NCBI GenBank assembly: GCA_947034885.2
Contig: OX344755.2
Location: forward strand, 26,977,052-27,041,051
From: Thuidium tamariscinum
Lineage: Eukaryota; Streptophyta; Bryopsida; Hypnales; Thuidiaceae
DNA length: 64,000 nucleotides
Direction: 5' to 3'
Shown here: piece after piece, positions 1 to 64,000 of the stretch
Layout of the letters: each line of letters opens with the position of its first letter
How positions within the stretch are numbered: position 1 is the first letter of the stretch
The notes under the pieces: generated by a model
What the model was told of the DNA's origin: nothing
The model's input: the letters and a program-made list of their open reading frames with translations, nothing else
The model's database searches: none
Program-made: the position numbers and the translations under genes

Positions 1-425
1 TTGTGTAATCAAAAATTTTGAATTTTATTCTACACATTTTTTATACTAATTAGGTGTAAGATCTTATAGTTTGATGTGCAAAAAAAAAATATTTCAAGAT
101 TTTTTACTCATTGCAATAGAAATGATAATTTTTAGTGTTTTCTTTTGTAGAAAAGGCCTCAGTCCTTCAAGGATTAAACCGTATAGAGTGTTTGAGAAAC
201 TGGAGACAATTTTTGTTGTTAGTAAATGATAATGCACTTGGTTCTTATTAGAATTCATGGCCCATGGGTGTTTGGAATTGCTACTGCAATGAGTCGAATG
301 TGCTTGTTACACAATCAAGATTTAAAATATCATTTAAAATAATTCTACTTGTTCAAATACTGTAAATTTATAATTACAATATACAATTAATGTTTTCTTC
401 TTAAGACTTTTGTGCACCATTCTAA
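1..425. other. A+T-rich left flank, no gene seen
   Basis: A+T-rich sequence with no open reading frame of interest and no RNA gene that I recognise. Its right end is the TAA (423-425) that forms the left target-site duplication of the TIR element starting at 426. Confidence 0.6.
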
Positions 426-751
426 GAGCATCCCCACGCTTGCCCAGTGAGGGACGCAAACTGGATATATAGGCAAACCGGGATGGAAGAAGTTCCCCAC
501 GGCATGCAATTTGACGCACAGTAAATGACCGGCCACAGCAAAATTTGCCTAGTACTCGGTGAAATGGCATGTGGCCGGCCTCGCCCGGCCAAGGGGGTTG
601 ACTGTACTTTCGACCCCGAAATTGAGGTTGACACCCCAACTGTCGCTCCAATTTGAATTTTTCTTTACAGTGAAATGCTTAAAAGCAATTTCACTCATGA
701 AAATGAGACTTTGCTAGTCTCCAAAAAGATTGAATTTCTATATGATAAATA

Positions 752-907
752 GAGCTCACTATATCTTCTTGGAGTGGGAGAAGGTATCCCAATCCATGTG
801 GGACAAATGTGAGTATGAATTTGAAGGAACTCCTCCAAATTCATACTCACATTTGTCCCACATGGATTAGGACACCTTCTCCCACTTCAAGAGGATGTAG
901 TGAGCTC
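752..907. repeat. 156-bp near-perfect palindrome
   Basis: The left arm starts GAGCTCACTATATC and the right arm ends with its near-exact complement GATGTAGTGAGCTC. The arms are roughly 75 bp, separated by only a few bases near 830, with a handful of mismatches. The transcript of either strand would form a long, almost uninterrupted hairpin. Short open frames across it on both strands are mirror images and not genes. Confidence 0.9.
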
Positions 908-916
908 CACTCCTCA

Positions 917-1052
917 TGGAAACTCATACCTTCCTCCATCCACATGAAGTGGATGGAGGGAACACATCCATTGGGGTCTTTCATTTTAGAGACCCCAAAG
1001 GATGTGTTCCCTCCACCCACTTCATGTAGATGGAGGAAGAAGTGAGTTTCCA
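917..1052. repeat. 136-bp palindrome adjacent to the first
   Basis: The left arm begins TGGAAACTC and the right arm ends GAGTTTCCA. The arms are about 64 bp with a few mismatches around a short loop near 980-988. It starts ten bases after the previous palindrome ends, so the two form a double-hairpin unit. The arms contain a secondary small dyad around ATGAAGTGGATGG. Confidence 0.9.
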
Positions 1053-1420
1053 ATGGAACAAGGCACCTTATATCCCCATGGGGTGGTGGGAGGAGCCCCA
1101 ACCCCTGTGGGATATATGATTTCCAAGAAGTTGGAACTAGGAATGTAAATTTTGAATTTTGAAATTTTTTGAATGATTTGAGTTCTTCTCTAGCAAAGAG
1201 AAAGAGACCTCAAACAATAGAAAACCAATTCTTTTGGTGTTCAAATTTAAAATAAAATAAACTAGAAACATTGGTAAAATTATTTTTTACTTTTACAGGG
1301 CTGCCTTCACCGTTTTGATGTGGGGCAAATCATTGTCAAATGGCCCGGCGACAATTTTATGGCCCTGCAAAGGGTCTGGTTTTTGAGTGTATGCTGAGTC
1401 CAAGCGTAGGGATGCTCTAA

Positions 1421-1664
1421 GCTCCATGTCAATTTGTTTGTGGACTACATTCTTCTATTTCAAGATCTTTTTGGATTTGTCATTGATGTACCTAGGAGCA
1501 AGAATAGCCGCCTATGACCATGTTACTTTCATATTCTATATCTATTGCATTTCAACTCTGAAAATTACAAAAAATTAGAGAGACACTACTTTCTTACTTT
1601 TCCATCACCCATATAATTCCCAATAGTTAGTATTGAGTGCAGCCATTTTTCTACAAATGTCTCA
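1421..1664. other. Spacer, no gene seen
   Basis: A+T-rich spacer between two TIR elements. A 63-codon open frame starts at 1387 inside the Harbinger-like terminus and crosses the duplication; it has no recognisable feature and is very unlikely to be a gene. Confidence 0.6.
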
Positions 1665-1668
1665 TTAA

Positions 1669-2305
1669 CCCCTAAATGCCCAAGGCCTATTTTGAGTGTC
1701 TTGGAATTTGCTCTAAATTGAACAAAATGCCAAAATTTTGATAGGTTGTATCAATTTTTTTTGAATTGTAACCATACAAATTCAAACTAGACATGTTAAA
1801 GATCTCATAGGAAAAGAAAACACAACAATATCACTTATGAAGTGAAAGATTATAATGTTTGACCATGAGGGTGTTAAAACGGCAAAAAGCTTTCAATCCT
1901 CTTTTCATAAGTCGAATCTAAAACAATGGTGACCAAAAAATTATGAGGTTAAAGGGCCTAACATGTATAACCCCAATCAATTTATGGCTTTTTAAAAACT
2001 ACTTTGTAATTATTTTAAATGAATTTAGAATGTGATTTTTGATCCAAGATCTAGCGTATTTGAGGCTCATTTCCAAGAGCTCTTAATACTATGGGAAGTC
2101 AAGATTGCAATAGATACCCTTGCACAAAAACTTGTATAGAAAAATCACTATCATTCATTTTCCAGATTGGATTTTTGACACTGAAACTAGACTTCTAGAA
2201 GAACTTTTCCAAAATATAAACTACTAAAAATAGCAACTAAGTTAGGTTTTATTTAACTTGAAAATTTTGCAAATACCAGATTCTGATGCCTTGGGCAGTT
2301 AGGGG
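1669..2305. mobile_element. piggyBac-like non-autonomous element (TTAA-flanked)
   Basis: Seen: the left end CCCCTAAATGCCCAAGGC (1669-1686) is the inverted match, 17 of 18, of the right end at 2288-2305. TTAA lies immediately outside both ends (1665-1668 and 2306-2309). Known: piggyBac elements duplicate TTAA and have TIRs starting with CC or CCC. Inferred: this is a 637-bp internally deleted or MITE-type derivative. The interior is A+T-rich and without a transposase-like frame. Alternatives are a different TIR family whose termini happen to start with TTAA, or one that duplicates TAA or TTA. Confidence 0.55.
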
Positions 2306-2439
2306 TTAAGTGCATGATTCAAGGACCTCCTACCTTTACTTACTTTCTAGAAAGGGGGGAATACATCTCCCCATTGAAAATGCCATGGAAGGAATAGTTC
2401 ATGTTATCAAAGTGGTTGTTCCTCACGGGTGTACAATGG

Positions 2440-3035
2440 GGTACCAATCAAATTGTCGTTTTCGAATTCGCAGTGAGAAAAATTTCAGTACTTTCAACTT
2501 TGAAAGCCTCCTGAGAGCTCAAAAATTGGTATTCTACCACGAAATTTTTACTACATCACCATCTTTAAGTTAATTATATGTATGCCAAATTTTGAGGCCA
2601 AAAGATTCACCAAAAAAAAGTTATTCAAAATCTACCAACATTGGTAGCTGTGAATTTTTTTCCACTGTTGCCAACTTTGACAGCCTTCCAAAGATTGAAT
2701 TATTTTTCTTTTTCCATTAGATTTTTGTCATGAAACAATTTCTATGTTTTTAATATTTATAAAAAATTTCAAGGTATAAATATTTTTTTAAGAAGATATT
2801 TGAAATCTCCCAACATGTGTAGTTGTGAGAAAATTTTCACTATTGCCAACTTTGACACCCTCCCAAGGGTTGAAAATTTGTCTATTTAACATGAATTTTT
2901 TGAATAAGATCAAATTTATGTTGATAATATATTTTCCAAATTTCAAATTCAAAACACTTACCCAAAAAAAGATATTCAAAATCTCTCAACATATGTAGTT
3001 GTGAGGTTGAGTTTTTACATTCGTGTCAAACTTTG
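2440..3035. repeat. ~176-bp subrepeats in the left foldback arm
   Basis: The motif AATCT-C-CAACAT-TGTAG-TGTGA recurs at about 2629, 2804 and 2980, that is 175 and 176 bp apart. Each recurrence is followed by a copy of GCCAACTTTGACA-CCT or a relative. About 3.3 degenerate units make up the arm, and the right arm carries the same units in inverted order. Confidence 0.75.
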
Positions 3036-3154
3036 CTCTACAAAATAACACTATACTAAGGGCTCAAAAACTCCTCCTCACAACTACACATGTTGGGAGA
3101 TTTTATATATTTTTTTTTTGGTAATTCATTTGAACTTGAAATTTGGAGCACATA

Positions 3155-3419
3155 CTTGAGTTATTCGTAAAGTACACTAAATGGGGTTTTAAACCCATGA
3201 GTTTTGTGAAAAAGCCGGTTGAGTTAAAAAAGTCGAAATAAAAGTGGGTATGAAACTTATTTTTCTATCAAAATGGTGCCTAAAAAAGTTTGGTCCCTAC
3301 TTTTGAAGTCGTGTGACATAAGTATCTTGCAAAAAAGTTTGACGCTTCAACTATAGTTGCCTTCTCAACTTCAAAAAAAGTCATGCCCAAAGTAGGGGGG
3401 ACTTTACAAATAACTCAAT
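3155..3419. mobile_element. 265-bp TIR element (MITE-like) inserted in the foldback arm
   Basis: The left end CTTGAGTTATTCGTAAAGT (3155-3173) and the inverted right end (3401-3419) agree at 17 of 19 positions. TA flanks both ends (3153-3154, 3420-3421). Comparison with the left foldback arm supports insertion: the sequence on the two sides of this segment is contiguous there (near 2915-2940). A TA duplication fits Tc1/mariner-type MITEs, but the terminus is not the usual Stowaway sequence. It is non-coding. Confidence 0.68.
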
Positions 3420-3975
3420 TATCAACATAGAGATGACTTCACAAAAAAAATTCATGGTAAGAAACCAATTTTTCAGCCCTTAGGAGGGTGTCAAAGTTGG
3501 CAATTGTGAAAATTTTCTCAAAACTACACCTATTGGGAGATTTCAAATACCTTCTAAAAAAATTTACCTTGAAATTTTTCATACATATTAAAAACATAGA
3601 GATTTTTTTATGACAAAAATCTCATGGCAAAAAGAAAATAATTCAATCTTCGGGAGGCTGTCAAAGTTGGCAGCAGTGAAAAAATTTCCACAGCTACCAA
3701 TGTTGGTAGATTTTGAATTAATTTTTTTTGGTGAATCTTTTGGCCTTGAAATTTGGCATACATATAATTAACTTAAAGATGATTATGTGGTAAAAATTTT
3801 GTGGTGAAATACCAATTTTTGAGCTCTCAGGGGAGGCTTTCAAAGTTGGCAATACTGAAATTTTTCTAACTGGGAATTCGAAAACGACATTTGATTGGTA
3901 CCCCACTATACAGGTGTACTCCCATACAGACATTGCTCGTGCTTCTTTGGGAGGATCAAACAATTCCATTGGGGA

Positions 3976-5180
3976 TAAAGCAAGAACAAATTGTTGACCA
4001 TGGTTGATAAAATTTGAAGCTCTTGAATCCCTATTTCAAATCTTAGACCTGGAGTTTGGTAATTGAGGTCACCAAATACATATACTCATGAGAAGTGTGC
4101 CCCCCAGCCTTTGAAAGGCTCCTAGCATAGCACTCCTTTTCACAAATCCCTTTCGTCTGTGCTGAAGGTTAGGTCAGGTCCAGACTCCAACAGCCAGCCT
4201 CCTTGTTATCGTGCCATGTTGCACTGGTCAATAAGTTAACATTCCTTGGTGCCGACAAGACAAATCCCTCTGGAATGACAAGGAGGGAATGTCTGCACAG
4301 AAGAAGGTGCAGGACGGACAGATACTTGGGAATCCCACCAGCAGGGGAATCCACGTTCATCATGTGAGCACCAGTGGTTGGGCTGGGCTTGCTGGCTTGG
4401 TGGCTTGGGGAGTTGGGTCTTGGGGATCTCCATTCCTTAGAGTATTAGCATCAGCCCTTGAGCAGTGTGATCTGGAGTAACTTAACCTACGGTGCAAACC
4501 CATAAGCATCGAGACTTGTCTCTAATTCATTTGACGATTTTGGAAAATCATTATAAAGGACTATTTAGAAGAAAAAAAATTAGAATTGAGGTACGAATTA
4601 AAGTTGTACACTTTGAATTCTAGATTCTATTTATACCATTGGATTAACCAATGTTTTCACCAATATTTTTCTATAAATTTTGAAAGAGAAATTTCAATAT
4701 TCCTTCCAAATTCTATTACAAGAAAAATATTGTCATCTTTTGAGTAAAATTTGTTGGAGTGGGTTTGAAATGAGCTTCTCTTGATATGGTGATTTTTTTA
4801 AATTCCTATGTCCTTTAATTATATGACTTCACTTTCGCAATTCAAGGTTTGAATTAGAGTTAATGCAATTTTGGCTTGGTCAACCACTTGACAAACTTTC
4901 ACATTTATAATTTTGGAAAAACATGTACTCTAATAACACCAAATTTAACCCTTGATTAAAACAAGAACTTGATAAAGTATCTCTAAAAATTAGGATGACT
5001 TTCATCCAAGCAACAAGCAATAAGGAGAAAGAAAGGAGATTTTCAATCTGTTCATTGTCCAAAAATTGGACATTGGCACACTTCAGGATTGAGCTATATG
5101 AGCCTGATTTGACTGTGTCTACTTCCATCCGAGGTTAGGTTCCATTGACTATTTAGTAGCTAGCTTCTCAAGGTAAGGTA
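3976..5180. other. No gene recognised; G+C-richer patch at 4090-4480
   Basis: Mostly A+T-rich. Around 4090-4480 composition becomes more balanced and short overlapping frames of 63-65 codons occur on both strands, none with a recognisable domain, splice pattern or signal sequence. The patch could be a degenerate exon or part of an unrecognised element; I cannot assign it. Confidence 0.5.
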
Positions 5181-5580
5181 GATGCAATCTGTCTGGCTTG
5201 CATGGCTGTCATGACATCTGGAGTCCTTGCCTGCGTCTCGAGGATGATTTGCTTTGGACTCATGTGGAAATTGCATGGGGAAGATGGGGCAGCTTTAGGA
5301 GGGGATGGTGAGCTCCAAAGCCCCAGGACCAAACATGGAGCCTATGGGAGGAGGGCTGTATGGGCACAGCAGGCACTAGAGACACAAGTTTTGGGGCTCC
5401 CAGACTAGCTTACTCACAAAGGGCAAAGGAGGAGGGGGGGAGTCATTCCACCAATGCCAGCCATCCTTTCTCTGGAAACCAACTTTCTGCAGACATCAGC
5501 CAGGCCTCTGCCCAAAAGCCAGGAGATGGAAATGCTAAGTTACTGTGGAGCAATTTCGGTGAACAAAACCAGAATTAAGT
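5181..5580. other. Unassigned G+C-richer segment
   Basis: A second patch of more balanced composition holding two overlapping short frames on the plus strand (5202-5408, 68 codons; 5360-5578, 72 codons). Their products show no domain, membrane segment or signal peptide that I recognise. Both could be fragments of a decayed sequence; there is no support for a functional gene. Confidence 0.35.
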
Positions 5581-6296
5581 TAGCACAAGAATTGAGGTGG
5601 CCAATTATATAGAATTATTGGGAAACTGACAGAAGTTCATGCAGGCACAACATTCCTGAAGACAAAGGGAAGGGAAGGGTACTAAGGTAGAGGGCTCGAA
5701 AACAGTTCGGGCATTAAGAACCGCCCCTATAACTGGTTGTAGAATGGACATGATCCAGTTTATAAATTGATCTCACGAGTCATTGAATGAAGTGAAGGAA
5801 AAAGCATTCTTTATCACAAGAGCCAATCATTGTCTTTGCTTTCCCCATTTTTCTTTAGAATTGCAAGTGAACAGTATATGAAGGACCTAGGAACATAAAT
5901 AGGGACCTAGGACACATCTCCTTTGAAAATTCATAAGTAATTCAATAATGTTTCAAAAAATATGAAACCACTTGGGCTAGATTTTCCATCAATTTTTCTT
6001 GGTCTGAAAAATGAGCTAAAAATGTTCCCATCTAAAGAAATACTGTAAAAATGCGAACCAGCCCTTAGATGAGCGGTTTCTGAGCCTTCTACCTTAGGAA
6101 GTAGGAACCCCTGCCTGACACCTTTCTAGTAATGAATAATGAGTAAGAGTTCTTGACAATAGACAATGTACTGAAAAGTGACAGTCACTCTTGGTCAATT
6201 GATGCAAGACCTAAATCATCCATTTCAATCTTAGCTGGCATGTGTCAGATGGACCCCTGATTGTAGGACCTGGTGGATTGCGACAATAGATCACGC
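5581..6296. other. Intergenic, nothing recognised
   Basis: A+T-rich sequence without recognisable gene, TIR or tandem structure by eye. Confidence 0.5.
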
Positions 6297-6360
6297 ATTG
6301 GCACATAATAGTGACTTCGCAAAACAACGACTTCACAGAACAATGATTTCACATAACAAT
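6297..6360. repeat. 16-bp tandem repeat, about 3.5-4 units
   Basis: The unit GACTTCACAGAACAAT (6329-6344) is preceded by a variant at 6313-6328 and followed by one at 6345-6360, with a partial copy before them. The exact 16-bp spacing marks a microsatellite-scale duplication. A 64-codon frame covering it is attributed to chance. Confidence 0.8.
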
Positions 6361-6423
6361 ATTGTAGGACCAAAACCAACTCAAGACTTGGATCTTGATC
6401 TCAACGACCCGAGCACCTGTGAG

Positions 6424-6452
6424 CACTTTATTCCCACCCTTGGAATAAAGTG
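6424..6452. repeat. Perfect 11-bp-stem hairpin
   Basis: CACTTTATTCC (6424-6434) and GGAATAAAGTG (6442-6452) are exact complements around a 7-base loop. The run of T residues expected of a bacterial terminator is absent and there is no gene beside it. It could be the centre of a small unrecognised inverted-repeat element. Confidence 0.8.
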
Positions 6453-6499
6453 TACACAACGAGGTTCTACTATTTTTGTGGATGATTCCTAGTGGGTGT

Positions 6500-7600
6500 C
6501 TAACCTATGTGTAATCCAATTAAGCCTTCCAAGCAATGGATCTTTCTAATTTCCTACTTCTAATCAGTTCACTTACAATTGCTAGGTTGAAATATCTTTA
6601 CTCTAAAGTTTGGTTGAATTTGGGATAAGTATTTTTAATTTTTTTCTATTTTGTAATATCTATGGGAGTCTAAGGCTTCACTTGATTTGGTCAATCCTTT
6701 TTTGGCTTTCATACAAATGAGCAAGTTTTAGCTAAAATTCCGTTTTACTCTAACTTCTTTACCAGTTGATCAAATTCAAAGTAGATGTGGGTTTTTTCTA
6801 TTCTAAAATATCTTTTATGGAATTCTTACTTCTAATTTGTTCTTCAGTTATCTTTTAATGTATTACTTGACTAATTTTGATTACTTTGGGTTAAACACTA
6901 GAATAGGTCATTTGGGTCAAAAGAGAAATAATTTTATCCTTTCCAACGTAAAAACCTCAATATCTGACCTTAGAATAAAAGTGATTTCTTATGGAAAATT
7001 TTAATCGTTGACCGGTTCATCAAAATTTTACCTTGTTAATTCTTTTTTATCTAAGTGGTTAAACTCTTTTGGATTTACCCTTTTTTCCTTTCCTAGTTTA
7101 CCAAAGTCAATTTCCACTAATTATTCGTTAGATAAAATTATCATAAGTAAATTTTGACCGTTATTCAGTTAACCAAAATTTACCTATCAATTACCTTTCC
7201 TTGGAATTACTTATGGCTTTTAACTTTCTAAAAAATCTAAATCTATGTTCTTTATTGATTCTATCTTGTTTTATTTTTAATGACATTGTCGGCTTTGAGT
7301 AGCTCTAAATTTGTGTTTTATTCTAAATTGGCAACTAATGGCTAAATCCTATGGTTAAAGAAATTGTGGAAAAAATGATAACAAGGGGAATTTTTAAAGA
7401 TTAACCTCCATCATGGCGACTTCAAGATCTTCGTGTAATTCCATAAATTCTCCACGTTGTGCTCGCTCCACCTCCATCTTGATATTCTTGTATTTGAATA
7501 TGGTGTTTTGTTACTCTTTTAAATACTTTTGAATGGAGTATTCTCCTTCAAAGCCTCATTCTTTTCTTTTAACTCCTTTTTGTGATTTTCTTTGTCTTTT
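6500..7600. other. T-rich region, no gene seen
   Basis: Pyrimidine-rich plus strand in which words such as CAAAGTCAA, TTCTAA and CAAAATTTACC recur irregularly. This suggests a heavily decayed extension of the tandem repeat seen at 7600-7870, but no period can be fixed here. Confidence 0.45.
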
Positions 7601-7870
7601 GAGCTCATTCCTTTTATTTTAAATGGCCTTCAAGGTCAACCTATAAAATATTCTAATATAATCTAATTTTTGAAATTAATCACTAAATGGTCTAAGAAGT
7701 CAATTCTATTACAACTAGGGTTTTCCAAATTTTCTCTAATTTGGCCTATTCTAAGACTACCTCAAAGTCAATTGATTCTTTATTTCGTTTTTTTAGTATT
7801 TGACTTTGAATCTATTCTAAACTATGCCTCAAAAGTCAATCTATTGAATTTTCTATCCCTTTCTCTCTTC
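7600..7870. repeat. ~67-bp degenerate tandem repeat, four units
   Basis: The core AAGTCAAT-TATT, or a close variant, recurs at about 7631, 7696, 7763 and 7832, spaced 65-69 bp. Associated words CTATTCTAA and GGCCT recur in step. Units are strongly diverged. A 69-codon plus-strand frame here (7670-7879) is a product of the repeat and not a supported gene. Confidence 0.5.
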
Positions 7871-8030
7871 TACTACTAACATGATCATTCCTATTGTCAA
7901 GGTTATGTGTGAGTGTGTACTTGAGAGAATTGTGAGCAAAGTATGATTTTGTTTTCAAGTTCTATGTGTACAGACTCCGTTTCTAGCTAGCTCCAATTTT
8001 TGTTGATTTGGCCTTCAAAGCTTCATGGAA

Positions 8031-8090
8031 GGGTGATCTGGCTTCACAAAGGCTGTGAGAGGGTGATCTGGCTTCACAAGGTTGTATCTG
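8031..8090. repeat. 30-bp tandem duplication
   Basis: GGGTGATCTGGCTTCACAA occurs at 8031 and again at 8061, giving two 30-bp units that diverge at their 3' ends. It is a simple local duplication without coding context. Confidence 0.85.
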
Positions 8091-8979
8091 AATGGATGGT
8101 CAACGATGGTTGACCACCTGATTTGACCTTCCTAAACTGCCTATACTTGTTGGGTGACTATGTATTGGATCAGTAAGTTGAATTTAGATTTTTTTGGTTT
8201 TCTTGTTTGGTATGCTCCCCACCTTTTTCAAATGAATTGACTTAAGGTTTCTCACTCTAAAGCTCTGAAATTTCAGATTTGGAATAAATTTCCCCACCCT
8301 TAACTCTCTGTCACTCACACTCCAGATGCTTGGAAAATTCAAACTTTTGTTTAAAAAATTCAAAACCTCACCTTTCCCTTTCTAAACTCACTTCTAAACT
8401 TTGGATTTTTTAGTCTAAATCGGAATTTGGCATTCAAAATTCAAGCTAGTCCTTGGCATGTGAATGTATGTGAGCAAAGGAAAGACGAGCCCCCCTTGTG
8501 CCCAACAACTAGCCGGGTATAACGTGTATAAGGGCCGGTTCTGATTTGGAAGCCGACCGGTCTGGTCACCCGATCTATTGACCGGTACTGAGCGGTTGAT
8601 TGCCGACTGGCGGCCTTCTGGCTTGCTATAGCCGGCCTTCACTAAATGGTCTAGTTGATCAAAATTAACTAAGACAGTTATAAGCCACATAAACCAGGGG
8701 TCCCCACCCAAGGAGGACACTTCCCATTTTTTAATAACCTATGTGCGGCGGAATATAGGGTACATTTAAATAATCTTAGGTAAAATTTATAAAAATTTAC
8801 ATATAAATTAGGGGACATTAAAAGTGGCATGTCCTTTATAAGTAATATAGGAAACCGGAAAATATGGTCCATTAGAATTTAAGTAGATATAAATTAGGGG
8901 CAAAAGAATGGGATCCTAGGAAAAAAATTTAGTAGGTTCAATTAATATTTATAGTACTATTCAGATACAGCTCAAGATA
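8091..8979. other. No gene recognised; G+C-rich CCGG-containing patch at 8510-8650
   Basis: Around 8510-8650 the sequence has several dispersed GCCGG and CCGGT words, unlike the A+T-rich surroundings. Minus-strand frames of 64 and 101 codons overlap this patch but have no recognisable domain. It may be part of an unidentified repeat. Confidence 0.4.
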
Positions 8980-9074
8980 CAGGTACTATAGTGTATCTAC
9001 AACTCATCAGGTACTGTGGTATATCTACAGCTCATCTACGGCATATCTTTAAGTCATATCTTTAAGTCATATCT
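8980..9074. repeat. 28-bp and 13-bp tandem duplications
   Basis: A 28-bp unit starting CAGGTACT is present twice (8980-9007, 9008-9035) with a few differences. Immediately after, the 13-bp unit CATATCTTTAAGT is present twice exactly (9042-9054, 9055-9067), followed by a 7-base partial copy. Confidence 0.85.
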
Positions 9075-10900
9075 AACGCCATTGATGTTTGCAATCTGGT
9101 TGGGTGTAGGAGTTCGTGCTATGAACGACCTCTCTGAAGTTTGGGTAGCACCATATCATAGAGCTTGATTTTGTTTTTTCACATGTGATGGAAGGCATTA
9201 GAACAATATATTTCTGATGTAATATTTTTATATGAGGCATATATTTGTGGTCATAGTTCATAGATGAACTTCATGTCTATGTTTTTAAACACATTTTTGT
9301 CCCTAAAATCTCTTCAATACTTTTTCAACCCTAATGTCTTGCTTTTCATGCATGTATTTGTGTTGTATTTGTATTCATGCATTGTTATAACTTGAATCCT
9401 TTTTTCTATAAGGTATTTGTTAGTCACTTGTATTCTCATTTTTTTTGTTAGTTTTTTTCCTTACAAAGAAAATAGACTCTAATATATTCCTTTGGCCTAC
9501 ATATGCTTTCTAGGAGGTAAATAGCCCCCCAAAAAATACCCCACCGCCGCACGTGGGTACCCCAAATACACAAGAAGTGTCCCCCCCCGAGGGTCCCCAA
9601 GGGAGTCAAGGGACCCTTTTAACAAAAAACTAAATTGGACAACTTAGAACTAAAACTAATTTCTTTGGCTACTTCCATCCAAATTTCAAAACGATATGCT
9701 CAAAGGAAAATTAATAGACGTTCAAAGCTTTGCCGTCTTGGGGGTTTAGGCCCAAATTTTGAAATGAAATTAATGGAACTTTTGGCTAAAATTACAAAGT
9801 TCCTAGAATTTTGACGATAGCTTTGCCGTATTAGAGGTATTGGCCTCAAATTCTAGAATAATTTTGCCAAAGCTCTGCCCACCTAAGGACTAGAAAGGAA
9901 ATATGGATCCTACCCAAACTTCCACAATGCAATAAGGACCTCAATTATACGTTTAAGTTTAGGGGGATCCTCAATAAGCCGATCCAGGCTGTGAATCCCT
10001 TGTCAAAAGACTTAAATTGAATAATTTTGGTGTCAAAGCTTCAGAATAAGAGTACTAATAAAAAGATTAAGCGCTCCAAAGGTACCTCAATATCCTTTGT
10101 AAGTGCTTACAACAAGAAGAACTTAGGAATGTAATGGAGATTCGAGTGTATCAAAGAGAACAAGAGTTTGGAGAATACCAAAAACTTAGCAAGATAGTCT
10201 TGTAGCGTGGACTTTACAAAATGAGAGGATGTTGGAATAGAGAATGTGAAATATAGATGTAAGAGGTATGGAATGAAGTGTAAATTGAAATAGAGTTTTG
10301 AAGTAATGAAAATGAGGTGTGGAATGAAGGGAGGGGGAGGCCTTTTATACACTTCCAAGGCCTCCTCCCCCCTCAAGCTACGTTCTAAACTACCTAAAAA
10401 AACCAAATTAATGTTTTAAAAATCTATTCTACTGTTGTGACTACTTTAACTTTTGGAGAAATGGTCCGATCGCCAAACGGACACTGCCAATAGCTTTAGA
10501 ATACCTGAATTAGTCTCAAAGAACCTCTATCCCTTACTCTCGGAGCCTAATTGCACTCAAAAGCTAACAACTACAAATTGGTAAAAATGGTAGAAAATCT
10601 ATCTTTTGGAATTGATTTTTCCCAAAAGTTTTGACTAGCTAGGGTTGTCAGGGAGGTCCAAGAATGTTAGAAAAGAGTCTAAGTTGACCCAAATCGGACT
10701 CTATATGCGGTTTTAGGGATTTAAGGTTACAAGGGTGTTCTTAGGGGTATGGCCGTTTTCGGTGTTGTTTTTATTGAACCTACCCCCCATTTGTGAACCT
10801 TGCGATCATGAAAACGTTGATTAGAACGCTAATAAGTTCACCATTTGTGAAATATAGCAACTTTGACTTTAGGGTGTTTGGGTTTGACTTTGGATTTGTG
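9075..10900. other. No gene recognised; small hairpin and weak repeats
   Basis: A dyad GGGTCCC/GGGACCC occurs at 9591-9616 in a C-rich patch. The words AGCTTTGCCGT and GGCC-CAAATT recur near 9727 and 9819, suggesting a decayed duplication of about 90 bp. A 99-codon minus-strand frame (10107-10406) is made of low-complexity aromatic and leucine-rich sequence and is not supported as a gene. Confidence 0.45.
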
Positions 10901-10929
10901 GATTCATTTTTTTGAATTTGAAAACGTGA

Positions 10930-11835
10930 ATTACCATTTTGGAAAGGGCTTGAGAAAAGCTTTCCAAAAATACCTTGTTTGGCTAAAAATAGCAATTTTG
11001 AATTTTGGCCTTATATGGGGATTTGGGGAAATTTGACTTTTTGGGTTTAGGTACCTTAAGGTTTTAAATCACATGTATTCATAGGTTTTGTTTGTACGAG
11101 TGTGAAATGATGTTGTTCTTCTTGATCGGACATTCTATGTGCCAGTTATGGACGGATGAAGTTTGAACTTTGGAACTTCATCCGCCCATTGCCGCTATTT
11201 TAAACAAGAGATGGATGAATCGAATACACTTTTGGAAAGGGGACAAAGGCCTCTTGGATGTGGTGCAGTCATCTTTGGCTAAAAATAGAAATTTACTGTA
11301 GGTAAAATGTGAGGTGTGGCTTTTTGGCTTTTGCAGAGAGAAGGGCGATTGTATTCCAAGTGCATGGCGTCGTAGGGCTCTTCCAACGGGTTGCAAGATG
11401 ACATGGCACTTCACAATTGGATGTTCTATGTGAGAGTTGTGGACGGATGAAGTTTGTAAGTTCAAACTTCATCCATCCGTTGCCGCTATTTTAAGCATGG
11501 CATGGATGAATCAAAGACTTTTTTGGAAAGGGGACAAAGGCCTCTTGGATGAAGTGCATTCAATTATGGCTAAAAATAGAAATTTACTGTAGGTAAAATG
11601 TGAGGGATGACTTTTTGGCTTTTGCAGGGAGAAGGGCGATTGTATTCCAAGTGCATGGCGTCGTAGGGCTCTTTCACGGAGTTTCAAGATGATGTGGCAC
11701 TTCATGATCGGACATTCTATGTGCCAATTATGGACGGATGAAGTTTAAACTTTGGAACTTCATCTATCCGGTGCCGCTATTTTAAGCATGGCATGGATGA
11801 ATCAAAGAGACTTTTGGAAAGGGGACGAAGGCCTA
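10930..11835. repeat. ~291-bp tandem repeat, about three units plus a decayed one
   Basis: TTTTGGAAAGG recurs at about 10937, 11230, 11521 and 11812, spaced 293, 291 and 291 bp. GACGGATGAAGTTT recurs at 11151, 11442 and 11733. The two complete middle units are very similar over long stretches (for example GGCTAAAAATAGAAATTTAC and GCATGGCGTCGTAGGGCTCT). The leftmost unit is strongly diverged and the rightmost is cut off near 11835. Minus-strand frames of 95 and 64 codons (11178-11465, 11511-11705) have near-identical products only because they are copies of one repeat; no domain is recognisable. Confidence 0.88.
11153..11184. repeat. Hairpin conserved in each 291-bp unit
   Basis: CGGATGAAGTT pairs with AACTTCATCCG. 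The same dyad recurs at 11445-11474 with a 12-bp stem and at 11736-11765 with one mismatch. Loop sequence varies while stem pairing is largely kept, so the dyad is a fixed part of the repeat unit. Confidence 0.8.
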
Positions 11836-11879
11836 TAGCAAGAAGGTCCAGTAATGTGCCACATTTGGTGTAACAGCGT

Positions 11880-12420
11880 TACACCTTTTCACACCTTTTC
11901 TGACATGGTGTTCCTGGCCTGTGTATTTTCGAGTGAAATTGAAGTAATCTGTGGGGTTATTGCACCATCTTGACTGATTTTTCGCCCTCTTTCCAACGAG
12001 ACTACTCTCGCCTTCCAATTCCTAGTGGATCAAAAGATATGGCCGTTTGAAAATCACAGCTGCCGTCACCCACAACCACTTCAACTACAAAAATCTCCAT
12101 GAGTTCTTGCTCAATGTGAGAGATTGAGGATTGCTTCTCGACTGATTTTGGCTCCTCTTTCCAACGAGACCAGTCTTAGGCTCCAATTTGAAGTGAATCG
12201 GAAGTTAGGGCCAATCATGGCTTGAAAAGTCACGGGGTTGGGGTTCACGGTGACTTCGGCAATGAGTATCTTGGTCAATTTCGACCCGATTCAAGAAATT
12301 TCAAGCTGGGTCTCGACCGATTTCTTCTCTTCTTTACAATGGTCCATGTTTCAAGCTCCAATTCTCTACTTGCAAGAAGTTAGAGCCACGGGAGTCTTCA
12401 AGGGTTCAGGTTTCAACCTT
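11880..12420. repeat. ~170-bp degenerate tandem repeat, three units
   Basis: The string GACTGATTTT-CC-CTTTCCAACGAGAC or a relative occurs at 11972, 12140 and 12315 (168 and 175 bp apart). Each is followed about 40 bp later by CTCCAATT or CTTCCAATT and then by AAGTTAGGGCC or a variant. Unit identity is low. No coding capacity is evident. Confidence 0.6.
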
Positions 12421-12477
12421 TTTGGGGGGTTCAAGCTTTTTTGCAAAACGGGTTTTGGGGTGACCCGGAATTTCGGG

Positions 12478-12790
12478 AGTGTAATCCAGGGTTACACCAG
12501 TGTGACCCGGGATTACACCAGTGTAACCCGAGATATTTTGGTGTAATCCAGGGTTACCCCGGCTCAAGGCGTACAGGTGGTTTGTCTATCGGGAGATGGC
12601 CTGATCCACCAGTGCCAGACGACACCAGTGTAATCTCGGGTGACATGGGTGTAACCCGGCATTGGATGGGGTAATCCAAGGTTACACCAGTGTGACCCAA
12701 GATTACACAAGTGTAATCCGGGGGTTACACCAGTGTGACCCGGCCTCAAGGCGTACACGTATGGCCGGCTCCATCGAGAGATCGCATGAT
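12478..12790. repeat. Two ~190-bp units built of palindromic 20-mers
   Basis: GGTTACACCAGTGTGACCC occurs at 12490, 12680 and 12723. The related palindromic words GGATTACACCAGTGTAACCC (12510) and GATTACACAAGTGTAATCC (12701) lie beside them. Each ~20-mer is an imperfect palindrome of the form GGNTTACAC-CA-GTGTNANCC. The larger unit, about 190 bp, also duplicates CTCAAGGCGTACA (near 12563 and 12748). Several overlapping frames of 69-102 codons on both strands here are repeat artefacts. Confidence 0.8.
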
Positions 12791-12969
12791 GAAAACCATA
12801 CGAAGACACGATACAATATCCAACTTCTCCCTCTTCGGGTCTTGGGGAGATCTCTCCAACTGAATGTCTGAATCACAAGAACCCTAGGGATGGCACGATG
12901 AACATTGTTCCTACAACGCTTTGATTTTCAAAATCGCCCGATGGAATGGAGTCCTTCAAACTTTACACT

Positions 12970-13382
12970 ACGACCGGGAAATCTCCCGATGGGAAGAGGG
13001 GATACGGGGTTTAGGACAGTCATCCTACGATCTCCGGATGAACACAATAAAAATGGGAGATTACGAGGGGTTCACGGCATCTAGAAATCTCCCAACTAGA
13101 CATTATTTGAGGGTGACTTGGGTGCGGGTTGAGGGACACAGGGTTTGTAGAAGGAATTGATCGGGTCCGGTTTTAGGTTTTAGAGCAGGAAATCACTCGA
13201 TACAAAATCAGGGGATCGATAAGACATTATCCGAGGGTGATTGGGTGAGGGTTTGGGGATACAAATAGGTGGAAGGAGTTGAGCAAACACTGTTTTGGAG
13301 TTTAGATTGAGAAATCTCCCGATACATGTCACAAACAGGACATTATTTGAGGGTGGGTTTAGCACGGGTTGAGAGATACAGG
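12970..13382. repeat. ~105-122-bp degenerate tandem repeat abutting the satellite
   Basis: GAAATCTCCC or a variant recurs at 12978, 13084, 13189 and 13311, and CATTATTTGAGGGTG or a variant at 13101, 13225 and 13341. Other shared words are CGGGTTGAG and ACAGGGTTT. Units are diverged and differ in length. The last one runs straight into the first 195-bp satellite monomer. Confidence 0.7.
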
Positions 13383-15170
13383 GTTTAGCGCGTCCTGGAC
13401 TCACCTAAACACCTCGGAGATTTCCTCGGCCACGAGAATAACTCCGTAGGCTCTTGAATGGTGTGCATTTTTGAATTTTAATCGCATTCAATTTCAAATC
13501 ATATTTTTTGTAGTAATTCTATAAGACTGGATTGGATATTACAATGTGATCACGTTGAATTTCTCTTGCAACAAAGAAGTTTGCGCGTCTTGCTATCAAC
13601 TAAACACCTAGGAGATTTCCCCGGTCGAGAGAATAACCCCGTAGGCTCTTCAATGGTGTGCATTTTTTATTTTAATCGTATTGAATTTCATAGCATATTT
13701 TTTGTAGTATTTCTATAGAACTGGATTAGATATTACAATGTCATCACGTTGAATTTCTCTTGCAACTGAGAAGTTTGCGCGTCTTGATATCAACTAAAGA
13801 CCTCACAGATTTCCTAGGCCGAGAGAATAACCCCGTAGGCTCTTGTATGGTGTGCATTTTTGAATTTTAATCGCATTTAATTTCAGAGCATATTTATTGT
13901 AGTAATTCTATAGAACTGGATTAGATATTACAATGTGATCCGTTGAATTTGTCTTGCACCAAAGAAGTTTGCGCGTCTTGCTATCATCGAAACACTTAGA
14001 AGATTTCCGCGGCCAAGAGACTAACTCCGTAGGCTCTTGAATGGTGTGCATTTTTGAATTTTTATCGCATTGAATTTCAGAGGATATTTTTTGTAGTAAT
14101 TCTATAGAACTAGATTAGATATTACAATGTGATCACGTTGAATTTGTCTTGCAACTGAGAAGTTTGCGCGTCTTGGTATAATCTAAACACCGAGGAGATT
14201 TCCCCGGTCGAGAGAATAACCCCGTAGGCTCTTGAATGGTGTGCATTTTTGAATTTTAATCGCATTGAATTTTACAGCATATTTTTTGTAGTAATTCTAT
14301 AGAACAGGATTAGATATTACAATGTGATCACGTTGAATTTGTCTTGCAACTAAGAAGTTTGCGCGTCTTGATATCAACTAAACACCTAGGAGAGTTCCCC
14401 GGCTGAGAGACTAATTACGTAGGCTCTTGAATGGTGTGCTTTTTTGAATTTTAATCGCATTCAATTTCATAGCATATTTTTTGTAGTAATTCTATAGGAC
14501 TGGATTAGATATTACAATGTGATCGTTTTAAATTTGTCTTGGCACTGAGAAGTTTGCGCGTCTTGATATCAACTAAACACCTCGGAGATTTCCCTGGCCG
14601 AGAGACTAACTTCGTAGGCTCTTGAATGGTGTGCATTTTTGAATTTTAATCGCATCGAATTTTACTGCATATTTTTTGTAGTAATTCTATAGAACCGGAT
14701 TAGATATAACAATGTGATCACGTTGAATTTGTCTTGCAACTGAGAAGTTTGCGCGTCTTGATATCAACTAAACACCTAGGAAATTTCCTCGGCCAAGAGA
14801 ATAACCCCGTAGGCTCTTGAATGGTGTGCATTTTTGAATTTTAATCGCATTCAATGTTACAGCATATATTTTGTAGTAATTCTATAGAACCGGATTAGAT
14901 ATTACAATGTGATCACGTTGAATTTGTCTTGCAACTAAGAAGTTTGCGCGTCTTGATATCAACTTAACACCTAGGAGATTTCCCCGGCCGAGAGAATAAC
15001 TCCGTAGGCTCTTGAATGGTGTGCATATTTGAATTTTAATCGCATTCAATTTCATAGCATATTTATGGTAGTAATTCTATAGGACTGGATTAGATATTAC
15101 AATGTGATCACTTTGAATTTGTCTTGCAACAAAGAAGTTTGCGCGTCTTGGTATCAACTAAACACCTCGG
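13383..15170 (+). repeat. Diverged edge monomers of the satellite
   Basis: The first nine or so monomers carry many private substitutions and indels not seen again in the array. Examples are an altered palindrome (TTCTATAAGA) in the first unit, GTGATCCGTT near 13938, ACTAATTACG near 14413 and several 194-bp units. From about 15.2 kb onward, neighbours share the same small set of variants. This is the usual signature of an array edge escaping homogenisation. Confidence 0.8.
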
Positions 15171-15699
15171 AGATTTCCTCGGCCAGGAGAATAACTCCGT
15201 CGGTTCCTGAATGGTGTGCATTTTTGAATTTTAATCCCATTGAATTTCACAGCATATTTTTTGTAGTAATTCTATAGAACTGGATTAGATATTACAATGT
15301 TATCACGTTGAATTTGTCTTGCAACTGGGAAGTTTGCGCATCTTGATATCAACTAAACATCTCGGAGATTTCCTCGGCCAAGAGAATAACTCCGTAGGCT
15401 CTTGAATGGTGTGCATTTTTGAATTTTAATCGCATTCAATTTCACAGCATGCTTTTTGTAGTAATTCTATAGAACTGGATTAGATATTACAATGTGATCA
15501 CGTTGAATTTGTCTTGCAACTGAGAAGTTTGCGCGTCTTGATATCAACTAAACACCTCGGAGATTTCCTCGGCCAAGAGAATAACTCCGTAGGCTCTTGA
15601 ATGGTGTGCATTTTTGAATTTTAATCGCATTCAATTTCACAGCATGCTTTTTGTAGTAATTCTATAGAACTGGATTAGATATTACAATGTGATCACGTT

Positions 15700-16870
15700 G
15701 AATTTGTCTTGCAACTAAGAAGTTTGCGTGTCTTGATATCAACTAAACACCTCGGAGATTTCCTCGGCCAAGAGAATAACTCCGTAGGCTCTTGAATGGT
15801 GTGCATTTTTGAATTTTAATCGCATTGAATTTCACAGCATATTTTTTGTAGTAATTCTATAGAACTGGATTAGATATTACAATGTGATCGTTTTGAATTT
15901 GTCTTGCAACTAAGAAGTTTGCGCGTCTTGATATCAACTAAACACCTCGGAGATTTCCTCGGCCAGGAGACTAACTCCGTAGGCTCTTGAATGGTGTGCA
16001 TTTTTGAATTTTAATCGCATTCAATTTCACAGCATGCTTTTTTTAGTAATTCTATAGAACTGGATTAGATATTACAATGTGATCACGTTGAATTTGTCTT
16101 GCAACTGAGAAGTTTGCGCGTCTTGATATCAACTAAACACCTCGTAGATTTCCTCGGCCAAGAGAATAACCCCGTAGGCTCTTGAATGGTGTGCATTTTT
16201 GAATTTTAATCGCATTGAATTTCATAGCATATTTTTTGGAGTAATTCTATAGAACTGGATTAGATATTACAATGTGATCACGTTGAATTTGTCTTGCAAC
16301 TAAGAAGTTTGCGTGTCTTGATATCAACTAAACACCTCGGAGATTTCCTCGGCCAAGAGAATAACTCCGTAGGCTCTTGAATGGTGTGCATTTTTGAATT
16401 TTAATCGCATTGAATTTCACAGCATATTTTTTGTAGTAATTCTATAGAACTGGATTAGATATTACAATGTGATCGTTTTGAATTTGTCTTGCAACTAAGA
16501 AGTTTGCGCGTCTTGATATCAACTAAACACCTCGGAGATTTCCTCGGCCAGGAGACTAACTCCGTAGGCTCTTGAATGGTGTGCATTTTTGAATTTTAAT
16601 CGCATTCAATTTCACAGCATGCTTTTTTTAGTAATTCTATAGAACTGGATTAGATATTACAATGTGATCACGTTGAATTTGTCTTGCAACTGAGAAGTTT
16701 GCGCGTCTTGATATCAACTAAACACCTCGGAGATTTCCTCGGCCAAGAGAATAACCCCGTAGGCTCTTGAATGGTGTGCATTTTTGAATTTTAATCGCAT
16801 TGAATTTCACAGCATATTTTTTGGAGTAATTCTATAGAACTGGATTAGATATTACAATGTGATCACGTTG
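15700..16870 (+). repeat. 585-bp trimer duplicated in tandem
   Basis: The rare variant GCGTGTC occurs at 15726 and 16311, and GGCCAGGAGACTAAC at 15961 and 16546, both exactly 585 bp (three monomers) apart. The intervening variants agree closely. A related block recurs at 17714-18064 with the same 350-bp spacing between the two markers as at 15961-16311. Confidence 0.8.
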
Positions 16871-18239
16871 AATTTGTCTTGCAACTGAGAAGTTTGCGCG
16901 TCTTAATATCAACTAAACACCTCGGAGATTTCCTCGGCCAAGAGAATAACCCCGTAGGCTCTTGAATGGTGTGCATTTTGAATTTTAATCGCATTGAATT
17001 TCACAGCATATTTTTTGTAGTAATTCTATAGAACTGGATTAGATATTACAATGTGATCACGTTAAATTTGTCTTGCAACTAAGAAGTTTGCGCATCTTGA
17101 TATCAACTAAACATCTCGGAGATTTCCTCGGCCAAGAGAATAACCCCGTAGGCTCTTGAATGGTGTGCATTTTTGAATTTTAATCGCATTGAATTTCATA
17201 GCATATTTTTTGGAGTAATTCTATAGAACTGGATTAGATATTACAATGTGATCACGTTGAATTTGTCTTGCAACTGGGAAGTTTGCGCGTCTTGATGTCA
17301 ACTAAACACCTCGGAGATTTCCTCGGCCAAGAGAATAACCCCGTAGGCTCTTGAATGGTGTGCATTTTTGAATTTTAATCGCATTGAATTTCACAGCGTA
17401 TTTTTTGTAGTAATTCTATAGAACTGGATTAGATATTACAATGTGATCACGTTGAATTTGTCTTGCAACTAAGAAGTTTGCGCGTCTTGATATCAACTAA
17501 ACAACGAGGAGATTTCCCCGGCCAAGGGACCAACTCCGTAGGCTCTTGAATGGTGTGCATTTTTGAATTTAATCGCATTGAATTTCACAGCATATTTTTT
17601 GTAGTAATTCTATAGAACTGGATTAGATATTACAATGTGATCGTTTTGAATTTGTCTTGCAACTAAGAAGTTTGCGCGTCTTGATATCAACTAAACACCT
17701 CGGAGATTTCCTCGGCCAGGAGACTAACTCCGTAGGCTCTTGAATGGTGTGCATTTTTGAATTTTAATCGCATTGAATTTCACAGCATGCTTTTTTTAGT
17801 AATTCTATAGAACTGGATTAGATATTACAATGTGATCACGTTGAATTTGTCTTGCAACTGAGAAGTTTGCGCGTCTTGATATCAACTAAACACCTCGTAG
17901 ATTTCCTCGGCCAAGAGAATAACCCCGTAGGCTCTTGAATGGTGTGCATTTTTGAATTTTAATCGCATTGAATTTCATAGCATATTTTTTGTAGTAATTC
18001 TATAGAACTGGATTAGATATTACAATGTGATCACGTTGAATTTGTCTTGCAACTAAGAAGTTTGCGTGTCTTGATATCAACTAAACACCTCGGAGATTTC
18101 CTCGGCCAAGAGAATAACTCCGTAGGCTCTTGAATGGTGTGCATTTTTGAATTTTAATCGCATTGAATTTCACAGCATATTTTTTGTAGTAATTCTATAG
18201 AACTGGATTAGATATTACAATGTGATCACGTTGAATTTG

Positions 18240-21200
18240 TCTTGCAACTAAGAAGTTTGCGCGTCTTGATGTCAACTAAACACCTAGGAAATTTCCTCGG
18301 CCAAGAGAATAACCCCGTAGGCTCTTGAATGGTGTGCATTTTTGAATTTTAATCGCATTCAATGTTACAGCATATATTTTTTAGTAATTCTATAGAACTG
18401 GATCAGATATTACAATGTGATCACGTTGAATTTGTCTTGCAACTGAGAAGTTTGCGCGTCTTGATGTCAACTAAACACCTCGTAGATTTCCTCGGCCAAG
18501 AGAATAACCCCGTAGGCTCTTGAATGGTGTGCATTTTTGAATTTTAATCGCATTCAATTGCATAGCATATTTTTTGGAGTAATTCTATAGAACAGGATTA
18601 GATATTACAATGTGATCACGTTGAATTTGTCTTGCAACTGGGAAGTTTGCGCGTCTTGATGTCAACTAAACACCTAGGAAATTTCCTTGGCCAAGAGAAT
18701 AACCCCGTAGGCTCTTGAATGGTGTGCATTTTTGAATTTTAATCGCATTCAATGTTACAGCATATATTTTGTAGTAATTCTATAGAACTGGATCAGATAT
18801 TACAATGTGATCACGTTGAATTTGTCTTGCAACTGAGAAGTTTGCGCGTCTTGATGTCAACTAAACAACGAGGAGGTTTCCTCGGCCAAGAGAATAACCC
18901 CGTAGGCTCTTGAATGGTGTGCATTTTTGAATTTTAATCGCATTCAATGTTACAGCATATATTTTGTAGTAATTCTATAGAACTGGATCAGATATTACAA
19001 TGTGATCACGTTGAATTTGTCTTGCAACTGAGAAGTTTGCGCGTCTTGATGTCAACTAAACACCTCGGAGATTTCCTCGGCCAAGAGAATAACCCCGTAG
19101 GCTCTTGAATGGTGTGCATTTTTGAATTTTAATCGCATTCAATGTTACAGCATATATTTTGTAGTAATTCTATAGAACTGGATTAGATATTACAATGTGA
19201 TCACGTTGAATTTGTCTTGCAACTGAGAAGTTTGCGCGTCTTGATGTCAACTAAACACCTAGGAGATTTCCTCGGCCAAGAGAATAACCCCGTAGGCTCT
19301 TGAATGGTGTGCATTTTTGAATTTTAATCGCACTGAATTTTACAGCATATTTTTTGTAGTAATTCTATAGAACTGGATTAGATATTACAATGTGATCACG
19401 TTGAATTTGTCTTGCAACTGAGAAGTTTGCGCGTCTTGATGTCAACTAAACACCTAGGAGATTTCCTCGGCCAAGAGAATAACCCCGTAGGCTCTTGAAT
19501 GGTGTGCATTTTTGAATTTTGATCGCATTCAATGTTACAGCATATATTTTGTAGTAATTCTATAGAACTGGATTAGATATTACAATGTGATCACGTTAAA
19601 TTTGTCTGGCAACTGAGAAGTTTGCGCGTCTTGATGTCAACTAAACACCTCGTAGATTTCCTCGGCCAAGAGAATAACCCCGTAGGCTCTTGAATGGTGT
19701 GCATTTTTGAATTTTAATCGCATTGAATTTCATAGCATATTTTTTGGAGTAATTCTATAGAACTGGATTAGATATTACAATGTGATCACGTTGAATTTGT
19801 CTTGCAACTGAGAAGTTTGCGCGTCTTAATATCAACTAAACACCTCGGAGATTTCCTCGGCCAAGAGAATAACCCCGTAGGCTCTTGAATGGTGTGCATT
19901 TTGAATTTTAATCGCATTGAATTTCACAGCATATTTTTTGTAGTAATTCTATAGAACTGGATTAGATATTACAATGTGATCACGTTGAATTTGTCTTGCA
20001 ACTAAGAAGTTTGCGCGTCTTGATGTCAACTAAACACCTAGGAAATTTCCTCGGCCAAGAGAATAACCCCGTAGGCTCTTGAATGGTGTGCATTTTTGAA
20101 TTTTAATCGCATTCAATGTTACAGCATATATTTTGTAGTAATTCTATAGAACTGGATCAGATATTACAATGTGATCACGTTGAATTTGTCTTGCAACTAA
20201 GAAGTTTGCGCGTCTTGATGTCAACTAAACACCTAGGAAATTTCCTCGGCCAAGAGAATAACCCCGTAGGCTCTTGAATGGTGTGCATTTTTGAATTTTA
20301 ATCGCATTCAATGTTACAGCATATATTTTTTAGTAATTCTATAGAACTGGATCAGATATTACAATGTGATCACGTTGAATTTGTCTTGCAACTGAGAAGT
20401 TTGCGCGTCTTGATGTCAACTAAACACCTCGTAGATTTCCTCGGCCAAGAGAATAACCCCGTAGGCTCTTGAATGGTGTGCATTTTTGAATTTTAATCGC
20501 ATTCAATTGCATAGCATATTTTTTGGAGTAATTCTATAGAACAGGATTAGATATTACAATGTGATCACGTTGAATTTGTCTTGCAACTGGGAAGTTTGCG
20601 CGTCTTGATGTCAACTAAACACCTAGGAAATTTCCTTGGCCAAGAGAATAACCCCGTAGGCTCTTGAATGGTGTGCATTTTTGAATTTTAATCGCATTCA
20701 ATGTTACAGCATATATTTTGTAGTAATTCTATAGAACTGGATCAGATATTACAATGTGATCACGTTGAATTTGTCTTGCAACTGAGAAGTTTGCGCGTCT
20801 TGATGTCAACTAAACAACGAGGAGGTTTCCTCGGCCAAGAGAATAACCCCGTAGGCTCTTGAATGGTGTGCATTTTTGAATTTTAATCGCATTCAATGTT
20901 ACAGCATATATTTTGTAGTAATTCTATAGAACTGGATCAGATATTACAATGTGATCACGTTGAATTTGTCTTGCAACTGAGAAGTTTGCGCGTCTTGATG
21001 TCAACTAAACACCTCGGAGATTTCCTCGGCCAAGAGAATAACCCCGTAGGCTCTTGAATGGTGTGCATTTTTGAATTTTAATCGCATTCAATTGCATAGC
21101 ATATTTTTTGGAGTAATTCTATAGAACAGGATTAGATATTACAATGTGATCACGTTGAATTTGTCTTGCAACTGGGAAGTTTGCGCGTCTTGATGTCAAC

Positions 21201-22500
21201 TAAACACCTAGGAAATTTCCTTGGCCAAGAGAATAACCCCGTAGGCTCTTGAATGGTGTGCATTTTTGAATTTTAATCGCATTCAATGTTACAGCATATA
21301 TTTTGTAGTAATTCTATAGAACTGGATCAGATATTACAATGTGATCACGTTGAATTTGTCTTGCAACTGAGAAGTTTGCGCGTCTTGATGTCAACTAAAC
21401 AACGAGGAGGTTTCCTCGGCCAAGAGAATAACCCCGTAGGCTCTTGAATGGTGTGCATTTTTGAATTTTAATCGCATTCAATGTTACAGCATATATTTTG
21501 TAGTAATTCTATAGAACTGGATCAGATATTACAATGTGATCACGTTGAATTTGTCTTGCAACTGAGAAGTTTGCGCGTCTTGATGTCAACTAAACACCTC
21601 GGAGATTTCCTCGGCCAAGAGAATAACCCCGTAGGCTCTTGAATGGTGTGCATTTTTGAATTTTAATCGCATTCAATGTTACAGCATATATTTTGTAGTA
21701 ATTCTATAGAACTGGATTAGATATTACAATGTGATCACGTTGAATTTGTCTTGCAACTGAGAAGTTTGCGCGTCTTGATGTCAACTAAACACCTAGGAGA
21801 TTTCCTCGGCCAAGAGAATAACCCCGTAGGCTCTTGAATGGTGTGCATTTTTGAATTTTAATCGCACTGAATTTTACAGCATATTTTTTGTAGTAATTCT
21901 ATAGAACTGGATTAGATATTACAATGTGATCACGTTGAATTTGTCTTGCAACTGAGAAGTTTGCGCGTCTTGATGTCAACTAAACACCTAGGAGATTTCC
22001 TCGGCCAAGAGAATAACCCCGTAGGCTCTTGAATGGTGTGCATTTTTGAATTTTGATCGCATTCAATGTTACAGCATATATTTTGTAGTAATTCTATAGA
22101 ACTGGATTAGATATTACAATGTGATCACGTTAAATTTGTCTGGCAACTGAGAAGTTTGCGCGTCTTGATGTCAACTAAACACCTCGTAGATTTCCTCGGC
22201 GAAGAGAATAACCCCGTAGGCTCTTGAATGGTGTGCATTTTTGAATTTTAATCGCATTGAATTTCATAGCATATTTTTTGGAGTAATTCTATAGAACTGG
22301 ATTAGATATTACAATGTGATCACGTTGAATTTGTCTTGCAACTGAGAAGTTTGCGCGTCTTAATATCAACTAAACACCTCGGAGATTTCCTCGGCCAAGA
22401 GAATAACCCCGTAGGCTCTTGAATGGTGTGCATTTTGAATTTTAATCGCATTGAATTTCACAGCATATTTTTTGTAGTAATTCTATAGAACTGGATTAGA
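18240..22500 (+). repeat. 1949-bp 10-mer HOR with an internal 585-bp duplication
   Basis: Variant words match at an offset of 1949 bp: CATATATTTTTTAG at 18371 and 20320, and CAATTGCATAGC at 18555 and 20504. CAATTGCATAGC appears a third time at 21089, exactly 585 bp later, and downstream matches then continue at an offset of 2534 (1949+585). So a 10-mer was duplicated, and a trimer inside the second copy was duplicated again. Confidence 0.82.
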
Positions 22501-25500
22501 TATTACAATGTGATCACGTTGAATTTGTCTTGCAACTAAGAAGTTTGCGCGTCTTGATGTCAACTAAACACCTAGGAAATTTCCTCGGCCAAGAGAATAA
22601 CCCCGTAGGCTCTTGAATGGTGTGCATTTTTGAATTTTAATCGCATTCAATGTTACAGCATATATTTTGTAGTAATTCTATAGAACTGGATCAGATATTA
22701 CAATGTGATCACGTTGAATTTGTCTTGCAACTAAGAAGTTTGCGCGTCTTGATGTCAACTAAACACCTAGGAAATTTCCTCGGCCAAGAGAATAACCCCG
22801 TAGGCTCTTGAATGGTGTGCATTTTTGAATTTTAATCGCATTCAATGTTACAGCATATATTTTGTAGTAATTCTATAGAACGGGATCAGATATTACAATG
22901 TGATCACGTTGAATTTGTCTTGCAACTGAGAAGTTTGCGCGTCTTAATATCAACTAAACACCTCGGAGATTTCCTCGGCCAAGAGAATAACCCCGTAGGC
23001 TCTTGAATGGTGTGCATTTTGAATTTTAATCGCATTGAATTTCACAGCATATTTTTTGTAGTAATTCTATAGAACTGGATTAGATATTACAATGTGATCA
23101 CTTTGAATTTGTCTTGCAACTGGGAGGTTTGCGCGTCTTGATGTCAACTAAACACCTCGGAGATTTCCTCGGCCAAGAGAATAACCCCGTAGGCTCTTGA
23201 ATGGTGTGCATTTTTGAATTTTAATCGCATTGAATTTCATAGCATATTTTTTGGAGTAATTCTATAGAACTGGATTAGATATTACAATGTGATCACTTTG
23301 AATTTGTCTTGCAACTGAGAAGTTTGCGCGTCTTGATGTCAACTAAACACCTAGGAGATTTCCTCGGCCAAGAGAATAACCCCGTAGGCTCTTGAATGGT
23401 GTGCATTTTTGAATTTTAATCGCATTCAATGTTACAGCATATATTTTGTAGTAATTCTATAGAACTGGATCAGATATTACAATGTGATCACGTTGAATTT
23501 GTCTTGCAACTGAGAAGTTTGCGCGTCTTGATGTCAACTAAACACCTCGGAGATTTCCTCGGCCAAGAGAATAACCCCGTAGGCTCTTGAATGGTGTGCA
23601 TTTTTGAATTTTAATCGCATTGAATTTCACAGCATATATTTTGTAGTAATTCTATAGAACGGGATCAGATATTACAATGTGATCACGTTGAATTTGTCTT
23701 GCAACTGAGAAGTTTGCGCGTCTTGATATCAACTAAACACCTCGGAGATTTCCCCGGCCGAGAGACTAACTCCGTAGGCTCTTGAATGGTGTGCATTTTT
23801 GAATTTAATCGCATTGAATTTCACAGCATATTTTTTGTAGTAATTCTATAGAACTGGATTAGATATTACAATGTGATCACGTTGAATTTGTCTTGCAACT
23901 AAGAAGTTTGCGCGTCTTGATATCAACTAAACACCTCGGAGATTTCCTCGGCCAAGAGAATAACCCCGTAGGCTCTTGAATGGTGTGCATTTTTGAATTT
24001 TAATCGCATTGAATTTCATAGCATATTTTTTGTAGTAATTCTATAGAACTGGATTAGATATTACAATGTGATCACTTTGAATTTGTCTTGCAACTGAGAA
24101 GTTTGCGCGTCTTGATGTCAACTAAACACCTAGGAGATTTCCTCGGCCAAGAGAATAACCCCGTAGGCTCTTGAATGGTGTGCATTTTTGAATTTTGATC
24201 GCATTCAATGTTACAGCATATATTTTGTAGTAATTCTATAGAACTGGATTAGATATTACAATGTGATCACGTTAAATTTGTCTGGCAACTGAGAAGTTTG
24301 CGCGTCTTGATGTCAACTAAACACCTCGTAGATTTCCTCGGCCAAGAGAATAACCCCGTAGGCTCTTGAATGGTGTGCATTTTTGAATTTTAATCGCATT
24401 GAATTTCATAGCATATTTTTTGGAGTAATTCTATAGAACTGGATTAGATATTACAATGTGATCACGTTGAATTTGTCTTGCAACTGAGAAGTTTGCGCGT
24501 CTTAATATCAACTAAACACCTCGGAGATTTCCTCGGCCAAGAGAATAACCCCGTAGGCTCTTGAATGGTGTGCATTTTGAATTTTAATCGCATTGAATTT
24601 CACAGCATATTTTTTGTAGTAATTCTATAGAACTGGATTAGATATTACAATGTGATCACGTTGAATTTGTCTTGCAACTAAGAAGTTTGCGCGTCTTGAT
24701 GTCAACTAAACACCTAGGAAATTTCCTCGGCCAAGAGAATAACCCCGTAGGCTCTTGAATGGTGTGCATTTTTGAATTTTAATCGCATTGAATTTCATAG
24801 CATATTTTTTGGAGTAATTCTATAGAACTGGATTAGATATTACAATGTGATCACGTTGAATTTGTCTTGCAACTGAGAAGTTTGCGCGTCTTAATATCAA
24901 CTAAACACCTCGGAGATTTCCTCGGCCAAGAGAATAACCCCGTAGGCTCTTGAATGGTGTGCATTTTTAATTTTAATCGCATTGAATTTCACAGCATATT
25001 TTTTGTAGTAATTCTATAGAACTGGATTAGATATTACAATGTGATCACGTTGAATTTGTCTTGCAACTGAGAAGTTTGCGCGTCTTGATGTCAACTAAAC
25101 ACCTAGGAAATTTCCTCGGCCAAGAGAATAACCCCGTAGGCTCTTGAATGGTGTGCATTTTTGAATTTTAATCGCATTGAATTTCATAGCATATTTTTTG
25201 GAGTAATTCTATAGAACTGGATTAGATATTACAATGTGATCACGTTGAATTTGTCTTGCAACTGAGAAGTTTGCGCGTCTTAATATCAACTAAACACCTC
25301 GGAGATTTCCTCGGCCAAGAGAATAACCCCGTAGGCTCTTGAATGGTGTGCATTTTGAATTTTAATCGCATTGAATTTCACAGCATATTTTTTGTAGTAA
25401 TTCTATAGAACTGGATTAGATATTACAATGTGATCACGTTGAATTTGTCTTGCAACTAAGAAGTTTGCGCGTCTTGATGTCAACTAAACACCTAGGAAAT

Positions 25501-28500
25501 TTCCTCGGCCAAGAGAATAACCCCGTAGGCTCTTGAATGGTGTGCATTTTTGAATTTTAATCGCATTGAATTTCATAGCATATTTTTTGGAGTAATTCTA
25601 TAGAACTGGATTAGATATTACAATGTGATCACGTTGAATTTGTCTTGCAACTGAGAAGTTTGCGCGTCTTAATATCAACTAAACACCTCGGAGATTTCCT
25701 CGGCCAAGAGACTAACCCCGTAGGCTCTTGAATGGTGTGCATTTTGAATTTTAATCGCATTGAATTTCACAGCATATTTTTTGTAGTAATTCTATAGAAC
25801 TGGATTAGATATTACAATGTGATCACGTTGAATTTGTCTTGCAACTAAGAAGTTTGCGCGTCTTGATGTCAACTAAACACCTAGGAAATTTCCTCGGCCA
25901 AGAGAATAACCCCGTAGGCTCTTGAATGGTGTGCATTTTTGAATTTTGATCGCATTCAATGTTACAGCATATATTTTGTAGTAATTCTATAGAACTGGAT
26001 TAGATATTACAATGTGATCACGTTAAATTTGTCTGGCAACTGAGAAGTTTGCGCGTCTTGATGTCAACTAAACACCTCGTAGATTTCCTCGGCCAAGAGA
26101 ATAACCCCGTAGGCTCTTGAATGGTGTGCATTTTTGAATTTTAATCGCATTGAATTTCATAGCATATTTTTTGGAGTAATTCTATAGAACTGGATTAGAT
26201 ATTACAATGTGATCACGTTGAATTTGTCTTGCAACTGAGAAGTTTGCGCGTCTTAATATCAACTAAACACCTCGGAGATTTCCTCGGCCAAGAGAATAAC
26301 CCCGTAGGCTCTTGAATGGTGTGCATTTTGAATTTTAATCGCATTGAATTTCACAGCATATTTTTTGTAGTAATTCTATAGAACTGGATTAGATATTACA
26401 ATGTGATCACGTTGAATTTGTCTTGCAACTAAGAAGTTTGCGCGTCTTGATGTCAACTAAACACCTAGGAAATTTCCTCGGCCAAGAGAATAACCCCGTA
26501 GGCTCTTGAATGGTGTGCATTTTTGAATTTTGATCGCATTCAATGTTACAGCATATATTTTGTAGTAATTCTATAGAACTGGATTAGATATTACAATGTG
26601 ATCACGTTAAATTTGTCTGGCAACTGAGAAGTTTGCGCGTCTTGATGTCAACTAAACACCTCGGAGATTTCCTCGGCCAAGAGAATAACCCCGTAGGCTC
26701 TTGAATGGTGTGCATTTTTGAATTTTAATCGCATTGAATTTCATAGCATATTTTTTGGAGTAATTCTATAGAACTGGATTAGATATTACAATGTGATCAC
26801 GTTGAATTTGTCTTGCAACTGAGAAGTTTGCGCGTCTTAATATCAACTAAACACCTCGGAGATTTCCTCGGCCAAGAGAATAACCCCGTAGGCTCTTGAA
26901 TGGTGTGCATTTTGATTTTTAATCGCATTGAATTTCACAGCATATTTTTTGTAGTAATTCTATAGAACTGGATTAGATATTACAATGTGATCACGTTGAA
27001 TTTGTCTTGCAACTAAGAAGTTTGCGCGTCTTGATGTCAACTAAACACCTAGGAAATTTCCTCGGCCAAGAGAATAACCCCGTAGGCTCTTGAATGGTGT
27101 GCATTTTTGAATTTTAATCGCATTGAATTTCATAGCATATTTTTTGGAGTAATTCTATAGAACTGGATTAGATATTACAATGTGATCACGTTGAATTTGT
27201 CTTGCAACTGAGAAGTTTGCGCGTCTTAATATCAACTAAACACCTCGGAGATTTCCTCGGCCAAGAGAATAACCCCGTAGGCTCTTGAATGGTGTGCATT
27301 TTGAATTTTAATCGCATTGAATTTCACAGCATATTTTTTGTAGTAATTCTATAGAACTGGATTAGATATTACAATGTGATCACGTTGAATTTGTCTTGCA
27401 ACTAAGAAGTTTGCGCGTCTTGATGTCAACTAAACACCTAGGAAATTTCCTCGGCCAAGAGAATAACCCCGTAGGCTCTTGAATGGTGTGCATTTTTGAA
27501 TTTTAATCGCATTCAATGTTACAGCATATATTTTGTAGTAATTCTATAGAACTGGATCAGATATTACAATGTGATCACGTTGAATTTGTCTTGCAACTAA
27601 GAAGTTTGCGCGTCTTGATGTCAACTAAACACCTAGGAAATTTCCTCGGCCAAGAGAATAACCCCGTAGGCTCTTGAATGGTGTGCATTTTTGAATTTTA
27701 ATCGCATTCAATGTTACAGCATATATTTTGTAGTAATTCTATAGAACGGGATCAGATATTACAATGTGATCACGTTGAATTTGTCTTGCAACTGAGAAGT
27801 TTGCGCGTCTTAATATCAACTAAACACCTCGGAGATTTCCTCGGCCAAGAGAATAACCCCGTAGGCTCTTGAATGGTGTGCATTTTTGAATTTTAATCGC
27901 ATTCAATGTTACAGCATATATTTTGTAGTAATTCTATAGAACGGGATCAGATATTACAATGTGATCACGTTGAATTTGTCTTGCAACTGAGAAGTTTGCG
28001 CGTCTTAATATCAACTAAACACCTCGGAGATTTCCTCGGCCAAGAGAATAACCCCGTAGGCTCTTGAATGGTGTGCATTTTGAATTTTAATCGCATTGAA
28101 TTTCACAGCATATTTTTTGTAGTAATTCTATAGAACTGGATTAGATATTACAATGTGATCACTTTGAATTTGTCTTGCAACTGGGAGGTTTGCGCGTCTT
28201 GATGTCAACTAAACACCTCGGAGATTTCCTCGGCCAAGAGAATAACCCCGTAGGCTCTTGAATGGTGTGCATTTTTGAATTTTAATCGCATTGAATTTCA
28301 TAGCATATTTTTTGGAGTAATTCTATAGAACTGGATCAGATATTACAATGTGATCACGTTGAATTTGTCTTGCAACTGAGAAGTTTGCGCGTCTTGATGT
28401 CAACTAAACAACGAGGAGGTTTCCTCGGCCAAGAGAATAACCCCGTAGGCTCTTGAATGGTGTGCATTTTTGAATTTTAATCGCATTCAATGTTACAGCA

Positions 28501-31500
28501 TATATTTTGTAGTAATTCTATAGAACTGGATCAGATATTACAATGTGATCACGTTGAATTTGTCTTGCAACTGAGAAGTTTGCGCGTCTTGATGTCAACT
28601 AAACACCTCGGAGATTTCCTCGGCCAAGAGAATAACCCCGTAGGCTCTTGAATGGTGTGCATTTTTGAATTTTAATCGCATTGAATTTCACAGCATATAT
28701 TTTGTAGTAATTCTATAGAACGGGATCAGATATTACAATGTGATCACGTTGAATTTGTCTTGCAACTGAGAAGTTTGCGCGTCTTGATATCAACTAAACA
28801 CCTCGGAGATTTCCACGGCCGAGAGACTAACTCCGTAGGCTCTTGAATGGTGTGCATTTTTGAATTTAATCGCATTGAATTTCACAGCATGCTTTTTTTA
28901 GTAATTCTATAGAACTGGATTAGATATTACAATGTGATCACGTTGAATTTGTCTTGCAACTGAGAAGTTTGCGCGTCTTAATATCAACTAAACACCTCGG
29001 AGATTTCCTCGGCCAAGAGAATAACCCCGTAGGCTCTTGAATGGTGTGCATTTTTGAATTTTAATCGCATTGAATTTTACAGCTTATTTTTTGTAGTAAT
29101 TCTATAGAACTGGATTAGATATTACAATGTGATCACGTTGAATTTGTATTGCAACTGAGAAGTTTGCGCGTCTTGATATCAACTAAACACCTCGGAGATT
29201 TCCTCGGCCACGAGAATAACTCCGTAGGCTCTTGAATGGTGTGCATTTTTGAATTTTAATCGCACTGAATTTTACAGCATATTTTTTGTAGTAATTCTAT
29301 AGAACTGGATTAGATATTACAATGTGATCACGTTGAATTTGTCTTGCAACTGAGAAGTTTGCGCGTCTTGATATCAACTAAACACCTCGGAGATTTCCTC
29401 GGCCAAGAGAATAACCCCGTAGGCTCTTGAATGGTGTGCATTTTTGAATTTTAATCGCATTGAATTTCATAGCATATTTTTTGTAGTAATTCTATAGAAC
29501 TGGATTAGATATTACAATGTGATCACTTTGAATTTGTCTTGCAACTGAGAAGTTTGCGCGTCTTGATGTCAACTAAACACCTAGGAGATTTCCTCGGCCA
29601 AGAGAATAACCCCGTAGGCTCTTGAATGGTGTGCATTTTTGAATTTTAATCGCATTCAATGTTACAGCATATATTTTGTAGTAATTCTATAGAACTGGAT
29701 TAGATATTACAATGTGATCACGTTAAATTTGTCTGGCAACTGAGAAGTTTGCGCGTCTTGATGTCAACTAAACACCTCGGAGATTTCCTCGGCCAAGAGA
29801 ATAACCCCGTAGGCTCTTGAATGGTGTGCATTTTTGAATTTTAATCGCATTGAATTTCATAGCATATTTTTTGGAGTAATTCTATAGAACTGGATTAGAT
29901 ATTACAATGTGATCACGTTGAATTTGTCTTGCAACTGAGAAGTTTGCGCGTCTTAATATCAACTAAACACCTCGGAGATTTCCTCGGCCAAGAGAATAAC
30001 CCCGTAGGCTCTTGAATGGTGTGCATTTTGAATTTTAATCGCATTGAATTTCACAGCATATTTTTTGTAGTAATTCTATAGAACTGGATTAGATATTACA
30101 ATGTGATCACGTTGAATTTGTCTTGCAACTAAGAAGTTTGCGCGTCTTGATGTCAACTAAACACCTAGGAAATTTCCTCGGCCAAGAGAATAACCCCGTA
30201 GGCTCTTGAATGGTGTGCATTTTTGAATTTTAATCGCATTGAATTTCATAGCATATTTTTTGGAGTAATTCTATAGAACTGGATTAGATATTACAATGTG
30301 ATCACGTTGAATTTGTCTTGCAACTGAGAAGTTTGCGCGTCTTAATATCAACTAAACACCTCGGAGATTTCCTCGGCCAAGAGAATAACCCCGTAGGCTC
30401 TTGAATGGTGTGCATTTTGAATTTTAATCGCATTGAATTTCACAGCATATTTTTTGTAGTAATTCTATAGAACTGGATTAGATATTACAATGTGATCACG
30501 TTGAATTTGTCTTGCAACTAAGAAGTTTGCGCGTCTTGATGTCAACTAAACACCTAGGAAATTTCCTCGGCCAAGAGAATAACCCCGTAGGCTCTTGAAT
30601 GGTGTGCATTTTTGAATTTTGATCGCATTCAATGTTACAGCATATATTTTGTAGTAATTCTATAGAACTGGATTAGATATTACAATGTGATCACGTTAAA
30701 TTTGTCTGGCAACTGAGAAGTTTGCGCGTCTTGATGTCAACTAAACACCTCGTAGATTTCCTCGGCCAAGAGAATAACCCCGTAGGCTCTTGAATGGTGT
30801 GCATTTTTGAATTTTAATCGCATTGAATTTCATAGCATATTTTTTGGAGTAATTCTATAGAACTGGATTAGATATTACAATGTGATCACGTTGAATTTGT
30901 CTTGCAACTGAGAAGTTTGCGCGTCTTAATATCAACTAAACACCTCGGAGATTTCCTCGGCCAAGAGAATAACCCCGTAGGCTCTTGAATGGTGTGCATT
31001 TTGAATTTTAATCGCATTGAATTTCACAGCATATTTTTTGTAGTAATTCTATAGAACTGGATTAGATATTACAATGTGATCACGTTGAATTTGTCTTGCA
31101 ACTAAGAAGTTTGCGCGTCTTGATGTCAACTAAACACCTAGGAAATTTCCTCGGCCAAGAGAATAACCCCGTAGGCTCTTGAATGGTGTGCATTTTTGAA
31201 TTTTAATCGCATTGAATTTCATAGCATATTTTTTGGAGTAATTCTATAGAACTGGATTAGATATTACAATGTGATCACGTTGAATTTGTCTTGCAACTGA
31301 GAAGTTTGCGCGTCTTAATATCAACTAAACACCTCGGAGATTTCCTCGGCCAAGAGAATAACCCCGTAGGCTCTTGAATGGTGTGCATTTTGAATTTTAA
31401 TCGCATTGAATTTCACAGCATATTTTTTGTAGTAATTCTATAGAACTGGATTAGATATTACAATGTGATCACGTTGAATTTGTCTTGCAACTGGGAAGTT

Positions 31501-33700
31501 TGCGCGTCTTGATGTCAACTAAACACCTCGGAGATTTCCTCGGCCAAGAGAATAACCCCGTAGGCTCTTGAATGGTGTGCATTTTTGAATTTTAATCGCA
31601 TTGAATTTCATAGCATATTTTTTGTAGTAATTCTATAGAACTGGATTAGATATTACAATGTGATCACTTTGAATTTGTCTTGCAACTGAGAAGTTTGCGC
31701 GTCTTGATGTCAACTAAACACCTAGGAGATTTCCTCGGCCAAGAGAATAACCCCGTAGGCTCTTGAATGGTGTGCATTTTTGAATTTTGATCGCATTCAA
31801 TGTTACAGCATATATTTTGTAGTAATTCTATAGAACTGGATTAGATATTACAATGTGATCACGTTAAATTTGTCTGGCAACTGAGAAGTTTGCGCGTCTT
31901 GATGTCAACTAAACACCTCGTAGATTTCCTCGGCCAAGAGAATAACCCCGTAGGCTCTTGAATGGTGTGCATTTTTGAATTTTAATCGCATTGAATTTCA
32001 TAGCATATTTTTTGGAGTAATTCTATAGAACTGGATTAGATATTACAATGTGATCACGTTGAATTTGTCTTGCAACTGAGAAGTTTGCGCGTCTTAATAT
32101 CAACTAAACACCTCGGAGATTTCCTCGGCCAAGAGAATAACCCCGTAGGCTCTTGAATGGTGTGCATTTTGAATTTTAATCGCATTGAATTTCACAGCAT
32201 ATTTTTTGTAGTAATTCTATAGAACTGGATTAGATATTACAATGTGATCACGTTGAATTTGTCTTGCAACTGAGAAGTTTGCGCGTCTTGATGTCAACTA
32301 AACACCTAGGAAATTTCCTCGGCCAAGAGAATAACCCCGTAGGCTCTTGAATGGTGTGCATTTTTGAATTTTAATCGCATTGAATTTCATAGCATATTTT
32401 TTGGAGTAATTCTATAGAACTGGATTAGATATTACAATGTGATCACGTTGAATTTGTCTTGCAACTGAGAAGTTTGCGCGTCTTGATATCAACTAAACAC
32501 CTCGGAGATTTCCTCGGCCAAGAGAATAACCCCGTAGGCTCTTGAATGGTGTGCATTTTGAATTTTAATCGCATTGAATTTCACAGCATATTTTTTGTAG
32601 TAATTCTATAGAACTGGATTAGATATTACAATGTGATCACGTTGAATTTGTCTTGCAACTAAGAAGTTTGCGCGTCTTGATGTCAACTAAACACCTAGGA
32701 AATTTCCTCGGCCAAGAGAATAACCCCGTAGGCTCTTGAATGGTGTGCATTTTTGAATTTTGATCGCATTCAATGTTACAGCATATATTTTGTAGTAATT
32801 CTATAGAACTGGATTAGATATTACAATGTGATCACGTTAAATTTGTCTGGCAACTGAGAAGTTTGCGCGTCTTGATGTCAACTAAACACCTCGTAGATTT
32901 CCTCGGCCAAGAGAATAACCCCGTAGGCTCTTGAATGGTGTGCATTTTTGAATTTTAATCGCATTGAATTTCATAGCATATTTTTTGGAGTAATTCTATA
33001 GAACTGGATTAGATATTACAATGTGATCACGTTGAATTTGTCTTGCAACTGAGAAGTTTGCGCGTCTTAATATCAACTAAACACCTCGGAGATTTCCTCG
33101 GCCAAGAGAATAACCCCGTAGGCTCTTGAATGGTGTGCATTTTGAATTTTAATCGCATTGAATTTCACAGCATATTTTTTGTAGTAATTCTATAGAACTG
33201 GATTAGATATTACAATGTGATCACGTTGAATTTGTCTTGCAACTAAGAAGTTTGCGCGTCTTGATGTCAACTAAACACCTAGGAAATTTCCTCGGCCAAG
33301 AGAATAACCCCGTAGGCTCTTGAATGGTGTGCATTTTTGAATTTTAATCGCATTGAATTTCATAGCATATTTTTTGGAGTAATTCTATAGAACTGGATTA
33401 GATATTACAATGTGATCACGTTGAATTTGTCTTGCAACTGAGAAGTTTGCGCGTCTTAATATCAACTAAACACCTCGGAGATTTCCTCGGCCAAGAGAAT
33501 AACCCCGTAGGCTCTTGAATGGTGTGCATTTTGAATTTTAATCGCATTGAATTTCACAGCATATTTTTTGTAGTAATTCTATAGAACTGGATTAGATATT
33601 ACAATGTGATCACGTTGAATTTGTCTTGCAACTAAGAAGTTTGCGCGTCTTGATGTCAACTAAACACCTAGGAAATTTCCTCGGCCAAGAGAATAACCCC
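22400..33700 (+). repeat. Dimer/trimer-dominated HOR zone
   Basis: Three monomer types follow each other repeatedly: one with TCATAGCATATTTTTTGGAG, one 194-bp unit with GCATTTTGAATT and TTAATATC upstream, and one with CCTAGGAAATTTCC. The 194-bp type recurs at spacings of about 389, 584 and 780 bp (for example near 24.57, 25.35, 25.74, 26.33, 26.91 and 27.30 kb). This points to recent local amplification of 2- and 3-monomer blocks. Confidence 0.7.
27400..29350 (+). repeat. First copy of a 6035-bp-offset HOR block
   Basis: This block matches about 33.5-35.4 kb at an offset of 6035 bp, for example GAATTTAATCGC at 28862 and 34897 and the adjoining GCATGCTTTTTTTAG type. To the left the offset is 6230, because this copy has one additional 195-bp monomer around 27.84-28.04 kb. 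Similarity ends near 29350. Confidence 0.75.
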
Positions 33701-36700
33701 GTAGGCTCTTGAATGGTGTGCATTTTTGAATTTTAATCGCATTCAATGTTACAGCATATATTTTGTAGTAATTCTATAGAACTGGATCAGATATTACAAT
33801 GTGATCACGTTGAATTTGTCTTGCAACTAAGAAGTTTGCGCGTCTTGATGTCAACTAAACACCTAGGAAAATTCCTCGGCCAAGAGAATAACCCCGTAGG
33901 CTCTTGAATGGTGTGCATTTTTGAATTTTAATCGCATTCAATGTTACAGCATATATTTTGTAGTAATTCTATAGAACGGGATCAGATATTACAATGTGAT
34001 CACGTTGAATTTGTCTTGCAACTGAGAAGTTTGCGCGTCTTAATATCAACTAAACACCTCGGAGATTTCCTCGGCCAGGAGAATAACTCCGTAGGCTCTT
34101 GAATGGTGTGCATTTTGAATTTTAATCGCATTGAATTTCACAGCATATTTTTTGTAGTAATTCTATAGAACTGGATTAGATATTACAATGTGATCACTTT
34201 GAATTTGTCTTGCAACTGGGAGGTTTGCGCGTCTTGATGTCAACTAAACACCTCGGAGATTTCCTCGGCCAAGAGAATAACCCCGTAGGCTCTTGAATGG
34301 TGTGCATTTTTGAATTTTAATCGCATTGAATTTCATAGCATATTTTTTGGAGTAATTCTATAGAACTGGATCAGATATTACAATGTGATCACGTTGAATT
34401 TGTCTTGCAACTGAGAAGTTTGCGCGTCTTGATGTCAACTAAACAACGAGGAGGTTTCCTCGGCCAAGAGAATAACCCCGTAGGCTCTTGAATGGTGTGC
34501 ATTTTTGAATTTTAATCGCATTCAATGTTACAGCATATATTTTGTAGTAATTCTATAGAACTGGATCAGATATTACAATGTGATCACGTTGAATTTGTCT
34601 TGCAACTGAGAAGTTTGCGCGTCTTGATGTCAACTAAACACCTCGGAGATTTCCTCGGCCAAGAGAATAACCCCGTAGGCTCTTGAATGGTGTGCATTTT
34701 TGAATTTTAATCGCATTGAATTTCACAGCATATATTTTGTAGTAATTCTATAGAACGGGATCAGATATTACAATGTGATCACGTTGAATTTGTCTTGCAA
34801 CTGAGAAGTTTGCGCGTCTTGATATCAACTAAACACCTCGGAGATTTCCCCGGCCGAGAGACTAACTCCGTAGGCTCTTGAATGGTGTGCATTTTTGAAT
34901 TTAATCGCATTGAATTTCACAGCATGCTTTTTTTAGTAATTCTATAGAACTGGATTAGATATTACAATGTGATCACGTTGAATTTGTCTTGCAACTGAGA
35001 AGTTTGCGCGTCTTAATATCAACTAAACACCTCGGAGATTTCCTCGGCCAAGAGAATAACCCCGTAGGCTCTTGAATGGTGTGCATTTTTGAATTTTAAT
35101 CGCATTGAATTTTACAGCTTATTTTTTGTAGTAATTCTATAGAACTGGATTAGATATTACAATGTGATCACGTTGAATTTGTATTGCAACTGAGAAGTTT
35201 GCGCGTCTTGATATCAACTAAACACCTCGGAGATTTCCTCGGCCACGAGAATAACTCCGTAGGCTCTTGAATGGTGTGCATTTTTGAATTTTAATCGCAC
35301 TGAATTTTACAGCATATTTTTTGTAGTAATTCTATAGAACTGGATTAGATATTACAATGTGATCACGTTGAATTTGTCTTGCAACTGAGAAGTTTGCGCG
35401 TCTTGATGTCAACTAAACACCTAGGAGATTTCCTCGGCCAAGAGAATAACCCCGTAGGCTCTTGAATGGTGTGCATTTTTGAATTTTGATCGCATTCAAT
35501 GTTACAGCATATATTTTGTAGTAATTCTATAGAACTGGATTAGATATTACAATGTGATCACGTTAAATTTGTCTGGCAACTGAGAAGTTTGCGCGTCTTG
35601 ATGTCAACTAAACACCTCGTAGATTTCCTCGGCCAAGAGAATAACCCCGTAGGCTCTTGAATGGTGTGCATTTTTGAATTTTAATCGCATTGAATTTCAT
35701 AGCATATTTTTTGGAGTAATTCTATAGAACTGGATTAGATATTACAATGTGATCACGTTGAATTTGTCTTGCAACTGAGAAGTTTGCGCGTCTTAATATC
35801 AACTAAACACCTCGGAGATTTCCTCGGCCAAGAGAATAACCCCGTAGGCTCTTGAATGGTGTGCATTTTGAATTTTAATCGCATTGAATTTCACAGCATA
35901 TTTTTTGTAGTAATTCTATAGAACTGGATTAGATATTACAATGTGATCACGTTGAATTTGTCTTGCAACTAAGAAGTTTGCGCGTCTTGATGTCAACTAA
36001 ACACCTCGGAGATTTCCTCGGCCAAGAGAATAACCCCGTAGGCTCTTGAATGGTGTGCATTTTTGAATTTTAATCGCATTCAATGTTACAGCATATATTT
36101 TGTAGTAATTCTATAGAACTGGATCAGATATTACAATGTGATCACGTTGAATTTGTCTTGCAACTAAGAAGTTTGCGCGTCTTGATGTCAACTAAACACC
36201 TAGGAAATTTCCTCGGCCAAGAGAATAACCCCGTAGGCTCTTGAATGGTGTGCATTTTTGAATTTTAATCGCATTGAATTTCATAGCATATTTTTTGGAG
36301 TAATTCTATAGAACTGGATTAGATATTACAATGTGATCACGTTGAATTTGTCTTGCAACTGAGAAGTTTGCGCGTCTTAATATCAACTAAACACCTCGGA
36401 GATTTCCTCGGCCAAGAGAATAACCCCGTAGGCTCTTGAATGGTGTGCATTTTGAATTTTAATCGCATTGAATTTCACAGCATATTTTTTGTAGTAATTC
36501 TATAGAACTGGATTAGATATTACAATGTGATCACGTTGAATTTGTCTTGCAACTAAGAAGTTTGCGCGTCTTGATGTCAACTAAACACCTAGGAAATTTC
36601 CTCGGCCAAGAGAATAACCCCGTAGGCTCTTGAATGGTGTGCATTTTTGAATTTTAATCGCATTCAATGTTACAGCATATATTTTGTAGTAATTCTATAG

Positions 36701-38415
36701 AACTGGATCAGATATTACAATGTGATCACGTTGAATTTGTCTTGCAACTAAGAAGTTTGCGCGTCTTGATGTCAACTAAACACCTAGGAAATTTCCTCGG
36801 CCAAGAGAATAACCCCGTAGGCTCTTGAATGGTGTGCATTTTTGAATTTTAATCGCATTCAATGTTACAGCATATATTTTGTAGTAATTCTATAGAACGG
36901 GATCAGATATTACAATGTGATCACGTTGAATTTGTCTTGCAACTGAGAAGTTTGCGCGTCTTAATATCAACTAAACACCTCGGAGATTTCCTCGGCCAGG
37001 AGAATAACTCCGTAGGCTCTTGAATGGTGTGCATTTTGAATTTTAATCGCATTGAATTTCACAGCATATTTTTTGTAGTAATTCTATAGAACTGGATTAG
37101 ATATTACAATGTGATCACTTTGAATTTGTCTTGCAACTGGGAGGTTTGCGCGTCTTGATGTCAACTAAACACCTCGGAGATTTCCTCGGCCAAGAGAATA
37201 ACCCCGTAGGCTCTTGAATGGTGTGCATTTTTGAATTTTAATCGCATTCAATGTTACAGCATATATTTTGGAGTAATTCTATAGAACTGGATCAGATATT
37301 ACAATGTGATCACGTTGAATTTGTCTTGCAACTGAGAAGTTTGCGCGTCTTGATGTCAACTAAACACCTCGGAGATTTCCTCGGCCAAGAGAATAACCCC
37401 GTAGGCTCTTGAATGGTGTGCATTTTTGAATTTTAATCGCATTCAATGTTACAGCATATATTTTGTAGTAATTCTATAGAACTGGATCAGATATTACAAT
37501 GTGATCACGTTGAATTTGTCTTGCAACTGAGAAGTTTGCGCGTCTTGATGTCAACTAAACACCTCGGAGATTTCCTCGGCCAAGAGAATAACCCCGTAGG
37601 CTCTTGAATGGTGTGCATTTTTGAATTTTAATCGCATTGAATTTCACAGCATATATTTTGTAGTAATTCTATAGAACGGGATCAGATATTACAATGTGAT
37701 CACGTTGAATTTGTCTTGCAACTGAGAAGTTTGCGCGTCTTGATATCAACTAAACACCTCGGAGATTTCCCCGGCCGAGAGACTAACTCCGTAGGCTCTT
37801 GAATGGTGTGCATTTTTGAATTTAATCGCATTGAATTTCACAGCATGCTTTTTTTAGTAATTCTATAGAACTGGATTAGATATTACAATGTGATCACGTT
37901 GAATTTGTCTTGCAACTGAGAAGTTTGCGCGTCTTAATATCAACTAAACACCTCGGAGATTTCCTCGGCCAAGAGAATAACCCCGTAGGCTCTTGAATGG
38001 TGTGCATTTTTGAATTTTAATCGCATTGAATTTTACAGCTTATTTTTTGTAGTAATTCTATAGAACTGGATTAGATATTACAATGTGATCACGTTGAATT
38101 TGTATTGCAACTGAGAAGTTTGCGCGTCTTGATATCAACTAAACACCTCGGAGATTTCCTCGGCCACGAGAATAACTCCGTAGGCTCTTGAATGGTGTGC
38201 ATTTTTGAATTTTAATCGCACTGAATTTTACAGCATATTTTTTGTAGTAATTCTATAGAACTGGATTAGATATTACAATGTGATCACGTTGAATTTGTCT
38301 TGCAACTGAGAAGTTTGCGCGTCTTGATGTCAACTAAACACCTAGGAGATTTCCTCGGCCAAGAGAATAACCCCGTAGGCTCTTGAATGGTGTGCATTTT
38401 TGAATTTTGATCGCA
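33200..38415 (+). repeat. 2921-bp 15-mer HOR, two copies
   Basis: Variants from about 33.2 to 35.5 kb reappear 2921 bp downstream: the GAATTTAATCGC markers at 34897 and 37818 and further shared positions at 33721 and 36642. Length equals 15 monomers minus four single-base losses. The copies part near 35490 and 38411, where the following monomer type differs. Confidence 0.8.
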
Positions 38416-38999
38416 TTGAATTTCATAGCATATTTTTTGGAGTAATTCTATAGAACTGGATTAGATATTACAATGTGATCACGTTGAATTTGTCTTGCAA
38501 CTGAGAAGTTTGCGCGTCTTAATATCAACTAAACACCTCGGAGATTTCCTCGGCCAAGAGAATAACCCCGTAGGCTCTTGAATGGTGTGCATTTTGAATT
38601 TTAATCGCATTGAATTTCACAGCATATTTTTTGTAGTAATTCTATAGAACTGGATTAGATATTACAATGTGATCACGTTGAATTTGTCTTGCAACTAAGA
38701 AGTTTGCGCGTCTTGATGTCAACTAAACACCTCGGAGATTTCCTCGGCCAAGAGAATAACCCCGTAGGCTCTTGAATGGTGTGCATTTTTGAATTTTAAT
38801 CGCATTCAATGTTACAGCATATATTTTGTAGTAATTCTATAGAACTGGATCAGATATTACAATGTGATCACGTTGAATTTGTCTTGCAACTAAGAAGTTT
38901 GCGCGTCTTGATGTCAACTAAACACCTAGGAAATTTCCTCGGCCAAGAGAATAACCCCGTAGGCTCTTGAATGGTGTGCATTTTTGAATTTTAATCGCA

Positions 39000-41900
39000 T
39001 TGAATTTCACAGCATATTTTTTGTAGTAATTCTATAGAACTGGATTAGATATTACAATGTGATCACTTTGAATTTGTCTTGCAACTGGGAGGTTTGCGCG
39101 TCTTGATGTCAACTAAACACCTCGGAGATTTCCTCGGCCAAGAGAATAACCCCGTAGGCTCTTGAATGGTGTGCATTTTTGAATTTTAATCGCATTGAAT
39201 TTCATAGCATATTGTTTGGAGTAATTCTATAGAACTGGATCAGATAATACAATGTGATCACGTTGAATTTGTCTTGCAACTGAGAAGTTTGCGCGTCTTG
39301 ATGTCAACTAAACAACGAGGAGGTTTCCTCGGCCGAGAGAATAACCCCGTAGGCTCTTGAATGGTGTGCATTTTTGAATTTTAATCGCATTCAATGTTAC
39401 AGCATATATTTTGTAGTAATTCTATAGAACTGGATCAGATATTACAATGTGATCACGTTGAATTTGTCTTGCAACTGAGAAGTTTGCGCGTCTTGATGTC
39501 AACTAAACACCTCGGAGATTTCCTCGGCCAAGAGAATAACCCCGTAGGCTCTTGAATGGTGTGCATTTTTGAATTTTAATCGCATTGAATTTCACAGCAT
39601 ATATTTTGTAGTAATTCTATAGAACGGGATCAGATATTACAATGTGATCACGTTGAATTTGTCTTGCAACTGAGAAGTTTGCGCGTCTTGATATCAACTA
39701 AACACCTCGGAGATTTCCCCGGCCGAGAGACTAACTCCGTAGGCTCTTGAATGGTGTGCATTTTTGAATTTAATCGCATTGAATTTCACAGCATGCTTTT
39801 TTTAGTAATTCTATAGAACTGGATTAGATATTACAATGTGATCACGTTGAATTTGTCTTGCAACTGAGAAGTTTGCGCGTCTTAATATCAACTAAACACC
39901 TCGGAGATTTCCTCGGCCAAGAGAATAACCCCGTAGGCTCTTGAATGGTGTGCATTTTTGAATTTTAATCGCATTGAATTTTACAGCTTATTTTTTGTAG
40001 TAATTCTATAGAACTGGATTAGATATTACAATGTGATCACGTTGAATTTGTATTGCAACTGAGAAGTTTGCGCGTCTTGATATCAACTAAACACCTCGGA
40101 GATTTCCTCGGCCACGAGAATAACTCCGTAGGCTCTTGAATGGTGTGCATTTTTGAATTTTAATCGCACTGAATTTTACAGCATATTTTTTGTAGTAATT
40201 CTATAGAACTGGATTAGATATTACAATGTGATCACTTTGAATTTGTCTTGCAACTGAGAAGTTTGCGCGTCTTAATATCAACTAAACACCTCGTAGATTT
40301 CCTCGGCCAAGAGAATAACCCCGTAGGCTCTTGAATGGTGTGCATTTTTGAATTTTGATCGCATTCAATGTTACAGCATATATTTTGTAGTAATTCTATA
40401 GAACTGGATTAGATATTACAATGTGATCACGTTAAATTTGTCTGGCAACTGAGAAGTTTGCGCGTCTTGATGTCAACTAAACACCTCGTAGATTTCCTCG
40501 GCCAAGAGAATAACCCCGTAGGCTCTTGAATGGTGTGCATTTTTGAATTTTAATCGCATTGAATTTCATAGCATATTTTTTGGAGTAATTCTATAGAACT
40601 GGATTAGATATTACAATGTGATCACGTTGAATTTGTCTTGCAACTGAGAAGTTTGCGCGTCTTAATATCAACTAAACACCTCGGAGATTTCCTCGGCCAA
40701 GAGAATAACCCCGTAGGCTCTTGAATGGTGTGCATTTTGAATTTTAATCGCATTGAATTTCACAGCATATTTTTTGTAGTAATTCTATAGAACTGGATTA
40801 GATATTACAATGTGATCACTTTGAATTTGTCTTGCAACTGGGAGGTTTGCGCGTCTTGATGTCAACTAAACACCTCGGAGATTTCCTCGGCCAAGAGAAT
40901 AACCCCGTAGGCTCTTGAATGGTGTGCATTTTTGAATTTTAATCGCATTGAATTTCATACCATATTTTTTGGAGTAATTCTATAGAACTGGATTAGATAT
41001 TACAATGTGATCACGTTGAATTTGTCTTGCAACTGGGAAGTTTGCGCGTCTTGATGTCAACTAAACACCTAGGAAATTTCCTCGGCCAAGAGAATAACCC
41101 CGTAGGCTCTTGAATGGTGTGCATTTTTGAATTTTAATCGCATTCAATGTTACAGCATATATTTTGTAGTAATTCTATAGAACTGGATTAGATATTACAA
41201 TGTGATCACGTTGAATTTGTCTTGCAACTGAGAAGTTTGCGCGTCTTGATGTCAACTAAACAACGAGGAGGTTTCCTCGGCCAAGAGAATAACCCCGTAG
41301 GCTCTTGAATGGTGTGCATTTTTGAATTTTAATCGCATTCAATGTTACAGCATATATTTTGTAGTAATTCTATAGAACTGGATCAGATATTACAATGTGA
41401 TCACGTTGAATTTGTCTTGCAACTGAGAAGTTTGCGCGTCTTGATGTCAACTAAACACCTAGGAGATTTCCTCGGCCAAGAGAATAACCCCGTAGGCTCT
41501 TGAATGGTGTGCATTTTTGAATTTTGATCGCATTGAATTTCACAGCATATTTTTTGTAGTAGTTCTATAGAACTGGATTAGATATTACAATGTGATCACG
41601 TTGAATTTGTCTTGCAACTGAGAAGTTTGCGCGTCTTGATATCAACTAAACACCTCGGAGATTTCCTCGGCCAGGAGAATAACTCCGTAGGCTCTTGAAT
41701 GGTGTGCATTTTTGAATTTTAATCGCATTGAATTTCACAGCATATTTTTTGTAGTAATTCTATAGAACTGGATTAGATATTACAATGTGATCACTTTGAA
41801 TTTGTCTTGCAACTGGGAGGTTTGCGCGTCTTGATGTCAACTAAACACCTCGGAGATTTCCTCGGCCAAGAGAATAACCCCGTAGGCTCTTGAATGGTGT

Positions 41901-44900
41901 GCATTTTTGAATTTTAATCGCATTGAATTTCATAGCATATTGTTTGGAGTAATTCTATAGAACTGGATCAGATAATACAATGTGATCACGTTGAATTTGT
42001 CTTGCAACTGAGAAGTTTGCGCGTCTTGATGTCAACTAAACAACGAGGAGGTTTCCTCGGCCAAGAGAATAACCCCGTAGGCTCTTGAATGGTGTGCATT
42101 TTTGAATTTTAATCGCATTCAATGTTACAGCATATATTTTGTAGTAATTCTATAGAACTGGATCAGATATTACAATGTGATCACGTTGAATTTGTCTTGC
42201 AACTAAGAAGTTTGCGCGTCTTGATGTCAACTAAACACCTCGGAGATTTCCTCGGCCAAGAGAATAACCCCGTAGGCTCTTGAATGGTGTGCATTTTTGA
42301 ATTTTAATCGCATTGAATTTCACAGCATATATTTTGTAGTAATTCTATAGAACGGGATCAGATATTACAATGTGATCACGTTGAATTTGTCTTGCAACTG
42401 AGAAGTTTGCGCGTCTTGATATCAACTAAACACCTCGGAGATTTCCCCGGCCGAGAGACTAACTCCGTAGGCTCTTGAATGGTGTGCATTTTTGAATTTA
42501 ATCGCATTGAATTTCACAGCATGCTTTTTTTAGTAATTCTATAGAACTGGATTAGATATTACAATGTGATCACGTTGAATTTGTCTTGCAACTGAGAAGT
42601 TTGCGCGTCTTAATATCAACTAAACACCTCGGAGATTTCCTCGGCCAAGAGAATAACCCCGTAGGCTCTTGAATGGTGTGCATTTTTGAATTTTAATCGC
42701 ATTGAATTTCACAGCTTATTTTTTGTAGTAATTCTATAGAACTGGATTAGATATTACAATGTGATCACGTTGAATTTGTATTGCAACTGAGAAGTTTGCG
42801 CGTCTTGATATCAACTAAACACCTCGGAGATTTCCTCGGCCACGAGAATAACTCCGTAGGCTCTTGAATGGTGTGCATTTTTGAATTTTAATCGCACTGA
42901 ATTTTACAGCATATTTTTTGTAGTAATTCTATAGAACTGGATTAGATATTACAATGTGATCACTTTGAATTTGTCTTGCAACTGAGAAGTTTGCGCGTCT
43001 TAATATCAACTAAACACCTCGTAGATTTCCTCGGCCAAGAGAATAACCCCGTAGGCTCTTGAATGGTGTGCATTTTTGAATTTTAATCGCATTCAATGTT
43101 ACAGCATATATTTTGTAGTAATTCTATAGAACTGGATTAGATATTACAATGTGATCACGTTAAATTTGTCTGGCAACTGAGAAGTTTGCGCGTCTTGATG
43201 TCAACTAAACACCTCGTAGATTTCCTCGGCCAAGAGAATAACCCCGTAGGCTCTTGAATGGTGTGCATTTTTGAATTTTAATCGCATTGAATTTCATAGC
43301 ATATTTTTTGTAGTAATTCTATAGAACTGGATTAGATATTACAATGTGATCACTTTGAATTTGTCTTGCAACTGAGAAGTTTGCGCGTCTTAATATCAAC
43401 TAAACACCTCGTAGATTTCCTCGGCCAAGAGAATAACCCCGTAGGCTCTTGAATGGTGTGCATTTTTGAATTTTGATCGCATTCAATGTGACAGCATATA
43501 TTTTGTAGTAATTCTATAGAACTGGATTAGATATTACAATGTGATCACGTTAAATTTGTCTGGCAACTGAGAAGTTTGCGCGTCTTGATGTCAACTAAAC
43601 ACCTCGTAGATTTCCTCGGCCAAGAGAATAACCCCGTAGGCTCTTGAATGGTGTGCATTTTTGAATTTTAATCGCATTGAATTTCATAGCATATTTTTTG
43701 GAGTAATTCTATAGAACTGGATTAGATATTACAATGTGATCACGTTGAATTTGTCTTGCAACTGAGAAGTTTGCGCGTCTTAATATCAACTAAACACCTC
43801 GGAGATTTCCTCGGCCAAGAGAATAACCCCGTAGGCTCTTGAATGGTGTGCATTTTGAATTTTAATCGCATTGAATTTCACAGCATATTTTTTGTAGTAA
43901 TTCTATAGAACTGGATTAGATATTACAATGTGATCACTTTGAATTTGTCTTGCAACTGGGAGGTTTGCGCGTCTTGATGTCAACTAAACACCTCGGAGAT
44001 TTCCTCGGCCAAGAGAATAACCCCGTAGGCTCTTGAATGGTGTGCATTTTTGAATTTTAATCGCATTGAATTTCATACCATATTTTTTGGAGTAATTCTA
44101 TAGAACTGGATTAGATATTACAATGTGATCACGTTGAATTTGTCTTGCAACTGGGAAGTTTGCGCGTCTTGATGTCAACTAAACACCTAGGAAATTTCCT
44201 CGGCCAAGAGAATAACCCCGTAGGCTCTTGAATGGTGTGCATTTTTGAATTTTAATCGCATTCAATGTTACAGCATATATTTTGTAGTAATTCTATAGAA
44301 CTGGATTAGATATTACAATGTGATCACGTTGAATTTGTCTTGCAACTGAGAAGTTTGCGCGTCTTGATGTCAACTAAACAACGAGGAGGTTTCCTCGGCC
44401 AAGAGAATAACCCCGTAGGCTCTTGAATGGTGTGCATTTTTGAATTTTAATCGCATTCAATGTTACAGCATATATTTTGTAGTAATTCTATAGAACTGGA
44501 TCAGATATTACAATGTGATCACGTTGAATTTGTCTTGCAACTGAGAAGTTTGCGCGTCTTGATGTCAACTAAACACCTAGGAGATTTCCTCGGCCAAGAG
44601 AATAACCCCGTAGGCTCTTGAATGGTGTGCATTTTTGAATTTTGATCGCATTGAATTTCACAGCATATTTTTTGTAGTAGTTCTATAGAACTGGATTAGA
44701 TATTACAATGTGATCACGTTGAATTTGTCTTGCAACTGAGAAGTTTGCGCGTCTTGATATCAACTAAACACCTCGGAGATTTCCTCGGCCAGGAGAATAA
44801 CTCCGTAGGCTCTTGAATGGTGTGCATTTTTGAATTTTAATCGCATTGAATTTCACAGCATATTTTTTGTAGTAATTCTATAGAACTGGATTAGATATTA

Positions 44901-47900
44901 CAATGTGATCACTTTGAATTTGTCTTGCAACTGGGAGGTTTGCGCGTCTTGATGTCAACTAAACACCTCGGAGATTTCCTCGGCCAAGAGAATAACCCCG
45001 TAGGCTCTTGAATGGTGTGCATTTTTGAATTTTAATCGCATTGAATTTCATAGCATATTGTTTGGAGTAATTCTATAGAACTGGATCAGATAATACAATG
45101 TGATCACGTTGAATTTGTCTTGCAACTGAGAAGTTTGCGCGTCTTGATGTCAACTAAACAACGAGGAGGTTTCCTCGGCCAAGAGAATAACCCCGTAGGC
45201 TCTTGAATGGTGTGCATTTTTGAATTTTAATCGCATTCAATGTTACAGCATATATTTTGTAGTAATTCTATAGAACTGGATCAGATATTACAATGTGATC
45301 ACGTTGAATTTGTCTTGCAACTAAGAAGTTTGCGCGTCTTGATGTCAACTAAACACCTCGGAGATTTCCTCGGCCAAGAGAATAACCCCGTAGGCTCTTG
45401 AATGGTGTGCATTTTTGAATTTTAATCGCATTGAATTTCACAGCATATATTTTGTAGTAATTCTATAGAACGGGATCAGATATTACAATGTGATCACGTT
45501 GAATTTGTCTTGCAACTGAGAAGTTTGCGCGTCTTGATATCAACTAAACACCTCGGAGATTTCCCCGGCCGAGAGACTAACTCCGTAGGCTCTTGAATGG
45601 TGTGCATTTTTGAATTTAATCGCATTGAATTTCACAGCATGCTTTTTTTAGTAATTCTATAGAACTGGATTAGATATTACAATGTGATCACGTTGAATTT
45701 GTCTTGCAACTGAGAAGTTTGCGCGTCTTAATATCAACTAAACACCTCGGAGATTTCCTCGGCCAAGAGAATAACCCCGTAGGCTCTTGAATGGTGTGCA
45801 TTTTTGAATTTTAATCGCATTGAATTTTACAGCTTATTTTTTGTAGTAATTCTATAGAACTGGATTAGATATTACAATGTGATCACGTTGAATTTGTCTT
45901 GCAACTGAGAAGTTTGCGCGTCTTGATATCAACTAAACACCTCGGAGATTTCCTCGGCCACGAGAATAACTCCGTAGGCTCTTGAATGGTGTGCATTTTT
46001 GAATTTTAATCGCACTGAATTTTACAGCATATTTTTTGTAGTAATTCTATAGAACTGGATTAGATATTACAATGTGATCACTTTGAATTTGTCTTGCAAC
46101 TGAGAAGTTTGCGCGTCTTAATATCAACTAAACACCTCGTAGATTTCCTCGGCCAAGAGAATAACCCCGTAGGCTCTTGAATGGTGTGCATTTTTGAATT
46201 TTGATCGCATTCAATGTTACAGCATATATTTTGTAGTAATTCTATAGAACTGGATTAGATATTACAATGTGATCACGTTAAATTTGTCTGGCAACTGAGA
46301 AGTTTGCGCGTCTTGATGTCAACTAAACACCTCGTAGATTTCCTCGGCCAAGAGAATAACCCCGTAGGCTCTTGAATGGTGTGCATTTTTGAATTTTAAT
46401 CGCATTGAATTTCATAGCATATTTTTTGTAGTAATTCTATAGAACTGGATTAGATATTACAATGTGATCACTTTGAATTTGTCTTGCAACTGAGAAGTTT
46501 GCGCGTCTTAATATCAACTAAACACCTCGTAGATTTCCTCGGCCAAGAGAATAACCCCGTAGGCTCTTGAATGGTGTGCATTTTTGAATTTTGATCGCAT
46601 TCAATGTGACAGCATATATTTTGTAGTAATTCTATAGAACTGGATTAGATATTACAATGTGATCACGTTAAATTTGTCTGGCAACTGAGAAGTTTGCGCG
46701 TCTTGATGTCAACTAAACACCTCGTAGATTTCCTCGGCCAAGAGAATAACCCCGTAGGCTCTTGAATGGTGTGCATTTTTGAATTTTAATCGCATTGAAT
46801 TTCATAGCATATTTTTTGGAGTAATTCTATAGAACTGGATTAGATATTACAATGTGATCACGTTGAATTTGTCTTGCAACTGAGAAGTTTGCGCGTCTTA
46901 ATATCAACTAAACACCTCGGAGATTTCCTCGGCCAAGAGAATAACCCCGTAGGCTCTTGAATGGTGTGCATTTTGAATTTTAATCGCATTGAATTTCACA
47001 GCATATTTTTTGTAGTAATTCTATAGAACTGGATTAGATATTACAATGTGATCACTTTGAATTTGTCTTGCAACTGGGAGGTTTGCGCGTCTTGATGTCA
47101 ACTAAACACCTCGGAGATTTCCTCGGCCAAGAGAATAACCCCGTAGGCTCTTGAATGGTGTGCATTTTTGAATTTTAATCGCATTGAATTTCATACCATA
47201 TTTTTTGGAGTAATTCTATAGAACTGGATTAGATATTACAATGTGATCACGTTGAATTTGTCTTGCAACTGGGAAGTTTGCGCGTCTTGATGTCAACTAA
47301 ACACCTAGGAAATTTCCTCGGCCAAGAGAATAACCCCGTAGGCTCTTGAATGGTGTGCATTTTTGAATTTTAATCGCATTCAATGTTACAGCATATATTT
47401 TGTAGTAATTCTATAGAACTGGATTAGATATTACAATGTGATCACGTTGAATTTGTCTTGCAACTGAGAAGTTTGCGCGTCTTGATGTCAACTTAACAAC
47501 GAGGAGGTTTCCTCGGCCAAGAGAATAACCCCGTAGGCTCTTGAATGGTGTGCATTTTTGAATTTTAATCGCATTCAATGTTACAGCATATATTTTGTAG
47601 TAATTCTATAGAACTGGATCAGATATTACAATGTGATCACGTTGAATTTGTCTTGCAACTGAGAAGTTTGCGCGTCTTGATGTCAACTAAACACCTAGGA
47701 GATTTCCTCGGCCAAGAGAATAACCCCGTAGGCTCTTGAATGGTGTGCATTTTTGAATTTTGATCGCATTGAATTTCACAGCATATTTTTTGTAGTAGTT
47801 CTATAGAACTGGATTAGATATTACAATGTGATCACGTTGAATTTGTCTTGCAACTGAGAAGTTTCCGCGTCTTGATATCAACTAAACACCTCGGAGATTT

Positions 47901-48950
47901 CCTCGGCCAGGAGAATAACTCCGTAGGCTCTTGAATGGTGTGCATTTTTGAATTTTAATCGCATTGAATTTCACAGCATATTTTTTGTAGTAATTCTATA
48001 GAACTGGATTAGATATTACAATGTGATCACTTTGAATTTGTCTTGCAACTGGGAGGTTTGCGCGTCTTGATGTCAACTAAACACCTCGGAGATTTCCTCG
48101 GCCAAGAGAATAACCCCGTAGGCTCTTGAATGGTGTGCATTTTTGAATTTTAATCGCATTGAATTTCATAGCATATTGTTTGGAGTAATTCTATAGAACT
48201 GGATTAGATATTACAATGTGATCACGTTGAATTTGTCTTGCAACTGAGAAGTTTGCGCGTCTTGATGTCAACTAAACACCGAGGAGCTTTCCTCGGCCAA
48301 GAGAATAACCCCGTAGGCTCTTGAATGGTGTGCATTTTTGAATTTTAATCGCATTCAATGTTACAGCATATATTTTGTAGTAATTCTATAGAACTGGATC
48401 AGATATTACAATGTGATCACGTTGAATTTGTCTTGCAACTGAGAAGTTTGCGCGTCTTGATGTCAACTAAACACCTAGGAGATTTCCTCGGCCAAGAGAA
48501 TAACCCCGTAGGCTCTTGAATGGTGTGCATTTTTGAATTTTAATCGCATTGAATTTCACAGCATATATTTTGTAGTAATTCTATAGAACGGGATCAGATA
48601 TTACAATGTGATCACGTTGAATTTGTCTTGCAACTGAGAAGTTTGCGCGTCTTGATATCAACTAAACACCTCGGAGATTTCCCCGGCCGAGAGACTAACT
48701 CCGTAGGCTCTTGAATGGTGTGCATTTTTGAATTTAATCGCATTGAATTTCACAGCATGCTTTTTTTAGTAATTCTATAGAACTGGATTAGATATTACAA
48801 TGTGATCACGTTGAATTTGTCTTGCAACTGAGAAGTTTGCGCGTCTTAATATCAACTAAACACCTCGGAGATTTCCTCGGCCAAGAGAATAACCCCGTAG
48901 GCTCTTGAATGGTGTGCATTTTTGAATTTTAATCGCATTGAATTTTACAG
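39000..48950 (+). repeat. 14-mer to 16-mer HOR (2728 then 3118 bp)
   Basis: Marker GAATTTAATCGC lies at 39766, 42494, 45612 and 48730, giving spacings of 2728, 3118 and 3118. The marker GCATTTTGAATT repeats at 43851 and 46969 (3118), and CATATTGTTTGGAG at 39207 and 41935 (2728). The extra 390 bp in the longer form is a dimer present twice at 42.96-43.55 kb (TTAATATC with CCTCGTAG, then the TCTGGCAAC type) and once in the earlier copy. Copies look nearly identical over about 3 kb. Confidence 0.88.
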
Positions 48951-50130
48951 CTTATTTTTTGTAGTAATTCTATAGAACTGGATTAGATATTACAATGTGA
49001 TCACGTTGAATTTGTATTGCAACTGAGAAGTTTGCGCGTCTTGATATCAACTAAACACCTCGGAGATTTCCTCGGCCACGAGAATAACTCCGTAGGCTCT
49101 TGAATGGTGTGCATTTTTGAATTTTAATCGCACTGAATTTTACAGCATATTTTTTGTAGTAATTCTATAGAACTGGATTAGATATTACAATGTGATCACG
49201 TTGAATTTGTCTTGCAACTGAGAAGTTTGCGCGTCTTGATGTCAACTAAACACCTAGGAGATTTCCTCGGCCAAGAGAATAACCCCGTAGGCTCTTGAAT
49301 GGTGTGCATTTTTGAATTTTGATCGCATTCAATGTTACAGCATATATTTTGTAGTAATTCTATAGAACTGGATTAGATATTACAATGTGATCACGTTAAA
49401 TTTGTCTGGCAACTGAGAAGTTTGCGCGTCTTGATGTCAACTAAACACCTCGTAGATTTCCTCGGCCAAGAGAATAACCCCGTAGGCTCTTGAATGGTGT
49501 GCATTTTTGAATTTTAATCGCATTGAATTTCATAGCATATTGTTTGGAGTAATTCTATAGAACTGGATTAGATATTACAATGTGATCACGTTGAATTTGT
49601 CTTGCAACTGAGAAGTTTGCGCGTCTTGATGTCAACTAAACAACGAGGAGGTTTCCTCGGCCAAGAGAATAACCCCGTAGGCTCTTGAATGGTGTGCATT
49701 TTTGAATTTTAATCGCATTCAATGTTACAGCATATATTTTGTAGTAATTCTATAGAACTGGATCAGATATTACAATGTGATCACGTTGAATTTGTCTTGC
49801 AACTGAGAAGTTTGCGCGTCTTGATGTCAACTAAACACCTCGGAGATTTCCTCGGCCAAGAGAATAACCCCGTAGGCTCTTGAATGGTGTGCATTTTTGA
49901 ATTTTAATCGCATTGAATTTCACAGCATATATTTTGTAGTAATTCTATAGAACGGGATCAGATATTACAATGTGATCACGTTGAATTTGTCTTGCAACTG
50001 AGAAGTTTGCGCGTCTTGATATCAACTAAACACCTCGGAGATTTCCCCGGCCGAGAGACTAACTCCGTAGGCTCTTGAATGGTGTGCATTTTTGAATTTA
50101 ATCGCATTGAATTTCACAGCATGCTTTTTT
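48700..50130 (+). repeat. 1364-bp 7-mer HOR step
   Basis: Marker GAATTTAATCGC at 48730 and 50094 is spaced 1364 bp, seven monomers with one single-base loss. The same 1364-bp step occurs again at 61591 and 62955, so this short form arose or was copied at two places in the array. Confidence 0.75.
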
Positions 50131-53100
50131 TAGTAATTCTATAGAACTGGATTAGATATTACAATGTGATCACGTTGAATTTGTCTTGCAACTGAGAAGT
50201 TTGCGCGTCTTAATATCAACTAAACACCTCGGAGATTTCCTCGGCCAAGAGAATAACCCCGTAGGCTCTTGAATGGTGTGCATTTTTGAATTTTAATCGC
50301 ATTGAATTTTACAGCTTATTTTTTGTAGTAATTCTATAGAACTGGATTAGATATTACAATGTGATCACGTTGAATTTGTATTGCAACTGAGAAGTTTGCG
50401 CGTCTTGATATCAACTAAACACCTCGGAGATTTCCTCGGCCACGAGAATAACTCCGTAGGCTCTTGAATGGTGTGCATTTTTGAATTTTAATCGCACTGA
50501 ATTTTACAGCATATTTTTTGTAGTAATTCTATAGAACTGGATTAGATATTACAATGTGATCACGTTGAATTTGTCTTGCAACTAAGAAGTTTGCGCGTCT
50601 TGATATCAACTAAACACCTCGGAGATTTCCTCGGCCAAGAGAATAACCCCGTAGGCTCTTGAATGGTGTGCATTTTTGAATTTTAATCGCATTGAATTTC
50701 ATAGCATATTTTTTGTAGTAATTCTATAGAACTGGATTAGATATTACAATGTGATCACTTTGAATTTGTCTTGCAACTGAGAAGTTTGCGCGTCTTGATG
50801 TCAACTAAACACCTAGGAAATTTCCTCGGCCAAGAGAATAACCCCGTAGGCTCTTGAATGGTGTGCATTTTTGAATTTTAATCGCATTGAATTTCACAGC
50901 ATGCTTTTTTTAGTAATTCTATAGAACTGGATTAGATATTACAATGTGATCACGTTGAATTTGTCTTGCAACTGAGAAGTTTGCGCGTCTTAATATCAAC
51001 TAAACACCTCGGAGATTTCCTCGGCCAAGAGAATAACCCCGTAGGCTCTTGAATGGTGTGCATTTTTGAATTTTAATCGCATTGAATTTTACAGCTTATT
51101 TTTTGTAGTAATTCTATAGAACTGGATTAGATATTACAATGTGATCACGTTGAATTTGTATTGCAACTGAGAAGTTTGCGCGTCTTGATATCAACTAAAC
51201 ACCTCGGAGATTTCCTCGGCCACGAGAATAACTCCGTAGGCTCTTGAATGGTGTGCATTTTTGAATTTTAATCGCACTGAATTTTACAGCATATTTTTTG
51301 TAGTAATTCTATAGAACTGGATTAGATATTACAATGTGATCACTTTGAATTTGTCTTGCAACTGAGAAGTTTGCGCGTCTTAATATCAACTAAACACCTC
51401 GTAGATTTCCTCGGCCAAGAGAATAACCCCGTAGGCTCTTGAATGGTGTGCATTTTTGAATTTTGATCGCATTCAATGTTACAGCATATATTTTGTAGTA
51501 ATTCTATAGAACTGGATTAGATATTACAATGTGATCACGTTAAATTTGTCTGGCAACTGAGAAGTTTGCGCGTCTTGATGTCAACTAAACACCTCGTAGA
51601 TTTCTTCGGCCAAGAGAATAACCCCGTAGGCTCTTGAATGGTGTGCATTTTTGAATTTTAATCGCATTGAATTTCATACCATATTTTTTGGAGTAATTCT
51701 ATAGAACTGGATTAGATATTACAATGTGATCACTTTGAATTTGTCTTGCAACTGAGAAGTTTGCGCGTCTTAATATCAACTAAACACCTCGTAGATTTCC
51801 TCGGCCAAGAGAATAACCCCGTAGGCTCTTGAATGGTGTGCATTTTTGAATTTTGATCGCATTCAATGTGACAGCATATATTTTGTAGTAATTCTATAGA
51901 ACTGGATTAGATATTACAATGTGATCACGTTAAATTTGTCTGGCAACTGAGAAGTTTGCGCGTCTTGATGTCAACTAAACACCTCGTAGATTTCCTCGGC
52001 CAAGAGAATAACCCCGTAGGCTCTTGAATGGTGTGCATTTTTGAATTTTAATCGCATTGAATTTCATAGCATATTTTTTGGAGTAATTCTATAGAACTGG
52101 ATTAGATATTACAATGTGATCACGTTGAATTTGTCTTGCAACTGAGAAGTTTGCGCGTCTTAATATCAACTAAACACCTCGGAGATTTCCTCGGCCAAGA
52201 GAATAACCCCGTAGGCTCTTGAATGGTGTGCATTTTGAATTTTAATCGCATTGAATTTCACAGCATATTTTTTGTAGTAATTCTATAGAACTGGATTAGA
52301 TATTACAATGTGATCACTTTGAATTTGTCTTGCAACTGGGAGGTTTGCGCGTCTTGATGTCAACTAAACACCTCGGAGATTTCCTCGGCCAAGAGAATAA
52401 CCCCGTAGGCTCTTGAATGGTGTGCATTTTTGAATTTTAATCGCATTCAATGTTACAGCATATATTTTGTAGTAATTCTATAGAACTGGATTAGATATTA
52501 CAATGTGATCACGTTGAATTTGTCTTGCAACTGAGAAGTTTGCGCGTCTTGATGTCAACTAAACAACGAGGAGGTTTCCTCGGCCAAGAGAATAACCCCG
52601 TAGGCTCTTGAATGGTGTGCATTTTTGAATTTTAATCGCATTGAATTTCATAGCATATTTTTTGGAGTAATTCTATAGAACTGGATTAGATATTACAATG
52701 TGATCACGTTGAATTTGTCTTGCAACTGGGAAGTTTGCGCGTCTTGATGTCAACTAAACACCTAGGAAATTTCCTCGGCCAAGAGAATAACCCCGTAGGC
52801 TCTTGAATGGTGTGCATTTTTGAATTTTAATCGCATTCAATGTTACAGCATATATTTTGTAGTAATTCTATAGAACTGGATTAGATATTACAATGTGATC
52901 ACGTTGAATTTGTCTTGCAACTGAGAAGTTTGCGCGTCTTGATGTCAACTAAACAACGAGGAGGTTTCCTCGGCCAAGAGAATAACCCCGTAGGCTCTTG
53001 AATGGTGTGCATTTTTGAATTTTAATCGCATTCAATGTTACAGCATATATTTTGTAGTAATTCTATAGAACTGGATTAGATATTACAATGTGATCACGTT

Positions 53101-56100
53101 GAATTTGTCTTGCAACTGAGAAGTTTGCGCGTCTTGATGTCAACTAAACACCTAGGAGATTTCCTCGGCCAAGAGAATAACCCCGTAGGCTCTTGAATGG
53201 TGTGCATTTTTGAATTTTGATCGCATTGAATTTCACAGCATATTTTTTGTAGTAGTTCTATAGAACTGGATTAGATATTACAATGTGATCACGTTGAATT
53301 TGTCTTGCAACTGAGAAGTTTGCGCGTCTTGATATCAACTAAACACCTCGGAGATTTCCTCGGCCAGGAGAATAACTCCGTAGGCTCTTGAATGGTGTGC
53401 ATTTTTGAATTTTAATCGCATTGAATTTCACAGCATATTTTTTGTAGTAATTCTATAGAACTGGATTAGATATTACAATGTGATCACTTTGAATTTGTCT
53501 TGCAACTGGGAGGTTTGCGCGTCTTGATGTCAACTAAACACCTCGGAGATTTCCTCGGCCAAGAGAATAACCCCGTAGGCTCTTGAATGGTGTGCATTTT
53601 TGAATTTTAATCGCATTGAATTTCATAGCATATTGTTTGGAGTAATTCTATAGAACTGGATTAGATATTACAATGTGATCACGTTGAATTTGTCTTGCAA
53701 CTGAGAAGTTTGCGCGTCTTGATGTCAACTAAACAACGAGGAGGTTTCCTCGGCCAAGAGAATAACCCCGTAGGCTCTTGAATGGTGTGCATTTTTGAAT
53801 TTTAATCGCATTCAATGTTACAGCATATATTTTGTAGTAATTCTATAGAACTGGATCAGATATTACAATGTGATCACGTTGAATTTGTCTTGCAACTGGG
53901 AGGTTTGCGCGTCTTGATATCAACTAAACACCTAGGAGATTTCCTCGGCCAAGAGAATAACCCCGTAGGCTCTTGAATGGTGTGCATTTTTGAATTTTGA
54001 TCGCATTGAATTTCACAGCATATTTTTTGTAGTAGTTCTATAGAACTGGATTAGATATTACAATGTGATCACGTTGAATTTGTCTTGCAACTGAGAAGTT
54101 TCCGCGTCTTGATATCAACTAAACACCTCGGAGATTTCCTCGGCCAGGAGAATAACTCCGTAGGCTCTTGAATGGTGTGCATTTTTGAATTTTAATCGCA
54201 TTGAATTTCACAGCATATTTTTTGTAGTAATTCTATAGAACTGGATTAGATATTACAATGTGATCACTTTGAATTTGTCTTGCAACTGGGAGGTTTGCGC
54301 GTCTTGATGTCAACTAAACACCTCGGAGATTTCCTCGGCCAAGAGAATAACCCCGTAGGCTCTTGAATGGTGTGCATTTTTGAATTTTAATCGCATTGAA
54401 TTTCATAGCATATTGTTTGGAGTAATTCTATAGAACTGGATTAGATATTACAATGTGATCACGTTGAATTTGTCTTGCAACTGAGAAGTTTGCGCGTCTT
54501 GATGTCAACTAAACAACGAGGAGGTTTCCTCGGCCAAGAGAATAACCCCGTAGGCTCTTGAATGGTGTGCATTTTTGAATTTTAATCGCATTCAATGTTA
54601 CAGCATATATTTTGTAGTAATTCTATAGAACTGGATCAGATATTACAATGTGATCACGTTGAATTTGTCTTGCAACTGAGAAGTTTGCGCGTCTTGATGT
54701 CAACTAAACACCTCGGAGATTTCCTCGGCCAAGAGAATAACCCCGTAGGCTCTTGAATGGTGTGCATTTTTGAATTTTAATCGCATTGAATTTCACAGCA
54801 TATATTTTGTAGTAATTCTATAGAACGGGATCAGATATTACAATGTGATCACGTTGAATTTGTCTTGCAACTGAGAAGTTTGCGCGTCTTGATATCAACT
54901 AAACACCTCGGAGATTTCCCCGGCCGAGAGACTAACTCCGTAGGCTCTTGAATGGTGTGCATTTTTGAATTTAATCGCATTGAATTTCACAGCATGCTTT
55001 TTTTAGTAATTCTATAGAACTGGATTAGATATTACAATGTGATCACGTTGAATTTGTCTTGCAACTGAGAAGTTTGCGCGTCTTAATATCAACTAAACAC
55101 CTCGGAGATTTCCTCGGCCAAGAGAATAACTCCGTAGGCTCTTGAATGGTGTGCATTTTTGAATTTTAATCGCATTGAATTTTACAGCTTATTTTTTGTA
55201 GTAATTCTATAGAACTGGATTAGATATTACAATGTGATCACGTTGAATTTGTATTGCAACTGAGAAGTTTGCGCGTCTTGATATCAACTAAACACCTCGG
55301 AGATTTCCTCGGCCACGAGAATAACTCCGTAGGCTCTTGAATGGTGTGCATTTTTGAATTTTAATCGCACTGAATTTTACAGCATATTTTTTGTAGTAAT
55401 TCTATAGAACTGGATTAGATATTACAATGTGATCACGTTGAATTTGTCTTGCAACTAAGAAGTTTGCGCGTCTTGATATCAACTAAACACCTCGGAGATT
55501 TCCTCGGCCAAGAGAATAACCCCGTAGGCTCTTGAATGGTGTGCATTTTTGAATTTTAATCGCATTGAATTTCATAGCATATTTTTTGTAGTAATTCTAT
55601 AGAACTGGATTAGATATTACAATGTGATCACTTTGAATTTGTCTTGCAACTGAGAAGTTTGCGCGTCTTGATGTCAACTAAACACCTAGGAAATTTCCTC
55701 GGCCAAGAGAATAACCCCGTAGGCTCTTGAATGGTGTGCATTTTTGAATTTTAATCGCATTGAATTTCACAGCATGCTTTTTTTAGTAATTCTATAGAAC
55801 TGGATTAGATATTACAATGTGATCACGTTGAATTTGTCTTGCAACTGAGAAGTTTGCGCGTCTTAATATCAACTAAACACCTCGGAGATTTCCTCGGCCA
55901 AGAGAATAACCCCGTAGGCTCTTGAATGGTGTGCATTTTTGAATTTTAATCGCATTGAATTTTACAGCTTATTTTTTGTAGTAATTCTATAGAACTGGAT
56001 TAGATATTACAATGTGATCACGTTGAATTTGTATTGCAACTGAGAAGTTTGCGCGTCTTGATATCAACTAAACACCTCGGAGATTTCCTCGGCCACGAGA

Positions 56101-59100
56101 ATAACTCCGTAGGCTCTTGAATGGTGTGCATTTTTGAATTTTAATCGCACTGAATTTTACAGCATATTTTTTGTAGTAATTCTATAGAACTGGATTAGAT
56201 ATTACAATGTGATCACTTTGAATTTGTCTTGCAACTGAGAAGTTTGCGCGTCTTAATATCAACTAAACACCTCGTAGATTTCCTCGGCCAAGAGAATAAC
56301 CCCGTAGGCTCTTGAATGGTGTGCATTTTTGAATTTTGATCGCATTCAATGTTACAGCATATATTTTGTAGTAATTCTATAGAACTGGATTAGATATTAC
56401 AATGTGATCACGTTAAATTTGTCTGGCAACTGAGAAGTTTGCGCGTCTTGATGTCAACTAAACACCTCGTAGATTTCTTCGGCCAAGAGAATAACCCCGT
56501 AGGCTCTTGAATGGTGTGCATTTTTGAATTTTAATCGCATTGAATTTCATAGCATATTTTTTGTAGTAATTCTATAGAACTGGATTAGATATTACAATGT
56601 GATCACTTTGAATTTGTCTTGCAACTGAGAAGTTTGCGCGTCTTAATATCAACTAAACACCTCGTAGATTTCCTCGGCCAAGAGAATAACCCCGTAGGCT
56701 CTTGAATGGTGTGCATTTTTGAATTTTGATCGCATTCAATGTGACAGCATATATTTTGTAGTAATTCTATAGAACTGGATTAGATATTACAATGTGATCA
56801 CGTTAAATTTGTCTGGCAACTGAGAAGTTTGCGCGTCTTGATGTCAACTAAACACCTCGTAGATTTCCTCGGCCAAGAGAATAACCCCGTAGGCTCTTGA
56901 ATGGTGTGCATTTTTGAATTTTAATCGCATTGAATTTCATAGCATATTTTTTGGAGTAATTCTATAGAACTGGATTAGATATTACAATGTGATCACGTTG
57001 AATTTGTCTTGCAACTGAGAAGTTTGCGCGTCTTGATATCAACTAAACACCTCGGAGATTTCCTCGGCCAAGAGAATAACCCCGTAGGCTCTTGAATGGT
57101 GTGCATTTTGAATTTTAATCGCATTGAATTTCACAGCATATTTTTTGTAGTAATTCTATAGAACTGGATTAGATATTACAATGTGATCACTTTGAATTTG
57201 TCTTGCAACTGGGAGGTTTGCGCGTCTTGATGTCAACTAAACACCTCGGAGATTTCCTCGGCCAAGAGAATAACCCCGTAGGCTCTTGAATGGTGTGCAT
57301 TTTTGAATTTTAATCGCATTCAATGTTACAGCATATATTTTGTAGTAATTCTATAGAACTGGATTAGATATTACAATGTGATCACGTTGAATTTGTCTTG
57401 CAACTGAGAAGTTTGCGCGTCTTGATGTCAACTAAACAACGAGGAGGTTTCCTCGGCCAAGAGAATAACCCCGTAGGCTCTTGAATGGTGTGCATTTTTG
57501 AATTTTAATCGCATTGAATTTCATAGCATATTTTTTGGAGTAATTCTATAGAACTGGATTAGATATTACAATGTGATCACGTTGAATTTGTCTTGCAACT
57601 GGGAAGTTTGCGCGTCTTGATGTCAACTAAACACCTAGGAAATTTCCTCGGCCAAGAGAATAACCCCGTAGGCTCTTGAATGGTGTGCATTTTTGAATTT
57701 TAATCGCATTCAATGTTACAGCATATATTTTGTAGTAATTCTATAGAACTGGATTAGATATTACAATGTGATCACGTTGAATTTGTCTTGCAACTGAGAA
57801 GTTTGCGCGTCTTGATGTCAACTAAACAACGAGGAGGTTTCCTCGGCCAAGAGAATAACCCCGTAGGCTCTTGAATGGTGTGCATTTTTGAATTTTAATC
57901 GCATTCAATGTTACAGCATATATTTTGTAGTAATTCTATAGAACTGGATTAGATATTACAATGTGATCACGTTGAATTTGTCTTGCAACTGAGAAGTTTG
58001 CGCGTCTTGATGTCAACTAAACACCTAGGAGATTTCCTCGGCCAAGAGAATAACCCCGTAGGCTCTTGAATGGTGTGCATTTTTGAATTTTGATCGCATT
58101 GAATTTCACAGCATATTTTTTGTAGTAGTTCTATAGAACTGGATTAGATATTACAATGTGATCACGTTGAATTTGTCTTGCAACTGAGAAGTTTCCGCGT
58201 CTTGATATCAACTAAACACCTCGGAGATTTCCTCGGCCAGGAGAATAACTCCGTAGGCTCTTGAATGGTGTGCATTTTTGAATTTTAATCGCATTGAATT
58301 TCACAGCATATTTTTTGTAGTAATTCTATAGAACTGGATTAGATATTACAATGTGATCACTTTGAATTTGTCTTGCAACTGGGAGGTTTGCGCGTCTTGA
58401 TGTCAACTAAACACCTCGGAGATTTCCTCGGCCAAGAGAATAACCCCGTAGGCTCTTGAATGGTGTGCATTTTTGAATTTTAATCGCATTGAATTTCATA
58501 GCATATTTTTTGTAGTAATTCTATAGAACTGGATTAGATATTACAATGTGATCACGTTGAATTTGTCTTGCAACTGAGAAGTTTGCGCGTCTTGATGTCA
58601 ACTAAACAACGAGGAGGTTTCCTCGGCCAAGAGAATAACCCCGTAGGCTCTTGAATGGTGTGCATTTTTGAATTTTAATCGCATTCAATGTTACAGCATA
58701 TATTTTGTAGTAATTCTATAGAACTGGATCAGATATTACAATGTGATCACGTTGAATTTGTCTTGCAACTGAGAAGTTTGCGCGTCTTGATGTCAACTAA
58801 ACACCTCGGAGATTTCCTCGGCCAAGAGAATAACACCGTAGGCTCTTGAATGGTGTGCATTTTTGAATTTTAATCGCATTGAATTTCACAGCATATATTT
58901 TGTAGTAATTCTATAGAACGGGATCAGATATTACAATGTGATCACGTTGAATTTGTCTTGCAACTGAGAAGTTTGCGCGTCTTGATATCAACTAAACACC
59001 TCGGAGATTTCCCCGGCCGAGAGACTAACTCCGTAGGCTCTTGAATGGTGTGCATTTTTGAATTTAATCGCATTGAATTTCACAGCATGCTTTTTTTAGT

Positions 59101-59780
59101 AATTCTATAGAACTGGATTAGATATTACAATGTGATCACGTTGAATTTGTCTTGCAACTGAGAAGTTTGCGCGTCTTAATATCAACTAAACACCTCGGAG
59201 ATTTCCTCGGCCAAGAGAATAACCCCGTAGGCTCTTGAATGGTGTGCATTTTTGAATTTTAATCGCATTGAATTTTACAGCTTATTTTTTGTAGTAATTC
59301 TATAGAACTGGATTAGATATTACAATGTGATCACGTTGAATTTGTATTGCAACTGAGAAGTTTGCGCGTCTTGATATCAACTAAACACCTCGGAGATTTC
59401 CTCGGCCACGAGAATAACTCCGTAGGCTCTTGAATGGTGTGCATTTTTGAATTTTAATCGCACTGAATTTTACAGCATATTTTTTGTAGTAATTCTATAG
59501 AACTGGATTAGATATTACAATGTGATCACGTTGAATTTGTCTTGCAACTAAGAAGTTTGCGCGTCTTGATATCAACTAAACACCTCGGAGATTTCCTCGG
59601 CCAAGAGAATAACCCCGTAGGCTCTTGAATGGTGTGCATTTTTGAATTTTAATCGCATTGAATTTCATAGCATATTTTTTGTAGTAATTCTATAGAACTG
59701 GATTAGATATTACAATGTGATCACTTTGAATTTGTCTTGCAACTGAGAAGTTTGCGCGTCTTGATGTCAACTAAACACCT
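49500..59780 (+). repeat. 4873/4093-bp HOR, two full copies plus the start of a third
   Basis: Variants at 49641, 50094, 51884 and 53251 reappear 4873 bp later (54514, 54967, 56757, 58124). After the point of a 780-bp difference the offset is 4093 (54031 with 58124; 54967 with 59060). The third copy diverges near 59780, where CCTAGGAGATTTCC replaces CCTAGGAAATTTCC. Periods correspond to 25 and 21 monomers. Confidence 0.85.
53220..54780 (+). repeat. 780-bp tetramer tandem duplication
   Basis: The sequence from about 53221 recurs from 54001 with an exact 780-bp shift, including the rare AGTAGTTCTATAG variant at 53251 and 54031 and the CATATTGTTTGGAG type that follows. Only one copy is present in the homologous place near 58.1 kb, so either this duplication is younger than the 4873-bp event or the second copy lost it. 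Confidence 0.85.
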
Positions 59781-61399
59781 AGGAGATTTCCTCGGCCAAG
59801 AGAATAACCCCGTAGGCTCTTGAATGGTGTGCATTTTTGAATTTTGATCGCATTCAATGTTACAGCATATATTTTGTAGTAATTCTATAGAACTGGATTA
59901 GATATTACAATGTGATCACGTTAAATTTGTCTGGCAACTGAGAAGTTTGCGCGTCTTGATGTCAACTAAACACCTCGTAGATTTCCTCGGCCAAGAGAAT
60001 AACCCCGTAGGCTCTTGAATGGTGTGCATTTTTGAATTTTAATCGCATTGAATTTCATAGCATATTTTTTGGAGTAATTCTATAGAACTGGATCAGATAT
60101 TACAATGTGATCACGTTGAATTTGTCTTGCAACTGAGAAGTTTGCGCGTCTTAATATCAACTAAACACCTCGGAGATTTCCTCGGCCAAGAGAATAACCC
60201 CGTAGGCTCTTGAATGGTGTGCATTTTGAATTTTAATCGCATTGAATTTCACAGCATATTTTTTGTAGTAATTCTATAGAACTGGATTAGATATTACAAT
60301 GTGATCACGTTGAATTTGTCTTGCAACTAAGAAGTTTGCGCGTCTTGATGTCAACTAAACACCTAGGAAATTTCCTCGGCCAAGAGAATAACCCCGTAGG
60401 CTCTTGAATGGTGTGCATTTTTGAATTTAATCGCATTCAATGTTACAGCATATATTTTGTAGTAATTCTATAGAACTGGATTAGATATTACAATGTGATC
60501 ACGTTGAATTTGTCTTGCAACTGAGAAGTTTGCGCGTCTTAATATCAACTAAACACCTCGGAGATTTCCTCGGCCAAGAGAATAACCCCGTAGGCTCTTG
60601 AATGGTGTGCATTTTTGAATTTTAATCGCATTGAATTTTACAGCTTATATTTTGTAGTAATTCTATAGAACGGGATCAGATATTACAATGTGATCACGTT
60701 GAATTTGTCTTGCAACTGAGAAGTTTGCGCGTCTTAATATCAACTAAACACCTCGGAGATTTCCTCGGCCAAGAGAATAACCCCGTAGGCTCTTGAATGG
60801 TGTGCATTTTGAATTCTAATCGCATTGAATTTCACAGCATATTTTTTGTAGTAATTCTATAGAACTGGATTAGATATTACAATGTGATCACTTTGAATTT
60901 GTCTTGCAACTGGGAGGTTTGCGCGTCTTGATGTCAACTAAACACCTCGGAGATTTCCTCGGCCAAGAGAATAACCCCGTAGGCTCTTGAATGGTGTGCA
61001 TTTTTGAATTTTAATCGCATTGAATTTCATAGCATATTTTTTGGAGTAATTCTATAGAACTGGATCAGATATTACAATGTGATCACGTTGAATTTGTCTT
61101 GCAACTGAGAAGTTTGCGCGTCTTGATGTCAACTAAACAACGAGGAGGTTTCCTCGGCCAAGAGAATAACCCCGTAGGCTCTTGAATGGTGTGCATTTTT
61201 GAATTTTAATCGCATTCAATGTTACAGCATATATTTTGTAGTAATTCTATAGAACTGGATCAGATATTACAATGTGATCACGTTGAATTTGTCTTGCAAC
61301 TGAGAAGTTTGCGCGTCTTGATGTCAACTAAACACCTCGGAGATTTCCTCGGCCAAGAGAATAACCCCGTAGGCTCTTGAATGGTGTGCATTTTTGAAT

Positions 61400-63100
61400 T
61401 TTAATCGCATTGAATTTCACAGCATATATTTTGTAGTAATTCTATAGAACGGGATCAGATATTACAATGTGATCACGTTGAATTTGTCTTGCAACTGAGA
61501 AGTTTGCGCGTCTTGATATCAACTAAACACCTCGGAGATTTCCCCGGCCGAGAGACTAACTCCGTAGGCTCTTGAATGGTGTGCATTTTTGAATTTAATC
61601 GCATTGAATTTCACAGCATGCTTTTTTTAGTAATTCTATAGAACTGGATTAGATATTACAATGTGATCACGTTGAATTTGTCTTGCAACTGAGAAGTTTG
61701 CGCGTCTTAATATCAACTAAACACCTCGGAGATTTCCTCGGCCAAGAGAATAACCCCGTAGGCTCTTGAATGGTGTGCATTTTTGAATTTTAATCGCATT
61801 GAATTTCATAGCATATTTTTTGGAGTAATTCTATAGAACTGGATCAGATATTACAATGTGATCACGTTGAATTTGTCTTGCAACTGAGAAGTTTGCGCGT
61901 CTTGATGTCAACTAAACAACGAGGAGGTTTCCTCGGCCAAGAGAATAACCCCGTAGGCTCTTGAATGGTGTGCATTTTTGAATTTTGATCGCATTGAATT
62001 TCACAGCATATTTTTTGTAGTAGTTCTATAGAACTGGATTAGATATTACAATGTGATCACGTTGAATTTGTCTTGCAACTGAGAAGTTTCCGCGTCTTGA
62101 TATCAACTAAACACCTCGGAGATTTCCTCGGCCAGGAGAATAACTCCGTAGGCTCTTGAATGGTGTGCATTTTTGAATTTTAATCGCATTGAATTTCACA
62201 GCATATTTTTTGTAGTAATTCTATAGAACTGGATTAGATATTACAATGTGATCACTTTGAATTTGTCTTGCAACTGGGAGGTTTGCGCGTCTTGATGTCA
62301 ACTAAACACCTCGGAGATTTCCTCGGCCAAGAGAATAACCCCGTAGGCTCTTGAATGGTGTGCATTTTTGAATTTTAATCGCATTGAATTTCATAGCATA
62401 TTGTTTGGAGTAATTCTATAGAACTGGATTAGATATTACAATGTGATCACGTTGAATTTGTCTTGCAACTGAGAAGTTTGCGCGTCTTGATGTCAACTAA
62501 ACAACGAGGAGGTTTCCTCGGCCAAGAGAATAACCCCGTAGGCTCTTGAATGGTGTGCATTTTTGAATTTTAATCGCATTCAATGTTACAGCATATATTT
62601 TGTAGTAATTCTATAGAACTGGATCAGATATTACAATGTGATCACGTTGAATTTGTCTTGCAACTGAGAAGTTTGCGCGTCTTGATGTCAACTAAACACC
62701 TCGGAGATTTCCTCGGCCAAGAGAATAACCCCGTAGGCTCTTGAATGGTGTGCATTTTTGAATTTTAATCGCATTGAATTTCACAGCATATATTTTGTAG
62801 TAATTCTATAGAACGGGATCAGATATTACAATGTGATCACGTTGAATTTGTCTTGCAACTGAGAAGTTTGCGCGTCTTGATATCAACTAAACACCTCGGA
62901 GATTTCCCCGGCCGAGAGACTAACTCCGTAGGCTCTTGAATGGTGTGCATTTTTGAATTTAATCGCATTGAATTTCACAGCATGCTTTTTTTAGTAATTC
63001 TATAGAACTGGATTAGATATTACAATGTGATCACGTTGAATTTGTCTTGCAACTGAGAAGTTTGCGCGTCTTAATATCAACTAAACACCTCGGAGATTTC
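61400..63100 (+). repeat. Second 1364-bp 7-mer duplication
   Basis: AACGGGATCAG and the following GAATTTAATCGC plus GCATGCTTTTTTTAG monomers recur at an offset of 1364 bp (61591 and 62955). After the first copy the expected TTTACAGCTTATT monomer is replaced by the TCATAGCATATTTTTTGGAG type, so the cassette is cut short there and whole in the second copy. Confidence 0.75.
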
Positions 63101-64000
63101 CTCGGCCAAGAGAATAACCCCGTAGGCTCTTGAATGGTGTGCATTTTTGAATTTTAATCGCATTGAATTTTACAGCTTATTTTTTGTAGTAATTCTATAG
63201 AACTGGATTAGATATTACAATGTGATCACGTTGAATTTGTATTGCAACTGAGAAGTTTGCGCGTCTTGATATCAACTAAACACCTCGGAGATTTCCTCGG
63301 CCACGAGAATAACTCCGTAGGCTCTTGAATGGTGTGCATTTTTGAATTTTAATCGCACTGAATTTTACAGCATATTTTTTGTAGTAATTCTATAGAACTG
63401 GATTAGATATTACAATGTGATCACGTTGAATTTGTCTTGCAACTGAGAAGTTTGCGCGTCTTGATATCAACTAAACACCTCGGAGATTTCCTCGGCCAAG
63501 AGAATAACCCCGTAGGCTCTTGAATGGTGTGCATTTTTGAATTTTAATCGCATTGAATTTCATAGCATATTTTTTGTAGTAATTCTATAGAACTGGATTA
63601 GATATTACAATGTGATCACTTTGAATTTGTCTTGCAACTGAGAAGTTTGCGCGTCTTGATGTCAACTAAACACCTAGGAGATTTCCTCGGCCAAGAGAAT
63701 AACCCCGTAGGCTCTTGAATGGTGTGCATTTTTGAATTTTGATCGCATTCAATGTTACAGCATATATTTTGTAGTAATTCTATAGAACTGGATTAGATAT
63801 TACAATGTGATCACGTTAAATTTGTCTGGCAACTGAGAAGTTTGCGCGTCTTGATGTCAACTAAACACCTCGTAGATTTCCTCGGCCAAGAGAATAACCC
63901 CGTAGGCTCTTGAATGGTGTGCATTTTTGAATTTTAATCGCATTGAATTTCATAGCATATTTTTTGGAGTAATTCTATAGAACTGGATTAGATATTACAA

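What the first reader, a model, noticed from the sequence alone, without database searches (positions are those of the whole stretch)
13383..64000. A very large 195-bp satellite with complex higher-order structure
At least 50.6 kb and about 260 head-to-tail monomers with no opposite-orientation copy and no transposon seen, in a genome whose flank is full of transposons. HOR organisation on this scale is well described for primate alpha satellite and less often for other lineages. I recognise neither the monomer nor its family.
Basis: partly seen in the sequence, partly recalled or inferred. Interest (0 to 1): 0.75.

Follow-up and report, generated by a model that had tools for sequence, protein, structure and literature searches.

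The report
Giant single-site moss satellite, probably not centromeric
A 195-letter DNA unit is repeated about 6,840 times in one 1.33-million-letter block near the end of a single chromosome of what is probably a moss; it is real and very large, but it lies about 1.2 million letters from the retrotransposon cluster that most likely forms that chromosome's centromere, so it is probably not the centromere.

Summary
The 195-bp array runs from C7:26,990,438 to about 28,321,790 (1.331 Mb, about 6,840 monomers). No opposite-strand copy was found within 2 mismatches of the anchor, and the anchor count fits the array alone: in effect a single-locus, chromosome-specific satellite. "Complex HOR" is only partly right. 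Blocks of monomers recur far more often than in shuffles, but no lag dominates. Sixteen sites carry 77% of the variation and recombine within monomers.

The implied centromere is not supported. An exact 60-mer from one Copia element sits in one cluster on each of the 11 chromosomes (73 of 80 copies), like the RLC5 clusters that papers take as putative moss centromeres. On C7 that cluster is at 25.68-25.79 Mb, 1.2 Mb from the array; none lies in the array. The array is then on the short arm. Its right edge meets an interstitial telomere tract whose near-copy on C3 lacks the satellite, 445 kb from the telomere.

Best reading: a non-centromeric short-arm satellite grown by local block duplication and short-tract exchange. 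Physcomitrium has single-locus arrays of this kind, reported with up to 700 copies.

The parts
13387..64000 (+). 195-bp satellite array, left 50.6 kb of a 1.331-Mb array (C7:26,990,438 to ~28,321,790); about 260 monomers here, all in one orientation
   Evidence: left edge; right edge L032 position ~739
13446..13466 (+). first copy of the near-invariant 21-base anchor GTAGGCTCTTGAATGGTGTGC, used to count monomers
   Evidence: 1252 of 1288 monomers read carry it exactly, 1286 of 1288 within 2 mismatches
13379..13386 (+). left junction: telomere-like CAGGGTTT at the point where flank homology stops and the array starts; such motifs are common in this flank, so the coincidence is weak
   Evidence: the related copy at C7:26,143,542 continues past this point with its own repeat instead of the satellite
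11841..13386 (+). left flank: dispersed repeat with ~120-bp sub-repeats, 85% to C7:26,142,011-26,143,542 and 84% to C3:43,368,851-43,370,331
11125..11845 (+). 291-bp tandem repeat; best copies elsewhere 96% at 20 kb from the left end of C3 and 95% at 235 kb from the left end of C11, others interior (C2 44.5 Mb, C5 6.2 Mb); a 66% relative lies just beyond the array's right edge

Best explanation
A chromosome-specific, non-centromeric satellite on the short arm of an acrocentric chromosome, most likely of a moss. The centromere of this chromosome is most likely the Copia cluster at C7:25.68-25.79 Mb; the satellite occupies 26.99-28.32 Mb between it and the telomere (28.77 Mb). Shown: size, in effect a single locus, one orientation, no insertion in the contiguous 250 kb, recurrence of multi-monomer blocks, decay of linkage within the monomer, and a right edge at an interstitial telomere tract whose near-copy on C3 has no satellite. 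Inferred: that a short repeat was placed in repeat-rich short-arm DNA, perhaps by repair at a telomere-like tract; that it grew by unequal exchange or replication-based duplication of blocks of a few to about 30 monomers; that short-tract gene conversion shuffled about 16 variant sites; and that it is carried as condensed short-arm DNA without a sequence-specific job.
For: An exact 60-mer shared by Copia copies of C7, C1 and C9 has 80 places: 73 of 80 in one cluster per chromosome on all 11 chromosomes; C7 has 8, all at 25.683-25.786 Mb. A Copia RT search shows one subfamily at the same places (on C2 a single hit, 57 kb from the 60-mer cluster, 150 of 556 candidates scored). Papers give such clusters as putative moss centromeres (PMC9946827, PMC7466625, PMC12885004, passages). 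The satellite is in effect on C7 only. Right edge: TTTAGGG-type tract (L032:741-802) followed by DNA 97% identical to C3:46,932,125-46,932,800, where the same tract is preceded by other repeats. Growth: at the 16-site haplotype level 515 of 1283 four-monomer runs are repeated against a shuffle mean of 23; with full monomers 285 against 10; longest block 19 monomers at lag 29. Shuffling: 87 of 120 site pairs show all four combinations; mean r2 falls from 0.45 (<=5 bp) to 0.11 (15-40 bp).
Against: No CENH3, Hi-C or FISH data. Size, period near nucleosome length, single orientation and lack of insertions are also what an active satellite centromere would show, and chromosome-specific centromere satellites are known in some species (recalled). 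The Copia element was not compared with RLC5 sequence. The flank repeats are not purely subtelomeric: several of their copies lie inside chromosomes. The host being a moss is inferred.
Confidence: 0.7

Rival explanations
1. The array is the active centromere of C7: a satellite centromere that has replaced, or moved 1.2 Mb from, the Copia-type centromere kept on the other ten chromosomes.
For: 1.33 Mb, one orientation, no insertion in the contiguous 250 kb, near-nucleosome-length unit; within-block identity 0.970-0.973 in the inner blocks of the contiguous stretch against 0.950 at the left and 0.930 at the right end.
Against: C7 keeps a Copia cluster with as many copies as other chromosomes (8; others 3-9 in their clusters), one of its copies 95.5% identical over 3.9 kb to one on C1. 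No copy of the 60-mer lies in or beside the array. No 10-bp WW periodicity in the monomer, which is weak evidence.
Confidence: 0.14
2. A sex-chromosome or accessory heterochromatin marker: C7 is the U or V chromosome, or carries a non-recombining segment, and the array expanded because crossing-over is low.
For: In effect on one chromosome only; many mosses have U/V chromosomes (recalled).
Against: No sex-linked gene was tested; C7 is of middling size (seventh of 11). Exchange between monomers is strong, though that does not need meiosis.
Confidence: 0.08
3. An assembly artefact: a collapsed or falsely extended repeat.
For: A run of 200 N lies inside the array, so at least one join may be uncertain; most of the array beyond 250 kb was not read.
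Against: 365 distinct monomers among 1286, in non-periodic order with sub-domains, and both edges joined to identifiable repeats. Exact length may still be wrong.
Confidence: 0.05

Closest known systems
Single-locus tandem repeats of Physcomitrium patens (Pp21_215, Pp602_86, Pp592_108, Pp19_95, Pp20_76; PMC6302065, abstract and sections 11-13 read)
   Same: Each has one high-copy locus on one chromosome, in a plant whose putative centromeres are RLC5 Copia clusters; co-localisation with RLC5 is reported for two loci of one repeat.
   Different: Those loci have up to 700 repeats, and the most abundant listed repeat (Pp17_50) totals 285,023 bp in an assembly that may collapse repeats; this one has about 6,840 monomers in 1.331 Mb. 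No sequence match to the 10 of 18 listed repeats compared.
Centromeric satellites of land plants, e.g. the 162-bp repeat of Marchantia polymorpha (PMC12885004, passage)
   Same: Unit of nucleosome-like length in tandem arrays.
   Different: Here in effect one chromosome only, and away from that chromosome's Copia cluster.
Primate alpha-satellite higher-order repeats (recalled)
   Same: Head-to-tail monomers with recurring multi-monomer blocks.
   Different: No dominant HOR period; blocks change along the array; no CENP-B box in the window (motif recalled).
RLC5 Copia clusters as putative moss centromeres (PMC9946827, PMC7466625, passages)
   Same: The Copia cluster of this genome: one main cluster per chromosome on 11 of 11.
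   Different: Concerns the neighbour at 25.7 Mb, not the array; sequence identity to RLC5 not tested.

Membership tests
Centromeric satellite | CENH3 nucleosomes on the repeat | not testable with these tools
   no ChIP data held
Centromeric satellite | Sits at the chromosome's primary centromere locus | tested here: not met
   By proxy only: the Copia cluster found once on all 11 chromosomes is at C7:25.683-25.786 Mb, 1.2 Mb from the array. This proxy is not CENH3.
Centromeric satellite | Present on most chromosomes of the species (common, not universal) | tested here: not met
   anchor count 6843 at up to 3 mismatches against 6828-6853 expected from the C7 array alone; more diverged relatives would be missed
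Higher-order-repeat satellite (alpha type) | A fixed multi-monomer unit repeated with higher identity than adjacent monomers | tested here: not met
   identity 0.961-0.966 at every lag 1-40 over 250 kb; local preferences exist, e.g. lag 29 (39% of pairs >=99%) and lag 16 (31%) each in one 100-monomer block
Higher-order-repeat satellite (alpha type) | Recurring ordered blocks of monomer variants | tested here: met
   four-monomer runs 515 of 1283 repeated against a shuffle mean of 23; 21 matching runs of 8 or more monomers, 16-site haplotypes
Single-locus moss satellite (Physcomitrium kind) | One major locus on one chromosome | tested here: met
Single-locus moss satellite (Physcomitrium kind) | Locus separate from the RLC5-like Copia cluster | tested here: met
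Single-locus moss satellite (Physcomitrium kind) | Host is a moss | tested here: inconclusive
   11 large contigs, 103-kb organelle-size contig opening with a tRNA, ITS1 of 1,137 bp, TTTAGGG telomeres, one Copia cluster per chromosome; no name available
Subtelomeric satellite | Lies within subtelomere-type repeats near a chromosome end | tested here: inconclusive
   445 kb from the C7 telomere; right edge joins tract-plus-unit DNA 73% identical over about 205 bp to the unit at the C7 end. But copies of the flank repeats lie both near ends (C3 20 kb, C11 235 kb, C9, C2) and inside chromosomes (C2 44.5, C5 6.2, C8 12.6, C10 14.9 Mb).
Subtelomeric satellite | Shared among several chromosome ends | tested here: not met
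   in effect C7 only

The most novel reading that the evidence does not exclude
C7 is caught in a centromere change: ten chromosomes keep Copia-type centromeres, while on C7 a chromosome-specific 1.33-Mb satellite 1.2 Mb away has taken over, or shares, kinetochore function beside the old Copia cluster. That would be a direct view of a retrotransposon centromere turning into a satellite centromere.
Probability: 0.12. Interest if true: 0.8.

Novelty: new member of a known kind. Interest (0 to 1): 0.42.

Why it matters
The Sphagnum genome paper describes bryophytes as lacking typical centromeric structures and proposes Copia clusters as the centromere (PMC9946827, passage). A 1.33-Mb array on one chromosome, beside but apart from the Copia cluster, suggests that a megabase satellite can arise and homogenise without being the centromere. 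It offers a natural test of whether satellite size alone attracts kinetochores. The 16 shuffled variant sites make it a good place to measure exchange within an array.

Tried and rejected
Centromere reading: weakened after the Copia clusters were mapped. CENP-B box: 0 in the window. Nucleosome-type 10-bp periodicity: observed power is below the shuffle mean, 60% of 1000 shuffles equal or exceed it. Methylation from sequence: CpG observed/expected is 1.14 in the array against 0.44-0.75 in flanks and chromosome end and 0.17-0.21 in Copia, which tempted me to call it unmethylated; but rare CpG transitions are 2 times those at other C/G sites (2.69 against 1.34 per site among 365 distinct monomers), and in Copia 10 of 104 CpGs are TG/CA in the other copy against 65 transitions at 3723 other C/G positions, so nothing is concluded. 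Origin of the monomer: no convincing match in 17 fetched loci (some partly or wholly N) plus both flanks (best E 0.26). Sixteen reverse matches at 3 mismatches hint at a dispersed relative; none is in a fetched locus and they were not located. A purely subtelomeric setting: not upheld, since copies of the flank repeats also lie inside chromosomes. Species: size search in papers found nothing; three moss genome notes with 11 chromosomes, seen in a search listing, have other sizes. Bet v 1 search to place the plant was uninformative. Rfam on the window: nothing. Paper searches for a described satellite: and for moss centromeres 39, 41, 71; judged from listings except the papers named as read, and none listed there was recognised as this satellite.

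Full report
WHAT IS THERE. The window is C7:26,977,052-27,041,051 of a 363.2-Mb genome. Eleven contigs are 17.5-54.2 Mb long and eight are 12-115 kb. C7 is 28,767,333 bp and ends in TTTAGGG repeats. It runs on to C7:~28,321,790, 1.331 Mb in all. I read 250.6 kb of it contiguously (with 200 N inside), the right-end 10.7 kb and five 3.4-kb samples; the rest is known only through pattern counts.

IN EFFECT ONE LOCUS, ONE DIRECTION. A 21-base anchor is present within 2 mismatches in 1286 of 1288 monomers read. Genome-wide it has 6831 forward and 0 reverse matches at up to 2 mismatches, and 6843 and 16 at up to 3 (reversed-pattern control 1 and 1). Mean periods measured are 194.3-195.0, leaving out the block that holds the 200 N, which predicts 6828-6853 monomers for the array span. 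The array can thus account for essentially all forward matches, with room for at most some tens of copies elsewhere or a few kilobases of inserted DNA. Only the first 100 places are listed, all on C7; the statement about other chromosomes rests on this count and on the lack of reverse matches. More diverged relatives would be missed, and the 16 reverse matches at 3 mismatches are unexplained.

INTERNAL STRUCTURE. In 1286 aligned monomers only 16 of 195 columns have a commonest letter below 90%, and these carry 77% of all departures from consensus. There are 365 distinct monomers, and mean pairwise identity is 95.4%. Mean identity hardly depends on lag between 1 and 40 (0.961-0.966) and falls to 0.943 at lag 800, so there is no array-wide higher-order repeat; some 100-monomer blocks prefer a lag (29 or 16). 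Ordered blocks do recur: with 16-site haplotypes 515 of 1283 four-monomer runs are repeated against a mean of 23 in 100 local shuffles, with full monomers 285 against 10, and the longest matching block is 19 monomers at lag 29. Between variant sites, 87 of 120 pairs show all four combinations (each at least 3 times), and mean r2 drops from 0.45 within 5 bp to 0.11 at 15-40 bp. Block duplication plus short-tract exchange is the simplest account; recurrent mutation at the same sites is possible but less simple. The left 60-80 kb forms its own sub-domain, and the first nine monomers and the right end are the most diverged of what I read; the consensus is weighted to the left part.

WHERE THE CENTROMERE PROBABLY IS. 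A search for Copia reverse transcriptase (150 of 556 candidates scored) showed one subfamily clustering at one place per chromosome, among many dispersed Copia copies. An exact 60-mer shared by copies from C7, C1 and C9 was then counted over the whole genome. All 80 places are listed, and 73 of 80 fall in one cluster per chromosome: C1 51.68-51.78 Mb (6), C2 1.40-1.42 (4), C3 46.00-46.09 (8), C4 4.98-5.13 (9), C5 29.44-29.56 (6), C6 13.46-13.57 (3), C7 25.68-25.79 (8), C8 25.00-25.09 (8), C9 0.74-0.82 (7), C10 23.60-23.65 (6), C11 7.55-7.68 (8). The seven outliers are on C1, C2 (two), C4, C5 and C11 (two). None is in the satellite. Papers describe this pattern for the Copia family RLC5 in Physcomitrium and Sphagnum and take it as the putative centromere; [quoted passage not shown] PMC7466625 passages; PMC12885004 passages). 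I did not have RLC5 sequence to compare. On this reading C7 is acrocentric and the satellite lies on its short arm, 1.20 Mb beyond the cluster and 0.45 Mb from the telomere.

THE EDGES. At the left, homology of the flank to C7:26,142,011-26,143,542 (85%) stops at window 13386 at CAGGGTTT; the related copy continues with its own ~120-bp repeat. Such motifs occur about every 100 bp in the last few hundred bases of this flank, so this coincidence is weak. At the right, the last monomer runs into a 62-bp degenerate TTTAGGG tract (L032:741-802). The DNA beyond is 97% identical to C3:46,932,125-46,932,800, and relatives of two flank repeats keep the same spacing over about 4.3 kb on C3. On C3 the same tract is preceded by a 291-bp repeat and other sequence, with no satellite. 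The C7 and C3 sites lie 445 and 430 kb from their chromosome ends; whether the whole distal segments are homologous was not tested. At the C7 end itself I read tract-plus-unit DNA of the same form, 73% identical over about 205 bp; that unit also occurs near ends of C4, C5 and C6 (40 of 141 candidates scored), where the tract was not read next to it. Against a purely subtelomeric setting, copies of the flank repeats also lie inside chromosomes, such as C2 44.5, C5 6.2, C8 12.6 and C10 14.9 Mb.

WHAT KIND OF PLANT. Not named. Eleven chromosomes, TTTAGGG telomeres, a 103-kb contig opening with a tRNA, an ITS1 of 1,137 bp between 18S and 5.8S and one Copia cluster per chromosome all suit a moss. 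This is inference. Three moss genome notes seen in a search listing have 11 chromosomes but other genome sizes.

COMPARISON WITH WHAT IS KNOWN. In Physcomitrium patens, five tandem repeats each have one high-copy locus (up to 700 copies) on one chromosome, though some also have minor loci; co-localisation with RLC5 regions is reported for two loci of one of them; the most abundant listed repeat totals 285,023 bp (PMC6302065, abstract and sections 11-13 read). Those figures come from an assembly in which up to 45% of hits lay on unplaced scaffolds, so true sizes may be larger. The present array is the same kind of thing, here at about ten times the reported copy number. Its monomer had no match in ten of the 18 listed repeats. 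Searches for a described 195-bp satellite gave no paper recognised as fitting (listings only), and the library is open-access only.

VERDICT. The satellite is real and impressive in size. The implied centromere role is not supported by the best available proxy, and HOR organisation is irregular. It is best filed as a new, very large member of a known kind, with a modest chance that C7 is a centromere in transition.

Noticed in passing
G000 C1-C11 (e.g. C7:25,683,266-25,785,598; L056, L057, L058): One Copia subfamily forms one main tight cluster on each of 11 chromosomes (73 of 80 exact 60-mer copies), a likely centromere map of this genome; most clusters lie near one chromosome end, so most chromosomes look acrocentric.
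   Followed up: partly
G000:C3:46,932,125-46,936,528 and C7:28,321,854-28,326,259 (L032, L059): Short arms of C3 and C7 share sequence (97% over 677 bp, conserved spacing of flank repeats over 4.3 kb) at 430 and 445 kb from their telomeres, suggesting exchange or duplication between short arms.
   Followed up: partly
G000:C6:1,514-37,465; C7:3,315-9,575; C1:2,541-18,834: Runs of end-located repeat units spaced about 1.1-1.7 kb; telomere tracts recur in the C1 run and in the C7 right-end units, and copies of the C7 unit on C4-C7 are nearly identical.
   Followed up: no
genome-wide, not located: Sixteen reverse-strand matches to the monomer anchor at 3 mismatches (control 1), possibly a dispersed relative or source of the satellite.
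   Followed up: partly
L031 (G000:C14:4216-7366): rDNA unit with a long ITS1 of 1,137 bp; the 5.8S search reported it only on an 11.8-kb unplaced contig (39 of 9314 candidates scored).
   Followed up: no
L032:2349-3633: A 174-bp tandem repeat (7.4 copies, 82% matches) 1.6 kb beyond the right edge of the satellite; a similar stretch precedes the telomere tract on C3 (by eye).
   Followed up: no
L056:295-855 and 5412-6034: A 60-bp tandem repeat on either side of the Copia reading frame in the C7 cluster, in opposite orientations.
   Followed up: no
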